A stretch of DNA of 51,345 nt, taken from IMG/VR virus record IMGVR_UViG_3300044699_000037, positions 1 to 51,345 of that record; one strand, written 5' to 3'. Numbering within the stretch: the stretch's first letter is position 1; the number at the start of each line of letters is the position of its first letter. Source of the DNA: a virus. Positions 1 to 51,345 of the stretch are shown here, piece after piece. The translations under genes and the position numbers were made by a program. Under the pieces are notes generated by a model. The model did no database searches. It was not told the origin of the DNA and saw only the letters and a program-made list of their open reading frames with translations.

Positions 1-422
1 CTCTTTGGCGTTGAGGTAGTTGTAGTCCTGGGCAGCGGAGACCCTCCCCTTAGGGTCGTTGATCTCATCCGTTAGGATGTTGGTGAGGATCGTCACCATT
101 GCCGCAATAGGGAGCCCGGCTCCCATGCTTGCAAGACCTGCCCCGCCAGCCGCAGCACCGAGCCCGCCTTCAGCAGCAGCCCGGCAAGCTCTGCCCCAGT
201 GGCCCCGCCAGCCGCACCCGCTCCACCGCCAGCGGCACCACCCACCCCACCGCCTACGCTACTGCCGAAGATATTGCCGAACAGATCGCTCGCTGTTGAA
301 CTCAGCCAGTCGCTTAGCCCGCTCTGCTCAAGGGCATACTTCATCCCTTCCTTGGCTGCATACTTGCCAACGTCCTGCACCGGCTCCATGTAGTCCGGTG
401 TGCTGTGTGGCGTGCCGCCCAC
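1..422 (-). CDS. Gly/Ala-rich virion-associated protein, runs off left edge, frameshifted
   Basis: Starts at GTG 422, overlapping the upstream TAG stop as TAGTG. The first ~75 residues contain a short helical stretch (EGMKYALEQSGLSDWL) and then a Gly/Ala-rich segment. The initial frame hits a stop at 93, but from about 165 down to base 1 the -1 frame reads LASMGAGLPIAAMVTILTN and then DEINDPKGRVSAAQDYNYL. That is ordinary coding sequence continuing to the edge, so I read one gene with an indel between about 160 and 190. Its position last in the tail cluster suggests a minor virion or ejection protein; function not recognised. Confidence 0.6.
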
Positions 423-883
423 TAGAGTGCCTTTCGCATGATGTGCTTGTAGGTATCAAATCCCCAGCGTCGCAACATCGCCATCTCGTTCCGGTGGGTG
501 ACCATCGTCAGATGCTGGAACCCGTTATTCCGCGCCCAGTCCTCGACATTCGACAGCACGGTCTTATTCGCCATCCGTGTGTCGAACTTCGGATCTGCCA
601 TAGCTTGACGGATCAGGATGGTATGCGGGAGCTTGGCTTCGAATGGATCGACGTGCGCAAGCAGATGGGCGATCACCCCAGTGCCGGGCTTGTGGACAAA
701 CCACAACCCAAACCGGGGGTCTCTGGTTGCGTAGAGTCGCCAGACCCAATCGACTAGCTGATCGGGATCATTGTCCGTTTCGATCTCCCCACAGAACCGA
801 TGGATACGATCCATCAGGACTGGCATGAAGGCTGCCGAGTAGGGCACATCACGGTGGGCAAATCCAATCTCAAGATCGCTCAT
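422..883 (-). CDS. GNAT-like phage protein
   Basis: 153 residues. The C-terminal half (WARNNGFQHLTMVTHRNE, then AMLRRWGFDTYK) has the layout of GNAT N-acetyltransferases: an amphipathic helix, a strand, an Asn/Glu pair and a terminal G-F-x strand. Acetyltransferase-like proteins often sit beside internal virion protein genes in T7-like podoviruses, which fits this place next to the tail genes. The acetyl-CoA pyrophosphate loop (Q/RxxGxG/A) is not clear, so it may be catalytically inactive. Substrate unknown. Confidence 0.5.
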   Translation of the reverse strand: MSDLEIGFAHRDVPYSAAFMPVLMDRIHRFCGEIETDNDPDQLVDWVWRLYATRDPRFGLWFVHKPGTGVIAHLLAHVDPFEAKLPHTILIRQAMADPKFDTRMANKTVLSNVEDWARNNGFQHLTMVTHRNEMAMLRRWGFDTYKHIMRKAL

Positions 884-2272
884 CTAGTAGCTCACATTAT
901 TGGCGGCGAGAGAACTTCCACCGGCTAGTGTTGCGGCTCCATTCATCACATTGGCGACAGCCACGTTGAAGTCTCCAACCGCTGAGAAGATCGAGTTGGC
1001 GAGATTACTGTGACAACCGTTCCCAGATATCACGTTATACGATGGATTGGTGTCGTCCAAGACGATGTCACCATTGGTGTTTGCCCGGAAGATGGAGCCG
1101 GTCACGGTCGATTTCTGCCCATCCAACTCAAGCCCCACGTCGCACTGGAACATATCGCATCCAGGCAATCGCAATGAACGAGGAGGCCGAGTCGATCAGC
1201 AGCCCAGCCCCCAGTGAGATTGGATGACATATGGCAGTCGGTGATGTTCCAGCTATCGGACCCGTTGAGTTGGATCGCATGCGTCGTGCTGTTCCGCACC
1301 TGGCATTGCGACATGGTGCCGTGGCCGACGTTGCTCAGTACGATGCCCTGGCCCTGACCGTCCATACTGCAATTGTGGATCATGGCTCCATTGCCAGCCC
1401 CCGCGACGGTGGCCTCGATGAAGATCCCTGCGCCACTGCCATCGGTTGCCACGACGTTATCGATCCGTGGGCCGAAACAGTCGGTGAGGGAGATGCCGGT
1501 GGCTACCGTGTCGAGGGTGACATCACGAATGAGGACAGCCTCAGCTTCGACGAAACTGATACCTCCAGTACCGAACGTAATGCCCTGAACGGTATAGCCA
1601 GATCCACCAACATCATTGGCGTTATCCACAGACCCTGTCGCCGGGCCATTGATGGTTACGGAAGTGGTGGAGGCTCCCAGGAGGGTGATGCCACTAGAGA
1701 TGTGGATGGCGTCCCGTGATGAGGTAGAACCCGGCTGGGAAGAAGACGGTGCCCTGGCTGCCGCTGAGGGAGTCGACAGCCAACTGAATCGCCGCTGTAT
1801 CATCGGTCGTTCCATCACCCACTGCCCCAGCATCAACAACATTGATCCACGGCGCATTGGAATTGGAGTAGAGCGAGAGCCAGTTCGTGCCATCAGAGAC
1901 AATCGCCCGGACCTGGAAATTGCGAACAGGGGTGCCAGCTTCAATAGTCTGGTCTGTAGCCGGGACCAGCGTGACCGTAAACCCTGATCCATCGTTGCGA
2001 TGAAAGAAATAGACGACATCCTTAACCAGCGTGGCATCCGGGAGCGTGATGGATATATCGGCTGTGGGCTGGATATCGAACACCGTTGAGTCGGTAAACG
2101 TATCCAGCGGCACCGTAATGCTCTCGGTTACCACCTCGGTTTTGATCTTCAGGTAGGAGTTGACGAGGGTGATGAGACGGCGACGGAGATCTCCTGTCGC
2201 CGACTGAAGTTCCTGGACCGCTTCGTTGTCCGCCTTCTTCCATATCGTGAGCGGCAGGTTGGTCCGAGGCAT
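884..2272 (-). CDS. Tail spike with pectate-lyase-type beta-helix, broken by three frameshifts
   Basis: Starts at ATG 2272. The N-terminal ~110 residues look like a virion-anchoring beta domain. The hallmark opening of Pectate_lyase_3 helices follows (VVDAGAVGDGTTDDTAAIQL, then FFPAGFYLI), continuing in another frame as SRDAIHISSGITLLGAS and then repeated beta-helix coils (GNGAMIHNCSMDGQGQGIV). The frame changes near 1710, again near 1210 at a five-G/C run, and again near 1165, after which it ends as GSSLAANNVSY. Such proteins bind and often depolymerise host polysaccharide. Intact length would be about 460 residues. Indels or a decaying gene are both possible. Confidence 0.75.
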
Positions 2273-3946
2273 TAGGGCGCACGGCGTCCATAGAGGTACA
2301 ACGTCATGCCACGGAATTCATCCAACGCCTCTCCTGCTGGGATGTTCTGCTTGACAGCAACGTAGCGAGCCTCGAAGTTCGAGTACTTTGCTTCGTGCTG
2401 TTCATCCTTCGATATGTCAAAACGCTGTGGCGGTTCGGCGGTGCCATCCGTAGCGAGTGTGTCTGTCCCCAACAATCGGACGTTCACATTCCGTTCGGCA
2501 TCAGCCAGCTTCCAGTAGATTTCGACGGCATCAACGCGCACCTTCTCGCCAGCCCCGGTGTAGTCACGAGTGGGATAGGTGAAGGAGGCTTCAATGGGTG
2601 TCCCGTTGTCGTCTGGTTCATTGCCGCCGAGCCGGAACATGTTGCCCGAGGAGTCCAGCATCAACCCGAACGTATGCTGTGACTGTTCGAAATCGTTCCA
2701 CGTCGGGTACGGCGTCGAGACGCTATTCCACGTATACGGGAAGAGCGAGTTCCACGTCACATCGCGCATGACACCGTAGAACGTCGAGGCGGTGAAGAAT
2801 GTCGTGTACCGATAGATCGAGGAAAACGCTCCAGTCTCCACGTTGTAGCAGAATGCACTATCGGGAGCATTGACACGTTGAATGCTGTCGGTAAACGAGT
2901 CCCAGGTTGGAAAGGACAGGATGACGTTATCCCAGGTATACGGACCCAGCGAGGTCCATGTGACATCCTGAAGCGCCGTGGCTCCCTCTACCGACTGATA
3001 GAACCACCAGATCTCGCTGAACACCGGCTCGAAGAACCCATGGATCTGGACGACGGAGCCGGTATCGATATCATCTTTCAGCGTGCGACGGATCGGCGCT
3101 CCGATGGACTGTGCCTGATTGCCATCGAACATCCACACATCGAAGTCCTGGCCTAGGTAGTAGTGGAGTCCACGGGCAGAGATCACCGCACACGGAGACC
3201 ACGGGCCAGGAGCCTGCGAGCGTAGCTCAAAGGTGAACGGGTAGATGTTCGGGTTTCCAATGCCGACCCATTGGCTGTTGTCCTTGTAGATCGCGAACTG
3301 CTGGGCATTTAGCGCCCGTACCGCCACGATGGAGTCGTTGGTGTCCGAGAGGTCCACGCGGTTTACCAGGCGGAATGTGTCGGGGTCGTCCTTATCCGAG
3401 ATGAGTAGCGAGGACGGAGCCCTCACCCCTTCGATCACAACGTTGCCAAGAATGACGCGCTGGAAGCTGACGGTCACATCGCGGGCTGAGTCGACGTTAT
3501 CGCTGGTGATCTCTACGCTGGCGGTACCAGCGACCAACTTCCGTGGCTTGTCTACGTCATTGGTGAAGATGACGGTGCTGGAGGTTGGATTCTGATAGAG
3601 CGCCCATCCTTGGCTGGTGCGTGGGGCCTGCCGTGAGGGTGGTTGACCCCGTACGATCTGTCCACGTGGTGCCGAGGTCCCACTCCCTGATGCGGTTGCC
3701 GTTCGCGGCAAATACACGTCGTACACCATTGTTGTCCGAGTAGGAGAAGAGCGCGAGTGGCTTGGCGACGAACCCGGTGTCGCCTTCGAGTTCAACAAAT
3801 CCGGGGCGGATCTTCAGCACGCCATCGCGGGCCACCACGTTCTCGCCGTCGACGAAGTACCCCTCGGGCACCAGGTGGCGTGCGATATCCGTACGCAGCC
3901 CCTTAGCGGGCGGCGCGATGTCGAGCCGTATGTCTCCCCTAGGCAT
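2272..3946 (-). CDS. Tail nozzle / tubular protein B-like (T7 gp12-type), one frameshift
   Basis: The N-terminus (LRTDIARHLVPEGYFVDGEN, then RDGVLKIRPGF) is typical of podoviral nozzle or stabilisation proteins that close the tail tube. The reading frame switches near 3625 at GGCCCCACGCACC; after it the protein runs about 430 residues to GMTLYLYGRRAP. An internal duplication is visible: DVTWTSLGPYTWDNV and DVTWNSLFPYTWNSV, each followed by a PTW block, consistent with beta-propeller blades. It lies downstream of the adaptor-like gene as gp11/gp12 do. Combined length is about 557 residues. The gp12 assignment rests on position and N-terminal pattern. Confidence 0.6.
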
Positions 3947-4672
3947 TTAGACCCAGAAGGGGATTCTAGCGTCGAGCCCTGTGGATGTACGCACCTTGAG
4001 CCAACCGGCCTGTTGTGCAGAGGCTGGCTGATCGGCCCCTCCAACGGTATCGATCGCGAAGGCAGCCGTCGAGGCTCCACCGCCAGTGGACACCGCAGGG
4101 GTTCCCCAGATGATGGCATCACCACCATTGGCAATCGTGACGCGGTTGTTGGCGTTGAGGCCAATCAGTTCAACGTTGGCACTATTCGTGGAGTTACGTG
4201 CCTTGATGTGCTGGGCATTCGGCAACCGAATGAACCCCGCATCAGCCGCGTCAGCGCCAAACGCCACTTCGCCAGTTGAATACAAGGTGAAGAGGTCCGA
4301 ACCGCCGACGTTCAGGTCGAAGACCTTCGAGGTTGTGGCAGCAGTCGTGACGGTCAGGTCACAGCTAATCATCGTGAATTCCTCGGTCGAGGAGTTCCAC
4401 GTCGCCGTGATGCGGATGGCCTCATTGCCGGTCGCGTCTGTCAGCGTGCCCTGGAGCAGGCGAATGTTATCAGCACGGAAGCCAGGCTGCATGATTCGAA
4501 TCGTGCTGTCGGTCGGATCAACCCGCATGGCCTCAAGGGTGTAGGAAGTGTCGTTGGTGATGCCGAAGACGCCCACCAACATCCCCTTGATGTCCTGAAA
4601 GTGTGTCGGCCCATCGGCAGGGGAGTCGGTCCCAATGGGCGTGTTTTCATTGATCGAGATAGGCAGCGACAT
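3947..4672 (-). CDS. Probable tail appendage or fibre protein
   Basis: 241 residues, mainly beta-rich. A middle part of regular short strands (ARNSTNSANVELIGLNANNR) resembles fibre shaft repeats. The C-terminus GWLKVRTSTGLDARIPFW is like the distal ends of many fibre or decoration proteins of uncultured phages. It lies between adaptor and nozzle genes and stops one base before the nozzle start, so it is translated as part of the tail operon. No catalytic motif is visible. Confidence 0.5.
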   Translation of the reverse strand: MSLPISINENTPIGTDSPADGPTHFQDIKGMLVGVFGITNDTSYTLEAMRVDPTDSTIRIMQPGFRADNIRLLQGTLTDATGNEAIRITATWNSSTEEFTMISCDLTVTTAATTSKVFDLNVGGSDLFTLYSTGEVAFGADAADAGFIRLPNAQHIKARNSTNSANVELIGLNANNRVTIANGGDAIIWGTPAVSTGGGASTAAFAIDTVGGADQPASAQQAGWLKVRTSTGLDARIPFWV

Positions 4673-4681
4673 GATAGCTCC

Positions 4682-5623
4682 TTAAGGCAGAAAATAGGGA
4701 TCGTGATTGACAGAGAAGTCGTCGCGCACACCACGAGTCGGGGTGTAGATCACATCGCGAATACGCCCCGCAGACGAGAACTTCCCAAGGTCATCGAGCC
4801 AGGCTCCGGCCAGTGCTCTGTCATACTGCTCGACGTACTTGGTGGCCAGGTCAATCCAGGCTTGGTCCCCGGTCTTGGCATAGAGCAGGAAGGCACACGA
4901 TGCTCCAGCCTTCCACACCAGCACGTCGCTTCGATAGAGAGGCTGATCGTCGGCTTCGTTGAGGTCATTGATCTTCAGGTATTCGAAGCGGACAAGGTAG
5001 TCACCAGAGGGCACTGGCCAAAGCTCGATCTGTTTGCGCGACGGGATGCTTCGCCGAGCGTTCGTGACAATCTCGTCGTAGTCCTCGATGTAGCAGAACA
5101 CCCGAGGAGACGAGCCTGTCACGGTACGGTACGGATCGATGTTATCAATCTCGATCCTCGCTGCCTCAGCGACTACCCCAAGCGCGGTCATTTGCGTCAC
5201 ACGTTCACAGGCGATCGGCAATCGGTATTGATTTTGGAAGATTGAGTATTCTGTCGGATCAGTGAGCGCGCCTTCGGCGACCTCTGTCTCAATGGTGATT
5301 TCTGTGGCGCTGGTCCAACTAGTGATGCGATACGCGAGGGTGCTTGACCCAAAGCGAATCCATCGCTTCTGGATCGCCATAGCTTCCGTGAAAGCCGTGC
5401 CAGAGCCAGTCACGACTGTTCCTAAGGTGGTCACCGTGCCGTCGCCAGTCGGGCCGTGCGTACTGATCGTGCCCTCAGCCTTTCGGCTCGACCAACTGTT
5501 GTCGTTCAGGATCGTGACATGCTCCGCGCGAATGATGGCATCGATCTCTTCCACGGAGATGGCCACGTTGGAGCCCACCAGATTGCGAACCCGCGTGCGG
5601 ATCGTATGAAGGTTTGCGCTCAT
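4682..5623 (-). CDS. Head-tail adaptor / tail tubular protein A-like
   Basis: 313 residues. The helical N-terminus (LHTIRTRVRNLVG, then EIDAIIRAEHVTILND) and helical C-terminus (GDQAWIDLATKYVEQYDRAL) flank a beta insertion (TVVTGSGTAFTEAMAI, then ITSWTSATEITIETEV). Helical bundle plus beta domain is the arrangement of podoviral adaptor proteins (T7 gp11 type), which join portal to nozzle, and it precedes the nozzle-like gene. A connector from another family is possible. The start overlaps the previous gene's stop by four bases. Confidence 0.5.
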   Translation of the reverse strand: MSANLHTIRTRVRNLVGSNVAISVEEIDAIIRAEHVTILNDNSWSSRKAEGTISTHGPTGDGTVTTLGTVVTGSGTAFTEAMAIQKRWIRFGSSTLAYRITSWTSATEITIETEVAEGALTDPTEYSIFQNQYRLPIACERVTQMTALGVVAEAARIEIDNIDPYRTVTGSSPRVFCYIEDYDEIVTNARRSIPSRKQIELWPVPSGDYLVRFEYLKINDLNEADDQPLYRSDVLVWKAGASCAFLLYAKTGDQAWIDLATKYVEQYDRALAGAWLDDLGKFSSAGRIRDVIYTPTRGVRDDFSVNHDPYFLP

Positions 5624-6009
5624 ACCTCATCCACGTAGTCGAGGTTCACCACTTCGAACTCGATCTCATGCGTAAACCCATCGAGTCCGCCATTGTAGGT
5701 ACACTTGATGACCGCGATGTGCGTCTCCCGAGCCTGAGTCTCGTCGACCAGGATGTTGTCCAGACGGTGGAAGATGATGGAAACGTTACCGTCTTCGTCT
5801 ATGGTGCCCCGGTCCGTGTTCAGGATGTTCGTGTTCTGGATGCTGTTGATGATCGATAATTCCGCGTCACAGTTGAAGAGTGTCAATACAAACGTTGCCA
5901 GCGAACTTCCGGGAATTCGCGTGCCAGTCTGGTCCTCGGCGATAGCGGTATAGAGCCATGTGGTCTTTTCTGCAATTGGATCGTCCATTACAAATCTTAC
6001 GCAGGACAT
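5620..6009 (-). CDS. Small beta-rich virion protein
   Basis: 129 residues, ATG preceded by GGGAG. The sequence alternates strands: LATFVLTLFNCDAELSIINS, then VSIIFHRLDN and HEIEFEVVNL. This looks like an N-terminal fibre-attachment or Ig-like fold, similar in feel to the baseplate BppU N-domain, but I do not recognise the family. It overlaps the next gene's start by four bases and lies among tail genes, so a tail or neck role is likely. Confidence 0.5.
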   Translation of the reverse strand: MSCVRFVMDDPIAEKTTWLYTAIAEDQTGTRIPGSSLATFVLTLFNCDAELSIINSIQNTNILNTDRGTIDEDGNVSIIFHRLDNILVDETQARETHIAVIKCTYNGGLDGFTHEIEFEVVNLDYVDEV

Positions 6010-6018
6010 GGGTTCTCC

Positions 6019-6825
6019 CTAGTGGCACTCGCAGAAGACACGCTCAGAGTATAGCCCGGCAACGAACACCGACTCTTCATCTAGGCAGGCCGGTTGGGCA
6101 CTCCCATCATGAAGACACGCTGGAGTGGCTTTCTCCTCTTCAAGGCACATGACTTCGAGGGTGTTCTCAGGGGTTGGAACAAACCCGCCGAACCCACTAG
6201 CCAGGTAGTAGAGTCGGGTGATCCTGATTGGTGCGGCATACGGCATGAACGCGATGACCCAGATATGCGCCCACACCTCGTCAGCCGCCGAGAGATCCTG
6301 AGGTGGCTGGTTGATGATGATGGATGTATCAAAGACGTTCTTCGGGTACTTGTAGGCCCGGTAGTTGTTCTTGAGGATGAAGTCGGCCAGCCGAATCGGG
6401 CTCTCGATAGGGGCATCGTTGTCCTGCGGCAGGCTACTGGCATACAGAGAGGGGGTGATCCGAGGATTCCGGTACGGCTTAAATGCCATGACCCGCATAT
6501 CGGACATGGCCTCGAAGGGCTCAACGATAGAGTCGTCGTTGGCGCTTCTGGCGTTGAGGTAGATAAACCTCGCGGCGACTGGGATCTTGTACGGCTTGAG
6601 GGGGGCTCGCGCAACGAAGTCTGTTACGCGATCAGGAACAGCTACGGTAGCGGAGTCGTCCTGGGCGGTATTGGAGTAGTAGATCGCTCCAATACCCTTC
6701 TTGCTAAGGCTCGCTCGATAGGGTCGGTTCCCGTGGACTGTAGCAAGCCCAATCTCAATGCCTGGGATACTGCCGCCGAAGAAGTCGGAAACGGCTTCAT
6801 CTGATAGGGGATTGAAACTAGGCAT
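6019..6825 (-). CDS. Tail protein with YxNxAxDDS repeats and Cys-rich tail
   Basis: 268 residues. It contains repeated blocks: IYYSNTAQDDSATV, FIYLNARSANDDS and LYASSLPQDNDAPIE, separated by K/R-P-Y segments such as LKPYKIPVAAR and FKPYRNPRI. The same repeat occurs at the C-terminus of the protein at 8081-9289. The last 40 residues hold five Cys in short repeats (EVMCLEEE, PACLHDGS, PACLDEES, VFCECH). Each repeat starts with an aromatic strand and ends in an acidic turn, which suggests stacked beta elements in a fibre. Function unknown; likely structural. Confidence 0.5.
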   Translation of the reverse strand: MPSFNPLSDEAVSDFFGGSIPGIEIGLATVHGNRPYRASLSKKGIGAIYYSNTAQDDSATVAVPDRVTDFVARAPLKPYKIPVAARFIYLNARSANDDSIVEPFEAMSDMRVMAFKPYRNPRITPSLYASSLPQDNDAPIESPIRLADFILKNNYRAYKYPKNVFDTSIIINQPPQDLSAADEVWAHIWVIAFMPYAAPIRITRLYYLASGFGGFVPTPENTLEVMCLEEEKATPACLHDGSAQPACLDEESVFVAGLYSERVFCECH

Positions 6826-6828
6826 TCC

Positions 6829-8088
6829 TTACCACGCCGTGACACGACATTCTCCACGGCCACCAGCACCACCAGCGCCGCCAGATGCGACACCACCGCT
6901 GATAGCCCCTCCTCCACCGCCACCGCCTCCTCCACCTGCGCCACCCACACCACCGACACCGCCAGTCACCACGCTACTACCCACGGCTCCACCGCCACCG
7001 CCATTGCCGCACCGTACAGACGTTCCTGCGGTACCAGCCGCGCCAGCCCCTCCGGTGCCAGTCCCGTGGTTCGCTGAAGGGGTAAATGAGGTGCTGTAGC
7101 CAGGGGTGACACCTCCGTCTCCAGCCGTGAGTGTAGCGGCACCGTTCAGACCACCACCCCCACCGCCACCTGCCGCCCCGTAGATCGAGTGCCCGCCCGT
7201 GAGATCCCCGTTGGTCTGGCTTGACCCAGCCCCGGACCCACCGCCATACTCAGCCGATGACCCAGCGGCTCCTGTCGCCCCGCCAGCCCCACCAGTGCCG
7301 AGAGCGTTCGCAGTGGTACCTGTAGCGGTCGGCAAGCCACCATTTGACGCTGCTGTGGAACCAGCCGAGCCCTTAGAGGCAGACCCACCTCCACCACCGC
7401 CAGATCGGTTCTGGTTGGTGTTCGCCCCACCAGCCCCGGACTCACCACCATAGGCAATGAGATGGGCTCCGAATGAGGTGTTCCCACCCGAGGTACCCGA
7501 GGACCCAACCGCCCCACCAGAACCGCCTCCAGCACCGCCAGTACCACCGGCCCCGATAGTGACGCTCACGGTCGCCGCGAGGTCTGAGGCACGGAAGACC
7601 TTCGAAGTAAACGCCCCGCCTCCCCCTCCACAGCCGCCAAGTCGACGCCCGGAGGCTCCTGTCCCGCCACCACCACCACCCCCGCCAGCGCCTATGCATT
7701 CAACGAGGACGAACTTACAGTAAGCTGGCTTGGTCCAGGTGCCGGTGCCGGTAAACGTCTGTACGTTGTCTTCCATCGCGGCAGCACGGGTGACGAAGAC
7801 ATCCTTGGTGCCAGCCGAGAAGTTGATCTTGGATGTCCCGAGCGACCCGTTATACGAGGCGAAGACGGTATCCCGGCTGAGGGTATCGGGAGACGCATCA
7901 GTGACAGTTCCACGTCCAACCTCCCATTCAGCCGCCGACTGATGGACAATCGCGTAGATACAGGTATTGCCGTTGCCGATACCTGTGACGAACGTGATGT
8001 AGTTGATGGCCGTTGCCCCGGCCAGATTGATCGTGCCGGTGCCGGTCGTCGTGGAGGTTTCTCGTACGCGGTCTGCTAACTCAGCCAA
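6829..8088 (-). CDS. Polyglycine-rich tail fibre protein
   Basis: 419 residues from TTG 8088, overlapping the upstream stop by eight bases. Residues 1-130 form a beta domain of a type common in minor tail proteins (DTVFASYNGSLGTSKINFSA). From FTGTGTWTKPAYCKFVLVE onward the protein is Gly/Ala/Ser-rich, with runs of up to ten Gly. FTGTGTWTKP is the usual entry to the glycine-rich receptor-binding domain of phage fibres, where polyglycine II helices pack into a sandwich (known from T-even gp38 structures). Probably a receptor-binding tip. Confidence 0.7.
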   Translation of the reverse strand: MAELADRVRETSTTTGTGTINLAGATAINYITFVTGIGNGNTCIYAIVHQSAAEWEVGRGTVTDASPDTLSRDTVFASYNGSLGTSKINFSAGTKDVFVTRAAAMEDNVQTFTGTGTWTKPAYCKFVLVECIGAGGGGGGGGTGASGRRLGGCGGGGGAFTSKVFRASDLAATVSVTIGAGGTGGAGGGSGGAVGSSGTSGGNTSFGAHLIAYGGESGAGGANTNQNRSGGGGGGSASKGSAGSTAASNGGLPTATGTTANALGTGGAGGATGAAGSSAEYGGGSGAGSSQTNGDLTGGHSIYGAAGGGGGGGLNGAATLTAGDGGVTPGYSTSFTPSANHGTGTGGAGAAGTAGTSVRCGNGGGGGAVGSSVVTGGVGGVGGAGGGGGGGGGGAISGGVASGGAGGAGGRGECRVTAW

Positions 8089-9289
8089 TACTGTACCGAC
8101 CGAACCTTTCTGTGGATGTGCGGAAAATCATCCGTATCGCCGTGGACATGTCCGGTGTCGGCGGCGGATACGAGTCATCCAGGGCGACATTCCTAAGATA
8201 CATCGGCGCAACGGTAGCGAGATTATATCGTTGCAGCCACGGTTTGACCGTCGGTGGTGTGTTATGCGCCGTGTCTTCTTCTGGCACGTCAAGTGCTGGA
8301 TTCTGGAGATGCTGAATCCTTAGTCCATAGCGAACAACCCATGGAGCCACGCGCGGCGGTGTGCTGATCGTGCCTTCAGGGGCCGACTCGTCCTGGGCCG
8401 TGTTCTGAAGGTATTGCAACCGGATCGCCGCTCTCGGGGCCACCTGTCTGAATGGTCTGATCGAGGGCTGAGTCAGCGTGTCAGGAGATACGGAGAGCGC
8501 AATCGGAATGTTGACATATCGGACCGGGGACTTGAAGACGATATACGGATTCATCGTTAGCTCTTGCATCGAGCCATTATCAAGCGCCTGTCGGTAGAAG
8601 AACGCTGCCAACATGTTCACGTTCGTGATATTCGTGCTGCTTTGCATCAAGGTGATCTGTCTGATGGCGTTCGGAGTGATCGTGTCGCCTGGTGTCTGGG
8701 ATTCGAGTAGCACCCCATTACGAAAGAGGCGAAGCACGCCAGTCGCTGTAAACGATGCCTCCTGTGTCACGCCGATGCACTGGAGCCCTGTTGTTTGCAA
8801 GCCGTTTGAGAATGCCGTGGTGGTGATATTGCTCGTAACGTCAAACGTGCTGGAGGAACCGCCGTTCTGGGCGCGAATCAGCCATCCGTTGTTTCCTGCC
8901 CCACGGATGGTGGATAGGAGATTCATTGTCTGTCCCGTCGCTGCAAAATTCAGGACGAGTACAGCCGACCAGAATACCGATGTCACATCCGGACCAATGG
9001 GCGCTCCGAAGATGATTCCGGCACCAGCCCAGGAGTATCCACCGAAACCTGGGACCAAGAACGATGATGGAACTCCCGATATGTTCCCGGTTGTTGATTG
9101 GCGTCCCTGCGCGTAGTCGAAGAACGCATAAGGAGGCACCACCTGGCCGGTTGCTTGAGACTGATCCCATTTGCGTGCAATGAACGCAAACGTCAGATGT
9201 TTAGCGAATGGCGAGCCCCAATCAACCTGAACCCCGAGTGGGGGCTGTTGTTGGAACCCTAGATACTGTCCTTGAAACGGTTGCCGCAT
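8081..9289 (-). CDS. Tail protein with LamG-like lectin domain and C-terminal repeats
   Basis: 402 residues. About residues 20-260 resemble concanavalin-A/LamG lectin domains: GVLRLFRNGVLLESQTPGDT, then MLAAFFYRQALDNGS and a closing MNPYIVFK, the usual ending of such domains in phage virion proteins. The remainder has three copies of a repeat: IRLQYLQNTAQDESAPEG, LRIQHLQNPALDVPEED and PMYLRNVALDDSYPPP. The repeats match those in the 6019-6825 product. Likely a carbohydrate-binding fibre or head appendage. Confidence 0.65.
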   Translation of the reverse strand: MRQPFQGQYLGFQQQPPLGVQVDWGSPFAKHLTFAFIARKWDQSQATGQVVPPYAFFDYAQGRQSTTGNISGVPSSFLVPGFGGYSWAGAGIIFGAPIGPDVTSVFWSAVLVLNFAATGQTMNLLSTIRGAGNNGWLIRAQNGGSSSTFDVTSNITTTAFSNGLQTTGLQCIGVTQEASFTATGVLRLFRNGVLLESQTPGDTITPNAIRQITLMQSSTNITNVNMLAAFFYRQALDNGSMQELTMNPYIVFKSPVRYVNIPIALSVSPDTLTQPSIRPFRQVAPRAAIRLQYLQNTAQDESAPEGTISTPPRVAPWVVRYGLRIQHLQNPALDVPEEDTAHNTPPTVKPWLQRYNLATVAPMYLRNVALDDSYPPPTPDMSTAIRMIFRTSTERFGRYSIG

Positions 9290-9292
9290 TGA

Positions 9293-9655
9293 TTACGTGA
9301 TTGTCGTGATGATCTGCTGCGTCAACACGAACACCGTTACAGATGGACTGGATGCTGTCATCTGAACAGCATATTGTCCCGTCGGGAGACGTACCGAGAT
9401 CTGCTTGACCACTGATGCCACGGCATTAATGCCAAAGGCAACCATCGGCTCCGTATCGAAGTTTGCCCCACCGTCTGACGATGGATAGACAAAGACGCCT
9501 ACTGGCATCGATATATTCGATCCGTATCGAGCGCCGAACGGGACCTGAACCTCTAGGCCGTTGGTGATGTTGACCGTGACGGTTAGGGATTGCCCGTGAG
9601 AGAGGAACTGGCCAGCATTAAGGGATGCGGTCCATGCCAGTGTTGGATTAGCCAT
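9293..9655 (-). CDS. Small beta-rich virion protein
   Basis: 120 residues from ATG 9655, chosen because it overlaps the upstream glycosyltransferase stop (ATGGCTAA) and begins ANPTLAWTASLNAGQF. It shows strands with an Ig-like rhythm (SLTVTVNITNGLEVQVPF, then QISVRLPTGQYAVQMTA). Likely a decoration or fibre-associated protein; family not recognised. Confidence 0.5.
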   Translation of the reverse strand: MANPTLAWTASLNAGQFLSHGQSLTVTVNITNGLEVQVPFGARYGSNISMPVGVFVYPSSDGGANFDTEPMVAFGINAVASVVKQISVRLPTGQYAVQMTASSPSVTVFVLTQQIITTIT

Positions 9656-10337
9656 CGAATGCCTCGACAACCTTCCGCCGCGTTGCGGAGAGCTTCGGCG
9701 GCTTGTGGTCGGTTAAGCGGACCTTGCGAATCTCCAGATGCGGAGACTCAATGCCAGGGACCGCGAAGGTTTTGATTCCAAGCTTATGGAGTCGAAGGAA
9801 GAAGCTATGGTCCTCGCCGAACGGTGCAGTGATGCCAAATGGCGACTCGCCAGGCAATCCCTGCCGGATGCGCTCGAATACGCGCTTACGAATCATCAGG
9901 GCACCGGCTCCTGCGGAGTCCACTTGGAACGCCTTGGCCTTGGAATGCCAGGCTGCAATGGGCTCGAATCCTTTGCCGTTGTACTGGTAGATGACCGGGC
10001 TGTACGGCTGAATCTTGTGCATGTACAGTGCCGTGAGCACGTCGCAGTCGTATTCGGTCATCTTCCGGAACATGCGAGCCGCCAGATCTGGCTCTGGAGC
10101 ATGATCCGTGTCGAGCATGAGAAGCCAATCGCCAAGCACTCTGTCGGCAACAGAGTCGCGCGCAAACGCATGGAAGCTCACCGTGGATTTGTCGTAATGC
10201 ACAACCTCGCCGGGGTTGCACATGTACTCGCTGTTGTACTGCACCAACTGTCCCCAGGCCCAGCAAAATGGTTCCAGCACAGCAGGCACGCCACCCATGT
10301 ACGCGATCGTCCCAATGATCTTCTTGGTTAGGAGCAT
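9648..10337 (-). CDS. Glycosyltransferase, GT-A fold
   Basis: 229 residues from ATG 10337, which overlaps the preceding stop by ten bases; an upstream in-frame extension is unlikely. The metal-binding DxD is DWLLMLDTDHAPEPD, preceded by a nucleotide-binding strand (KIIGTIAYMGGVPA). Downstream are GAGALMIRKRVFERI and an acidic GEDHSFFLRLHKLGI, matching the acceptor/catalytic part of family-2-like transferases. It sits in the glycan cassette, directly coupled to the GT-B/methyltransferase fusion. Sugar and acceptor unknown. Confidence 0.75.
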   Translation of the reverse strand: MLLTKKIIGTIAYMGGVPAVLEPFCWAWGQLVQYNSEYMCNPGEVVHYDKSTVSFHAFARDSVADRVLGDWLLMLDTDHAPEPDLAARMFRKMTEYDCDVLTALYMHKIQPYSPVIYQYNGKGFEPIAAWHSKAKAFQVDSAGAGALMIRKRVFERIRQGLPGESPFGITAPFGEDHSFFLRLHKLGIKTFAVPGIESPHLEIRKVRLTDHKPPKLSATRRKVVEAFDG

Positions 10338-11944
10338 GCCACTACCCCGTGTCCAGAGAAGTGGGCGTAATCCAGATCGCGCCATAGTGTTGGCTTGAGT
10401 CCTGACGCATCGAACCACGACCCCAGCAGATCCTTCGGGATGCGACGCCGATGCACCGAGGAGATGCCTGGGGCGTACTCCTTGTTCTGTGCGTCTGGAT
10501 CGCTGAGATGCTGCATGTCAACGGGACGATGGTCGTCGGGGCACGTCACCACTACTCGGCCAGCGGGCTTCAGGGCTTGCCTGGCCTGTGAGAGCGCGGC
10601 AATCGCATCGCTATCATCCATATGCTCTAGGATGTCGCCCAGGATCACCGTGTCGAACTGACCGATGATATCGATCGGGAGCTTGCGAGCATCAGCATAG
10701 ATGTGTGCGGCGGTCTTCCGTCCGGTGTTCGGATCATGCTCTCGCAGATCAACGTTCACCGCGTTACGGCGTGCCGAGAACGCAGCCGGGTCACCGGCTG
10801 ATCCAACGTTGAGAATGCGGCCATACGCCTGCGCGTCCTGGAAGGCGAACTGATATCTGAGCCCTTCGCAATGCACGCCGATCCAGCTTTCCCACTGATC
10901 CACAACGGTTTCCCAGTTGAATTGCGATCGTGCCCACATCATCATGGCGGGCCTGATGCGTGCTTGCAGGGCACCACCATCACCCGTGAACCTGACGAGT
11001 TCAGCCGCGAAGCGGGCCTGGGTAATGGCGTCGTTGATCGGGCCAGGAATCCACCCACCATGTTGCACGTTGTTGATCAGTGCGCCAATGGGCGTGACGA
11101 GCGGCACGGCACCGAGTGCTTGGGCTTCCATGCACGTGATGCAGGAGGTTTCGAAGAAGTCGGTGGGGTAGACCCACATGCCGGATGAGAGCCATTCCCG
11201 ATAGAGCGTGATCTGGTCCACACGACCGCGCCAATGCACGTTCGGGATGTTCTTCATACGGGCGAGGATGCGATCACGCGCCTCCCCCATCCAGCTATAT
11301 TGCTTCGCCATCTTGTTGATATTGTCGAATCCATAGAAAGCATGGAGTTCAAGGTCCGGCACATACTCCAGCGCCCGCTCGAATATCCCAAGGAGATTAA
11401 GCAAGCCACGGTCAGGGCTCGATGCCCACATGATCTTCTTATGGTTGCGCGTGATGGAGCCTTCGGCTTCCACCTGTCGCATGAGATCAGCGCGGATGCC
11501 GTTTGAGGAGACCGAGGCATTGCGCATGTACGGTAGGTTCCGCTCCATCAGGATGCGGTGCTCCTCAGTCAAGGGGAGCACACGATCAGCTTTCTCCACA
11601 CGTTCCTGGCTGTAGGTCGGATACAGGATGTCCTGGCAAAGAATCCAGCGTGGCTGATCGGGGCGACGGTCGCCGAACTTATCAAGCACTTCGGGACACC
11701 GAGACAGAATCCATAGCCCATCCTCGTTGAAATCGGCGTCCTTAAGTGGATGCCACACGGCTCCGCGCCACTCGCGGTGTCCGGTGAATGGCACAGGAGC
11801 ATAGCAGACGACATCGTGGCCTCGGCGGGCGAGACGCCAGGCCATTTCAGCCATAGCTGTCTCACTCCCGCCGATGCCACGTTCGGTTGCGTTACGCCAG
11901 TCGAATTTCTCGAAATGGACTGGTGAATAGTAGTGAATCTTCAT
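10328..11944 (-). CDS. Bifunctional GT-B glycosyltransferase / SAM methyltransferase
   Basis: 538 residues. The N-terminal ~370 are a GT4-like GT-B transferase: GIGGSETAMAEMAWRLARRG near residue 24, KIMWASSPDRGLLNLLGIFE at the inter-domain hinge, and the donor-site acidic region SSGMWVYPTDFFETSCITCM. The last ~160 are a class I methyltransferase: motif I ILNVGSAGDPAAF, motif II AVNVDLREHD, and FDTVILGDILEHMDD. The two halves probably act on the same glycan, transferring a sugar and then methylating it. The reading frame is intact across the junction. Confidence 0.85.
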   Translation of the reverse strand: MKIHYYSPVHFEKFDWRNATERGIGGSETAMAEMAWRLARRGHDVVCYAPVPFTGHREWRGAVWHPLKDADFNEDGLWILSRCPEVLDKFGDRRPDQPRWILCQDILYPTYSQERVEKADRVLPLTEEHRILMERNLPYMRNASVSSNGIRADLMRQVEAEGSITRNHKKIMWASSPDRGLLNLLGIFERALEYVPDLELHAFYGFDNINKMAKQYSWMGEARDRILARMKNIPNVHWRGRVDQITLYREWLSSGMWVYPTDFFETSCITCMEAQALGAVPLVTPIGALINNVQHGGWIPGPINDAITQARFAAELVRFTGDGGALQARIRPAMMMWARSQFNWETVVDQWESWIGVHCEGLRYQFAFQDAQAYGRILNVGSAGDPAAFSARRNAVNVDLREHDPNTGRKTAAHIYADARKLPIDIIGQFDTVILGDILEHMDDSDAIAALSQARQALKPAGRVVVTCPDDHRPVDMQHLSDPDAQNKEYAPGISSVHRRRIPKDLLGSWFDASGLKPTLWRDLDYAHFSGHGVVACS

Positions 11945-11967
11945 GCTTCCTCCTCATGGTGCTGCGC

Positions 11968-12444
11968 TTAGTTCTCTTGGAACTCGGTCGTGATGTCGAT
12001 GGCAATCGACGCCGCGTTCGAGATCGAGTAGATCTCCATGTTTCCACTTGCTCCACTACCAGTCAACAGCGCCAGGGCGTGGTCGACTTCGAGCGCGACC
12101 CATCCACCCATACCACCCGTCTGCGCCAGTCCGATCGTCAGCCGGGTTACAGCCGTAGTTCCTGCGGTCAACGCGGTGGCGTCATTGGCCCAGATGCTGG
12201 AAGCAGCCGGGCTGTTGCCATTGCGCTTAGAAGGGGTTGTTGAGGTCCCACCCGAACCTGGGGTGGTGAAGGTCTTCACGCGTAGCTGGGCACCACCAGC
12301 GGTACCCGAACGGCACGCCCCGTACACACCCATGATGCGCACGGTCGCCTGCGCCGTGGTCGTCAGGGCACGCACGTGCTCCGACTCCGAGGCCGCGCCT
12401 GAAGAGGTCGTAGTTGCACGTGACACATCGTAGTAGAAAGGCAA
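11968..12444 (-). CDS. Small Ala/Thr/Gly-rich virion protein
   Basis: 158 residues from TTG 12444, chosen because AAGGAG lies eight bases upstream. The composition (Ala, Thr, Gly, Ser; few charged residues) and strand pattern (TAQATVRIMGVYGACRSG, then NMEIYSISNAASIAIDIT) resemble capsid decoration proteins. Similar small beta proteins at 12726-13058, 17934-18192 and 18209-18697 suggest a group of head-surface proteins. Confidence 0.5.
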   Translation of the reverse strand: MPFYYDVSRATTTSSGAASESEHVRALTTTAQATVRIMGVYGACRSGTAGGAQLRVKTFTTPGSGGTSTTPSKRNGNSPAASSIWANDATALTAGTTAVTRLTIGLAQTGGMGGWVALEVDHALALLTGSGASGNMEIYSISNAASIAIDITTEFQEN

Positions 12445-12456
12445 AGCCGTATCTCC

Positions 12457-12726
12457 TTATGAAATAAGTGGTTTACCATCCCGGACTACCTCGTCCGGAA
12501 TCTGCTGTAGATCGAGCTTTCCGTGCGTCTCCGCGCACACTTCGCAGAGGTAAAAAACAAAGGGGCTCCACGTTTTCAGCACACCGCCACCAGAGGTCCC
12601 GCAGTTGGCGCAGAACACCTCCTCGATCATCCCGATGGGACTGGGCTTTTCCTTGCGGTGCCTGGTCCCGAGTGCGGCAGAGAGCCGTGAATCTGGAAGC
12701 TTGAGAGGGTTAAGTGCGTCGTCCAC
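12457..12726 (-). CDS. Zinc-ribbon small protein
   Basis: 89 residues from GTG 12726, overlapping the upstream TAG (TAGTG). It carries two CxxC knuckles 22 residues apart: VFCANCGTSG and FYLCEVCAETHG. This is a zinc-ribbon pattern without a nuclease motif. The role is unknown; it lies between two putative decoration proteins. Confidence 0.5.
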   Translation of the reverse strand: MDDALNPLKLPDSRLSAALGTRHRKEKPSPIGMIEEVFCANCGTSGGGVLKTWSPFVFYLCEVCAETHGKLDLQQIPDEVVRDGKPLIS

Positions 12727-13058
12727 TAGTTGACGAAGGCCGCGACGTGATGACCCGCACCAGCCGACGTGCTCCCGAAGATCGCGGTGGTCGCAAACAC
12801 CGAGAGCCTGGTCGGGAAGTACATCTCCCCGTTGGACGGGGCCACCACCACGCTCTGTGTGTTCGGGACCGCTACGACAAACGTCGGCGTGGTTGTCCCA
12901 ATGGTCACGCTCGACGCTGCGGCATCGAAGAACTGGAAGTAGATCGCTGCACCGCTTCCGTTGGTACAGATCAGCATCTGGATGCCGGTGCGACCAGGGG
13001 AGATGTTCGCCCCCGTGTTGCCAGGGTCTCGAATACCTGTAGAACTCGTTGCTTCCAT
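12726..13058 (-). CDS. Small beta-rich virion protein
   Basis: 110 residues; ATG preceded by AAAGG. Composition and strands (IQMLICTNGSGAAIYFQFFD, then SVVVAPSNGEMYFPTRLSVF) fit a small beta-sandwich, probably capsid surface. It is coupled to the zinc-ribbon gene through TAGTG. Not assigned to a family. Confidence 0.5.
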   Translation of the reverse strand: MEATSSTGIRDPGNTGANISPGRTGIQMLICTNGSGAAIYFQFFDAAASSVTIGTTTPTFVVAVPNTQSVVVAPSNGEMYFPTRLSVFATTAIFGSTSAGAGHHVAAFVN

Positions 13059-13190
13059 TTAACCTTTCCCTCTATGGGCTAGAATGCAGTCTGCGATGCG
13101 AAGCAGCTTTTCCCGACATTCCGGACAGACATGGGCGTGGCGTCGCAACGTGAATGCCGCCCGAGCCAGGCGGTCGTTGTCCTGTGCCAC
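13059..13190 (-). CDS. 43-residue CxxC protein
   Basis: The start is GTG 13190, where it forms TAGTG with the preceding stop. The sequence is basic and helical with one knuckle, HAHVCPECREKLLRIADC, which could bind zinc with the flanking His and the last Cys. It ends one base before the next gene's start. No function inferred. Confidence 0.45.
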   Translation of the reverse strand: MAQDNDRLARAAFTLRRHAHVCPECREKLLRIADCILAHRGKG

Positions 13191-13456
13191 TATGCATCTC
13201 CTGCTCCCTCGACTGGAGTCCGAATGGATAGCGTGACGTAGCACCAGTCTTCATCGCGAGTATCGACATTGAAGTGGTAGCCGACTGCTGGGGCTGCCAC
13301 ACGAAGCTGGTCCTCGTTCCACGCGCGCACTTTCGCCTTAATTAACGGGGTCGTGCTGAGATGGCAGAGCATAAGAATCGCTCCGATCTCGATACCATTG
13401 AGATACTTTTCGTCCTCAGACAGCCATGTAATACCGTCTGGAACGAACTTCTCCAC
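13190..13456 (-). CDS. Hypothetical protein
   Basis: 88 residues from GTG 13456. A helix-poor, strand-rich sequence (IEIGAILMLCHLSTTPLIKA, then EDWCYVTLSIRTPVEGAG). The frame is open further upstream (…QYPRHTC) without a good start, so the N-terminus is uncertain. Unrecognised. Confidence 0.4.
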   Translation of the reverse strand: MEKFVPDGITWLSEDEKYLNGIEIGAILMLCHLSTTPLIKAKVRAWNEDQLRVAAPAVGYHFNVDTRDEDWCYVTLSIRTPVEGAGDA

Positions 13457-13508
13457 GAGGCAAGTGTGACGCGGATACTGCCGGAGACAAAGCCTTTAGG
13501 CGGGAGAG

Positions 13509-13802
13509 CTAATCGTCGTCTTCAGAACCGTCTTCGTCACCCTCTATGAAGCGGTTGTACTGGCCTGGGTCAACCGGGATCGAGGAGATCTCCATGTTGA
13601 ACGGGTGCCACATGGCCCGCATGTCGTCTGGGGCCTGGTAGTACATGTACGGCTGTCCATCCACCGTGATCCCCAGGATGTTCGGTCCCACCTCATCCCA
13701 CAGGATATGCAGGCGCTTGAAGGCCAGAGGCTTATTCAGGGAGGTCTCCTCGGCAACCATCGAGGGATACAACGTAGCCTTGGCCGATATCCGCTTCGAC
13801 AT
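13509..13802 (-). CDS. Hypothetical protein with acidic tail
   Basis: 97 residues. ATG 13802 is preferred over ATG 13817 because GGGAG is correctly spaced before it. The core is ordinary globular sequence (HILWDEVGPNILGITVDG, then PFNMEISSIPVDPGQYNRF); the end is strongly acidic (EGDEDGSEDDD). The start lies inside the 3' end of the glycosyltransferase gene. Confidence 0.45.
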   Translation of the reverse strand: MSKRISAKATLYPSMVAEETSLNKPLAFKRLHILWDEVGPNILGITVDGQPYMYYQAPDDMRAMWHPFNMEISSIPVDPGQYNRFIEGDEDGSEDDD

Positions 13803-14419
13803 GCTGACTCCCTTCATATCCTCGTGGCCAGATGGTCATCGGGGTCGTATGTCCAATCGGGGTGTCCATGTCGGCATAGATGGAGAACCCGAGCCCCCTG
13901 GCCTTGGTGCAGAAATGGAGGTCTTCACTGAGCCGTTCTGTGTTCACCTGACCCACCTCAAACCAGGGGGCAGGCATGGCTGTGAGGACCTTCTTCCTGA
14001 TCAGCATACCCCCAGTTCCAGCCGCCACACACTCAACGAGGCCGCTCTCAGGGAGGTCCTTCCAGGCCCACTTCTCGTACCGGCCATCAGGAAGCTGGTC
14101 CCGCATGATGACGGTGCTGAGAGGCGGCTGTCGGCCTGAACAGATCGGAACCGTGATGTCCTTGTTATGGTGGAGGAGCGAGATCAAGGTGGTGGCCTCG
14201 AAGATGTGATCGTCCCCCATGATCCAGAGCCACTCCCCCACCATATCCTTAACGATGCCGTTGAGTCCCGAACGCGATGTCGATGCCGAAGGACCAGATG
14301 ATCTCGGTCCCAATCGGGGCCTGGAGCCCCAAGAGGCTCGTCATGAACCTGCCGTACCGTGTAAGCTCCCCGGTCTGAATGCCGATGGTACCCGGTGGGT
14401 ACCCTTTGACTGGGATCAA
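13732..14419 (-). CDS. GT-A glycosyltransferase, one frameshift; paralogue of 16710-17465
   Basis: I place the start at TTG 14419, which overlaps the upstream stop as TTGA. It reads IPVKGYPPGTIGIQTGELTR to about 14270, then continues one frame over as SGLNGIVKDMVGEWLWIMGD. Joined this way it aligns end to end with the protein at 16710-17465 (shared PPGT, L(S/T)RY, KAP(I/V)GT, GEW(L/V)WI(M/L)GDDH, GGMLIRK and PWFE.G). GDDH is the DxD-like metal site. The last ~30 residues overlap the next gene and may reflect another indel. Confidence 0.7.
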
Positions 14420-14868
14420 CGCTTCACCTGAGCCGGGAGCCCCACAACAGTGACCCCGTTTGGCACGGATTGAAGAACAACTGCGCCAGCACCAACCATC
14501 GCCGACTCCCCAATGATCACACCGGGCAGGACGATGGCTCCTGCGCCAATGGCAGCGAAGTCCATGATGCGCGGTGGCTCGGCAACATAGTGGACGTTCC
14601 CGGCCCGAGGATACCGATCGTCAGTGAATGTGGCATTCGGGCCAATGAAGACCTTTATGCCGAGGATTGTACTGTTAGGCAGGAACACCCCGTGCTGGAT
14701 GTGGGTGCCATCACCGATTCTCGTATCCGTCCCGATGTAGCAGTTGCTCCCGATCACGCAGTCCCGTCCGATGATGGTGCCCTTGCGGATGATCGTGTTC
14801 GCCCAGACCCTGGTACCAGGCCCGATGTAGACGCCCGGATCGATGACTGCCGTGCTGTGGATACTCAT
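14416..14868 (-). CDS. Left-handed beta-helix acyltransferase
   Basis: 150 residues of hexapeptide repeats typical of LbH acetyltransferases: IDPGVYIGPGTRVWANTI, TIIGRDCVIGSNCYIG, GVFLPNSTILGIKVFIGPNA, GAIVLPGVIIGESAMVGAGA. Its length and its closing VPNGVTVVGLPAQ resemble WbpD/WlbB-type sugar N-acetyltransferases. It overlaps the dehydrogenase stop by four bases. Probably acetylates a nucleotide-sugar or glycan residue made by this cassette; the substrate cannot be read from the sequence. Confidence 0.8.
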   Translation of the reverse strand: MSIHSTAVIDPGVYIGPGTRVWANTIIRKGTIIGRDCVIGSNCYIGTDTRIGDGTHIQHGVFLPNSTILGIKVFIGPNATFTDDRYPRAGNVHYVAEPPRIMDFAAIGAGAIVLPGVIIGESAMVGAGAVVLQSVPNGVTVVGLPAQVKR

Positions 14869-16100
14869 CGTCTCCCCACTCGATAGACCATCACGCCCGG
14901 CTGGTCATCGATCATCCCCCAAGGATCTATCACGACAGATCCGACAGGGAACTTCCATGTCTTGTACTCGTCGTGGTTGCACCCAATGACGTAGATGCCC
15001 TTCTGAAGATGGGAGCACTTCGCCCACGATACCGTCAGCCGATGCTTCATGAGATTAAACAGGAGCTTGCTGGGACTGCCGATTTCGAGGTTGGTGTTCT
15101 TCTTGTACTCCGGCCCACACACCAACACAGGCAGCTTGAGCAGTTCAGCGTAGTACGTCACGACATCCGCGAGCCATTGGGTCTGCTTCTCACGAGCCTC
15201 GACGAGCCAGCCGAATGGATCAGTGGACAACCGAAGCTCTTTCGCGAGATGCGACAGCGCGATCTGGTCACGAGGATGGCATCCACCACCATCCCCCATG
15301 CCACCACGCATATACCGTGAACTGACGATACGATCCGTTGCCTGGGAGAGCGCCGTGGACACGTCGTCGCAGTTGGCTCCGAGCTTGTCGCACATCTCCA
15401 TGACGGTGTTCGCGAGCGAGATCTTCATGCCGATCGCCGCGTTGTAGACCATCTTCGTAAGCTCAGCCGACTCGATCGACATCGACAGTACCGGCGCACC
15501 GTGCATCTTCTGATGAGCATCCTTGAGCATCCACCGAGCCAGGCCATCACCACCACCGGCCAACACGAACTCGGGGTGGGTCCAGTCGTGAACGGTAGTC
15601 CCCATCGCAATGAAGCATGGGCTGTAGATCAGATGCACATCCTGGTTGTGTGCCACGTGCGGGAGCAGGAGGCGACGTGTCGTACCAGGGAGCACGGTCG
15701 AGACGATTACCACGACCGTTGGGCGTGTGATGACACGCACCAACTCCTTCACGGCAGCTTCGAGGAAGCCGTAGAAGAAGTCCTGCGGCTGACCGTCAAA
15801 GGGCTCAATCCCCTCGCACTCAGGCTTGTGAGGGGTCTGGACAGCGACGAAGATCAGGTTGGCATCACGAGCCACCTGCTCAATGGTGTCGTGCCACGTC
15901 ACGGTGACGCCGGACTCAAGTAGCTCCGGGACGCCCTCTTCCTGGTACGGGATCGCCTTCTTCTCTAGATATCCACGCACGTCCTTGTTGACATCGGTTC
16001 CGCACACCGTATGCCCAGCCTTTGCCATCGCCAGAGCGCACGGAAGTCCAAGCTTGCCGAGTCCTACCCAGCCGACCGTCACCTTGCTATTGATGGTCAT
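14865..16100 (-). CDS. UDP-glucose/GDP-mannose 6-dehydrogenase family protein
   Basis: 411 residues. The Rossmann loop is VGWVGLGKLGLPCALAMA. A central helical domain (ESAELTKMVYNAAIGMKISL) follows, then the catalytic region GGMGDGGGCHPRD, in which the nucleophilic Cys of the family's GGSCFPKD motif is present. The C-terminal nucleotide domain is more diverged (VLVCGPEYKKNTNLEIGSPS). The family oxidises the sugar 6-OH to a carboxylate using NAD. Beside an acyltransferase and transferases it probably supplies an acidic activated sugar, or oxidises a host-made one. Confidence 0.8.
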   Translation of the reverse strand: MTINSKVTVGWVGLGKLGLPCALAMAKAGHTVCGTDVNKDVRGYLEKKAIPYQEEGVPELLESGVTVTWHDTIEQVARDANLIFVAVQTPHKPECEGIEPFDGQPQDFFYGFLEAAVKELVRVITRPTVVVIVSTVLPGTTRRLLLPHVAHNQDVHLIYSPCFIAMGTTVHDWTHPEFVLAGGGDGLARWMLKDAHQKMHGAPVLSMSIESAELTKMVYNAAIGMKISLANTVMEMCDKLGANCDDVSTALSQATDRIVSSRYMRGGMGDGGGCHPRDQIALSHLAKELRLSTDPFGWLVEAREKQTQWLADVVTYYAELLKLPVLVCGPEYKKNTNLEIGSPSKLLFNLMKHRLTVSWAKCSHLQKGIYVIGCNHDEYKTWKFPVGSVVIDPWGMIDDQPGVMVYRVGRR

Positions 16101-16759
16101 GCGTAGAACTTCTGGTAGATCCGACCGGCATGCAACCCCATGTTGGCGTACATCTGGAGCGTGTAGAACGTGGAGGGATCGTAGTCATTCCCCGCCCGCG
16201 TGTCGTCCTGGTGCCCACCAGTCAGATCGTCTCGGTCGTGCGTGATATCGATCTCAGGCGTCTGACGATGCCGATCAAGGAACCCACCGATGATCTGCCA
16301 CCAGGTGTCGTTGGCCCCGTTCTGTGACCATCCGACGAGTTGCACCCACTTTGTCGGAATGATGGGGAACACGTTGAGCCCGTTGTACCAGCCCTCGTGA
16401 TTCGTCCGTGGATTGATGACTAGATCGTCCGAGACCTCCATGAGCACATCATCCCAACGCTGGGAGTTCATGATGGCGTCATCGTTCCAGAGAAATACCC
16501 ACTTCCCGGCGATATGGGGGAGCAGCCGCTCACGGATGGCGAGGTGCAGATTAGCGTAGCCATACCGTGGTCCCGTGAAGTAGAAGACGCTGGAGCGTGG
16601 GGTGTACTGGTCCTTCGTGTTATCGTCCTCGTCCAAGTACGCCAGGACATGGAGCCGCGTATGATCCGTGGCGGTATCGACGAGGGACTGTATGGAGCGG
16701 TCGAAGGACTTAGGCCGACCCCGCGTCGGGCACAGGAGCGTCACTAACGGGTCGCTCAT
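16097..16759 (-). CDS. Family-2-like glycosyltransferase
   Basis: 220 residues. It opens with the canonical VTLLCPTRGRPKSFDRSIQS, followed by HVLAYLDEDDNT and the metal-binding WVFLWNDDAIMNSQRWDDVL. The C-terminal part, GGHQDDTRAGNDYDPST, is acidic. The start overlaps the upstream transferase by 50 bases and the stop overlaps the dehydrogenase start by four, so it is co-translated with the cassette. Confidence 0.75.
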   Translation of the reverse strand: MSDPLVTLLCPTRGRPKSFDRSIQSLVDTATDHTRLHVLAYLDEDDNTKDQYTPRSSVFYFTGPRYGYANLHLAIRERLLPHIAGKWVFLWNDDAIMNSQRWDDVLMEVSDDLVINPRTNHEGWYNGLNVFPIIPTKWVQLVGWSQNGANDTWWQIIGGFLDRHRQTPEIDITHDRDDLTGGHQDDTRAGNDYDPSTFYTLQMYANMGLHAGRIYQKFYA

Positions 16760-17465
16760 CTGGCTTCTCCTCTACATTCTTCCTGGTCGTCAACCCTTGA
16801 TCCATGCGGAGCATCATCCGTTCATCACCATTCAGCACGGCCACAGGCACCAGATTACCTTCCAGTACCACGGGGATGATGGTCGCAGGAGTAATATGTC
16901 CTATCGCCTGGCGAGTGTCAACGTGGACTTTAAATCCCTTCTCTCTGGCCTTCCGGCAGAAGTACAGATCCTCGCTGATATGCTCCCCGTCCATCTTCCC
17001 GGCTTCGAACCAGGGGTCACCGATGGCGTCCAGGACTGGCTTCCGAATCAGCATGCCTGCCGATCCGTTGCCGTCCACCTCCATCATCCCGCCGTACTTG
17101 ATATGGGACCACGGTGCCTGGAGATACATGGTGCCCGTGTCCTTGGGGTAGGTGACAGGGTAGTGCGGGAAGTCTCGCTTGGCGCAGAGCGGAACGATGA
17201 TGTCCTTCTGCGTATTCAGCAGATGCAGCAGGACCTCGCCGTGAAAGGTATGGTCGTCGCCGAGAATCCACACCCACTCTCCCTGCATATTCCGGATACC
17301 GTGGTTGATGCCCTTGACGATCTCCACGCCCTTCTGCCAGTACATGATGGTCCCGACTGGAGCCTTCAAGCGGACCAGTGAGATCGAGAAGTCGGAGTAG
17401 CGGGAGAGTTCGTTTGAAACGATTACAACTGTGCCGGGCGGGTGTTCGCAATCCACAAAGTACAT
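16710..17465 (-). CDS. GT-A glycosyltransferase
   Basis: 251 residues. The DxD-equivalent is GEWVWILGDDHTFHGEVLLH, with GSAGMLIRKPVLDAIGDPWF and ISEDLYFCRKAREKGFKVHV downstream, the usual acceptor-loop arrangement. It is the intact relative of the frameshifted 13732-14419 product; the two probably arose by duplication. First gene of the glycan cassette in transcription order. Confidence 0.75.
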   Translation of the reverse strand: MYFVDCEHPPGTVVIVSNELSRYSDFSISLVRLKAPVGTIMYWQKGVEIVKGINHGIRNMQGEWVWILGDDHTFHGEVLLHLLNTQKDIIVPLCAKRDFPHYPVTYPKDTGTMYLQAPWSHIKYGGMMEVDGNGSAGMLIRKPVLDAIGDPWFEAGKMDGEHISEDLYFCRKAREKGFKVHVDTRQAIGHITPATIIPVVLEGNLVPVAVLNGDERMMLRMDQGLTTRKNVEEKPDERPVSDAPVPDAGSA

Positions 17466-17483
17466 ACGATCCTCCTCATTGGG

Positions 17484-17870
17484 TTATCCAAAGCGCCTCT
17501 GCTCTAGGGGGACATCGATCCACGGGCACATCTGAGCCCAGATGTCGATGCTGGTCTGACGTTCCTTTTCCCGGAAATACTTTCGTTCCTTGAAGTCGTA
17601 CAAAGTCACGCACGTCTGCCTATCATACGCTCTTCGCAGGGCGGCGACCTCTGACCTCCAAGAAAAGTTGTCGTTCTGAGCTTCGATGCGGTGGAGCCGG
17701 ACTTCGGCTTCGATGCGATTGGCGGTGTAGATGATAGCGATGCAGACGATAGCGACGAGGACAGCCCAGATAACGATGGTGCCACGAGCAGTGAGGGCGG
17801 CGTTGCCGTAGGAAAGGCTGAGCCCATTCCCATTGCCGTTGCCGTTAACGTGCTGATCCTTACGCTTCAC
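17484..17870 (-). CDS. Single-pass membrane protein
   Basis: 128 residues from GTG 17870. A hydrophilic Asn/Gly-repeat N-terminus (NGNGNGNG) is followed by one membrane segment, GTIVIWAVLVAIVCIAIIYT (about residues 30-49), then a basic helical tail with RLHRIEAQNDNFSWRSEVAA. It could be a holin- or spanin-like protein by shape, but nothing specific supports that. Confidence 0.5.
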   Translation of the reverse strand: MKRKDQHVNGNGNGNGLSLSYGNAALTARGTIVIWAVLVAIVCIAIIYTANRIEAEVRLHRIEAQNDNFSWRSEVAALRRAYDRQTCVTLYDFKERKYFREKERQTSIDIWAQMCPWIDVPLEQRRFG

Positions 17871-17933
17871 GATTTATGTCGTCGTCAATGCCTGGATGAT
17901 CCGCGTTAGTGGGATGCGCGGCCCCCCGACTGC

Positions 17934-18192
17934 TTAGTTGCCGATTGCTAGGAGAAACACTGCTGCTGCCGTACCAACTACGCTAAAGGTCGCCGTGCTA
18001 CCAGAGACCGCCACTTCGATAGCATTACCGGCGTTCGCGGTACCTGCCGACGTGACAAACACCGCATCGATACGGTTAATGCCCTTCGGCCTCCAGGTGT
18101 TGGTATCCGCCATGGTTGCAGAAAGCGCAAAGGTAATGCGCTTGTCCCCCATCACGGTATTCCATTCGTTTGTGGTTGTGATTGCCTGCCAT
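17934..18192 (-). CDS. Small decoration-like protein, start region frameshifted
   Basis: The body reads MGDKRITFALSATMADTNTW and then INRIDAVFVTSAGTANAGNA, a beta-rich capsid-surface-like protein. GTG 18155 opens this frame, but coding-like sequence extends upstream in the same frame as WQAITTTNEWNTV. The strong AAGGAGG plus ATG at 18192 sit one frame off. The simplest reading is a start at 18192 with an indel just after it. Confidence 0.5.
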
Positions 18193-18208
18193 GGTCTGTT
18201 AGTCCTCC

Positions 18209-18697
18209 TTACAGGCCACGGATGAAGATCATGCTCCCGGTGATGACACCCGTGGTGAGCGCCTCGCAGATCTTGTTGGAGTTATACCCACCAGTGGTCA
18301 CGATTGCAGCCGAGATGGTAAATGCCCCGGCTAGAGCGCCAGCCGTGGTTGCCGCCTGGAGCACAACGTGCTGCACTGCGTTCGTGTCGACGAGTGCCGT
18401 TGCCGTCCCATAGACGGTCAGCCAACCGAAGCCAGACGTGGTAAACGCAGTCTCAGCGATACCAGCCACCGAACGCGCCGTAGCGGTTGAGGCAGCCGGG
18501 GTCAGCACAACAAGCGTACCCGTGGTATCGCTGTGTGAAGCCGCCGAGTTCGCAGCAATCGAGGCAGCCGTAGCCTTGACGTACTTGTACGCCTTGCCGT
18601 TCTCGAAACGCAGCGCCCCTAGCTCTTCCTGCTGCGTGCTGTCCATCGCGGTGATGGAAGTACGCCATGCTCCCTGATTCAGAAACGGTCCTGCCAT
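18209..18697 (-). CDS. Probable capsid decoration protein
   Basis: 162 residues directly downstream of the major capsid gene. The pattern ELGALRFENGKAYKYVKA followed by Ala/Thr-rich strands (RSVAGIAETAFTTSGFGWLT, VQHVVLQAATTAGALAGAF) resembles DUF2190-type head decoration proteins. It is one of the first genes after capsid, where cement proteins are usual. ATG preceded by AAAGGA. Confidence 0.55.
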   Translation of the reverse strand: MAGPFLNQGAWRTSITAMDSTQQEELGALRFENGKAYKYVKATAASIAANSAASHSDTTGTLVVLTPAASTATARSVAGIAETAFTTSGFGWLTVYGTATALVDTNAVQHVVLQAATTAGALAGAFTISAAIVTTGGYNSNKICEALTTGVITGSMIFIRGL

Positions 18698-18894
18698 GTT
18701 CGTGTCGTCCTTTCGCTAGCCGTGGTTCCGGTTGCCCGGTGGGGTGTTAAGGTGTGCCCGCGACGGCCCCCCTACCACTTCGGCCAGTATGTGGTGTGCT
18801 GAGACGTTGTACGTCGCGGCACCTCAGCCCACCATATGCACTGCATGACCCCCTGGCGGTACGGCACCAGGGGGTCACCTGTTAGCTTGTTGGC
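18698..18894. other. Non-coding gap with structured leader downstream of capsid gene
   Basis: No coding frame is convincing on either strand. Besides the hairpin at 18846-18877 there is a compact stem: GCTGAG (18798) with CTCAGC (18823), enclosing GACGT-TGT-ACGTC (18803-18815). It would lie in the 5' leader of the decoration gene and could tune its expression relative to the capsid protein. Confidence 0.4.
18846..18877 (-). terminator. Strong hairpin after major capsid gene
   Basis: An 11-bp perfect stem (TGACCCCCTGG / CCAGGGGGTCA) with a ten-base loop lies 18 bases after the capsid stop. There is no U-run after it on the minus strand, so it is more likely an attenuator or mRNA-stabilising 3' end than a complete intrinsic terminator. 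Confidence 0.5.
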
Positions 18895-19866
18895 TTACGA
18901 CAGGCCCGTTGCGCGGGCGTTCAGCCTTGGAGCCACGACGATCAACTGGCCAGCGAAGAGAATCTGACCGACAAGCACGTCCTGGTTGGCTGGCTTCTGG
19001 AAGCCGGTGAAATGGAAGTCCCGGCTCTTGTGAATGATCAGCTTGATGTAGTCCGTGTTAAGGAACCACATGTTCCCAGACGCGCACTTGCTGTCCGGCA
19101 CGACTGCCGCGCCGTTGAAGTTGATCGCGTTGTATCCGATCTTTGCAAGGTCCTCAAAGCCAGGACCCACAGGGAAACGCTGTTGCGGCTGCACGCGGTC
19201 CCAGACCTTGTCCCACATCGACTGCGTGGTCATGATCAGGTCGGGGCGGGCAGGCTGGATGGTGGCCGAGCCCATGATGCTGTTCAGCAGGGGCAGGTTC
19301 AGTGCGCCACCAGTGGTGTTCACGACGCCCTGGACAGCCGTACCCTGCGCACCGTTGGCGGAACGCGTGATACCACCGTAGGACGCCACGTTGGAACCAG
19401 CATCGATACCGGCGATCAGGCCCAGAAGCGCCTTGTTCGCGTTGCCGGTACCGTCAAGATACAGGTCAGTGCCGAGGGTGTCGGCCAGCGTGATGCGGGC
19501 TGTCTCCATCTCAGCTTCCACGAGGTCCATGACCTTCGTGGCCCCACCCTCGTTCTTCAGCATCGTCCGGCCATCGATGGTCAGGTTGCAGTAATACTGC
19601 GACCAATCGAAGAGCATGACCGTCTTGGTCTGCACGCGCTGGATGTCGAAGGTGTCGTTCGCGGAGTACGACCCAGCCGTCATCCCGGTGTAGATGATCG
19701 ACTGGCGAATCTGGTCCCCACCATCCAGGAGCACACGCTCCTTGGAGGCCAGGCGCAACCACAGGGGGTTGCTGTTGAAGAAGTTATCGACAAGACCCGG
19801 CAGATACGCATCGACCGTAGTCGCTGCAACGTCTGCTAGTGTCCGGCCATCAGTTGGGTTTGCCAT
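18895..19866 (-). CDS. Major capsid protein (HK97-like fold predicted)
   Basis: 323 residues. The N-terminus (TVDAYLPGLVDNFFNSNPLW) and the following LLDGGDQIRQSIIYTGMTAG, then DWSQYYCNLTIDGRTMLKNE, are typical of phage major capsid proteins of this size. So is the late strand-rich part (KLIIHKSRDFHFTGFQ) ending in VGQILFAGQLIVVAPR. It lies downstream of scaffold and portal, as expected. No protease gene or cleavable delta domain is evident, which fits a separate scaffold. The subfamily was not determined. Confidence 0.85.
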   Translation of the reverse strand: MANPTDGRTLADVAATTVDAYLPGLVDNFFNSNPLWLRLASKERVLLDGGDQIRQSIIYTGMTAGSYSANDTFDIQRVQTKTVMLFDWSQYYCNLTIDGRTMLKNEGGATKVMDLVEAEMETARITLADTLGTDLYLDGTGNANKALLGLIAGIDAGSNVASYGGITRSANGAQGTAVQGVVNTTGGALNLPLLNSIMGSATIQPARPDLIMTTQSMWDKVWDRVQPQQRFPVGPGFEDLAKIGYNAINFNGAAVVPDSKCASGNMWFLNTDYIKLIIHKSRDFHFTGFQKPANQDVLVGQILFAGQLIVVAPRLNARATGLS

Positions 19867-19883
19867 GGGTTAATTCGCTCCCA

Positions 19884-20090
19884 TTACCCCCGATTGCCAG
19901 GTCCCGTCTGTCCGCGCTGAGGGATCTCTAGACCGCATGATCTGAACGCCTGATGGAGTACGTTGCGCGCCTCCGGGTGATCGAGCATGCCGTGCTGCTT
20001 GGCATAGACCACCGTTCGGACCATCTTGCGCAAGAACTCTGCCTGCTCCATCGTCGTCACTCTCGCCTGCACCAATCTTTCCTCTGCCAT
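19884..20090 (-). CDS. Small helical protein between scaffold and capsid
   Basis: 68 residues, predicted mostly helical (EQAEFLRKMVRTVVYAKQHG, then DHPEARNVLHQAFRSCGL). Its position between scaffold and capsid genes suggests an assembly helper. Not recognised. Confidence 0.5.
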   Translation of the reverse strand: MAEERLVQARVTTMEQAEFLRKMVRTVVYAKQHGMLDHPEARNVLHQAFRSCGLEIPQRGQTGPGNRG

Positions 20091-20102
20091 GATCTACTCC
20101 CT

Positions 20103-21041
20103 TTACCCGCGAAACACGCCAGGGCCGTGCTTTTCGAGGATTTGTTTTGCTACGTCTTCGCGCATGCTTGCCAAACCCCGTTTTCCAGGTGCCGCGCTAC
20201 CAACCTTGAAAACCGGAGGTTCCCCACCGGCTACGGGGTTCACTGACGCCAATTCCTTGTTCTTGAGTTCCTGCTCCCAGTCCTTGCGAGCATTCTCCAA
20301 CACCTGCTTGGCATAGCTCTCTCGATCCACATTCATCGTGGCTAAGGTCTTGCCTAGCTCGATGGGGTCCTGCTGACCACTAAGAACCTTCACGGCCTGA
20401 TCAAGAACGGTATCGATATCGAGCGTCGGGTTCGCCAGCTTCATGTCCATGACCCTGCGATACAGGTTCAGGTAGTTATTGAAGTAGGCTTCCTTCGCTT
20501 GGATGTCTTGCTGGTACTTGTTCTGAAACGCTGATGCCCACTGCTCAAGGGCAGGCTTCAAAGCACCACCGATCTCCATGATCGATGCGCGCTGGAGTCG
20601 TTCCGCCTGTTGCTGAGGAGAAAGGTTTTCCCATCCGGCTGACCAATCCTGAGCGTTCTGCTGGACGGTCTGTTGTGCCTGCTGTTGAACGACCTTCTGT
20701 CCCTTCGGTGTTGCAAGGAACTTCTGAATATCGTTCCAGTTCGGCGCGATGTCCTTCTTGTACCACTGGTCCCACGCCTGAACCGCCTTCTCGTACTCCT
20801 GCTGACGGGGCACGAGTGCCTCGTATGCCTTCCGATACTCGCCGAGCATGTTGCCCTGCTCGCCCAGCTTTGACTCCAACTGCTGATACGCCTTCCAAGC
20901 GTCTTCAGCAGACTTGAACTTGTCCCCCCACGGTGACGCACCAGCCCCAGTCGAAGCAGGTGTCGCAGATGGTGTGGCTGCGGCTGCTCCAGGAGAAGGC
21001 GATGTCACTGCTACTGCTGGTTGGCTATTCTGGTTATCCAT
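20103..21041 (-). CDS. Scaffolding protein
   Basis: 312 residues. A Pro/Ala/Ser-rich N-terminus (~35 residues) precedes a long, highly charged, Gln-rich helical body with coiled-coil character (QKVVQQQAQQTVQQNAQDW, then ENARKDWEQELKNKELA) and a basic C-terminus (GKRGLASMREDVAKQILEKH). In scaffolds of this type the basic end contacts the capsid. Placement just upstream of the capsid gene supports the call. Confidence 0.75.
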   Translation of the reverse strand: MDNQNSQPAVAVTSPSPGAAAATPSATPASTGAGASPWGDKFKSAEDAWKAYQQLESKLGEQGNMLGEYRKAYEALVPRQQEYEKAVQAWDQWYKKDIAPNWNDIQKFLATPKGQKVVQQQAQQTVQQNAQDWSAGWENLSPQQQAERLQRASIMEIGGALKPALEQWASAFQNKYQQDIQAKEAYFNNYLNLYRRVMDMKLANPTLDIDTVLDQAVKVLSGQQDPIELGKTLATMNVDRESYAKQVLENARKDWEQELKNKELASVNPVAGGEPPVFKVGSAAPGKRGLASMREDVAKQILEKHGPGVFRG

Positions 21042-21111
21042 GTGTTCCTTCGCGTCCTCGGCTGTCTACGGTTATCCTTGCGGGCCGTAGGAGTCAGGTG
21101 TCGAGTAGCGT

Positions 21112-21495
21112 TTAAGCCCCTGGAGGTGCAGCGCCGCCCATGCCGCCCATCAAGCCAGCAAGTGCAGCCATTGACCCAGGTGCTTGTCCGGCCTGTTGGG
21201 AAGCCGGTCCCGTTACAGTAGGAGGCGGTTGACCAGGCCCAGCGCCAGGGCCACCCCCAGTGACCAACATGTTCAGCGCGCCTGAGATAAGCGGGGCGAT
21301 CCGAAGGTCTTCCTGCGCGGCTTCCCGCAGCAGTTGGACCGCTTGGGCCACCTTATCGCCTGCCGACATGCGCGGTGCCTGCGGCTTACCAGCCAACTGA
21401 GACAGCATGTCGCCCATCAGGTCCTTCCCACCGAGGGGAGCTTCCGTCTTGGTGACACCTGGCAGCGTTGGAGCAAACCCAGGAATAGCTGGCAT
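21112..21495 (-). CDS. Pro/Gly-rich virion-associated protein
   Basis: 127 residues. The central amphipathic helix GDKVAQAVQLLREAAQEDLR is flanked by Pro/Gly/Ala-rich low-complexity ends. It is related in style to the product at 22224-22655 (both have a short helical core and P/G tails), so the two may be diverged paralogues. Start overlaps the upstream stop as TAATG. Confidence 0.5.
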   Translation of the reverse strand: MPAIPGFAPTLPGVTKTEAPLGGKDLMGDMLSQLAGKPQAPRMSAGDKVAQAVQLLREAAQEDLRIAPLISGALNMLVTGGGPGAGPGQPPPTVTGPASQQAGQAPGSMAALAGLMGGMGGAAPPGA

Positions 21496-21635
21496 TACTT
21501 GCTGCGTCCACCCCGCAGGCTATACCCGCTGGTCTTCGCCACGTTGTCAGTCGCCAAGGTCTTCACGTTGCCAGCCTTGCTGCGGAAGCCCTTGGGCTTT
21601 GGACCACGAACCACACTTGCATGTCCCTTCGCCAT
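21495..21635 (-). CDS. 46-residue basic protein
   Basis: Starts at ATG 21635 with AAGGAG eight bases upstream. The protein is very basic (VVRGPKPKGFRSKAGNVKTL) and ends GYSLRGGRSK. The stop forms TAATG with the next gene. It resembles the basic product at 27708-27884 in composition; a nucleic-acid or capsid-interior role is plausible. Confidence 0.5.
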   Translation of the reverse strand: MAKGHASVVRGPKPKGFRSKAGNVKTLATDNVAKTSGYSLRGGRSK

Positions 21636-21649
21636 TGATTGTCTCCTTG

Positions 21650-21808
21650 TTAGCGTCGCCCGCGCTTTAGGTCGCGGGCCATTACCTTGCGTTGTGCTTG
21701 ATCACGCCTGATGTCGCGCGGAGAACCTTCCTTGACTCCCGGCTCCTCCACGTCGTACTCCGATTCCTCAAATGCATCCTTCGGCGGCATCGGAGCTTTT
21801 GCGGCCAT
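21650..21808 (-). CDS. 52-residue charged protein
   Basis: Starts at ATG 21808. Acidic middle (DAFEESEYDVEEPGVKEG) and basic end (RDQAQRKVMARDLKRGRR). One member of a run of five very small coupled ORFs between portal and scaffold modules. Unrecognised. Confidence 0.45.
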   Translation of the reverse strand: MAAKAPMPPKDAFEESEYDVEEPGVKEGSPRDIRRDQAQRKVMARDLKRGRR

Positions 21809-21810
21809 TG

Positions 21811-21897
21811 CTACTTCCGCTTACCGCTCTTGATGTCCTTCGGGTTTTGCATCTCCTTCTTCGCTGCCTTTCCAAACGGGAATCCACCACGCGCCAT
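21811..21897 (-). CDS. 28-residue basic peptide
   Basis: ATG 21897 preceded by AAAGGAG; reads ARGGFPFGKAAKKEMQNPKD and ends KSGKRK. The good ribosome site and tight packing (two bases to the next gene) support translation despite its size. Confidence 0.4.
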   Translation of the reverse strand: MARGGFPFGKAAKKEMQNPKDIKSGKRK

Positions 21898-21909
21898 CTG
21901 AAATCTCCT

Positions 21910-22038
21910 TTACCGAGGTGCTGAGGTTTGTCGCTGCGGGCTATGGGCCTTCAAGGACTTTCCCTTGAGCCCAGCCTTCGTGAATGAACTGATGGTGTAA
22001 CCGGAACCAGGCTTTACGCTGTTCACCGCGTCACGCAT
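21910..22038 (-). CDS. 42-residue basic protein
   Basis: ATG 22038; reads RDAVNSVKPGSGYTISSFTK and then GLKGKSLKAHSPQRQ. The ribosome site is weak. Same style as neighbouring small basic ORFs; no function inferred. Confidence 0.4.
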   Translation of the reverse strand: MRDAVNSVKPGSGYTISSFTKAGLKGKSLKAHSPQRQTSAPR

Positions 22039-22080
22039 CTCTTGTCACTTTCATGGAGACGGGTTAGAAAACAAAAGGTT

Positions 22081-22224
22081 TTAGCGTTTGCCGCGATCAG
22101 AACGTGATCTTCCGGCTTCACGCATAGCAATCGCGATGGCCTGTTTCTGCGGTCGACCGGAACGTACAAGCTCTGAGATGTTCGCGCTCACCGCTTTGTC
22201 GCTCTTGCCTTGAACGAGAGGCAC
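22081..22224 (-). CDS. 47-residue basic helical protein
   Basis: GTG 22224 overlaps the upstream stop as TAGTG. The motif SANISELVRSGRPQKQAIAI followed by AMREAGRSRS is one I recognise from small proteins in many phages and plasmids (pattern ANI.EL..SGRPQ.QA.AIA). It is predicted as a short helical, basic peptide; its function is unknown. Confidence 0.55.
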   Translation of the reverse strand: MPLVQGKSDKAVSANISELVRSGRPQKQAIAIAMREAGRSRSDRGKR

Positions 22225-22655
22225 TATCGTGCTCCGATCGGAGGCATGCCTTGAGGTGGCCCGCCTGGTGGCATACCAGGACCGGGGCCAGGAGGACCAC
22301 CTTCTGGTCCAACAGGCGCACCGCCAGGACCCGTGTTCGGATCATCGGTCGCGCCACGGGGCTGACCCTGCGCCGCCAGTCGCTTCGCTGCGAGTACGCC
22401 GAGTCCGGCGAGAAACGAAGCGCCCTGCGGGGAACCGGGAGCAACGCCAGCCATTGACATGAGTTTCGCGATGTTGGCAACGTTGTCGTCGCCACCTTCA
22501 CCGCCGCCCTGTTCTGGTCCCTGTGGCGGTAAGCCACCACCAGGACCCATGCCACCCTGTCCGGGCATCATGGAATACGGACGTGAAGTCACCCCAGGAA
22601 CTGGCCCGAGCCCAGGAGGAGGGGGCTGCGGAGGCATCAAGGGATTCATTGCCAT
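22224..22655 (-). CDS. Pro/Gly/Met-rich virion-associated protein
   Basis: 143 residues with Pro/Gly-rich ends (MPPQPPPPGLGPVPG; PPGPGPGMPPGGPPQGMPP) around a helical core (DDNVANIAKLMSMAGVA and LAGLGVLAAKRLAAQ). It sits just after the portal gene. Such low-complexity proteins are often minor head components; this is inference. Confidence 0.5.
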   Translation of the reverse strand: MAMNPLMPPQPPPPGLGPVPGVTSRPYSMMPGQGGMGPGGGLPPQGPEQGGGEGGDDNVANIAKLMSMAGVAPGSPQGASFLAGLGVLAAKRLAAQGQPRGATDDPNTGPGGAPVGPEGGPPGPGPGMPPGGPPQGMPPIGAR

Positions 22656-22656
22656 A

Positions 22657-22896
22657 TCAGTCTCTCTTTACAGGTGAATTGGTTGCGGGCGAAAGGATTC
22701 GTCGGCCAATACGTGGACAGCCGACGCGATGAACTGTCACTGCGGTGCGTGGATTCGACACCGCACCACAGTCAGGACAGCGGAGGGGAGGATCGAGCCT
22801 AGTGCTTCTTGTTGCCCTTAGGCGGCTCAGGTTGACCCATCCCGTATTGCTTGGCTTCCTCGAAGCCTTCACGCAACATCTCATCTGGGTCACCAA
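22657..22896 (-). CDS. Possible small zinc-ribbon ORF, start unresolved
   Basis: The stretch from the portal stop to 22657 reads LRCPDCGAVSNPRTAVTVHR and then VGCPRIGRRILSPATN, a plausible C-x2-C zinc knuckle followed by His and Cys. The frame is open back into the portal 3' end to 22896, but no well-placed start with a ribosome site is visible near 22800. An indel or non-canonical start is possible. Confidence 0.3.
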   Translation of the reverse strand: MVTQMRCCVKASRKPSNTGWVNLSRLRATRSTRLDPPLRCPDCGAVSNPRTAVTVHRVGCPRIGRRILSPATNSPVKRD

Positions 22897-24517
22897 GATC
22901 CGCCTCTTTGAGAATCGTCTTGACCGATGGCACAGGCACGCCGAGGTTGCCGCGCAACTGCATCGCCATCATCGTGCGCTGAATTCGTGTGTTCGCCAGT
23001 GACGAACCAGGCACCACAAGGAACCGGAAGTCGGTGAACATCTTCTCGACATCGAGCGCCTTGCGTGGATTGCCCTTGTCATCCATGAATATCTTCTGCC
23101 GCTCATAGATGTAGCTGATCCATTCCTTGCTGGCTCCAACGAGTTGTAGCGTGCGATCCGACGTGTAGTACTGCACCACACGGGAGATAAGCTTCTGACC
23201 AACACGCTCCAGCAGGCTCTCGTAGCGCCTGGAGATCTGACGGATCAGGGTCTGTGACTGTGCCTGAAGCCCTTCGAGGGCGGATGCGCTGATGGCTTGC
23301 CCGCCGTTCTCCTTACCAGCCGGGTCCACGTTGCCGGTGAGCATGTCGCAGAACCCTAGCAAGCTGGACATCAGTTGGAAGAGGTACTGCGGTAGCTCCT
23401 TCGGCATGTCGTAGGTAAGTTCACGACCTGGGCGCTTCTTGATGATGATGCCACCCTCGTTCGTCAACTCATCCCACTTGTCTGGCTCCAGCGCATCCAT
23501 GTCGGCAATGACCTTCACGTTGTTCGAGAGCAGCGCATTACGGATGATGCCGTCACCGATGCGGTTGAATGCTTCCTGTAGCCGACGCAGTTCGTTGACC
23601 TCGCCGATCCCCCACGGGCTATCGAAGTCAAGGTTCCAGTCGAACATGTCGATCGGGAAGCTCCCGTCCCAATAGGGGTTCTTCTCATCCGATAGGATTA
23701 TGTCTCCTGCTCGGATGATGCGTCGTCCGGTGGGGAAGAGGGCTTGGCCGTCTTGTCCAAGTTGGGGGTCTCGGAGCCAGTATTCACGAATCGTCGCTCG
23801 CGGGATCGGCCCTTCCTTGATAGCCGGACCTGGCTTGAAGATCTGCGGGAAGGATCGTAGGACCGAGGACAGGACGCCAACGTTTTGGCTCCTATGTTTC
23901 TCGCTGATGAAGGTGCTGTACTTGCGGTCGGGCGTGACCAGCATGCCGCGACCAGGGAATCGCTGCCGCAGATTGGAGATTGTGTCAAAGGTCTCCATGC
24001 AGAGATACGCCGCATTGTTCAGGTGCTCGGCTTCCATCACCATCGGATCGATCAGCATGCGCCGAGGATCGACGTGACGGATCACGATATCACCCAGGAA
24101 GTTGTTGTACGCCGGATCGTAGTAGGTGTAGAGAAACCCCGACCCCAGCGTCATGCCCGTCATGCCTAGGCGATACAGCACGGAGTCCATCTGGTTGAGG
24201 TCCCAGATGGACTTGATCGCCTGGTTGATGACGAAGGCGGCGTTACTGATTCCGGGCTTCGTCCCCACCACCTTGATGGTGGGCTTGACTTCCGTGAGGG
24301 CAGCCACCTTGCGTTCAACCTGGTTGCGGATGATGTTCGCCATAAAGTGCGGCGGACGATTCATGCGCCACTGGTCACCGCGAAGCTGCCGCAGCGATTC
24401 CTCCCAGTGCTTCCCGGCGTACTCGCGCGCGGAGGCGGACTCCGAGTCGAGTCCGTCGAGAAACCTCAGAATGCCGTGTTCGTCACTCTGAGCAGGGAGA
24501 CTGTAGGGCTCTGGCAT
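22799..24517 (-). CDS. Portal protein
   Basis: 572 residues. Features match podoviral portals: an N-terminal helical region (YAGKHWEESLRQLRGDQWRM), the conserved NIIRNQVERKVAALTEVKP, a wing beta region (IVIRHVDPRRMLIDPMVME), the stem/clip part MFDWNLDFDSPWGIGEVNEL, and a C-terminal Gln/Lys-rich tail. It lies downstream of TerL and upstream of scaffold. It forms the dodecameric DNA channel at the unique vertex. Confidence 0.85.
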   Translation of the reverse strand: MPEPYSLPAQSDEHGILRFLDGLDSESASAREYAGKHWEESLRQLRGDQWRMNRPPHFMANIIRNQVERKVAALTEVKPTIKVVGTKPGISNAAFVINQAIKSIWDLNQMDSVLYRLGMTGMTLGSGFLYTYYDPAYNNFLGDIVIRHVDPRRMLIDPMVMEAEHLNNAAYLCMETFDTISNLRQRFPGRGMLVTPDRKYSTFISEKHRSQNVGVLSSVLRSFPQIFKPGPAIKEGPIPRATIREYWLRDPQLGQDGQALFPTGRRIIRAGDIILSDEKNPYWDGSFPIDMFDWNLDFDSPWGIGEVNELRRLQEAFNRIGDGIIRNALLSNNVKVIADMDALEPDKWDELTNEGGIIIKKRPGRELTYDMPKELPQYLFQLMSSLLGFCDMLTGNVDPAGKENGGQAISASALEGLQAQSQTLIRQISRRYESLLERVGQKLISRVVQYYTSDRTLQLVGASKEWISYIYERQKIFMDDKGNPRKALDVEKMFTDFRFLVVPGSSLANTRIQRTMMAMQLRGNLGVPVPSVKTILKEADLGDPDEMLREGFEEAKQYGMGQPEPPKGNKKH

Positions 24518-24889
24518 TTAGCTTGTCGTCTCGTCTTGCTTCTCGCAGATGTGCTCTCCGTGGAGCGTGGCACCCTGAGGGATCGAACTCATGTTGAGGT
24601 TCACGTTCTGCCCGTTGAAGTTCTGCATGCTCATGTTCGCCGATTGATTATAGGCGGCACTCAACATGCCCATGTAAGCACCAGGGCTCACCTGATTGGC
24701 CGTGTTGCTATTGGCTGGGATATTCCCGAGGTTTCCAAAGGTCGTGTTCGTTCCGTTGCTCCACCAGATATGAGGGTTCTGGTAGTACTGGTACGGCCAG
24801 GTGTAATGGCCCCAGGTGGCTCTACCGCACGCGGAGCAATACCCGCAATGAGGGCAGAGGGAACTAGGCTGTTGCAGTGGCTGGTGCAT
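24518..24889 (-). CDS. Cys-cluster protein with Asn/Gln-rich tail
   Basis: 123 residues from ATG 24889, which has AGGAGG six bases upstream. The N-terminus carries a dense cluster CPHCGYCSACGRATWGH (C-x2-C-x2-C-x2-C), followed by a Tyr/Trp stretch (YTWPYQYYQNPHIWW) and an Asn/Met/Gln-rich segment (NQSANMSMQNFNGQNVNL). Probably zinc-binding; role unknown. Overlaps the preceding gene by 26 bases. Confidence 0.5.
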   Translation of the reverse strand: MHQPLQQPSSLCPHCGYCSACGRATWGHYTWPYQYYQNPHIWWSNGTNTTFGNLGNIPANSNTANQVSPGAYMGMLSAAYNQSANMSMQNFNGQNVNLNMSSIPQGATLHGEHICEKQDETTS

Positions 24890-25424
24890 TGATCGCCTCC
24901 TTGGCAATGGCGCAGTCTTCCTTGTGACCGAATACCGATAGCTTGCCGAAGTAGCAGTACTCGCAGCAGTACCGTTGTCCCCAGGTGGTCGGCTTGAGCG
25001 GGTCGCCGCACGTCTTGCACGCGCGCAGCGCGTTGCCTGGTAGCATCTCCTCCCAGTCGGGAAGGATGATGGGGGAGAACAACGTCCCCTCTTCACGGGC
25101 ACGCACGACGTAGCCACCGATTGCCTGCCAGAGCGGGATGTCCAGGTTCTTGCAGTACTCCCGGATCAGGTCTCGACAGTCGTCCGGCAGGTACAACAGG
25201 AGCTTCTCCATGCCGTCGTTCATGACTTTCGTGTCCTCGACATGAATGTACTCAGGCGTGAACTTGGCCTCGACATGCACGGGCTCAAATGGCTTCCGTG
25301 GGGCCTCGGGTTCTGCCGGATTCATACGAGGTGCCGCTGGCTCGAAGGTAACGGTATTGTTGGTGTTCTCCGTTCCATCAGCCGCGTCAGGGTTATGCAT
25401 CTTGAACTTCTTGTTGTACGCCAT
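24864..25424 (-). CDS. Zinc-finger protein between TerL and portal
   Basis: 186 residues; ATG 25424 is chosen for its GGAGG. A disordered Pro/Glu-rich N-terminus precedes a helical domain (MEKLLLYLPDDCRDLIREYC, then DIPLWQAIGGYVVRAREEG) and a C-terminal zinc finger: RACKTCGDPLKPTTWGQRYC, then CEYCYFGKLSVFGHKEDC. The helical part looks like a small DNA-binding or adaptor module. It may work with the packaging machinery, judging only from position. Confidence 0.5.
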   Translation of the reverse strand: MAYNKKFKMHNPDAADGTENTNNTVTFEPAAPRMNPAEPEAPRKPFEPVHVEAKFTPEYIHVEDTKVMNDGMEKLLLYLPDDCRDLIREYCKNLDIPLWQAIGGYVVRAREEGTLFSPIILPDWEEMLPGNALRACKTCGDPLKPTTWGQRYCCEYCYFGKLSVFGHKEDCAIAKEAINAPATATA

Positions 25425-25434
25425 CAATGGCCTC

Positions 25435-27219
25435 CTATTCCCATGCTGCCCATTCCGACCCAACCGGATGATTCAGGGCTTTGATTCCAGGGTCTGAGTT
25501 CCACGCCTGCCGTGGTTGCATGATGACGGTTGGATCATCCTGATACGCACGGGTGGTGCGGCTATTACCCGCATTCATCCACTTTTCAAAGTTCTCGTCG
25601 TCCGACGCGATCAGAGCAATCTGCCACGCCATCACCGTATCATCATGATGGCCTGCCGCGCCACCATACCGTTCGTTGCCCAAGTGGACGAAACTGCGCA
25701 ACTCGTCCAGCAGTGTCTCCGAACGGATGGTCACATTCCCATTATTCATCTGGTGGACCGCAAAGGAGACGAGCAATTTCTTGGTCCGGTAGCTCGTCTC
25801 CCAGCCTACCTTCTTCGTCATACGAGGGCTGATCTCGTCACGGTACCGCCAGATGTACAGCGATGGGTAGCCAAGCTTCGTCAACTGTGCGCTCGTCGCG
25901 ATGCCGATGCTGTTCACCTCAACAGCAATCTGAGCCCGGTTGTAGTAGTACCCGAGCGTGGCGACGTGTGAGGCGAGTTCCATCACGTCCACCGACTTGG
26001 AACGCCACTCCGCAACCTGCTCGTTGGACCCGCGCTTGAGCACACACATCACCGACCAGTCGGCTTCGTCGTCGCTATCATCACGAGCCGATGACCCGAT
26101 GGCGACATCTACGCCAATGTCGTACACCACGCCCTTAATGGGTTCCTCCCAGACCGTCAACCGGCCACGAGGATTGGCTACGAAGACGAGGTTCGGGGCT
26201 AGTTCACCGATACCCCACGGCCCACCGAGCTTGCGTGACTTCGATCGCAGTTCGTCGAGCTTGTCCCACGGGAATACCTGATCACCTGGGGTGATCCAGC
26301 ATTCCTCTTCGTTGAGCGGATACGACTGCTTGAACAGAGCTTCGTTGCCGATGTTTGCAAGTTCCGCTCGAAAGAACTTGATCTGTTCGTGGGAGAGCCC
26401 GTACTTCTTGATCATCTGCCGCTCTTCCAGGGACAGCTTCAAGGTCTCGCCAGGCAGGAGCGGAACGAAGTAGTCGGGCTGGAGGTACCACGGAACGAAG
26501 ATGAATTCGTAGTCGCCGTCCCCAGCTTTCGCGCGTTCGCACGCTTCCTTGAACCAGGCCCCGGAGTACCGTGCCGTGGATTCGATGACACACATCGTCC
26601 CCGGTGCTTTCGCCAGCGCGGGGAAGATACCGTCGATGATGCCTTCCGCGTTGGTGAAACGAGCGGCCTCGGAGATGTGGACCGAGCGCAACGTCCGTCC
26701 GATACCAGAGTGGATGTTGTTGGCTGAGGTGATGACCAACCTGGAGCCGAGCCCTGGGTTCTGTGGACGGGTATTGTCGTCGGGATTCTCGAACACGAAC
26801 TCACGACGCGTCGAGAACCGCTTGAGCGGCTTGATATCGTTGCCCAGGAAGTCGTAGTAGGTCTTGCAGAACCCGAACAACGTCTCAGCCGTAGCTGCAT
26901 CGTGGGCCACGATGAGTCCGTTGTTGTTGGGATTGAGCATGACGGACCACGACATCATGGCCTCGCTCATGGCAGACATGCCCACCTGCCGGGCCTTCAG
27001 CACGATGTAGCGCACCATCCCCGTGCGCTTCTTCTGTGCCATCATGCCTTCCAGCACAGGCAACTGGCAGGGCCACAGATGGAAGGGGACCAACTCCCCC
27101 TGCTTCGTACGGATCTTTAGCTGATCAGCGAAGTACGCTGCGGGGTTACGTCGGTAGTACGCGATTCGAGCGGCGAGAAGGAATTCGCGTGGCGGGAGCG
27201 CGCTTAATGCTCGATCCAC
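25435..27219 (-). CDS. Terminase large subunit
   Basis: 594 residues. The ATPase part has a deviant Walker A, YIVLKARQVGMSAMSEAMM (residues ~72-90), and a Walker B region LRSVHISEAARF. The RNase-H-like nuclease follows, with GVVYDIGVDVAIGSSARDD as first acidic strand, IAVEVNSIG as second, and GGAAGHHDDTVMAWQIALIA as the C-terminal Asp motif. TerL powers DNA packaging and cuts the concatemer. The start overlaps the preceding small membrane gene by 16 bases. Confidence 0.9.
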   Translation of the reverse strand: MDRALSALPPREFLLAARIAYYRRNPAAYFADQLKIRTKQGELVPFHLWPCQLPVLEGMMAQKKRTGMVRYIVLKARQVGMSAMSEAMMSWSVMLNPNNNGLIVAHDAATAETLFGFCKTYYDFLGNDIKPLKRFSTRREFVFENPDDNTRPQNPGLGSRLVITSANNIHSGIGRTLRSVHISEAARFTNAEGIIDGIFPALAKAPGTMCVIESTARYSGAWFKEACERAKAGDGDYEFIFVPWYLQPDYFVPLLPGETLKLSLEERQMIKKYGLSHEQIKFFRAELANIGNEALFKQSYPLNEEECWITPGDQVFPWDKLDELRSKSRKLGGPWGIGELAPNLVFVANPRGRLTVWEEPIKGVVYDIGVDVAIGSSARDDSDDEADWSVMCVLKRGSNEQVAEWRSKSVDVMELASHVATLGYYYNRAQIAVEVNSIGIATSAQLTKLGYPSLYIWRYRDEISPRMTKKVGWETSYRTKKLLVSFAVHQMNNGNVTIRSETLLDELRSFVHLGNERYGGAAGHHDDTVMAWQIALIASDDENFEKWMNAGNSRTTRAYQDDPTVIMQPRQAWNSDPGIKALNHPVGSEWAAWE

Positions 27220-27479
27220 TCGCTGCCCTTTGAGCGCAGCACACCAGTGGACATGACGGCATCGTCACGCTCGATATCGTCCATGCCCTCTGTCTCGACC
27301 CACTGGTCTGGCATCTTCACGCTCGTCGTAATCACCTGGTCGAGATTAATCCCCGCTTCGAAGAAGCGTTGCTCGACCATCTTACGAAATGCCTTAAGTT
27401 CTTCGACCGCCGAGTAGAGGTACGTACAGATTCCTAACAGGATGAGCGAGAACACCGTGAGCGCAATATCAACCACCAT
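27204..27479 (-). CDS. Small N-terminally membrane-anchored protein
   Basis: 91 residues: one N-terminal membrane segment (MVVDIALTVFSLILLGICTY), then a charged helix (VEELKAFRKMVEQRFFEAGI) and a soluble tail. The position directly before TerL is one where small holin-like proteins occur in other phages, but the evidence here is only topology. Confidence 0.55.
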   Translation of the reverse strand: MVVDIALTVFSLILLGICTYLYSAVEELKAFRKMVEQRFFEAGINLDQVITTSVKMPDQWVETEGMDDIERDDAVMSTGVLRSKGSEWIEH

Positions 27480-27483
27480 GTCT

Positions 27484-27708
27484 TCATCCTCGTAGTGAGT
27501 AGTCGACCGATGCTGCCCTGAATGGCGTATCGATTGGCATCGGCGTGGACTGTTTGGCTGCCAGGAATCCCGGCAACACTTGGTTCGTCTTCTTCAGCGC
27601 ATCCGGTTGTTCCTGCGCGATGGTGATCAGGCGAGCCAGTTGCGCGAGCTTGTTGCCTGTGGAGGCAGGGAGCCCATTCGGAACCTGGATCGCTGACTTG
27701 GCGGGCAT
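27484..27708 (-). CDS. Hypothetical protein
   Basis: 74 residues; starts within TAATG with the upstream stop. A helical core (GNKLAQLARLITIAQEQPDA) and a Pro-rich end. Unrecognised; part of the coupled small-ORF run before TerL. Confidence 0.5.
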   Translation of the reverse strand: MPAKSAIQVPNGLPASTGNKLAQLARLITIAQEQPDALKKTNQVLPGFLAAKQSTPMPIDTPFRAASVDYSLRG

Positions 27709-27884
27709 TACCCCATCCGACCCATCGAACGAGAATGGTTGCCCGGCTTGATGCGCTTCGCGACCGAGAAATTGCTGGTGTTACCAGCTTCACGTCCCAT
27801 CGTGCCGGTGGTGACCTTGTTCTGCGAGTTTGCCCGAGCCTTGATCGTCTTGGACATCACACGTCCTGCATTCGACTTCGCCAT
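27708..27884 (-). CDS. 58-residue basic protein
   Basis: ATG 27884. Ser/Asn/Lys/Arg-rich throughout (KSNAGRVMSKTIKARANSQN, then VAKRIKPGNHSRSMGRMG), strongly basic and probably disordered until bound. Ends as TAATG with the next gene. Possibly nucleic-acid binding, by composition only. Confidence 0.45.
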   Translation of the reverse strand: MAKSNAGRVMSKTIKARANSQNKVTTGTMGREAGNTSNFSVAKRIKPGNHSRSMGRMG

Positions 27885-27886
27885 GA

Positions 27887-28099
27887 TTACAGCCCCCTTG
27901 GTGGTGCGGGTTTAAGTGGTGACGCCTTGAGCCCACGTGGGAGCGGTCGCTTAGGCTTCACCGGATCTGCCACGTCGTCTACCGCTCGATCGGGCATCAT
28001 ATCTGGGCCATGACCAGGAGGATGCGGGGTCACCATGATTGCGATGGTGACGCCTGGCTTCTTCCCAGCCTTACCAGTTGGAGGTGTGTCTTCGCTCAT
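27887..28099 (-). CDS. Pro/Lys-rich small protein
   Basis: 70 residues. One short hydrophobic stretch (GVTIAIMVTPHPPGHGPDM) and a Pro/Lys/Arg tail (PVKPKRPLPRGLKASPLKPA). Unrecognised. Confidence 0.45.
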   Translation of the reverse strand: MSEDTPPTGKAGKKPGVTIAIMVTPHPPGHGPDMMPDRAVDDVADPVKPKRPLPRGLKASPLKPAPPRGL

Positions 28100-28101
28100 G
28101 A

Positions 28102-28386
28102 TTACTCCTGATCATCGAAGTCCGGGCACCGGGCCGCAAGCTCCATCAGGACCGTGGACTTCACAGCAATCCAGGGCGAGCGATAGCGTTTCTCGCTCCC
28201 ATCAGGAAGCTCCCCCCAGTATCCGAGGTCGCATCGAATCGGTGCGATCGGAATATCCGTTGGGCTCACCTCCGTCAATGCGATGTTGCCGACTTCCTTG
28301 CCCTTTCCACTGATGACGCGTTTGCAGTGAAAACATCCCAAGCAATGCTTCTCAGGTGTCGGATACAGCAAATCCTTTCGGCTCAT
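28102..28386 (-). CDS. Cys-rich small protein
   Basis: 94 residues. Cys arrangement C-L-G-C-F-H-C (HCLGCFHCKRV) with later Cys at APIRCDLGYWG and AARCPDFDD, so likely a single zinc site. The pattern CxxCxxC followed by a G-Y-W motif occurs in small phage proteins of unknown function. Confidence 0.5.
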   Translation of the reverse strand: MSRKDLLYPTPEKHCLGCFHCKRVISGKGKEVGNIALTEVSPTDIPIAPIRCDLGYWGELPDGSEKRYRSPWIAVKSTVLMELAARCPDFDDQE

Positions 28387-28396
28387 CTAGTCTCCT

Positions 28397-28588
28397 TTAT
28401 CCTCTCATTGATCGGAACGTCTTTGCCAAGTTTGCTCGGCGACGTAGCGTGGGATTGTCTGAATTCGATGCGGTCTCAAGTTTGGCCGCAGGAATCTTTT
28501 GACCAGCCGGAATCCCAAGCTGACGATGGAGAGCGCCGGGGTGTTTGACTGCCCCGGCGATCCAGTTCTTGCTCTTACCCTTGGCCAT
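28397..28588 (-). CDS. Conserved phage small basic protein (KNWIAGAVKHPGAL family)
   Basis: 63 residues from ATG 28588. It reads KGKSKNWIAGAVKHPGALHR, then IPAGQKIPAAKL and NPTLRRRANLAKTFRSMR. I recognise this family from many tailed-phage genomes, where it is a small basic protein near packaging or head genes. Function unknown; a nucleic-acid or capsid-lumen role is suggested by charge. Confidence 0.6.
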   Translation of the reverse strand: MAKGKSKNWIAGAVKHPGALHRQLGIPAGQKIPAAKLETASNSDNPTLRRRANLAKTFRSMRG

Positions 28589-28589
28589 T

Positions 28590-29963
28590 CTACCGTGGGT
28601 TCCCCAGCGTGTTCTGTGGATAGAACGCAGCCAATGCTGCATTCATGGGATTCGCCAACGGGTTCGAGGCGGCGAGGCCGCTGATACCGGATGGCACCAT
28701 CTGTTGCGCCAGTAGCGAGTTCATCTGGTTGGATAGCGGGTTCGTTGCAGGTAGACCGCTAATGCCAGACGGCTGCACCTGTTGCGCCAGTAGCGCATTC
28801 ATCTGTGAAGCCATAGGATTCGAGGCTGGCACACCGCCAATTCCAGCGCCAGCATAAAGCGGAGTCGCGACACCGCCTGGGATCTGCTGAGCCAACAGGT
28901 TGTTCATCTGCCCAGCCATAGGATTCGAAGCCGGGAGTCCCATAGGCTGTGGAGCCTGTTGCGCAGGGTTGGCGAGGGACGCTGGCGAATACCCAGGGGA
29001 GATCCCGCCCCCTAGGTTGCGCATGAAATCATCCCAGCCCATCTTGGACTGTCGATAGGCGTCATCGCTGATCTGAGTCCCTGGTGCAGGATAGAACAAT
29101 TCCCCAGTGGATGGATTCTGCCATACCTCACCCGTGTAGCTTGGACCATTGCCTTCAGCCGTCGATCCAAAAAACGTCTTGATGAAGCCTGGCGGTGGCT
29201 GTTGGCCTGGTGCGCCCATCGCTCCCTCTGGGGCTCCACCTCCAGGGCTAGCCTTCTGGCCAGCCGTAGTAGGCGTCCACGGTTTCTGTTGTGAGGTATA
29301 TAGCTCCTGAAGCTGTTTCTGCTGCGCAGATAGGTCGAAGGGGCTCTTTGGGGTTGCGGTTGGAGTGCCCTGCAAGATGCGCTGCGGAGTGGCGTACGGG
29401 TCCCTTTCGCCACTAGACAGGTAGCCGCCAGAGCCGCCAGAGCCATCGGCAAGGCTGTGATACGGCATGTTCATAATATCAAAGGGGCTCTTCGTGGTTG
29501 GCATACCGACAGGCCCACCCTGCAAGATGCGCTGCGGGTCCGTCTGATTGAACGGGCTTGTTCGCGCCCAGTTCTCGCCCTGGTGATTTGCCAGCCAACC
29601 AGTGGAGCGGCCAGTCGGATTGATACCAGGCCCAGAGTAGGGGCTCGTACGAGCGTAGTCCTGCCCCTGATGGTTGGCGAGCCAGCCGAGAGAGCGGCCA
29701 GCAGACGGAACCTGCATACCACCGTTGTAGGTGGATGGGTCAGGTAATTGCGTGCTTGTACCACCGCCTGGCGTTCCCTGATTCATCATTGGTCCGGCTC
29801 CCAAGTTGGGGAGGGATACTGGCCCACCCCAGCCCACCATACTGCTGTTGCCGCCAGTGGACCCACCATATGTACTCGGATCAACCATCCAAGGGTTCGC
29901 GTTACCATTCGCCGTTGGATTGGACTGATACGGACTCGTACCGCTCGCGTTATTTCCGCCCAT
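28590..29963 (-). CDS. Low-complexity tandem-repeat protein
   Basis: 457 residues, Gly/Pro/Asn/Gln-rich. Two repeat sets are clear. Near residues 90-190 there are ~30-residue units with GWLANHQGQDYARTSPYSG / GWLANHQGENWARTSPF and PQRILQGGPVG / PQRILQGTPTA. At the C-terminus four 26-residue units share LPASNPMAGQMNNLLAQQ (also VPASNPMASQMNALLAQQ, LPATNPLSNQMNSLLAQQ, LAASNPLANPMNAALA), with a 78-base period at DNA level (28640-28940). Each unit predicts a short amphipathic helix. Possibly a virion or scaffold-like protein; family not recognised. Confidence 0.55.
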   Translation of the reverse strand: MGGNNASGTSPYQSNPTANGNANPWMVDPSTYGGSTGGNSSMVGWGGPVSLPNLGAGPMMNQGTPGGGTSTQLPDPSTYNGGMQVPSAGRSLGWLANHQGQDYARTSPYSGPGINPTGRSTGWLANHQGENWARTSPFNQTDPQRILQGGPVGMPTTKSPFDIMNMPYHSLADGSGGSGGYLSSGERDPYATPQRILQGTPTATPKSPFDLSAQQKQLQELYTSQQKPWTPTTAGQKASPGGGAPEGAMGAPGQQPPPGFIKTFFGSTAEGNGPSYTGEVWQNPSTGELFYPAPGTQISDDAYRQSKMGWDDFMRNLGGGISPGYSPASLANPAQQAPQPMGLPASNPMAGQMNNLLAQQIPGGVATPLYAGAGIGGVPASNPMASQMNALLAQQVQPSGISGLPATNPLSNQMNSLLAQQMVPSGISGLAASNPLANPMNAALAAFYPQNTLGNPR

Positions 29964-30226
29964 TAGTTCCCCCAGTCAATCGTGTCAAAGTTCCGCCGAT
30001 AGGCGGGTGAGGAGAATCGCATCTGGCTGAAGCTCTTCCAGGTGCGGGTAGAGGTGCCGGGCTCGCGGTTCGGATGATCCTTCTTCCACTTGGCGACGGA
30101 TTCTACATGATCCTGCCGAATGGAGTCGACCTTCCGATCGAAGTAATCCTGATTCTTTAGTGGAACCTTCGACTGGTATTCCGTTGGCCCGGTGTATTTG
30201 TTGTCGTGTGTGATCTCAACTGGCAT
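29963..30226 (-). CDS. Hypothetical basic protein
   Basis: 87 residues (DYFDRKVDSIRQDHVESVAK, then TWKSFSQMRFSSPAYRRNF). Charged and probably helical. Its start touches the previous stop at 30226. Unrecognised. Confidence 0.5.
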   Translation of the reverse strand: MPVEITHDNKYTGPTEYQSKVPLKNQDYFDRKVDSIRQDHVESVAKWKKDHPNREPGTSTRTWKSFSQMRFSSPAYRRNFDTIDWGN

Positions 30227-31113
30227 TAGTCGATCCCTAACTGCTTACGAACGTTGAGTTTTGCGTCAGCCGTCCCGATACCGCCAAGCCTGCGGATATG
30301 GTCCAGCAAGGCCAGGAGATCAAAGCTTCCGTTCTGAGCAACTCCGGACGGAGCGGCCTGGGGCGGATACAACTGGGCGTTAACATTGGCCCGACTTTCA
30401 GGAGTTCCGATGGACGGCAGCCCAACAAAACGCGACGGCTGGTCGACTGGCACCTGAGGATTCAACTGCAAGGCGCTCAGGATCTTCTTCGGGCCAGCCA
30501 TCAGAGATTCCGCTGTCGCGTTGGTCGGTTGATCCACGGGGACCTGAGGGTTCATCTGTAACGCCTTGAGGATGCGGGGGATGTATTCTCCCGCGAAGCC
30601 CTTCTCTGGGATGTACGGACCCTGGGCAGGAGGCGCAAAACTGGCGCTGGACCCACGACCACGGAACTGTCCACCCCGTGCGACGGGCGGCAGCGAAGGA
30701 CGATCCGGCTCCATCGTTCTCCCGGTCAGCCCGGTCAAGGACGGATTAGCCTGTGGGTCCCAGGTGTCTCCCGTACGACCCAGCGGGAACGGCGTCTCGG
30801 CATCGCGTGACCCGGCGAGTGGACCTTCGAATGCTTCGTTCTCCACGCCTGGGCTAGGAACGTCCTCAGGATTCGCGTCACGGAGGGACGCAACATCTCC
30901 CTCCATACGCCGATCCCGAGCCGCCACCAGATCAGCCAGGGCATTGAAGTTCCCTCCACGTTCCCCAGCCCGCTGGTCCTGCATCTCAGGCGACTGCCAT
31001 CCCCACTTCTGCGCTGGTCGGAACAGCCCCATAAGAGCTTCGAGGAGTCCTTCGTTATTGGAGTTGCCTTCGTTGATCCGATCTAGTCGTCCCAGATCGC
31101 CGTAGTCATCCAT
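30226..31113 (-). CDS. Low-complexity protein with duplicated LNPQVPVDQP motif
   Basis: 295 residues, Pro/Gly/Arg-rich and largely disordered by composition. A duplicated segment reads RILKALQMNPQVPVDQPTN and KILSALQLNPQVPVDQPSR, about 30 residues apart. The C-terminus is more ordered (FDLLALLDHIRRLGGIGTAD). The duplication style parallels the repeat protein at 28590-29963, hinting at a shared origin or partner. Confidence 0.5.
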   Translation of the reverse strand: MDDYGDLGRLDRINEGNSNNEGLLEALMGLFRPAQKWGWQSPEMQDQRAGERGGNFNALADLVAARDRRMEGDVASLRDANPEDVPSPGVENEAFEGPLAGSRDAETPFPLGRTGDTWDPQANPSLTGLTGRTMEPDRPSLPPVARGGQFRGRGSSASFAPPAQGPYIPEKGFAGEYIPRILKALQMNPQVPVDQPTNATAESLMAGPKKILSALQLNPQVPVDQPSRFVGLPSIGTPESRANVNAQLYPPQAAPSGVAQNGSFDLLALLDHIRRLGGIGTADAKLNVRKQLGID

Positions 31114-31431
31114 CGATTACGTCCCCTAAGTCCTTGTCGGTAATGTCTTGTGAGTCTTCGAGGAGTTTCGCCACTCGAAGGATGTCTGGCGTCGCGGTGA
31201 CATCTGGACCAGCGGCTCCGACCGGCTTACCCTTAGGCGTCGGGACCGTGAATTTTGCCAACAGTTCGGATGCCTTGAGCCGCAGTTCCATCGGAACGGC
31301 AACAGTCGTGGGCTTGCCGTCGATGGCGGTCACATAGTTGCCCTTCATGACGGACCGCCAGAACTCGCGGAGGTCGTCAACGTCTGGCGGAGCGGGACCT
31401 CATGAGGCGAAGTGGCGGCTTTCTTTGCCAT
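31106..31431 (-). CDS. Possible terminase small subunit, frameshifted near 31400
   Basis: From ATG 31431 the frame reads AKKAATSPHEVP, then stops making sense. The adjacent frame continues as DVDDLREFWRSVMKGNYVTA and VPMELRLKASELLAKFTV to the stop at 31106. The internal ATG 31348 lacks a ribosome site, so an indel at about 31395-31405 is likely. REFWR.VM, then basic RLKASELLAK, resembles small terminases that recruit TerL to DNA, and it lies early in the packaging operon. Identification is tentative. Confidence 0.4.
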
Positions 31432-31457
31432 CTCTGCTGAGCGTACCCTAGTTTGCG

Positions 31458-31721
31458 TTACGGAGAGAGTTTAGGCTCGACCTTCCGGTGGATGAAGTCA
31501 CAGTACGCTTTGTTGTATACTGCCCACTTCTCGTGTCCGTCATTGACGGGCATAAAGCTATCCCGGAACACATCGTCACAGTTGCCGCTAGGGTCCTGGG
31601 TTTGGTGCAGTATGCAGGAGCGCCGTTCCCACATAGATGTAAGCGGCTCGGAGCGACACTCCGGGCACCACTGCTCTATCGTTGGGCCTACTTCTTCAAT
31701 CACGTGAGCAGTATGCCACAT
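31458..31721 (-). CDS. Zinc-ribbon protein, first gene of the leftward virion operon
   Basis: 87 residues. QWCPECRSEPLTSMWERRSC gives three Cys, with another at GNCDDVFRDS and one at KAYCDFIHRK. ATG 31721 is adjacent to the divergent control region and would be transcribed first among the leftward genes. Possible regulator by position only. Confidence 0.45.
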   Translation of the reverse strand: MWHTAHVIEEVGPTIEQWCPECRSEPLTSMWERRSCILHQTQDPSGNCDDVFRDSFMPVNDGHEKWAVYNKAYCDFIHRKVEPKLSP

Positions 31722-31727
31722 TTTTGG

Positions 31728-31763
31728 TTGACAGCCTGTCAGCGATTTTGGTAGGTTCGTCGC
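31728..31763 (+). promoter_or_regulatory. Rightward promoter, possibly giving a leaderless mRNA
   Basis: Perfect -35 TTGACA at 31728-31733, an 18-base spacer and a weak -10 TAGGTT at 31752-31757. Transcription would begin about 31764, which is the A of the ATG of the dNMP kinase gene. No ribosome-binding site fits between. This suggests leaderless translation of the first rightward gene. Confidence 0.5.
31729..31741. promoter_or_regulatory. Dyad TGACAG-C-CTGTCA overlapping the -35 box
   Basis: Perfect inverted repeat of six bases around a single C, overlapping the -35 of the rightward promoter and eight bases from the start of the leftward operon. Typical geometry for a repressor or activator operator that controls both directions. 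Confidence 0.45.
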
Positions 31764-32324
31764 ATGGTCGTGGTTGGGATCAGTGGCGCGATCTCATCTG
31801 GTAAAGATGCAATTGGCCGATATCTTGCCACGCACTATGGATTCATCCGCCTCGGTATGGCCGACGCTCTTAAAGTAGAGGTCGAGACCAGATTCCCGCG
31901 CACCCTAGCTGCCATCGCGTTCTCCATGCCCGAGATCCACACCATTCATAACATGGTGTGGGAGACCAAGCCCCCCATCGTCCGTGAGTTACTTCAGGAG
32001 ATGGGCACGGAAGTGCGTCGGCGCGACGACCCTGACTACTGGGTCAAGGCGTGGATGAATAGCCTACATCGGTTCTCCAGGTGGGAACGGATCTACTGCC
32101 CGGATGTCCGGTTCAGGAACGAGGCCCAGACGATCCGCAACGTCAATGGCAAGTTGATTCGCGTGAAGCGGAGCGGCTACGATACCGGGTCCCATGACAG
32201 CGAGCGAGACCTCGACAGTTGGTCGGACTGGGACATGGTGGTACAGAACGACGGCAGCCTAGCGGATCTCTATGACCTGGTTGAGTACGCGATCGTCCCC
32301 CTTATCCTAGAAGGAGAAGAGTGA
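31764..32324 (+). CDS. Deoxynucleoside monophosphate kinase (T4 gp1-like)
   Basis: 186 residues. The P-loop is VVGISGAISSGKDAIGRYL (residues 3-21). The NMP-binding region has FIRLGMADALKVEVE, then LLQEMGTEVRRRDDPDYWV. The late motif IYCPDVRFRNEAQTIR is the characteristic DxRF..E of phage dNMP kinases. It phosphorylates dNMPs to dNDPs to feed phage DNA synthesis. First gene of the rightward module, next to the promoter and operator. Confidence 0.8.
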   Translation: MVVVGISGAISSGKDAIGRYLATHYGFIRLGMADALKVEVETRFPRTLAAIAFSMPEIHTIHNMVWETKPPIVRELLQEMGTEVRRRDDPDYWVKAWMNSLHRFSRWERIYCPDVRFRNEAQTIRNVNGKLIRVKRSGYDTGSHDSERDLDSWSDWDMVVQNDGSLADLYDLVEYAIVPLILEGEE

Positions 32325-32511
32325 TGAGCATTGGCACCCATCGGGTTGTTCACGTCAGAAACGAGCGCCCACGTCCAGATAGTGATCGTCGGTCCATGTG
32401 TTGCCCAACGAGTGCGCGAAGTGCGGCACCGAGGCTGGCTGGATGGTATCGCCTCAATATGGCAGGTGTATGCTCTGTGGGCACAATGCCTATCTCGTGT
32501 CCTCGGTGTGA
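32324..32511 (+). CDS. Small zinc-ribbon protein, frameshifted near 32397
   Basis: ATG 32324 overlaps the kinase stop (TGATG) and has AAGGAG upstream; the frame begins SIGTHRVVHVRNERPRPDSD. Beyond about 32397 the neighbouring frame gives PNECAKCGTEAGWMVSPQYG and RCMLCGHNAYLVSSV, a clean two-knuckle zinc ribbon ending at TGA 32511. I read one ~61-residue gene with an indel. GTG 32398 or TTG 32401 could alternatively start the ribbon alone. Confidence 0.5.
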
Positions 32512-32550
32512 CCGCCTCGGCAGATAAGGTCATCTACTACGGGTTTGCCC

Positions 32551-32697
32551 ATGCGGTTGTGCGAGAGCGAGTACTGCGCCTGCCTGTTTGGGCGCTGGGC
32601 ATGGATCGCACTGCTCCTGCCCTTCAATGGGCTATTCTTTGTCTATCGGTGTTCATATCCTGTCGCGCTATGGATCTGGTTGACAAAGGAGTGGTAA
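32551..32697 (+). CDS. Small membrane protein
   Basis: 48 residues from ATG 32551. After CESEYCACLFGRWAW comes one strongly hydrophobic segment (WIALLLPFNGLFFVYRC) and a second short one (PVALWIWLTKEW). It ends TAA just before TTG 32698. Topology alone would fit a tiny holin-like or membrane-targeting peptide. Confidence 0.45.
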   Translation: MRLCESEYCACLFGRWAWIALLLPFNGLFFVYRCSYPVALWIWLTKEW

Positions 32698-32728
32698 TTG
32701 GGCCTTGTAGTCCGACGCGCTGTTCGAA

Positions 32729-32941
32729 GTGATCAGCCACAGTATTCTTTATCGGTAGGAGACGGGGGAAGCGACGTTTCATTCATCGAAGGCGGCGGTA
32801 CGGTTCTTCTCCTTCTCCGAGGGTGGGTGCGAACACATCTGTCGGTTCCCCTATCGAAAGCTGTGTTGCAACTGCGTGAGATCCTCCGTAAGTCCAATCA
32901 AGTGCGGGATCTGTGATCCGCACAAGAATAAGATTTATTGA
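32729..32941 (+). CDS. C-x-H-x-C family zinc protein 1, start unresolved
   Basis: The C-terminal part RFFSFSEGGCEHICRFPYR, then KLCCNCVRSSVSPIKCGICD, is a clear member of the paralogous family described under findings. The stop TGA overlaps the glycosyltransferase ATG (TGATG). The frame from GTG 32729 (ISHSILYR) meets TAG at 32756 before the conserved part, and no ATG, GTG or TTG follows it. Either the TAG is an error or the true start (perhaps ACG 32774 after TAGGAG) was altered. Confidence 0.55.
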
Positions 32942-33922
32942 TGAACGATCATCGTATCCCGACTATCCTCAGTCGTCCTGATCGACTCCACGATCCGCTC
33001 TACGTGTTGATGAGCGCGTACAACCCGCCGCGTTTTCGGTCTCGGTGGAAGTTGTTCGCCGATAACGTGAAGCGAGTCGAAGAGGCTGGCGGCATTCCGT
33101 ACATCGTCGAGATTGCCCTCCGGAATAGGGACTTCGTGCTGACGGAGCCAGGCAATCCACGGCATCTCCAGCTTCGGACAAACCACGAGCTATGGTTCAA
33201 GGAGAACGCCTTGAACCTCTTGGCGCAGCGGCTTCCTCACGATTGGAAGTACGTGGCGTGGATCGACGGCGACATCACCTGGAGCCGTGACGACTGGGCT
33301 GACGAGACTCGGCACGCCCTTCAGTCGTGGCCAATCGTCCAGATGTTCAGCCAGGTCCATTACCTGAACGTGGACGAGGAGATCATCAAGACCAGTAAGG
33401 GCTTCGCGTACTCCTTTGCCACCGGACAACCGCTTCCTGAGCTTGGATCGTTCGGTGGATCGTATCCAAGTGGGGCACAATCTTACTGGCATCCCGGCTT
33501 CTGTTGGGCTGCGCGTCGGGATGCCTGGGATGGCATCGGCGGATTGCTGGACAAGTGCATCATGGGGGCCGGTGACTGGCATATGGCCTGGGCCTTCATT
33601 GGGGAGTACGAGCGAGCGATCCATAAGGGATTCCATCCTCGCTACCAACATGTGATTCGCGAGTGGTCACGGCGGGCCGACAATCACATCAAGCGCAACA
33701 TCGGCTATGTGAAGGGCCTGATCCTGCACCACTGGCACGGCTCGATTGCCAAAGCGGCAATACTGGTCGCGGCAGATCCGGCTGATGCAATCGAAGTTCG
33801 ATCCCACCGTCCACCTGTACCGCGACTATCAAGGACTGTTTCAACTCGATGACAACGCCATCGAACTCAGAGACGCCTACCGCAAGTACGCAAGGGACAG
33901 GGACGAAGACTCGCCCTCATGA
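32941..33922 (+). CDS. Glycosyltransferase-like protein, one frameshift
   Basis: Starts at ATG 32941 (TGATG). About 270 residues in the first frame include YVLMSAYNPPRFRSRWKLFA, the DxD-like KYVAWIDGDITWSRDDW, and SYWHPGFCWAARRDAWDGIG with GAGDWHMAWAFIGEYERAI, which match GT-A transferases. At about 33752 the true C-terminus continues in the other frame as RQYWSRQIRLMQSKFDPTVH and then LELRD-type helices to TGA 33922. It is encoded away from the glycan cassette and on the other strand. Confidence 0.7.
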
Positions 33923-34052
33923 ATGGTGGGGGCCGTGTAACACTGATGGGCCTGAAGGCGTGTGTTCCGAGTGCCATCGTATCCATCTCTGTGAACTGGA
34001 GACCTCGGCCTGGATCAACTACCTTAGGGGAAAGGGGCACATCTTCTCATGA
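33919..34052 (+). CDS. Small zinc-binding protein, indel close to start
   Basis: ATG 33919 overlaps the previous TGA. One base out of frame, after a G-run, the sequence reads EWWGPCNTDGPEGVCSECHR and then IHLCELETSAWINYLRGKGH to TGA 34052. Four Cys and two His give one or two zinc sites. About 43 residues if joined. The longer upstream frame from 33849 overlaps the glycosyltransferase C-terminus and is probably spurious. Confidence 0.45.
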
Positions 34053-34777
34053 ATGACGTTCGCATTCCTCGCTGGTCCGACATTGCGCTGGTAAACAACT
34101 CGACGGACTTTGTCGTGACCGATGAGTTCCTGCATGCTCTCCAGGTGCAATATGGACGCGACCTAGCTCCGGCATGGGGCACCTGGGGCGATATTGATCT
34201 AGTACCAGCAGATCAGATTCCTGACAAGCGCATGGTGCTCGGCATCTTCGATACAGCCGATCAAGCCTATGTACTGGGCTACCACGACATCACGCCATCT
34301 GGTTTGCCGGTTGGCAAGGTGTTCGTGGAAACATCTCGCGCTAACAACGCATCGATTTCCGTCGTCACATCGCATGAAATGTGTGAGATGGTCGTCAACC
34401 CGTTCATCAACCGCATGATCCAGGACCTACGACATCCGTTCCGGTTCTGGATCTCGGAAGTGTGCGATGCGGTTGAAGCTGATGAAGACGGGTATGCTAT
34501 CGAGGGAGTCCAGGTATCCAACTTCGTGCTCCCGTCCTACTTCAATGATCTCTCCGGACCGTGGGATCAGGTGGGACTGCTGACTGGGCCACTGCCAACC
34601 CTACGTCCAGGCGGCTATCTAAGCTATATCGAGCATGGCATGTGGCATCAGATCTACGGTAGGAACAGAGCAGCGCGAATCGGAAAGTTCGGTGGAAGCG
34701 GACGGTTGAACCGTGTGGGCCGTCAGAAGATCATATCCACGTTCAACGTGATTCGCCAGGACGTGCAAGCTCCGTAG
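34049..34777 (+). CDS. Zinc metallopeptidase-like phage protein
   Basis: 242 residues. ISVVTSHEMCEMVVNPFI contains a HExxE core, followed by FWISEVCDAVEADEDGYAIE and GVQVSNFVLPSYFND. I recognise this combined pattern (SHE..EM..NP ... E.CD..E ... VSNF..P..F) from phage and bacterial proteins of predicted metallopeptidase fold. No signal peptide, so it may be virion-associated or cytoplasmic. Substrate unknown. ATG overlaps the previous stop (ATGA); an intrinsic terminator follows. Confidence 0.6.
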   Translation: MNDVRIPRWSDIALVNNSTDFVVTDEFLHALQVQYGRDLAPAWGTWGDIDLVPADQIPDKRMVLGIFDTADQAYVLGYHDITPSGLPVGKVFVETSRANNASISVVTSHEMCEMVVNPFINRMIQDLRHPFRFWISEVCDAVEADEDGYAIEGVQVSNFVLPSYFNDLSGPWDQVGLLTGPLPTLRPGGYLSYIEHGMWHQIYGRNRAARIGKFGGSGRLNRVGRQKIISTFNVIRQDVQAP

Positions 34778-34798
34778 CGCAGTCCAAACGTTTTCGGC

Positions 34799-34827
34799 TT
34801 GACACCGAGCCGGGGGTCGTGGCATCG
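34799..34827 (+). promoter_or_regulatory. TTGACACC element, rightward copy (D)
   Basis: CGGCTTGACACCGAG followed by GTGGCATCGTGAC matches the three leftward elements in regions 45330-45358, 48045-48073 and 48859-48887, including the spacing from TTGACA to the TGAC block. Here it overlaps the terminator stem, so it may either be a true promoter for the tRNA-Met region or fortuitous. Confidence 0.3.
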
Positions 34828-34850
34828 TGACCCTCGGCTCGAATTGTTTT
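34807..34850 (+). terminator. Intrinsic terminator
   Basis: A 12-bp stem GAGCCGGGGGTC / GACCCTCGGCTC with one G-T pair and a ten-base loop, followed by AATTGTTTT. Placed 30 bases after the metallopeptidase-like gene. Confidence 0.75.
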
Positions 34851-35162
34851 AGACCGAGCCATGTGGCGACACACGTAGCGGGGACCGCACACCCGCTACA
34901 TGTCGAAGGTACATATGCGACCAGTATTCGGACGACGGTACATTCTAGGATTTGGTTCCACAGGCCGTATGCCTGTGGAGAGCAAAGGTAAACGCAACTC
35001 GCTGCGGCGTGGAAGGACACGCGTGGATCGGCCTCCTTGGGGGCGGGATTCAGCCCGTGGTCCAAGCACGGAAGCTGGTACCAAGGCCAGTCAGCGAGAT
35101 CACTAGGAGGTTCATCATGATTACAGGAGGTGCGCCATGACACTTTAGGGAGGTGATGTGTC
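34851..35162 (+). other. Short-ORF region with start-site hairpin and three ribosome-site motifs
   Basis: No gene is certain. An ORF from ATG 34969 (PVESKGKRNSLRRGRTRVD..., 45 codons to 35106) is basic and possible. Its ATG lies in the loop of a 9-bp hairpin, TCCACAGGC (34957) / GCCTGTGGA (34971). Just before the next gene three AGGAGG-like motifs occur in 50 bases, with a seven-codon ORF (MITGGAP) and a three-codon ORF, suggesting re-initiation or leader-peptide control. Confidence 0.35.
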
Positions 35163-35339
35163 ATGGCACGAGGTGGAAAACAGGGCGGCAAGAGTTCGCC
35201 CAAGATCGGTCGCAGCGGGATGGCGTCCACGAAAGCAAAATACGCAGAGCAGTTCAAGCGTACCGCCCGCAACAAGGCGCGACGGATCAAGCAGCACAAC
35301 GGCGACGAGTTCTACAAGGACTGGCTCGCCAAACAGTAG
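35163..35339 (+). CDS. 58-residue basic protein
   Basis: ATG 35163 preceded by GGGAGGTGATGTGTC. Reads ARGGKQGGKSSPKIGRSGMA, then KAKYAEQFKRTARNKARRIK and ends EFYKDWLAKQ. The Lys/Arg-rich helix suggests RNA or DNA binding. A small basic protein of this shape is frequent in phages; I cannot name a family. Confidence 0.55.
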   Translation: MARGGKQGGKSSPKIGRSGMASTKAKYAEQFKRTARNKARRIKQHNGDEFYKDWLAKQ

Positions 35340-35350
35340 AATGCGAACAT

Positions 35351-35416
35351 CCCGACGAGACGAATTCCTCAGTGGGTGCGCACCCGAAGGCTCGTCGGTC
35401 TGGCCCTGATTGAGGC
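35351..35416 (+). ncRNA. Candidate structured RNA
   Basis: Nested stems: CCGACGAG (35352-35359) pairs with CTCGTCGG (35391-35398), enclosing the palindrome GGGTGCGCACCC; then GGCC...GGCC (35402-35416) follows, and a terminator starts at 35419. The element begins 12 bases after a stop codon and has no ORF. Could be a 3' UTR structure or a small RNA processed from the mRNA. Confidence 0.4.
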
Positions 35417-35418
35417 CA

Positions 35419-35468
35419 CCATACGCGGAAGAGGGATCGGTCTAGAACGTTCCGCGTATGGAATTTTT
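35419..35468 (+). terminator. Intrinsic terminator with 12-bp perfect stem
   Basis: CCATACGCGGAA (35419-35430) pairs with TTCCGCGTATGG (35450-35461), loop 19 bases, followed by AATTTTT. Strong rho-independent signal separating the basic-protein gene from tRNA-Met. Confidence 0.85.
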
Positions 35469-35582
35469 CCCCTGCTGCGTGTGGCACGCGGCCACCTAGG
35501 GCTAGGGATTGTCCTGATGCACTAGCGCCAACGGCGGATTAAGGGTGAGATCTGCGCACCAACTCTCGCCAGCAGGATTTAT

Positions 35583-35660
35583 TGCGCGGATGGAGCAACG
35601 GTGGCTCATCACTCTCATAAGGTGAAAATCAGTAGGGTTCGACTCCCACCTGCGCAACCA
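35583..35660 (+). tRNA. tRNA with CAT anticodon (Met or Ile2), CCA encoded
   Basis: Acceptor TGCGCGG pairs with CTGCGCA, followed by A-CCA. D-stem GAGC/GCTC; anticodon arm TCACT-CTCATAA-GGTGA gives anticodon CAT. The T arm GTAGGGTTCGACTCCCAC has one extra base for a 5-bp stem and 7-base loop (GTGGG expected), probably a single-base insertion. The anticodon stem lacks the three G-C pairs of initiators and position 1 pairs with 72, so an elongator Met or a lysidine-modified Ile tRNA is more likely. Confidence 0.75.
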
Positions 35661-35685
35661 CATATCACCAACTAGAGGATACCGG

Positions 35686-36895
35686 ATGAACAAGTTGTTT
35701 GTAACACTGGTTGTAGTCAGCCTGTCTATGATTGCTCCTGCATACGCCACAACGTGCTCCACCGTGCAATCGATTACTACAGAGATCCGCTATGGCGACA
35801 CCATCAGGGCAGACGTGGTGGGGTGTTCAACACTACCCAATACACCAGGTCCGAAGCACTTCGACTTCTGGCCGCGCCTGGAACCATACAGTTTTGGGAC
35901 CGTGGACAATAGCGACCTTGCCCTTGGGTGTCCCGCTGGCGCATGGCCTGGGACGACTAAGACGATTACTTGGACAACCTACAACACTGCTCATCCAGTG
36001 ATCGACATTCAGTGGTATTACGGGACAACCCAGTTTTGAACCCAATATCGTGAACAACGGGTGCAAGGCGTCCTTCACCCTTACACGCCCAACGGTAGAT
36101 CCTTGCGATCCCATGTCGGTATGCTCAGGCAACACGGTGATGTTCTGCCGGTCGCTCTCTGGCTCGCCCGCCGTAGCGAGTGAGTGCATCGGCCCATTGG
36201 GGATGGTAGTGCCTCCCTCCGTTGGAGGGGTATGCGACTGTCACACCGTGACGGTAAAGGTGCCCAAGCCACCTGATGCCCAACTGGCATACACCACTAT
36301 CGCGGCTGAGACTGGGGCCTGGGCCACCATGATGTACGGGATGTCCGTAGCGGGCTGGCCCCCCTGGACTGCCATCACAACCAGGGCGATATCCAGGTTT
36401 CTGGCAGCCATTTCGGTGGCGGCAGCGGCACTTGCCGAGGACCCGCCAGATCTCGTCAACGCCCAAGTCCTACCGGATGTGTTGACCCTTCTGGAGCCTC
36501 CCGTAACTAGCGGCGGGGATGTGTACGGGGTGCAGACACTCACCACGGCAGACGGCTGCACGGCGACCCAGTGCGCCAACATGAACACGATCATGAACAA
36601 GCTGAATCAGGCCCAGGCCAAGCTGCGGGCGTCTCAGCAGGCGCTCGACAGGTGGGCCGGGTGTGTTCAACTCAACTGCGCCCCTGCCTATCTTGAACAG
36701 CAACTAGACTACTACGATCAAGTGGTGGTGGGATTTCAGACGGCGTTGTCCCTCCTGCGTAATGTCACGGTGACCTTGAATGATTCGAAGATATGGAAAA
36801 CTGGGCCACGGGATTACAGGCCCTTCTATGCCCCGCTCTACCAGGGCTCGGCGGAATTGCTCACGTGGTCAACGACTAATCTGCAATCACAGTAA
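35686..36895 (+). CDS. Secreted protein with signal peptide, frameshifted near 36030
   Basis: ATG 35686 begins a signal peptide, NKLFVTLVVVSLSMIAPAYA, with AxA cleavage near residue 21. The first frame ends in WYYGTTQF at 36039, but QPSFEPNIVNNGCKASFTLT runs on in the next frame to 36895. The mature part is Cys-rich at first (DPMSVCSGNTVMFCRS, GGVCDCHTVTVKV), then Ala-rich and helical (KLNQAQAKLRASQQALDRWA). A periplasmic or envelope role in the infected cell is likely; family unknown. Joined length about 400 residues. Confidence 0.5.
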
Positions 36896-37092
36896 TGGGC
36901 TGCGACATACGTGTCACGGATATGTATGTCGCGGACTGGGACAAGAGCAGCAAGAGCGTGTCAAGCTGGGGATGGTGGTGGGAAGATTGCGGCCATCTCT
37001 GCCGCTGGGGGCTTGCCGAAGACCTGCCAGGCAAATGCTGCAAGTGCACGAAACGTCACCAAGTTGGATGCGACATCTGCGAGTGGAAATGA
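36895..37092 (+). CDS. C-x-H-x-C family zinc protein 2
   Basis: 65 residues; ATG overlaps the preceding stop as TAATG. Tyr/Trp-rich N-part (VTDMYVADWDKSSKSVSSWG) followed by EDCGHLCRWGLAEDLPGKCC and KCTKRHQVGCDICEWK, which places all six Cys and the His of the family. Followed immediately (ATGA) by a second member of similar N-terminal sequence, so these two are a recent tandem pair. Confidence 0.7.
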   Translation: MGCDIRVTDMYVADWDKSSKSVSSWGWWWEDCGHLCRWGLAEDLPGKCCKCTKRHQVGCDICEWK

Positions 37093-37316
37093 AGAAAACT
37101 ATGGACATGAGGGTGACTCAGGATTACTGCGCCGACTGGCGAAAGAGCAAGTCCGGCGCTCGTTTCTGGGGGTGGTGGTGGATGGTAGACTGCCCACACC
37201 TATGCCTCTATAACGATCCATCGGGGAAATGCTGCGTGTGTATAGGTGAGCAGAATACAACCGCAGGCACATGCGGTATATGCGAGATGTCTCTTACCGG
37301 AGGGACCCATGCTTGA
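37089..37316 (+). CDS. C-x-H-x-C family zinc protein 3
   Basis: 75 residues from ATG 37089 (ATGA overlap). MRVTQDYCADWRKSKSGARF parallels the previous protein, then VDCPHLCLYNDPSGKCCVCI and GTCGICEMSLTGG. An in-frame opening far upstream (to 36780) lies inside the secreted-protein gene and is not coding. Confidence 0.7.
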   Translation: MKKTMDMRVTQDYCADWRKSKSGARFWGWWWMVDCPHLCLYNDPSGKCCVCIGEQNTTAGTCGICEMSLTGGTHA

Positions 37317-37499
37317 ATGCCGACATGCGTGGCGCGGGATGGCTGACGACCTCCGCATCGGTGCGGTAAACAGTTCCTCCACTCGGCTGATGCCCATGTC
37401 TGCCGGTGTGGAGCGCGGGATGACGAGGACCCGTTCTGGGTGTCGAAGTCCCATAGGCCGGAAGAAGAGTCCCACTGGAAGGAACCCAATCGACGGTAG
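37309..37499 (+). CDS. Small Cys/His protein, frameshifted near 37350
   Basis: ATG 37309 has GGAGG six bases upstream and overlaps the previous stop by eight bases. The first frame gives LECRHAWRGMADDLR, and the next frame continues HRCGKQFLHSADAHVCRCGA and DEDPFWVSKSHRPEEESHW to TAG 37499. The joined ~63-residue protein would hold C-x2-H and C-x10-H-x-C-x-C, likely one zinc site. Unrecognised and distinct from the 12-member family. Confidence 0.4.
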
Positions 37500-37508
37500 A
37501 CTGTCTAT

Positions 37509-37751
37509 GTGGTCAACCTTACTGCCCCCGTAATAATCCGTGTCATCATCTGTGTAACGCTGCTGACCCTGACAGTCCCGATCGGATCTGGCACCTCCCA
37601 GCAAGGACTGGAGGAACACATCACGATTAAGTGGTGTCAGTGGGCGACGACAGACGTGAAAGGACAGTTGCACGTTCAGCGACAGGTGATGATGGACGAC
37701 AAGCCCATCGGGACTCCACACAATCAGTTGGTTCTCTATCCCGGTTCCTGA
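37509..37751 (+). CDS. Small exported or membrane protein
   Basis: 80 residues from GTG 37509. Hydrophobic N-terminus NLTAPVIIRVIICVTLLTLT acts as signal or anchor, followed by a polar domain (LEEHITIKWCQWATTDVKGQ, LHVQRQVMMDDKPIG). Its start lies ten bases after the previous stop. Unrecognised. Confidence 0.5.
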   Translation: MVNLTAPVIIRVIICVTLLTLTVPIGSGTSQQGLEEHITIKWCQWATTDVKGQLHVQRQVMMDDKPIGTPHNQLVLYPGS

Positions 37752-37772
37752 GCCAGAGCCAGCACCAGCGAA

Positions 37773-38528
37773 ATGAACGAAATCGAACAGGAACAACTGC
37801 GTCAAGCCTTCGAGATGGCCGGGTTCCCGACCAACAAGGCGACGGAGCCTGTTCCCTGGTCTGATCGGCTTGCTGATCTGGCTGGACTCATGGGTGGAGC
37901 CAACCCATCGAAGTTCGGGCTACGGATTCCCATGCAGGCACTCACCAACATGCTCAAGCAGATGGCTGGCGAGTGGCGGTGGTCACGTACCCATGAGGCC
38001 CCGTCGAGACAGGTGATCCGAGATTTGAACAATCCGGCCACCGTCGAAGCGGTGGAGAAGTTCCTCGCCCCGATTCCTGACACAAGCAAGTTGAGCCCGC
38101 TCAGTCAGGGAACCAACGTGGTAGCGTTTCAGGCCGGAGACAAGGTTCTGAAGATGCGGATTCCGACCTTCCTCGAACGCCGCCTCGGGGAGCCGCTGAG
38201 TGAATTAGCAGAGCAGTGGAATGCTGCCGGACGTGATCTCCCTGACATCATGATCCCGAATCTACGACTTCAGGAAGCTCCTGGGATGCTGTTGGCAGAA
38301 CAGCCGTTAGCTAGGCCATTCTCTGAACGATGGGCTAAGTCTCAGAAACCAGCGTCGAACGATCCGCGAGGATGGCCTGACATTGAGGCGATGCTAGGAG
38401 ACGCGATGAAGGAACGCGGGTATGGATATCGCGATCTTCATGCTGGTCAGGTAGGGTTCATGCCGAAGGACAAGATCCCCCGCATCTGGGACTACGACGT
38501 GCCTGTGCCGCCTGTCTTCCTAGAGTAG
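37773..38528 (+). CDS. Protein kinase-like fold protein
   Basis: 251 residues. An N-terminal helical region (~95 residues) is followed by SPLSQGTNVVAFQAGDKVLK, which looks like a glycine loop and the strand bearing the ATP-binding Lys. RGYGYRDLHAGQVGFMPKD then mimics the catalytic loop RDLHxxN (here Gln instead of Asn), and RIWDYDVPVP stands where DFG would be. Small kinase-fold proteins with these motifs occur in phages. Substrate unknown and activity uncertain given the N to Q change. Last rightward gene; its end overlaps the convergent gene by nine bases. Confidence 0.5.
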   Translation: MNEIEQEQLRQAFEMAGFPTNKATEPVPWSDRLADLAGLMGGANPSKFGLRIPMQALTNMLKQMAGEWRWSRTHEAPSRQVIRDLNNPATVEAVEKFLAPIPDTSKLSPLSQGTNVVAFQAGDKVLKMRIPTFLERRLGEPLSELAEQWNAAGRDLPDIMIPNLRLQEAPGMLLAEQPLARPFSERWAKSQKPASNDPRGWPDIEAMLGDAMKERGYGYRDLHAGQVGFMPKDKIPRIWDYDVPVPPVFLE

Positions 38529-38750
38529 CGTGTGTTCGCAGTAGGCGTTTTCCTCGTACGGCCTCTTGCTCGCCTGTTCGTGCTGCCCGCAACAAACCAC
38601 GCATAGGTTACTTCTCTTCCCTCGACATAGGCAGCATGCCCCACCCATCAGGTACCAACATACGTGAGGACATTCTGGCGTGATCTGAAGTGTCCAGGAG
38701 TCGGACGACGACGCCATCAGCCTACTATTGCTCTCCGAGACGAATATCAT
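38520..38750 (-). CDS. C-x-H-x-C family zinc protein 4
   Basis: 76 residues. TPECPHVCWYLMGGACCLCR then GKRSNLCVVCCGQHEQASKR, with an extra Cys after the last knuckle, as in the relative two genes upstream. ATG overlaps the preceding stop (ATGA). Last gene of the leftward early region; it converges with the kinase-like gene without a visible terminator. Confidence 0.7.
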   Translation of the reverse strand: MIFVSESNSRLMASSSDSWTLQITPECPHVCWYLMGGACCLCRGKRSNLCVVCCGQHEQASKRPYEENAYCEHTLL

Positions 38751-38941
38751 GGCTTCAACTTCTTCCGCATGTACGCCTGGATACCCTCGGCGTGCGGATC
38801 AGGCGTACTCTTCATGTAATCCCAAGCAGCCGCGATAGCCTGATCGATAGTATCATCACGCACTCTCGCAACGTGAGCCCGAGCGTTATCAACCTCTTCA
38901 CGTAGAGCCTCCAGTTCCCGGCGATCAATTTCGTCCATCAT
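38747..38941 (-). CDS. Small coiled-coil protein
   Basis: 64 residues from ATG 38941 (GGAG upstream). Heptad-rich N-terminus DRRELEALREEVDNARAHVA, then IDQAIAAAWDYMKSTPDPHA and a basic end. Longer open frame upstream overlaps zinc protein 5 and is rejected. Sandwiched between two zinc-family genes. Confidence 0.5.
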   Translation of the reverse strand: MMDEIDRRELEALREEVDNARAHVARVRDDTIDQAIAAAWDYMKSTPDPHAEGIQAYMRKKLKP

Positions 38942-39161
38942 GGACTCCATCACACATGCAATCGCTGATGCCTGATTTCCATTGCGCATGTTGCCCACAG
39001 CACACACGGCAGATGGACCTACGGCCAGCGCAGATGCAACATCCATCCGCCCCAAGGTGCCAACACATGTGTTGACAGTGTGTGCTGAACTTTGTGATCC
39101 AGGAGGTGTGGATGTAGACGGTGGCGTCTTCACCGTTGTGATGGATCTCTGGGCCTCTCAT
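38925..39161 (-). CDS. C-x-H-x-C family zinc protein 5
   Basis: 78 residues. ATG 39161 is chosen because it overlaps the upstream stop (ATGA). Core STHCQHMCWHLGADGCCICA then GRRSICRVCCGQHAQWK. It shares the VCCGQH ending with member 4, marking them as the closest pair after members 11 and 12. Confidence 0.7.
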   Translation of the reverse strand: MRGPEIHHNGEDATVYIHTSWITKFSTHCQHMCWHLGADGCCICAGRRSICRVCCGQHAQWKSGISDCMCDGVHDGRN

Positions 39162-39419
39162 AGATGCATCTCCTCCATGCCACGACGCCACGGATCGACA
39201 CGCGTTTCTTCCAGGATCTGATCGAGCTTCTCCAGCATCTCTTCTTCCTGGGCCTTGTGTGAACAGGTTGAATCACACATCCGATGCTCGTCTGGAATCC
39301 ACCACCGGACTTCGTGGTTCAGGAACTTCCTGAGCTTGAGGATGATGCCTTGATACTTCTCCCTGTCACGCTGCCATCTGCGCTAGCTTGGTCGCCGCCT
39401 CAACGTCCATTGTGATCAT
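39158..39419 (-). CDS. Hypothetical charged protein, frameshifted near 39375
   Basis: ATG 39419 (GGAGG just upstream) gives ITMDVEAATKLAQMA and then the frame closes. The adjacent frame carries on as WQRDREKYQGIILKLRKFLN, then PDEHRMCDSTCSHKAQEEEM and LEKLDQILEETRVDPW to TGA 39158. Joined, it is about 86 residues, mostly helical with one CDSTCSH zinc-like motif. Confidence 0.45.
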
Positions 39420-39434
39420 AGCCTCCTCCAGTCA

Positions 39435-39734
39435 TCATAGGAACGACTTGTCGTTGACCCCCTTGCGCTTGTCGATGACGATGGCTTTCTCTTCCATCTC
39501 CCAGATCTCCATCCGGCTATGCGGATTGAACCCGGAACATTCCTCGACATCATCATCGATCTCGCCCAGCTTGCCACACATGATCCGCAGTTGGCTCTTG
39601 GTACGACGACGGAGTACTGTGGCGTACTTGCACCCGCCACAGATTCCGTCCGTCCTCAGCCCTCTGCCTTCGAACTTTACCGCATCGCCCTGCACACTGC
39701 CGTCCACGTGACCGAATCTCCTAATCATGTCCAT
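39435..39734 (-). CDS. Cys-rich small protein
   Basis: 99 residues. TDGICGGCKYATVLRRRTKS, QLRIMCGKLGEI and VEECSGFNPHSR give a C-x2-C...C...C arrangement with F-x-P after the last Cys. I have seen this spacing in small phage proteins of unknown function. Located immediately after two tRNA genes. Confidence 0.5.
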   Translation of the reverse strand: MDMIRRFGHVDGSVQGDAVKFEGRGLRTDGICGGCKYATVLRRRTKSQLRIMCGKLGEIDDDVEECSGFNPHSRMEIWEMEEKAIVIDKRKGVNDKSFL

Positions 39735-39740
39735 GTTGGA

Positions 39741-39814
39741 ACGCCTGGCAGGACTCGAACCTGCAACCTATGGGTTAGAAACCCATCACTCTGGTCCACT
39801 TGAGCTACAGGCGC
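39741..39814 (-). tRNA. tRNA-Arg (TCT)
   Basis: Acceptor GCGCCTG with CAGGCGT, D arm GCTC...GAG, anticodon arm ATGGG-TTTCTAA-CCCAT giving TCT, T arm GCAGG-TTCGAGT-CCTGC. CCA is not encoded. Reads AGA, a codon often rare in bacterial hosts. Confidence 0.9.
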
Positions 39815-39823
39815 ATGTGATTG

Positions 39824-39900
39824 GTCTGGCTGGCAGGACTTGAACCTGCGGCCCCTGCGCCCCAAACGCAGTGCTCTACCGGGCTGAGCTACAACCAGAC
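39824..39900 (-). tRNA. tRNA-Pro (TGG)
   Basis: Acceptor GTCTGGT with GCCAGAC, anticodon arm CTGCG-TTTGGGG-CGCAG giving TGG with G37 as usual for proline tRNAs, T arm GCAGG-TTCAAGT-CCTGC. CCA not encoded. Nine bases from tRNA-Arg, so probably processed from the same transcript. Confidence 0.9.
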
Positions 39901-39985
39901 GATCGTTTACCACTCGCACACCACACATTCATCATGAAGGCGCATGCTAACACGAGCCACCCGCCGATACGAGGAATATATGGGA

Positions 39986-40333
39986 TCACTCGTCGCCTTC
40001 ATGTTCCGGAGGTACAGTCCCGGTCACGCATTCCCTCGCACTGATCAGCTTGGTCTGCGTGTAGTAGCAGTCGAACTCCACTCTGATCGGTGTCGTTGGA
40101 TCAGCATTGTCATGCCATATCGTCTCGATCTCGATCTCGCTGTCCTCTTCATTTCGACGATTGATCACGCAGATCAGCATATCAATCTCGTGGTTTTCGT
40201 CGTCGAATCGATACGCGTACACGTTGCCGTTGGGCTGAAAGAGTCCCCATTGCCCACCCGGCCCCAACGTCATGGCCTGGATGGACACCTCAGGGAAATT
40301 TGTCTTCACTCGAACGTAGCCGGTACGGATCAT
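39986..40333 (-). CDS. Hypothetical protein
   Basis: 115 residues, beta-rich and acidic (GPGGQWGLFQPNGNVYAYRF, then SEIEIETIWHDNADPTTPIR). ATG forms ATGA with the upstream stop. Not recognised; similar in feel to the product at 42318-42680, which also mixes strands and acidic turns. Confidence 0.5.
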   Translation of the reverse strand: MIRTGYVRVKTNFPEVSIQAMTLGPGGQWGLFQPNGNVYAYRFDDENHEIDMLICVINRRNEEDSEIEIETIWHDNADPTTPIRVEFDCYYTQTKLISARECVTGTVPPEHEGDE

Positions 40334-40551
40334 CGATGAACCTCCAGGTTAGGGGGTGTGTGCTGCCCTTGTGTAACGTCCGTGCAGGGGTACACGGTGA
40401 TCACTGAATTCGGAGCCGGGCCGATATTCACCTCTTGCCTATGTGCCTCGCATTCTACATGATCCCTGTAGCCCGGCGATGGCACGATACCATACGACCA
40501 TTGGTCCGTTCCCAGGAATATATACGTCACAATTACGAAGAACCAATTCAT
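40330..40551 (-). CDS. Small exported protein
   Basis: 73 residues from ATG 40551 (ATGA). Hydrophobic N-terminus NWFFVIVTYIFLGTDQWSYG acts as anchor or signal, then a polar domain with two Cys (YRDHVECEAHRQEV, ITVYPCTDVTQG) that could pair in the periplasm. Confidence 0.5.
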   Translation of the reverse strand: MNWFFVIVTYIFLGTDQWSYGIVPSPGYRDHVECEAHRQEVNIGPAPNSVITVYPCTDVTQGQHTPPNLEVHR

Positions 40552-41012
40552 CGAGGTACCCACTCCACCACGAACCCAGACCCCTGAACGGATCGATTCA
40601 CCGTGTCCTGGATAATCAGGCTGATTCTGGCATAGGCGTTGTTGAACCCTTCCAGTCGAATAAATCCCTGCCAGCGTCCCAGGATAAATGGGCTGGTTAC
40701 CTCGCCGGGTAAAACCACACGATTGGAGTCCAGGAGTTGGGTCACGAACCCGCCTGACTGGGCCGACAGGAACCCTCGTCCCGTATAGCTCGTATCCACC
40801 GTCACCCCATCAGGCAACAGTCTGGCAATGGTCAAGGCGTGCGGAGCATACTGATCGTTGATCGGGGTAAACATCGAGAACACAAAATCCACATGGGGAA
40901 GAAGACGATCACACTCCAGTGCCCAGCCTCTTACTTCAGGTTGAAGTGCTTGCCCTTGAATGAGTGTGAGGTTATGTTGCACCTTCGCCAGCGTGTCGGT
41001 CGTCACGTCCAT
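40548..41012 (-). CDS. Hypothetical beta-rich protein
   Basis: 154 residues; ATG 41012 has GGAG seven bases upstream. HVDFVFSMFTPINDQYAPHA and GFIRLEGFNNAYARISLIIQ suggest a compact beta/alpha fold. Overlaps the DAARAK gene upstream by 41 bases. Unrecognised. Confidence 0.5.
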   Translation of the reverse strand: MDVTTDTLAKVQHNLTLIQGQALQPEVRGWALECDRLLPHVDFVFSMFTPINDQYAPHALTIARLLPDGVTVDTSYTGRGFLSAQSGGFVTQLLDSNRVVLPGEVTSPFILGRWQGFIRLEGFNNAYARISLIIQDTVNRSVQGSGFVVEWVPR

Positions 41013-41328
41013 TGGTGGTCTCCTGTTTGATCAGAGTGCACGTGTCGCACACCTGATTGCTGTGGATTTCCCACGCATTATCCGGCTCCGGTAGTGCTCT
41101 CAACATCACATTTGCTCTATGCTCGGACTCTAGTATGGCCCGCAGCCCCGCCGTCTGCTCGGCGGCGTGAGCGTCCTTGTATGCCTCGATCGTCTGCGCG
41201 AGGGTTGCCTTGCTGTCTGGACTGTCCCAATCCTTCCAGAACGCCTCAGCCCACGTCTCGGCAATCGTCGCGCCTGTCACCTTCCTTTTGTAAGCAGCTT
41301 GATCCTTCGCGCGCGCCGCGTCGCTCAT
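40972..41328 (-). CDS. DAARAK/AAEQTA paralogue 1
   Basis: 118 residues beginning SDAARAKDQAAYKRKVTGAT. A helix ends in AYKDAHAAEQTAGLRAILES, then a knuckle NQVCDTCTLIKQE at the C-terminus. Fourth in transcription order of four consecutive paralogues sharing the first eight codons almost identically, and coupled by ATGA. Confidence 0.55.
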   Translation of the reverse strand: MSDAARAKDQAAYKRKVTGATIAETWAEAFWKDWDSPDSKATLAQTIEAYKDAHAAEQTAGLRAILESEHRANVMLRALPEPDNAWEIHSNQVCDTCTLIKQETTNGRDDRHAGEGAT

Positions 41329-41672
41329 CCCGGCCCCTCGGGGGCGGTTTCAAACAGTAGCCGATCCATCGTGCAGTCTCGACACCCGCACTTCCACGTC
41401 GGATCATCGCTCGTCGCATGTAGGATCAGCCCATCCGTCCAAGCCCTTCGTAGTCGAGCCAGTAGCCCCGCCGTCTGCTCGGCGGCGTAAGCCACCAGGA
41501 TCTTCGCGTAGTGTGCGGCAATCTCATCGCGATGCTCTCGGACCCATGCCTCAGTCTCCTCATCACACGGGAACCACTGCCCACCGAAGTCGATGCCCCA
41601 CGTCCCGTCATCGTTCGCCAGCACCCTGATCCACTGATCGGCTCGTTCCTTCGCCCGCGCCGCGTCGGTCAT
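41325..41672 (-). CDS. DAARAK/AAEQTA paralogue 2
   Basis: 115 residues from ATG 41672 (ATGA). TDAARAKERADQWIRVLAND, then LVAYAAEQTAGLLARLRRAW and a C-terminal zinc-like WKCGCRDCTMDRL, ending TAPEGPG. The C-terminal knuckle parallels that of paralogue 1. Confidence 0.55.
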   Translation of the reverse strand: MTDAARAKERADQWIRVLANDDGTWGIDFGGQWFPCDEETEAWVREHRDEIAAHYAKILVAYAAEQTAGLLARLRRAWTDGLILHATSDDPTWKCGCRDCTMDRLLFETAPEGPG

Positions 41673-41989
41673 CCCTGCCCCTCGGGGGCGAGGCGATTCA
41701 GCGTGCGGTCGAGGTCTGCCCACCACTCTTGAGAATCCTTTGCATCGGCGATTCTCTGGAGCAGCACCCGCAGCGCCGCCGTCTCAGCCCGCAATGATAC
41801 GAGTTCATCGTGGGCCTTCGTGAACGTGATGTAGCTATCGGCCCACTTGTCGATCTCGGCTTGCAGCGTCGCCGTCTGCTCAGCGGCGGCATTCCAACCA
41901 GCCTTAAAAGCGTCCTCTTCACGGTCGGGTTCGTAGCGCCGTATGTCGTAAAAGTCTTGCCACGCCTTCGCCCGCGCCGCGTCGGTCAT
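41669..41989 (-). CDS. DAARAK/AAEQTA paralogue 3
   Basis: 106 residues. TDAARAKAWQDFYDIRRYEP, FKAGWNAAAEQTATLQAEID, and a long coiled coil (VSLRAETAALRVLLQRIADA), ending LAPEGQG. Lacks the C-terminal Cys pair of its neighbours. Confidence 0.55.
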   Translation of the reverse strand: MTDAARAKAWQDFYDIRRYEPDREEDAFKAGWNAAAEQTATLQAEIDKWADSYITFTKAHDELVSLRAETAALRVLLQRIADAKDSQEWWADLDRTLNRLAPEGQG

Positions 41990-42321
41990 TCCCGTAAGGC
42001 CATAATCGCCTGTGCCTCGGCGACGAGTTCCGGCGCGATGCCATCAATTAGCGCGGAACCGATTAGTTGTCGTTGTCGCGCCACCAGCGCCCGCAGCGCC
42101 GTCGTCTGCGCCCAGATCTGATCAATCACCTCACGCTGAGACCCCTGTAGTGCAGCATGCTCAGACTTGAGTTTCGCCGTCTGCTCGGCGGCGTAGGCGT
42201 CGAGGGCCTCGATGATTCGGATGTGCAGCGTGCATGGCCCGGTCTCATTGGCACACGCCCCGCCGCCGTCACAGTAGGGCAGCTTCACGGTGGCCGCCTT
42301 CGCGCGCGCCGCGTCGCTCAT
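41986..42321 (-). CDS. DAARAK/AAEQTA paralogue 4
   Basis: 111 residues from ATG 42321 (ATGA). SDAARAKAATVKLPYCDGGG, then CANETGPCTLHIRIIEALDA and YAAEQTAKLKSEHAALQGSQ and a helical tail. The three-Cys loop lies before rather than after the AAEQTA motif. First of the four in transcription order. Confidence 0.55.
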   Translation of the reverse strand: MSDAARAKAATVKLPYCDGGGACANETGPCTLHIRIIEALDAYAAEQTAKLKSEHAALQGSQREVIDQIWAQTTALRALVARQRQLIGSALIDGIAPELVAEAQAIMALRE

Positions 42322-42680
42322 AGTCCTGTTTGTTCCTTCACAGAGCACCGGCCCGTTCGCATCTTCTTGAGTGTGGTCGCATAGCCGACCCCGATGGGGT
42401 TAGCGGTCGCGTTGTAGAAGTACACGTACACCGTTACGTCAGCGTCGCCATCCTCAACGTTCTCGAATAGCAACACCAGATCGTCGGTCTCGCTAATCGC
42501 GAACGGGAACTTGGTATAGACCAGCTTGTTGTCTACCGTTTCGTAGGTTCTGATCGGCACGGGAGAACCGAAGACATGTTCCCCGTTGCGAATCACCGAC
42601 ATGTTGCTCGCCATCTCTGGCGGCAGCACTTCCCCGTTCACCCTCTTGTAGGCCACGATCTCCAGCGATCCGTATCTCAT
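42318..42680 (-). CDS. Hypothetical beta-rich protein
   Basis: 120 residues (GSLEIVAYKRVNGEVLPPEM, then DDLVLLFENVEDGDADVTVY and VYFYNATANPIGVGYA). Strand-turn pattern suggests a single beta-sandwich. Unrecognised. Confidence 0.5.
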   Translation of the reverse strand: MRYGSLEIVAYKRVNGEVLPPEMASNMSVIRNGEHVFGSPVPIRTYETVDNKLVYTKFPFAISETDDLVLLFENVEDGDADVTVYVYFYNATANPIGVGYATTLKKMRTGRCSVKEQTGL

Positions 42681-42683
42681 GGC

Positions 42684-43109
42684 TTACCTAACACCGAGGC
42701 CGGTTGGGGTTGCCCCGAGGGTGCCAACAAAAGGGAGACTGATTTCTCCATCGCACGGGGTTGTTCCGGCTGGCCCTGTTGCTGCCACATTGACCCAGTA
42801 GGTTCCGTTCGTCAAGGTCCCAAGTGCCGTGATGGGTAGATTCACCGTAAGTGGCCCAGGGGTTCCTGGTGTCAGTCCCAGGCTCGATGTTGTGACGTTC
42901 ACTGTCGTGACTCCTGTCGTGGCTGTGCAGACATTCGGGCTTCGTGCGAACTTCACCACCCACGCACTAGTGGTCGTAGTGCCGTCCGGTTGGTTCCAGC
43001 TTAGGATACTCCCTGGACCGCACAATCCGCCAGGGCAGTTGTTCTGTGCTGCTGCGGTTGCCGTGACACCACACAACACCCCGATGATGACGAGTACGAG
43101 GCGTACCAT
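42684..43109 (-). CDS. Secreted Ig/FN3-like protein
   Basis: 141 residues. Signal peptide VRLVLVIIGVLCGVTATAAA with AxA-type cleavage near residue 21, then a Cys pair (NNCPGGLCGPGS) and a fibronectin-like beta domain (ILSWNQPDGTTTTSAWVVKF, then LTNGTYWVNVAATGPAG). Likely envelope or extracellular; role unknown. ATG overlaps the preceding stop (TGATG). Confidence 0.6.
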   Translation of the reverse strand: MVRLVLVIIGVLCGVTATAAAQNNCPGGLCGPGSILSWNQPDGTTTTSAWVVKFARSPNVCTATTGVTTVNVTTSSLGLTPGTPGPLTVNLPITALGTLTNGTYWVNVAATGPAGTTPCDGEISLPFVGTLGATPTGLGVR

Positions 43110-43396
43110 CAGTCCATCAACTTTGATGGCGTGACCAGCGCATTACCTACGATCACGTCGTCCGGTGAAATTGACTTGGACAGGTGAGCCATCTTGGTTG
43201 CCTCCAGGTTCACCTGAGGCGCGTCCTTGAACTTCCCCTCTTCGTCGATCACCATCACCATCTGGCTATCAAGGTGGACTAGCTCGATCATGTCGCACTT
43301 GAGGTGACCGTATAACTCCTCCAGGGTCCACGAGTGCCCCACGGGTGATACCTTCTCCGATGTCCCATCCGCTCGATACAGCACTGGTGTTTGCAT
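43109..43396 (-). CDS. DUF3846-like protein
   Basis: 95 residues. HSWTLEELYGHLKCDMIELV, VMVIDEEGKFKDAPQVNLEA and PDDVIVGNALVT match the layout of DUF3846 (W.LEEL..., E(V/L)..L, DE.G, N..AT, D.IVG.A). This domain is common in phages and plasmids, function unknown. Family call is from pattern memory. Confidence 0.6.
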   Translation of the reverse strand: MQTPVLYRADGTSEKVSPVGHSWTLEELYGHLKCDMIELVHLDSQMVMVIDEEGKFKDAPQVNLEATKMAHLSKSISPDDVIVGNALVTPSKLMD

Positions 43397-43398
43397 CC

Positions 43399-43713
43399 CT
43401 AGACTCCTTTCTTCTTCCTCTTCGATTTATCTGCCCACTTCTTCCCCATCTCGAATGCTTCCTCTGGTGTTGGATGTGCCGTTCCGAAGATCGGATGTGC
43501 AGCCTTGAACAGCTTGTACACACGATCACGTGTGGCGGCGTCGTAGTATCCCGCGAAGTATCCGAGGTTACTCTTCTGGACTTCCACCGCACGCTCGATG
43601 CTATCTGTCGGCTTGGCTTCCAGGTGGATCGCGATGAGCTTCGTGAAGTACGCGGTGGCTTCTCGTTTCGTCTTGATCTTCATCGCTGGCTCGTACATCT
43701 CTCCTGCTGTCAT
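43399..43713 (-). CDS. Hypothetical helical protein
   Basis: 104 residues. AMKIKTKREATAYFTKLIAI, then EVQKSNLGYFAGYYDAATRD and EEAFEMGKKWADKSKRKKKG. The motif R....E....NLGY.AGYYD.ATR.RV..LF...HP.FG is one I know from small phage proteins of unknown role. ATGA overlap with the upstream gene. Confidence 0.6.
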   Translation of the reverse strand: MTAGEMYEPAMKIKTKREATAYFTKLIAIHLEAKPTDSIERAVEVQKSNLGYFAGYYDAATRDRVYKLFKAAHPIFGTAHPTPEEAFEMGKKWADKSKRKKKGV

Positions 43714-44096
43714 TTTAGGTATTCCCTTTCCAGGCCATCAGCAATTGCCTTAAATGACCACCGCGCTCTATTTCTCTTTCCATCGTGCCACCCATCGTTG
43801 GCTTCCGTGCATGATAGCAGCTCTCCTCGTGGATACGTGATGCCAGGATCTGGGATTTCGAGTCCGTAGTATCGGGCCACTCTTGGAGGTAGCACAGCAT
43901 CTCTTCCACCAAATTCGTACTCGCCACCTCGCTGCATCCACTTCATGTGAAGGTCTTTTGCCGCGATATCGCATGCTACACCGAGACAGCAATAGGAGTT
44001 ATCTCTCTGCCGCAACATCCCTTCACCCTGGCGGTACTTTCCGGATCGCAGCGCCTCCACCCACTTCTTGATACGTCGCTTCTGTGTGGCTGTCAT
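43710..44096 (-). CDS. Conserved phage protein (YCCLGV motif)
   Basis: 128 residues. RIKKWVEALRSGKYRQGEGM, then DNSYCCLGVACDIAAKDLHM and WSFKAIADGLEREYL. The W..ALRSG.Y.Q..G.L.....YCCLGV.C pattern is widespread in phage and plasmid hypothetical proteins. No catalytic role is established that I can name. Confidence 0.65.
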   Translation of the reverse strand: MTATQKRRIKKWVEALRSGKYRQGEGMLRQRDNSYCCLGVACDIAAKDLHMKWMQRGGEYEFGGRDAVLPPRVARYYGLEIPDPGITYPRGELLSCTEANDGWHDGKRNRARWSFKAIADGLEREYLK

Positions 44097-44120
44097 TGAT
44101 CCTCCTCTCTAAAAGATTGG

Positions 44121-44194
44121 CTGGCATGGCAGGATTCGAACCTGCACCGCCCACCTTAACGGGGTGGTGTACTACCAGTTGTACGACATGCCAG
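44121..44194 (-). tRNA. tRNA-Asn (GTT), unusual C33
   Basis: Acceptor CTGGCAT with ATGCCAG, T arm GCAGG-TTCGAAT-CCTGC, anticodon arm CCACC-CCGTTAA-GGTGG giving GTT. Position 33 is C, not the almost invariant U. CCA not encoded. Either a base error or an odd tRNA with altered U-turn. Confidence 0.8.
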
Positions 44195-44198
44195 TGGG

Positions 44199-44270
44199 GT
44201 GACGGGTGGGGCTCGAACCCACATGTGCGAGATCCACAATCTCGTGCGTTACCAATTACGCTACCGCCAC
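44199..44270 (-). tRNA. tRNA-His (GTG)
   Basis: Acceptor GTGGCGG with CCGTCAC, D arm AGCGTAATTGGTAACGC, anticodon arm CGAGA-TTGTGGA-TCTCG giving GTG, T arm GTGGG-TTCGAGC-CCCAC. The discriminator would be C73, as in bacterial tRNA-His. Four bases from tRNA-Asn. Confidence 0.85.
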
Positions 44271-44271
44271 A

Positions 44272-44535
44272 CTATTTCACCTGCTCCGTTGGAATCGTCT
44301 CTGGACAGGGCACCGTTACTTTTCCACGGTGACAGACCAGGCTCTGTGTCGTGGTCGATGATCGACCAGCATCACACACCGTGTAGTAATGATATTCCCC
44401 GCATGTGCTGGTTCGAAACCAGTACACGATACAGCCCTCGTTCTCCAGAACCTTTCCGGATTTTATGTCTGTCTCGCATGTACATCCGGCAAGCAACGCC
44501 AATGCAGCGAGCGTGGAAACGACCATGTGTATCAT
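44272..44535 (-). CDS. Lipoprotein
   Basis: 87 residues. VVSTLAALALLAGCTCETDI contains a lipobox LAGC at Cys 18, so the mature protein would be lipidated. The remainder is Cys-rich (NEGCIVYWFRTSTCGEY, TVCDAGRSSTTTQ, CHRGKVTVPCPE) and probably disulphide-bonded outside the cytoplasm. Could alter the infected-cell surface (for example superinfection exclusion); that is inference. Confidence 0.6.
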   Translation of the reverse strand: MIHMVVSTLAALALLAGCTCETDIKSGKVLENEGCIVYWFRTSTCGEYHYYTVCDAGRSSTTTQSLVCHRGKVTVPCPETIPTEQVK

Positions 44536-44544
44536 GAAACCTCC

Positions 44545-44805
44545 TCAACACGAACAGGTGAACGGCACGGTGGTTCGCTCTTTCTCCTTAACCTTCACAT
44601 CTCGGATGATCTCATAGCTCAACCAGAACTTCTCCCAGGAATCACTGTCCCACACCTCCTTGTACCCTTCGTTGTTGTCGTATGTGTAGTTGCCGCCATT
44701 CACGTATCCGTCTGCTGCGCTCATGAGCATTTCGTACGACTGGCCGATCCTGCTGGCCAGGTCTCTCACATTCCGTTTCGCGTACTCCAGCCGGTCGAGT
44801 TTCAT
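44545..44805 (-). CDS. Hypothetical protein
   Basis: 86 residues from ATG 44805 (ATGA). Helical N-half (RLEYAKRNVRDLASRIGQSY), then DSWEKFWLSYEIIRDVKVKE and a final CSC. Unrecognised. Confidence 0.5.
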   Translation of the reverse strand: MKLDRLEYAKRNVRDLASRIGQSYEMLMSAADGYVNGGNYTYDNNEGYKEVWDSDSWEKFWLSYEIIRDVKVKEKERTTVPFTCSC

Positions 44806-45116
44806 GGCTTGATCGCTGGATGCGTCCACTCATGCCGCAGAGACGTGATCGTTCCTGGGTACAGGAACACGAAGAAACGTTCCCCCGGCAGTACGGTATC
44901 GTCCAGGTAGGGATCGACAATACCGATCGTATCGACCAGTGGCGTCGCACGATCCAGGCCATCCAACCCTACGTGCATCCCTGGGCTCAGTTCCATCGCT
45001 GCCTCGACTGGGATCACTGCGATGTGGATCGCGTCACGCTGTGCATCCTTGTCGAGGATGTCGAGGATCTTCCCAATCTTCCACGTCGTCACATCACTCA
45101 TCGCTTGATTGCTCAT
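44802..45116 (-). CDS. Hypothetical beta-rich protein
   Basis: 104 residues from ATG 45116 (ATGA). TTWKIGKILDILDKDAQRDA, then MELSPGMHVGLDGLDRATPL and ERFFVFLYPGTITSLRHEWT. The last part resembles small proteins with a conserved F-x-F-L-x-P core in phages. Function unknown. Confidence 0.5.
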   Translation of the reverse strand: MSNQAMSDVTTWKIGKILDILDKDAQRDAIHIAVIPVEAAMELSPGMHVGLDGLDRATPLVDTIGIVDPYLDDTVLPGERFFVFLYPGTITSLRHEWTHPAIKP

Positions 45117-45322
45117 TTGCCTTCCTCCCATGTACACAATTCGCACCAGAGATCGCGTGTCCCGGCGCTACAGGAACAGCAGTGCGTGAATGTTCCGCCT
45201 CTACAGATATGCGAACACGTCGCGTGGAAATAGACGTGGAGATCCGGCATGGCATGAAGCGTCATTCTGTAATACTTCCACACGGTGTACCGATTGGCCT
45301 GATCCGATTCGAGCTTCAACAT
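45113..45322 (-). CDS. C-x-H-x-C family zinc protein 6
   Basis: 69 residues from ATG 45322, seven bases after an AGGA site. N-part RYTVWKYYRMTLHAMPDLHV, core YFHATCSHICRGGTFTHCCS, then CSAGTRDLWCELCTWEEGK. First gene of an operon that starts at conserved element C. Confidence 0.7.
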   Translation of the reverse strand: MLKLESDQANRYTVWKYYRMTLHAMPDLHVYFHATCSHICRGGTFTHCCSCSAGTRDLWCELCTWEEGK

Positions 45323-45329
45323 GGCAGCA

Positions 45330-45358
45330 TCCTGTCACAACGGTGACCCCGGTGTCAA
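45330..45358 (-). promoter_or_regulatory. Conserved TTGACACC upstream element C
   Basis: TTGACA at 45358-45353, 17-base spacer ending GTTGTG, ACAGGA, seven bases, then ATG 45322. The spacing from TTGACA to the start codon equals that of element B exactly, and GATTC(C/G)GCTTGACACC is shared. It overlaps the stop of the upstream gene by one codon. No -10 consensus is visible where expected. Confidence 0.55.
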
Positions 45359-45672
45359 GCGGAATCGGTGGGCTCTCCCTGCTTGTTCATCCATCGCTGC
45401 ACCATCTCGATATGCCCCACCCGCGCTTGCACAAGCGTGCTGTAACGCTCACAGTCAATCTCCGAGAAGTTCTGCTCGCTCGGGAAGACCATCGTCTCGA
45501 ATATTAGTGGCTTGCCCATGCCAAATCGATGGTCGAGTCCAAGCCACACAGTGCTGACGATCTTACCGTCCGGGAGCGGAGTATAGGCGACACGTTTCTT
45601 CGACAGATCATTGAGGCCCTTGTTCCAGTCCTCCAGGGATATCGGCGTGCCATCCGTATCGTAGTAGCTCAT
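45355..45672 (-). CDS. Conserved phage protein (WLGLDH motif)
   Basis: 105 residues from ATG 45672 (ATGA). SYYDTDGTPISLEDWNKGLN, then KIVSTVWLGLDHRFGMGKPL and IFETMVFPSEQ, ending GHIEMVQRWMNKQGEP. The pattern V.T..LG.D..FG...PL.FETM.F is common in small phage and actinobacterial phage proteins; function unknown. Confidence 0.6.
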   Translation of the reverse strand: MSYYDTDGTPISLEDWNKGLNDLSKKRVAYTPLPDGKIVSTVWLGLDHRFGMGKPLIFETMVFPSEQNFSEIDCERYSTLVQARVGHIEMVQRWMNKQGEPTDSA

Positions 45673-45980
45673 GATGTCTTCGAGTAGACGCCTATGGTGA
45701 ATCGGCAATTCCCGCTATGGCCGAATGGGCGAGCGCAGAGCCCAGCGCCGATATCTTCACCTCTGGGTATCAGGCGTCCGATACGTTCGCCTCCTATCCT
45801 GATCTTGCCTTCCCGTTTTCCGACTTGTAGACACCCCGCAATCCCGTGAATGATGTGTTGACCTGGACGCGTTGCCACCTTGTTACAGTGTCCGGGACCA
45901 CCATCGCAGGTGACGAAGTACCACTCGGCATTATCGGGAATGACCATCGGTTCAAGATTATCGTCTAACAACGTATCCAC
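45669..45980 (-). CDS. Hypothetical Cys/His-containing protein
   Basis: 103 residues from GTG 45980 (alternative ATG in EPMVIPDN). NAEWYFVTCDGGPGHCNKVA, GQHIIHGIAGCLQVGKREGK and LCARPFGHSGNCRFTIGV distribute five Cys and four His, likely zinc-bound. The start overlaps the upstream zinc-ribbon gene. Unrecognised. Confidence 0.45.
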   Translation of the reverse strand: MDTLLDDNLEPMVIPDNAEWYFVTCDGGPGHCNKVATRPGQHIIHGIAGCLQVGKREGKIRIGGERIGRLIPRGEDIGAGLCARPFGHSGNCRFTIGVYSKTS

Positions 45981-46107
45981 ACCTCTTAAAAAGACAGTGG
46001 CCTTTTCCTGGATCGAACGTGGGTTGCTGACATGCGGGGCACACCCATCGACCACGGAGCGCGGGTTTGTCTTTCGGCATTTTTTTCTTCTGAGCTTTCT
46101 TTCTCAT
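45958..46107 (-). CDS. 49-residue zinc-ribbon protein
   Basis: ATG 46107 (ATGA with the upstream stop). Lys-rich N-terminus RKKAQKKKMPKDKPALRGRW, then VCPACQQPTFDPGKGHCLFK and RCGY. A short C-x2-C...C-x4-C ribbon with a basic arm, which could bind nucleic acid. Confidence 0.5.
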   Translation of the reverse strand: MRKKAQKKKMPKDKPALRGRWVCPACQQPTFDPGKGHCLFKRCGYVVRR

Positions 46108-46304
46108 TGGTCTCTGCAGATGTGGCAGCGTCCCACCGACCCTGAGCAAGCACAGCAGAGGGAGGTGATGCGGGACCACCAGCACAGGTGGGGACAGGCA
46201 TACAGCACGGAGAAGCGCGTGTAGAGGGTCTCCCCAATAAGACTAGTGAACACCACTGCCGACGCTTCGTCCGTCCGCGTGAATCTTCTAATGCCGTCCT
46301 TCAA
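46104..46304 (-). CDS. C-x-H-x-C family zinc protein 7
   Basis: 66 residues from TTG 46304, which lies inside the upstream gene's 3' end; GTG at SAVVF is an alternative. Core LYACPHLCWWSRITSLCCAC then SGSVGRCHICRDQ. Shortest C-terminus of the family. Confidence 0.65.
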   Translation of the reverse strand: MKDGIRRFTRTDEASAVVFTSLIGETLYTRFSVLYACPHLCWWSRITSLCCACSGSVGRCHICRDQ

Positions 46305-46515
46305 GAATCGCTTTCACGTCCTCTGCCGCGATGATATGCAGCCGACCGCAGGTGCAGGAGCGGAAGACCAGCTTGTCGCCGTGACAGTCGACCACGTGCT
46401 GGATCACCTGCCTGAATCGTTCCGCGCGCTCCGTCATGAGCCGCAGCCGCACCCGTGTGTCATGGAGTTGCTGCTTCAGTCCCTCTACGGTGTCTTCCAA
46501 CGTGTCGCCGCTCAT
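46288..46515 (-). CDS. Coiled-coil protein with Cys/His cluster
   Basis: 75 residues. Helix EDTVEGLKQQLHDTRVRLRL, then MTERAERFRQVIQHVVDCHG and VFRSCTCGRLHIIAAEDVKA. The helix plus C-x-C...H arrangement suggests a small dimeric zinc protein. Unrecognised. Confidence 0.5.
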   Translation of the reverse strand: MSGDTLEDTVEGLKQQLHDTRVRLRLMTERAERFRQVIQHVVDCHGDKLVFRSCTCGRLHIIAAEDVKAILEGRH

Positions 46516-46617
46516 CTAGTCATCCTCTGGTTCCAACTCGGCGTATTGATCCTCAATCGCCGTGCAGAAGTCGCAGGGGCTCGTCGCGCTGTATTCACCG
46601 CACACTTGGCAGATCAT
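46516..46617 (-). CDS. 33-residue mini zinc ribbon
   Basis: ATG 46617 forms ATGA with the upstream stop. ICQVCGEYSATSPCDFCTAI followed by an acidic tail (EDQYAELEPEDD). C-x2-C-x8-C-x2-C in so few residues can fold only around zinc. May be a degenerate or minimal relative of the neighbouring family; it lacks the C-x-H-x-C part. Confidence 0.5.
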   Translation of the reverse strand: MICQVCGEYSATSPCDFCTAIEDQYAELEPEDD

Positions 46618-46835
46618 GGGTCTTCCTCCTTGTAGATGATGCAGTAGCTACACAGGTAGGTGGAGGCAAACTTGTAACGGCTACAGAGACAGCAGTAATC
46701 GTTGATGCCGGACAGACACATGTGTGGGCAGCTTTTGAAGAATGCCACGTCCTTCACGGCGGTCTCCTCGCACCTCCAGAAGGCGTACAGAGATTGCTCG
46801 ACCAGGACGACGCTCATCGACGGCGTGACGGCCAT
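46614..46835 (-). CDS. C-x-H-x-C family zinc protein 8
   Basis: 73 residues; ATG 46835 has AAGGAG five bases upstream, inside the preceding gene. N-part MSVVLVEQSLYAFWRCEETA, core AFFKSCPHMCLSGINDYCCL, then CSRYKFASTYLCSYCIIYK. Confidence 0.7.
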   Translation of the reverse strand: MAVTPSMSVVLVEQSLYAFWRCEETAVKDVAFFKSCPHMCLSGINDYCCLCSRYKFASTYLCSYCIIYKEEDP

Positions 46836-47038
46836 AGGTGCTCCTTGCAGAGTGAACAAGGGATCGCTCTCGGATCTAGCTGTTTCTTGTGGCACAGGCA
46901 ACAGAGGCCATCGAACCCCGCGTAACACATGTGTGGACAGTCGCTGAAGAAGAACACCATCGAATCTAACTTGTCGTGCCGCTCCCAGCAGACGTAATCT
47001 CCCCTGTCATGGAGTGTCAGGTTAGGGTCGGTGATCAT
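46814..47038 (-). CDS. C-x-H-x-C family zinc protein 9
   Basis: 74 residues from ATG 47038 (ATGA). N-part LTLHDRGDYVCWERHDKLDS, core FFFSDCPHMCYAGFDGLCCL, then CHKKQLDPRAIPCSLCKEHL. Members 8, 9 and 10 are consecutive genes. Confidence 0.7.
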   Translation of the reverse strand: MITDPNLTLHDRGDYVCWERHDKLDSMVFFFSDCPHMCYAGFDGLCCLCHKKQLDPRAIPCSLCKEHLWPSRRR

Positions 47039-47241
47039 AGTGAGTCTTGGTACGCCATGCAGAGATCGCAGAGCGATACGTCCCTGGTCACCTTTTTCTC
47101 GTAGCATATGCAGCACAGATCATCGACGCCGGACTGACACATGTGGTTGCAGCCCGCGAAGAAGAACAGGTCATATGCGTTGTGTGGATACATGCCCCAC
47201 AAGGCGAACCCATCTTCGTCTGTCTCAACCGTGAGCTTCAC
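47035..47241 (-). CDS. C-x-H-x-C family zinc protein 10
   Basis: 68 residues; GTG 47241 is selected because it overlaps the upstream TGA (GTGA). N-part KLTVETDEDGFALWGMYPHN, core FFFAGCNHMCQSGVDDLCCI, then CYEKKVTRDVSLCDLCMAYQ. The Pro of CPH is Asn here. Confidence 0.7.
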   Translation of the reverse strand: MKLTVETDEDGFALWGMYPHNAYDLFFFAGCNHMCQSGVDDLCCICYEKKVTRDVSLCDLCMAYQDSL

Positions 47242-47432
47242 AACTCGCCCTCCAAGACCTCCGACTCCACCGTCACGTTGTTGCCGGGGCTGATGCACAC
47301 GGAGCGGTTGAGTTCGTTCAGGCCCCAGAAGGTTCTGAACCCCTGGTGCTTCACGAACGTCAGCGTCGTCTCCACGTGCTGCGTCTCCCCCTGATGTCCA
47401 TGAATCGTGATCTTCACCTTGTTCCGTTCCAT
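47238..47432 (-). CDS. Small beta-rich protein
   Basis: 64 residues. KVKITIHGHQGETQHVETTL, TFVKHQGFRTFWGLNELNRS, VCISPGNNVTVESEVLEGEL. It resembles the N-terminal strands of the neighbouring zinc family (F-x-x-F-W-G) but has no Cys cluster; possibly a family N-domain without its zinc part. Confidence 0.45.
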   Translation of the reverse strand: MERNKVKITIHGHQGETQHVETTLTFVKHQGFRTFWGLNELNRSVCISPGNNVTVESEVLEGEL

Positions 47433-47436
47433 GCGT

Positions 47437-47637
47437 TTACCCTCCTAGTCGGCAGATTGGACACCACAATGTCTTTCCAGCACACGCACAACATTCTTCG
47501 ATCGTGCCGTCCTTACAGATATGCGGACATTTGGTATGGTGGTAGAGCGATAGCGATTCCTTGGCAAACATCTGCGACCACCAGAAGTAATGCTGTCCTT
47601 CATGCTCGTTGAGGACGACCTTGTAGCGCGGTTTCAT
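47437..47637 (-). CDS. C-x-H-x-C family zinc protein 11
   Basis: 66 residues. N-part RYKVVLNEHEGQHYFWWSQM, core LYHHTKCPHICKDGTIEECC, then ACAGKTLWCPICRLGG. Shares LYHH, CAG and CPICRLGG with member 12 immediately upstream, so a recent tandem duplicate. ATGA overlap. Confidence 0.75.
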   Translation of the reverse strand: MKPRYKVVLNEHEGQHYFWWSQMFAKESLSLYHHTKCPHICKDGTIEECCACAGKTLWCPICRLGG

Positions 47638-47858
47638 GGCTTCCCGCCGAGTCTACAGATTGGACACGTCGTGACCGCCAAACTCCCAGCACAGAGACAG
47701 CATTTCTCGACGCTGCCCTGCACGCACATGTGCGGACACTGGGCATGATGGTAGAGCGTCATCGACCCGTTGGCCTTGGTGAACCGCGTCCACCAGAAGT
47801 ACTTTGATCCTCCTATACCGCCCACCCCGACCTGGTATTCCCCCTTGTCCTGCTTCAT
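47634..47858 (-). CDS. C-x-H-x-C family zinc protein 12
   Basis: 74 residues from ATG 47858 (ATGA). N-part GEYQVGVGGIGGSKYFWWTR, core LYHHAQCPHMCVQGSVEKCC, then LCAGSLAVTTCPICRLGGKP. Confidence 0.75.
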   Translation of the reverse strand: MKQDKGEYQVGVGGIGGSKYFWWTRFTKANGSMTLYHHAQCPHMCVQGSVEKCCLCAGSLAVTTCPICRLGGKP

Positions 47859-48037
47859 CGATCCATCCCACAGGCGGTGAAGAACCGCTGACGATCGAAC
47901 TGTTTGTTGTACCGAGCGCAGACACCGGCCACCGCCCGGACACAGAGCATCCACTGGCTGTAGTGGTCGGTCATATCCGTGGGCGGGCGCATCACGTTCA
48001 GTGCGCTGGCAAGGGCTTCCAAATGCTGCTTCGTCAT
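47855..48037 (-). CDS. Conserved small helical protein
   Basis: 60 residues from ATG 48037, seven bases after GGGTGAC and directly behind element B. TKQHLEALASALNVMRPPTD, then SQWMLCVRAVAGVCARYNKQ and FDRQRFFTACG. The W...V..VA..C...N..FD..RF..ACG pattern is frequent in phage and plasmid proteins of unknown function. First gene of its operon. Confidence 0.6.
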   Translation of the reverse strand: MTKQHLEALASALNVMRPPTDMTDHYSQWMLCVRAVAGVCARYNKQFDRQRFFTACGMDR

Positions 48038-48044
48038 GCCGTCA

Positions 48045-48073
48045 CCCTCCCACACCCGGCACCGAGGTGTCAA
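48045..48073 (-). promoter_or_regulatory. Conserved TTGACACC upstream element B
   Basis: TTGACA at 48073-48068, spacer ending GGTGTG, GGAGGG, TGACGGC, then ATG 48037. Shares CGATTCGGCTTGACACC with element C and GGTGACGGC with element A. Confidence 0.55.
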
Positions 48074-48086
48074 GCCGAATCGTTCG

Positions 48087-48158
48087 TCACTTCCCCGCGT
48101 GTGCGGCCTCCGTGAGCTTATCCAGGATCTGCTTGACGACTTGTTCCTTGTTCTCCAT
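48087..48158 (-). CDS. 23-residue peptide
   Basis: ATG 48158 closely follows GAGGAGG. It encodes ENKEQVVKQILDKLTEAAHA-GK, a single amphipathic helix, nested in the 3' end of the upstream gene. The unusually good ribosome site makes translation credible. Confidence 0.4.
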   Translation of the reverse strand: MENKEQVVKQILDKLTEAAHAGK

Positions 48159-48345
48159 CATCTTCCTCCTCATTGAAATGCGGCCCATTCAGAATGGATT
48201 CCCGTACCCGCGAGAGATCGTCTGGATGCGCCTCCTGTGTGTGCGCGATGATCCATCGCTCGCAGTGCTCCAGCGTCGGGTACTCCGGACTCTGCGCATC
48301 ACAGTCGCCTAAATGACATTGGCTGATGTAGAACGTCTGCGCCAT
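48118..48345 (-). CDS. Small C2H2-like zinc protein
   Basis: 75 residues from ATG 48345 (TGATG). FYISQCHLGDCDAQSPEYPT, then LEHCERWIIAHTQEAHPDDL gives Cys, Cys, a third Cys, and two His spaced like a zinc finger. Acidic disordered tail (NEEEDDGEQG). Unrecognised. Confidence 0.5.
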   Translation of the reverse strand: MAQTFYISQCHLGDCDAQSPEYPTLEHCERWIIAHTQEAHPDDLSRVRESILNGPHFNEEEDDGEQGTSRQADPG

Positions 48346-48734
48346 CACTCCCCCTCTCTGAGCGCCTTCTTCAGCGCCTCCAATTCTTCCTTCGTGAGCT
48401 TCGTCTTCGCCTTCTCAGCCAACTCCTTCCTCCTACTCTTCACTGCCTCCTGGGCTTTGTGCTTCGCATCATCCTTCTCGTGCTTCTCCCACCAGGACGC
48501 CAGCTTCCTCGCCCCGACATCTCTGGCATTGGTGTACAGCATCTTGTCACGCCCGCCCAAGCCAAGGTTGTTCATCGTCTCGCAGAGGATCTTCGTGTAC
48601 TCATCCAGCGCCGCCTTCGTCTGCCTCTTGGGTGGTACACCCTTCCCTAACTTCCCATGCAGGTACTCCAGATTCTTGTAGACACGATCAAGCTCTTCGT
48701 ACCACCACGGGTCTGGATCGGTATGACAGGGCAT
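48345..48734 (-). CDS. Charged coiled-coil protein
   Basis: 129 residues; AGGAGG nine bases before ATG 48734. PCHTDPDPWWYEELDRVYKN, ALDEYTKILCETMNNLGLGG, then a Lys/Glu-rich helix (KHKAQEAVKSRRKELAEKAK and EELEALKKALREGE). The shape fits a small helical nucleic-acid-associated or inhibitor protein; no family recognised. Confidence 0.55.
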   Translation of the reverse strand: MPCHTDPDPWWYEELDRVYKNLEYLHGKLGKGVPPKRQTKAALDEYTKILCETMNNLGLGGRDKMLYTNARDVGARKLASWWEKHEKDDAKHKAQEAVKSRRKELAEKAKTKLTKEELEALKKALREGE

Positions 48735-48860
48735 TTACGATTTCCTCCTCTTCGACTTCTTCCTAGGTTGAGGGTCATGGTCTTCAGGTGGATGATTCAG
48801 GTTACATGTTTTGCAGTACACGTAATTGATGTCGATGATTGTGGTCCTCCTGGCCGTCAC
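48735..48860 (-). CDS. 41-residue zinc-knuckle protein, start uncertain
   Basis: From GTG 48860: TARRTTIIDINYVYCKTCNL, then NHPPEDHDPQPRKKSKRRKS. The CKTCNLNHPPEDH motif could hold one zinc, followed by a basic tail. The best ribosome site (AGGAGG) lies inside and points to ATC codons, so the real start may be non-canonical or altered. First gene behind element A. Confidence 0.45.
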   Translation of the reverse strand: MTARRTTIIDINYVYCKTCNLNHPPEDHDPQPRKKSKRRKS

Positions 48861-48887
48861 CTTCCACCGTTTCCACCTCGGTGTCAA
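48859..48887 (-). promoter_or_regulatory. Conserved TTGACACC upstream element A
   Basis: CCGGCTTGACACCGAGGTGG, then ACGGTGGAAGGTGACGGC. TTGACA at 48887-48882. Likely start of the outermost leftward early operon. Confidence 0.5.
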
Positions 48888-48899
48888 GCCGGAAATGAC

Positions 48900-49161
48900 G
48901 GCTCTGTCGCGAGTGGATAATGCATCTGGAGAAATTCTGGAAATTTTGTGAGTACCTACTGGGTCCTCTGTTGTTTGGGCTCGGGCGGGGGGCTCTGAGC
49001 CATTTTGCCTAATCGCCTGGCAAATCCCTGGCCTAAGCCGTGGCCTAATCCCGCGTCAGCGGAGCGCAGCGGAGCCTACCTCGCGCCAGCCGGGAGCCTA
49101 GGTTACTAAGGAACGCGTGGCCTTAGACCAGCTAGTCAAGGCTAGCACCTGCATTATTCCC
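48900..49161. other. Intergenic region between divergent modules
   Basis: No ORF is credible. It contains GCCTAA/CCTAAG and CTTAG words (GTGGCCTAATCC, GCCTAAGCC, TTACTAAGG, GCCTTAGACC) and the near-palindrome AGCGGAGCGCAGCGGAGC. Divergent transcription starts on both sides make this a candidate regulatory or origin region. Confidence 0.4.
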
Positions 49162-49191
49162 TTGACAAGCCAAAGGGCACCATGCTAAACC
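49162..49191 (+). promoter_or_regulatory. Rightward promoter candidate
   Basis: Perfect -35 TTGACA (49162-49167), 17-18 base spacer with TG just before TAAACC/CTAAAC, an extended -10-like arrangement. Lies 117 bases ahead of the gene at 49284. Confidence 0.4.
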
Positions 49192-49283
49192 TTGGTGTAT
49201 GAATCATCAATCGCTGGCGCGGGAAGGAGGATCGAAACAAAGCGCCCTATGCTATCGACCGATCGAACCGCGAGGTAACGTCA

Positions 49284-50194
49284 ATGAACCGTAGATTCCT
49301 AATCGACATCCGCCCTGAAGCGCCAGCCGACTACGTAGCCGACATCGTGCGGTGGCTTGACTACCAGCAATCGCCAACCGACAGCTCGGGGAAACCCAAG
49401 CCTGTTATGCTCGCGTGGCAACCCTATGCCGCGAGCGTCCTCCCGAACATGCCCGCGTCGCCGATCCTGCGGGCATGCCCGCGCCAGCCGCCGCCAGCTA
49501 TCGCGACAGCAGCGCCAAACCCTAACGATGTCCTGGCATTCCTGCAATCGTTGGTCGCTTCGGGCACCACGCCAACGGTAGTCGCTGGGGTACAGGCCAA
49601 CGGCAAGCCTCAGGGTATCCCATACCCGCCTGAGGATACGTGGTCGATGTTCCTGTTCGACCACGCGGGCCGTAGGCTCATGGGAAGGACGGCAAGCCGC
49701 TCGGACATCAAGCCAACCCATTCAACGTGGTTGACGCCAACGGCAAGCCAACATCACACCCGTCCGTCGCATGTTACCCGGACGGCAGCGCGAAACGCGG
49801 CTGGAAAATCGGCGACCCAATCATGCCGCAAACGTGGTGGAGCTACAACGACAACGACGGCGGGATCAATGGCGCGTACCGATTCAAACACCGGACGATG
49901 GGCACGTGGAAATTCGCCGATACGGATCGGCTGGCCCTCATTCACACCTCAAGGCGCACCAACGGTGACAATCGGACGTGCACGCCGACACAGGCCGCGC
50001 CCAAAGGCAGCGGCGCCCACAGCGCGAGCGCGGCGCACGCGCAAGGCTCTCTTGATCCTATCATATCGCCCCGTTCGCTGGACCCCAGCCGGCGTACGGC
50101 ACACTGGCATGCCACAACGCCGCTAGGCTATGTCGCCCACGATGACGCGACGCTGCTCACCAACACCATGCGGTTCGTCGCTAGGTCGTCGTAG
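49284..50194 (+). CDS. Unknown protein, frameshifted near 49690
   Basis: ATG 49284 with GAGGT seven bases upstream. First ~135 residues read IDIRPEAPADYVADIVRWLD, then NDVLAFLQSLVASGTTPTVV and EDTWSMFLFDHAGRRL. The next frame then continues GKPLGHQANPFNVVDANGKP, SHPSVACYPDGSAKRGWKIG and TWWSYNDNDGGINGAYRFKH to about 49960. After that both frames become Arg/Ala-rich and less convincing, so further errors are likely and the end at 50194 is uncertain. Function unknown. Confidence 0.4.
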
Positions 50195-51345
50195 AAGTCA
50201 GTCATGGGTATACACGTGCGAGTAGCCACCTGCGAATCCATCCTCAGTTCACGATTGCGCTGCGGCATACCAGCATTGCACGACCGGGCAAGCTTTCGCC
50301 TGCGCGCTTGAACCGCTATCTGTGGCGCGATGCCGAGGCGAAGCTGTCAGAGACAATGCGCAAGGAAGCCCTCTGCCGCGCGGAACCGTCGGCCAAGGCG
50401 CTCGGGCTCGTCTAACCCCTATACCAGCCGGGGGGGGGGGTGGGGCCTTGGGGGGCACTAGGGACTCCACGAGCATCAGCGCCCGCGCGAGCGGTAGGTC
50501 CTAACGTGCTCGACGAGCAATGGACATCACAGCTCAAAGCAATGCGCCCTCTCACCGAGCGACGAGCTGGAGACTGGACGGCGCGTACAGATCGCAATCG
50601 GAGCGCATATTGCTTCATCGCGTATGAACTGACAGCGATCAGTAAGTCGACGCGGAGCTAGAGCGCCTGACACGTTCATCCTCCTGTCCGCAAGGCAATA
50701 GGCTGACACAACCAGCCACTCTGGACGGCTGGCGACCAGTGCCGATGACGGGCTGCGGTGCGCGTCTGCCAATCAGAGATGATTGCGAGGCGCGCCACGG
50801 CAAGGCAAAACGCAACCAGTGACCGCTCGGCAAATGTCCCCTAGGGTTAAAAAAAACTAAGGAATCCAGGTGACTCAGGCTCCAATGGGTTAAAACCACC
50901 TGGAGCGTCGCATTCTTAGTCTCAGAAGGCACTGGTAAACTTAGCTTTACGAAAAGACTTTCAGGTCAGTCCTTCTCTCAGTTTTACATGAGTGGCCCAA
51001 CTGCTCTCCTGTACTCCAGTCGGCCCCCCTCGCAGCGCGCCCGTGCGCAGTCCGGCGTAACTTCCGCTCCGACTGCTGGCCCAAGCTGACACAAGAGCTC
51101 AGTGTTACCCCGGTGGGGATACTATCAGGCGCGTAAGTTACACAAGGAGCCGAATCGTATGCAATAGGTGCATATACGCAAATGCGCCATCCTGAGAGTC
51201 AGCACGCAGTCGGACCTGACTGAGAGCTTCAGTACTAGAGTTACTTAGAAGGGCTAAGTTCCTTTGCTTAGTGACTGAGAACTGATAGTCACTGATCGCT
51301 AAGGGAAACAAGGAAAGAAGACGGCTTGAAGGGAGTACTGAGTAC
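50195..51345. other. Apparently non-coding right-hand region
   Basis: No frame longer than ~97 codons looks coding on either strand. Contains the G11 run, an A9 run near 50850-50858, an inverted repeat CCAGGTG (50866) / CACCTGG (50897), and many CTAAG/CTTAG and AGTAC/ACTGA words after 50850. It may be a replication or packaging region or a contig end; the sequence does not decide. Confidence 0.4.
50430..50455 (+). repeat. Guanine tract G11-T-G4-CCTT-G6
   Basis: Eleven consecutive G, then T, GGGG, CCTT and GGGGGG. Long enough to form a G-quadruplex with itself. Homopolymer length is also where assemblers most often err. Confidence 0.6.

Follow-up and report, generated by a model that had tools for sequence, protein, structure and literature searches.

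The window analysed was the entire 51,345-nt stretch of IMGVR_UViG_3300044699_000037, a 51-kb IMG/VR contig classed as linear. Its left 31 kb, on the minus strand, encodes the portal, the terminase and head and virion proteins. In the right arm (31.7-49 kb), a deoxynucleoside monophosphate kinase gene and five tRNA genes are accompanied by about 45 small genes, hardly any of which has a named function. Since no replication gene was recognised among the genes scanned on the contig, it may be incomplete. Relatives of the phage in IMG/VR were reached via portal and head protein queries, and a terminase query of the same collection returned no relative. The closest one found, the 63.8-kb G001 (head protein 56%, portal 43%, terminase 37%), has a matching head and packaging block, shares nothing with the right arm and carries no copy of the family described below. 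Within the left block, two overlapping frames at 2272-3946 (-) match the first and second parts of a single virion protein family (phrog_3287), reflecting a frameshift that is either a sequencing error or programmed. A row of sugar-related genes was recognised by eye at 9648-17465 (-), with glycosyltransferase-like, nucleotide-sugar dehydrogenase-like and hexapeptide acyltransferase-like products, and includes a related pair (13732-14313 and 16710-17465, 43% identity). The right arm contains a set of four adjacent paralogous genes at 40972-42348 (-), whose products begin with M[ST]DAARAK and in which repeated DNA (families D1, D2 and D10) is present. It also encodes three exported-looking small proteins (44272-44535 (-), 35686-36039 (+) and 42684-43109 (-)), which are possible candidates for superinfection exclusion; a lipoprotein-like LLAGC start is seen in one of them and a signal-peptide-like start in the other two.

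A family of small Cys/His-rich proteins is encoded entirely in the right arm, outside the structural block and among the tRNA and small genes, with the head and packaging genes located elsewhere (Table 1). A six-frame scan of the whole window for C-x-H-x-C-(4-12)-C-C-x-C-(4-14)-C-x2-C returned exactly 12 frames, all at the places and on the strands listed in the initial annotation, and the pattern did not occur in any of 200 base-composition shuffles of the window. When a profile made from the twelve copies was searched against the record, the same 12 places and no thirteenth were obtained, with E values of 1.7e-22 to 1e-13 that concern the profile's own training sequences. These results confirm that the twelve members form a real, non-chance, paralogous family, and they support its reported distribution over both strands and several transcription units.

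Table 1. Members of the Cys/His family and sites of the promoter-like motif in the right arm.
Feature	Position	Strand	Remarks
Copy a, probably decayed	32759..32941	+	motif frame; TAG at 32756-32758 upstream; no usual start codon
Promoter-like motif, fourth site	34796..34828	+	upstream of the + strand stretch holding b and c
Copy b, 65 aa	36895..37092	+	stop overlaps start of c (ATGA)
Copy c, 75 aa	37089..37316	+	50% identical to b
Copy d, 76 aa	38520..38750	-	nearest relative e
Copy e, 78 aa	38925..39161	-	
Copy f, 69 aa	45113..45322	-	ATG 6 nt past -10-like hexamer of promoter-like motif
Promoter-like motif, CGCTTGACACC-N-CAGGAT	45323..45361	-	directly before copy f
Copy g, 66 aa	46104..46304	-	TTG start
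Copy h, 73 aa	46614..46835	-	overlaps i
Copy i, 74 aa	46814..47038	-	4-nt overlap with j; AlphaFold2 mean pLDDT 83.8
Copy j, 68 aa	47035..47241	-	GTG start
Copy k, 66 aa	47437..47637	-	4-nt overlap with l; 50% identical to l; AlphaFold2 mean pLDDT 71.2
Copy l, 74 aa	47634..47858	-	
Promoter-like motif, GGCTTGACACC-N-GAGGGT	48038..48076	-	heads the unit carrying l, k, j, i, h and g
Promoter-like motif, third site	48853..48890	-	upstream of genes 48734-48118

In the alignment of the twelve copies, the invariant columns are those of C-x-H-x-C, C-C-x-C and C-x2-C, which amount to seven Cys and one His rather than the six Cys and one His counted originally. Nine copies have a 7-residue gap between the first two elements, two have 8 residues there and one has 11, and the last two elements are 6-11 residues apart; these values replace the ranges of 5-10 and 5-11 given before. 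An aromatic N-terminus had been described as a conserved trait, and this holds for eight copies ([YF]-x2-W in six, Y-x3-W in two) and fails for the other four, which have neither form. Outside the eight invariant positions, identity between copies is about 18-52%. The proteins contain about 10% Cys and 6-15% aromatic residues, and their net charge and pI range from -7 to +5 and from 4.3 to 9.0, respectively. The frame that had been annotated as an ORF at 32729-32941 (copy a) is interrupted by a TAG codon with no later ATG, GTG or TTG before the motif, leaving eleven intact copies of 65-78 aa; for this reason copy a is probably a decayed family member. Recoding of the stop codon was considered, but no suppressor tRNA was found and copy d itself terminates in TAG, so that decay is the preferred explanation.

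The copies are compactly arranged. The 4-nt overlaps of b/c, i/j and k/l fit translationally coupled genes, h and i overlap by 22 nt, and another small gene sits between d and e. The largest array is a unit running from 48037 to about 46104 (-), which holds l, k, j, i, h and g. Four near-identical sites of a promoter-like motif accompany this layout (Table 1): the exact sequence GCTTGACACC occurs four times against 0.12 expected, every time in the right arm. The repeated motif contains a perfect TTGACA before copy f and at the head of the main array, and at every site a second hexamer follows at a spacing of 17-18, its second base being A and its sixth T. The -10-like hexamer is followed after exactly 6 nt by an ATG at two sites: that of copy f at 45361(-) and, at 48076(-), an in-frame one belonging to the gene that opens the l-k-j-i-h-g unit. 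This suggests that the transcripts may be leaderless. The -10 hexamers are weak, and a generic promoter scan picked none of these sites; the + strand site is overlapped by a strong terminator-like hairpin of 16 pairs (34806-34841 (+)). The motif could be an early promoter read by the host.

The initial annotation knew of no described family with this signature, and database searches agree with it. The best E values were 0.12 in Pfam and 0.16 in PHROGs, there was no match in NCBIfam or PADLOC, and a sequence search of the PDB gave a best E of 0.46, which is not significant. A literature search for the Cys/His motif returned nothing relevant, and tblastn with single copies against phage and plasmid collections gave chance-level matches only. 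Against 1,525 genomes from four phyla the profile gave zero matches at E <= 1e-4; having no positive control, this search shows little. Scans of IMG/VR and 84,980 prokaryote genomes with IUPAC patterns, which were limited to CPH forms or a gap of 7 and may therefore miss relatives, returned out-of-frame matches, low-complexity matches or matches devoid of the last C-x2-C, with the exception of one locus (L220, see below). A partial look-alike in G013 (CPHHC..CCSC..C, E 0.002) is without the last C-x2-C and is not counted among the members. The orphan status of the family thus applies to the collections searched, and close relatives of the phage may lie outside them.

Structures were modelled with AlphaFold2 as the protein chain alone, without metal. 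The model of copy i, obtained with the twelve-sequence alignment, has strands at residues 7-11, 15-20 and 26-31, followed by the ligand-bearing loop and by two short helices at 47-53 and 62-68 that begin near C-C-x-C and C-x2-C. The same three strands were modelled for copy k with lower confidence. Foldseek searches, for which an E below 0.001 was set as the criterion, gave best values of 0.71 (PDB) and 0.12 (BFVD) for copy i and 2.2 (PDB) for copy k; the model is unlike the solved and viral folds in these databases. Zinc binding had been proposed from the Cys/His set. The eight invariant residues make the binding of a metal likely, as judged from the pattern, and their number would suit two zinc ions per protein. 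Zinc ribbons are built from two CxxC-type knuckles, and just one CxxC pair is common to the copies. Zinc fingers of the RIM/FYVE type (2a20) likewise use several Cys and His ligands, some of them in a C-x-H-x-C stretch, but they differ from the family in ligand spacing, the sequence match is at chance level (E = 6.7) and there is no structural match.

The Cys/His pattern and the small size of the proteins would also be expected of zinc-finger regulators that bind DNA, RNA or RNA polymerase, each copy at a site of its own in the manner of TraR/DksA, and thereby control phage or host transcription. Phage homologues of TraR such as lambda Orf73 are zinc proteins of about 73 aa that reprogram host transcription (PMC9239242); they are thus similar in size to the family and act on host machinery, and the aromatic-rich N-termini of the family could stack on bases. 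However, the TraR/DksA zinc finger is defined by CxxC-x17-CxxC (PMC9239242), which the ligand spacing in our alignment (C-x-H-x-C, CC-x-C and C-x2-C, in twelve copies) does not fit, and no nucleic-acid-binding fold was matched at a meaningful E value. The copies have no basic character in common. Their spread of charge fits different partners and speaks, if indirectly, against one shared nucleic-acid-binding role. A regulatory role of this kind is rather unlikely.

As for descent, the closest relatives are neighbours: b/c and k/l are each 50% identical, and d/e are 50% identical over 42 residues (E 4e-12). The family therefore expanded through old tandem duplications. In the tree, k/l is the single well-supported fork and the branches are very long, so descent is argued from the neighbouring pairs only. 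The same pair is the sole close one whose synonymous change is not near saturation (dN 0.44, dS 0.90, ratio near 0.5), the others being saturated or nearly so. The duplications are thus old and the proteins have been retained, and positive selection is not demonstrable; the earlier statement that the copies imply selection for diversity is not supported. The k/l ratio suggests constraint, and together with position-specific GC it fits coding genes. Another possible course is that the copies simply accumulated by duplication in a tolerant region and were kept by chance with little function left. The stop codon in copy a and the presence of the M[ST]DAARAK set would agree with this neutral course, but neutral copies would have lost their ligands, whereas in the eleven intact frames all eight are invariant even though synonymous change is close to saturation. 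Neutral accumulation is accordingly considered improbable.

The one clean look-alike found outside the phage is encoded in an unrelated phage (L220, IMGVR_UViG_3300005549_000005; 1350-1493 (-)). This 47-aa protein, MKQEKSCPHICLRNTLCCKCRGYSSNCAECVLSDPNNALSKALDKRQ, has all eight ligands (CPHIC-x5-CCKC-x6-CAEC); unlike the family, it is present as a single copy, of which no further examples were found, and has no N-terminal strand region. Its profile E of 4e-5 makes the similarity look stronger than it is, because the protein was chosen by the pattern, and homology to the family is possible. The gene lies near the major head protein gene in a tightly packed row, overlaps both neighbours by 4 nt and adjoins a glycosyltransferase gene. 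These late neighbours argue against an early takeover role for the look-alike, and they raise the question of whether the family members belong to the virion as subunits or decorations, or assist surface glycosylation as accessory factors, the many versions being retained for the sake of assembly. Glycosyltransferase-like genes are found in the studied phage too. Nevertheless, all twelve copies are situated away from its structural genes, amid tRNA genes and small genes of no known role, and such a function is quite improbable.

Metallothioneins have a very high Cys content and no or few aromatic residues. A metallothionein-like pool taking up zinc or another metal during infection is very improbable, since, although each copy offers seven Cys and an invariant His and many copies would raise dosage, the Cys and aromatic contents given above and the modelled fold do not agree with it, and dosage would favour near-identical copies rather than copies with 25-50% identity.

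Fixed ligands, a variable remainder, a wide range of charge and many copies are best fitted by a metal-held scaffold whose surfaces are re-used. We tentatively favour the explanation, which may well be right though it falls short of being probable, that a metal-stabilised scaffold was duplicated and that its variable surfaces are aimed at different host proteins, such as targets of defence or takeover. In each protein an N-terminal three-strand beta meander would precede a compact metal-binding core formed by the seven Cys and the one His, with two zinc ions as its most likely content; held by the metal, the fold would leave the remaining surface free to change. A single ancestral gene would have been tandemly duplicated in the non-structural arm, and the copies would have diverged to bind different host proteins and, at an early stage of infection, to block or redirect them; the proposed target classes are defence proteins, transcription and metabolism. 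The most likely partners are host proteins, given the location of the genes in an arm of small genes and the TTGACA-type motif ahead of some of them, as in phage SPO1 (PMC6873191) and archaeal rudiviruses (PMC11065993). Weighing against this explanation are the lack of a PADLOC match, the constraint suggested by k/l, the weak -10 hexamers and the hairpin across one motif site.

In SPO1, 26 mostly small host-takeover genes are packed together with their own promoters and shut down various host processes (PMC6873191). That module resembles the right arm in being a small-gene cluster outside the structural genes and, if the motif is a promoter, in having promoters of its own; it differs in comprising 26 genes rather than twelve copies from one family. 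In archaeal rudiviruses an anti-CRISPR has several uncharacterised paralogues, and a conserved promoter is present on the early genes (PMC11065993). Their AcrID1 paralogue sets and early anti-defence genes are likewise diverged copies of small proteins in an accessory region of a small genome, with a shared promoter motif as the counterpart of the promoter-like one here; the proteins are different and the hosts archaeal, and early expression and function were demonstrated there, whereas they are proposed for the family of this phage. Expanded sets of small viral accessory proteins thus have precedents, and the protein and its Cys/His pattern are without precedent as far as the tools reach.

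The twelve copies of this one orphan protein occupy about 5% of the 51-kb contig. If they strike different host proteins, they would constitute a natural set of inhibitors on one stable scaffold, would lead directly to targets in the host or to defence systems of an undersampled lineage, and would be a clean example of gene birth and decay within a small viral family. It is also conceivable, if somewhat unlikely, that the proteins represent a new metal-nucleated microprotein fold serving as a general-purpose binder, with a fixed core and about a dozen surfaces, every one with its own target among host proteins or defence systems; if true, the family would be the viral equivalent, on a small scale, of an engineered library of binders.
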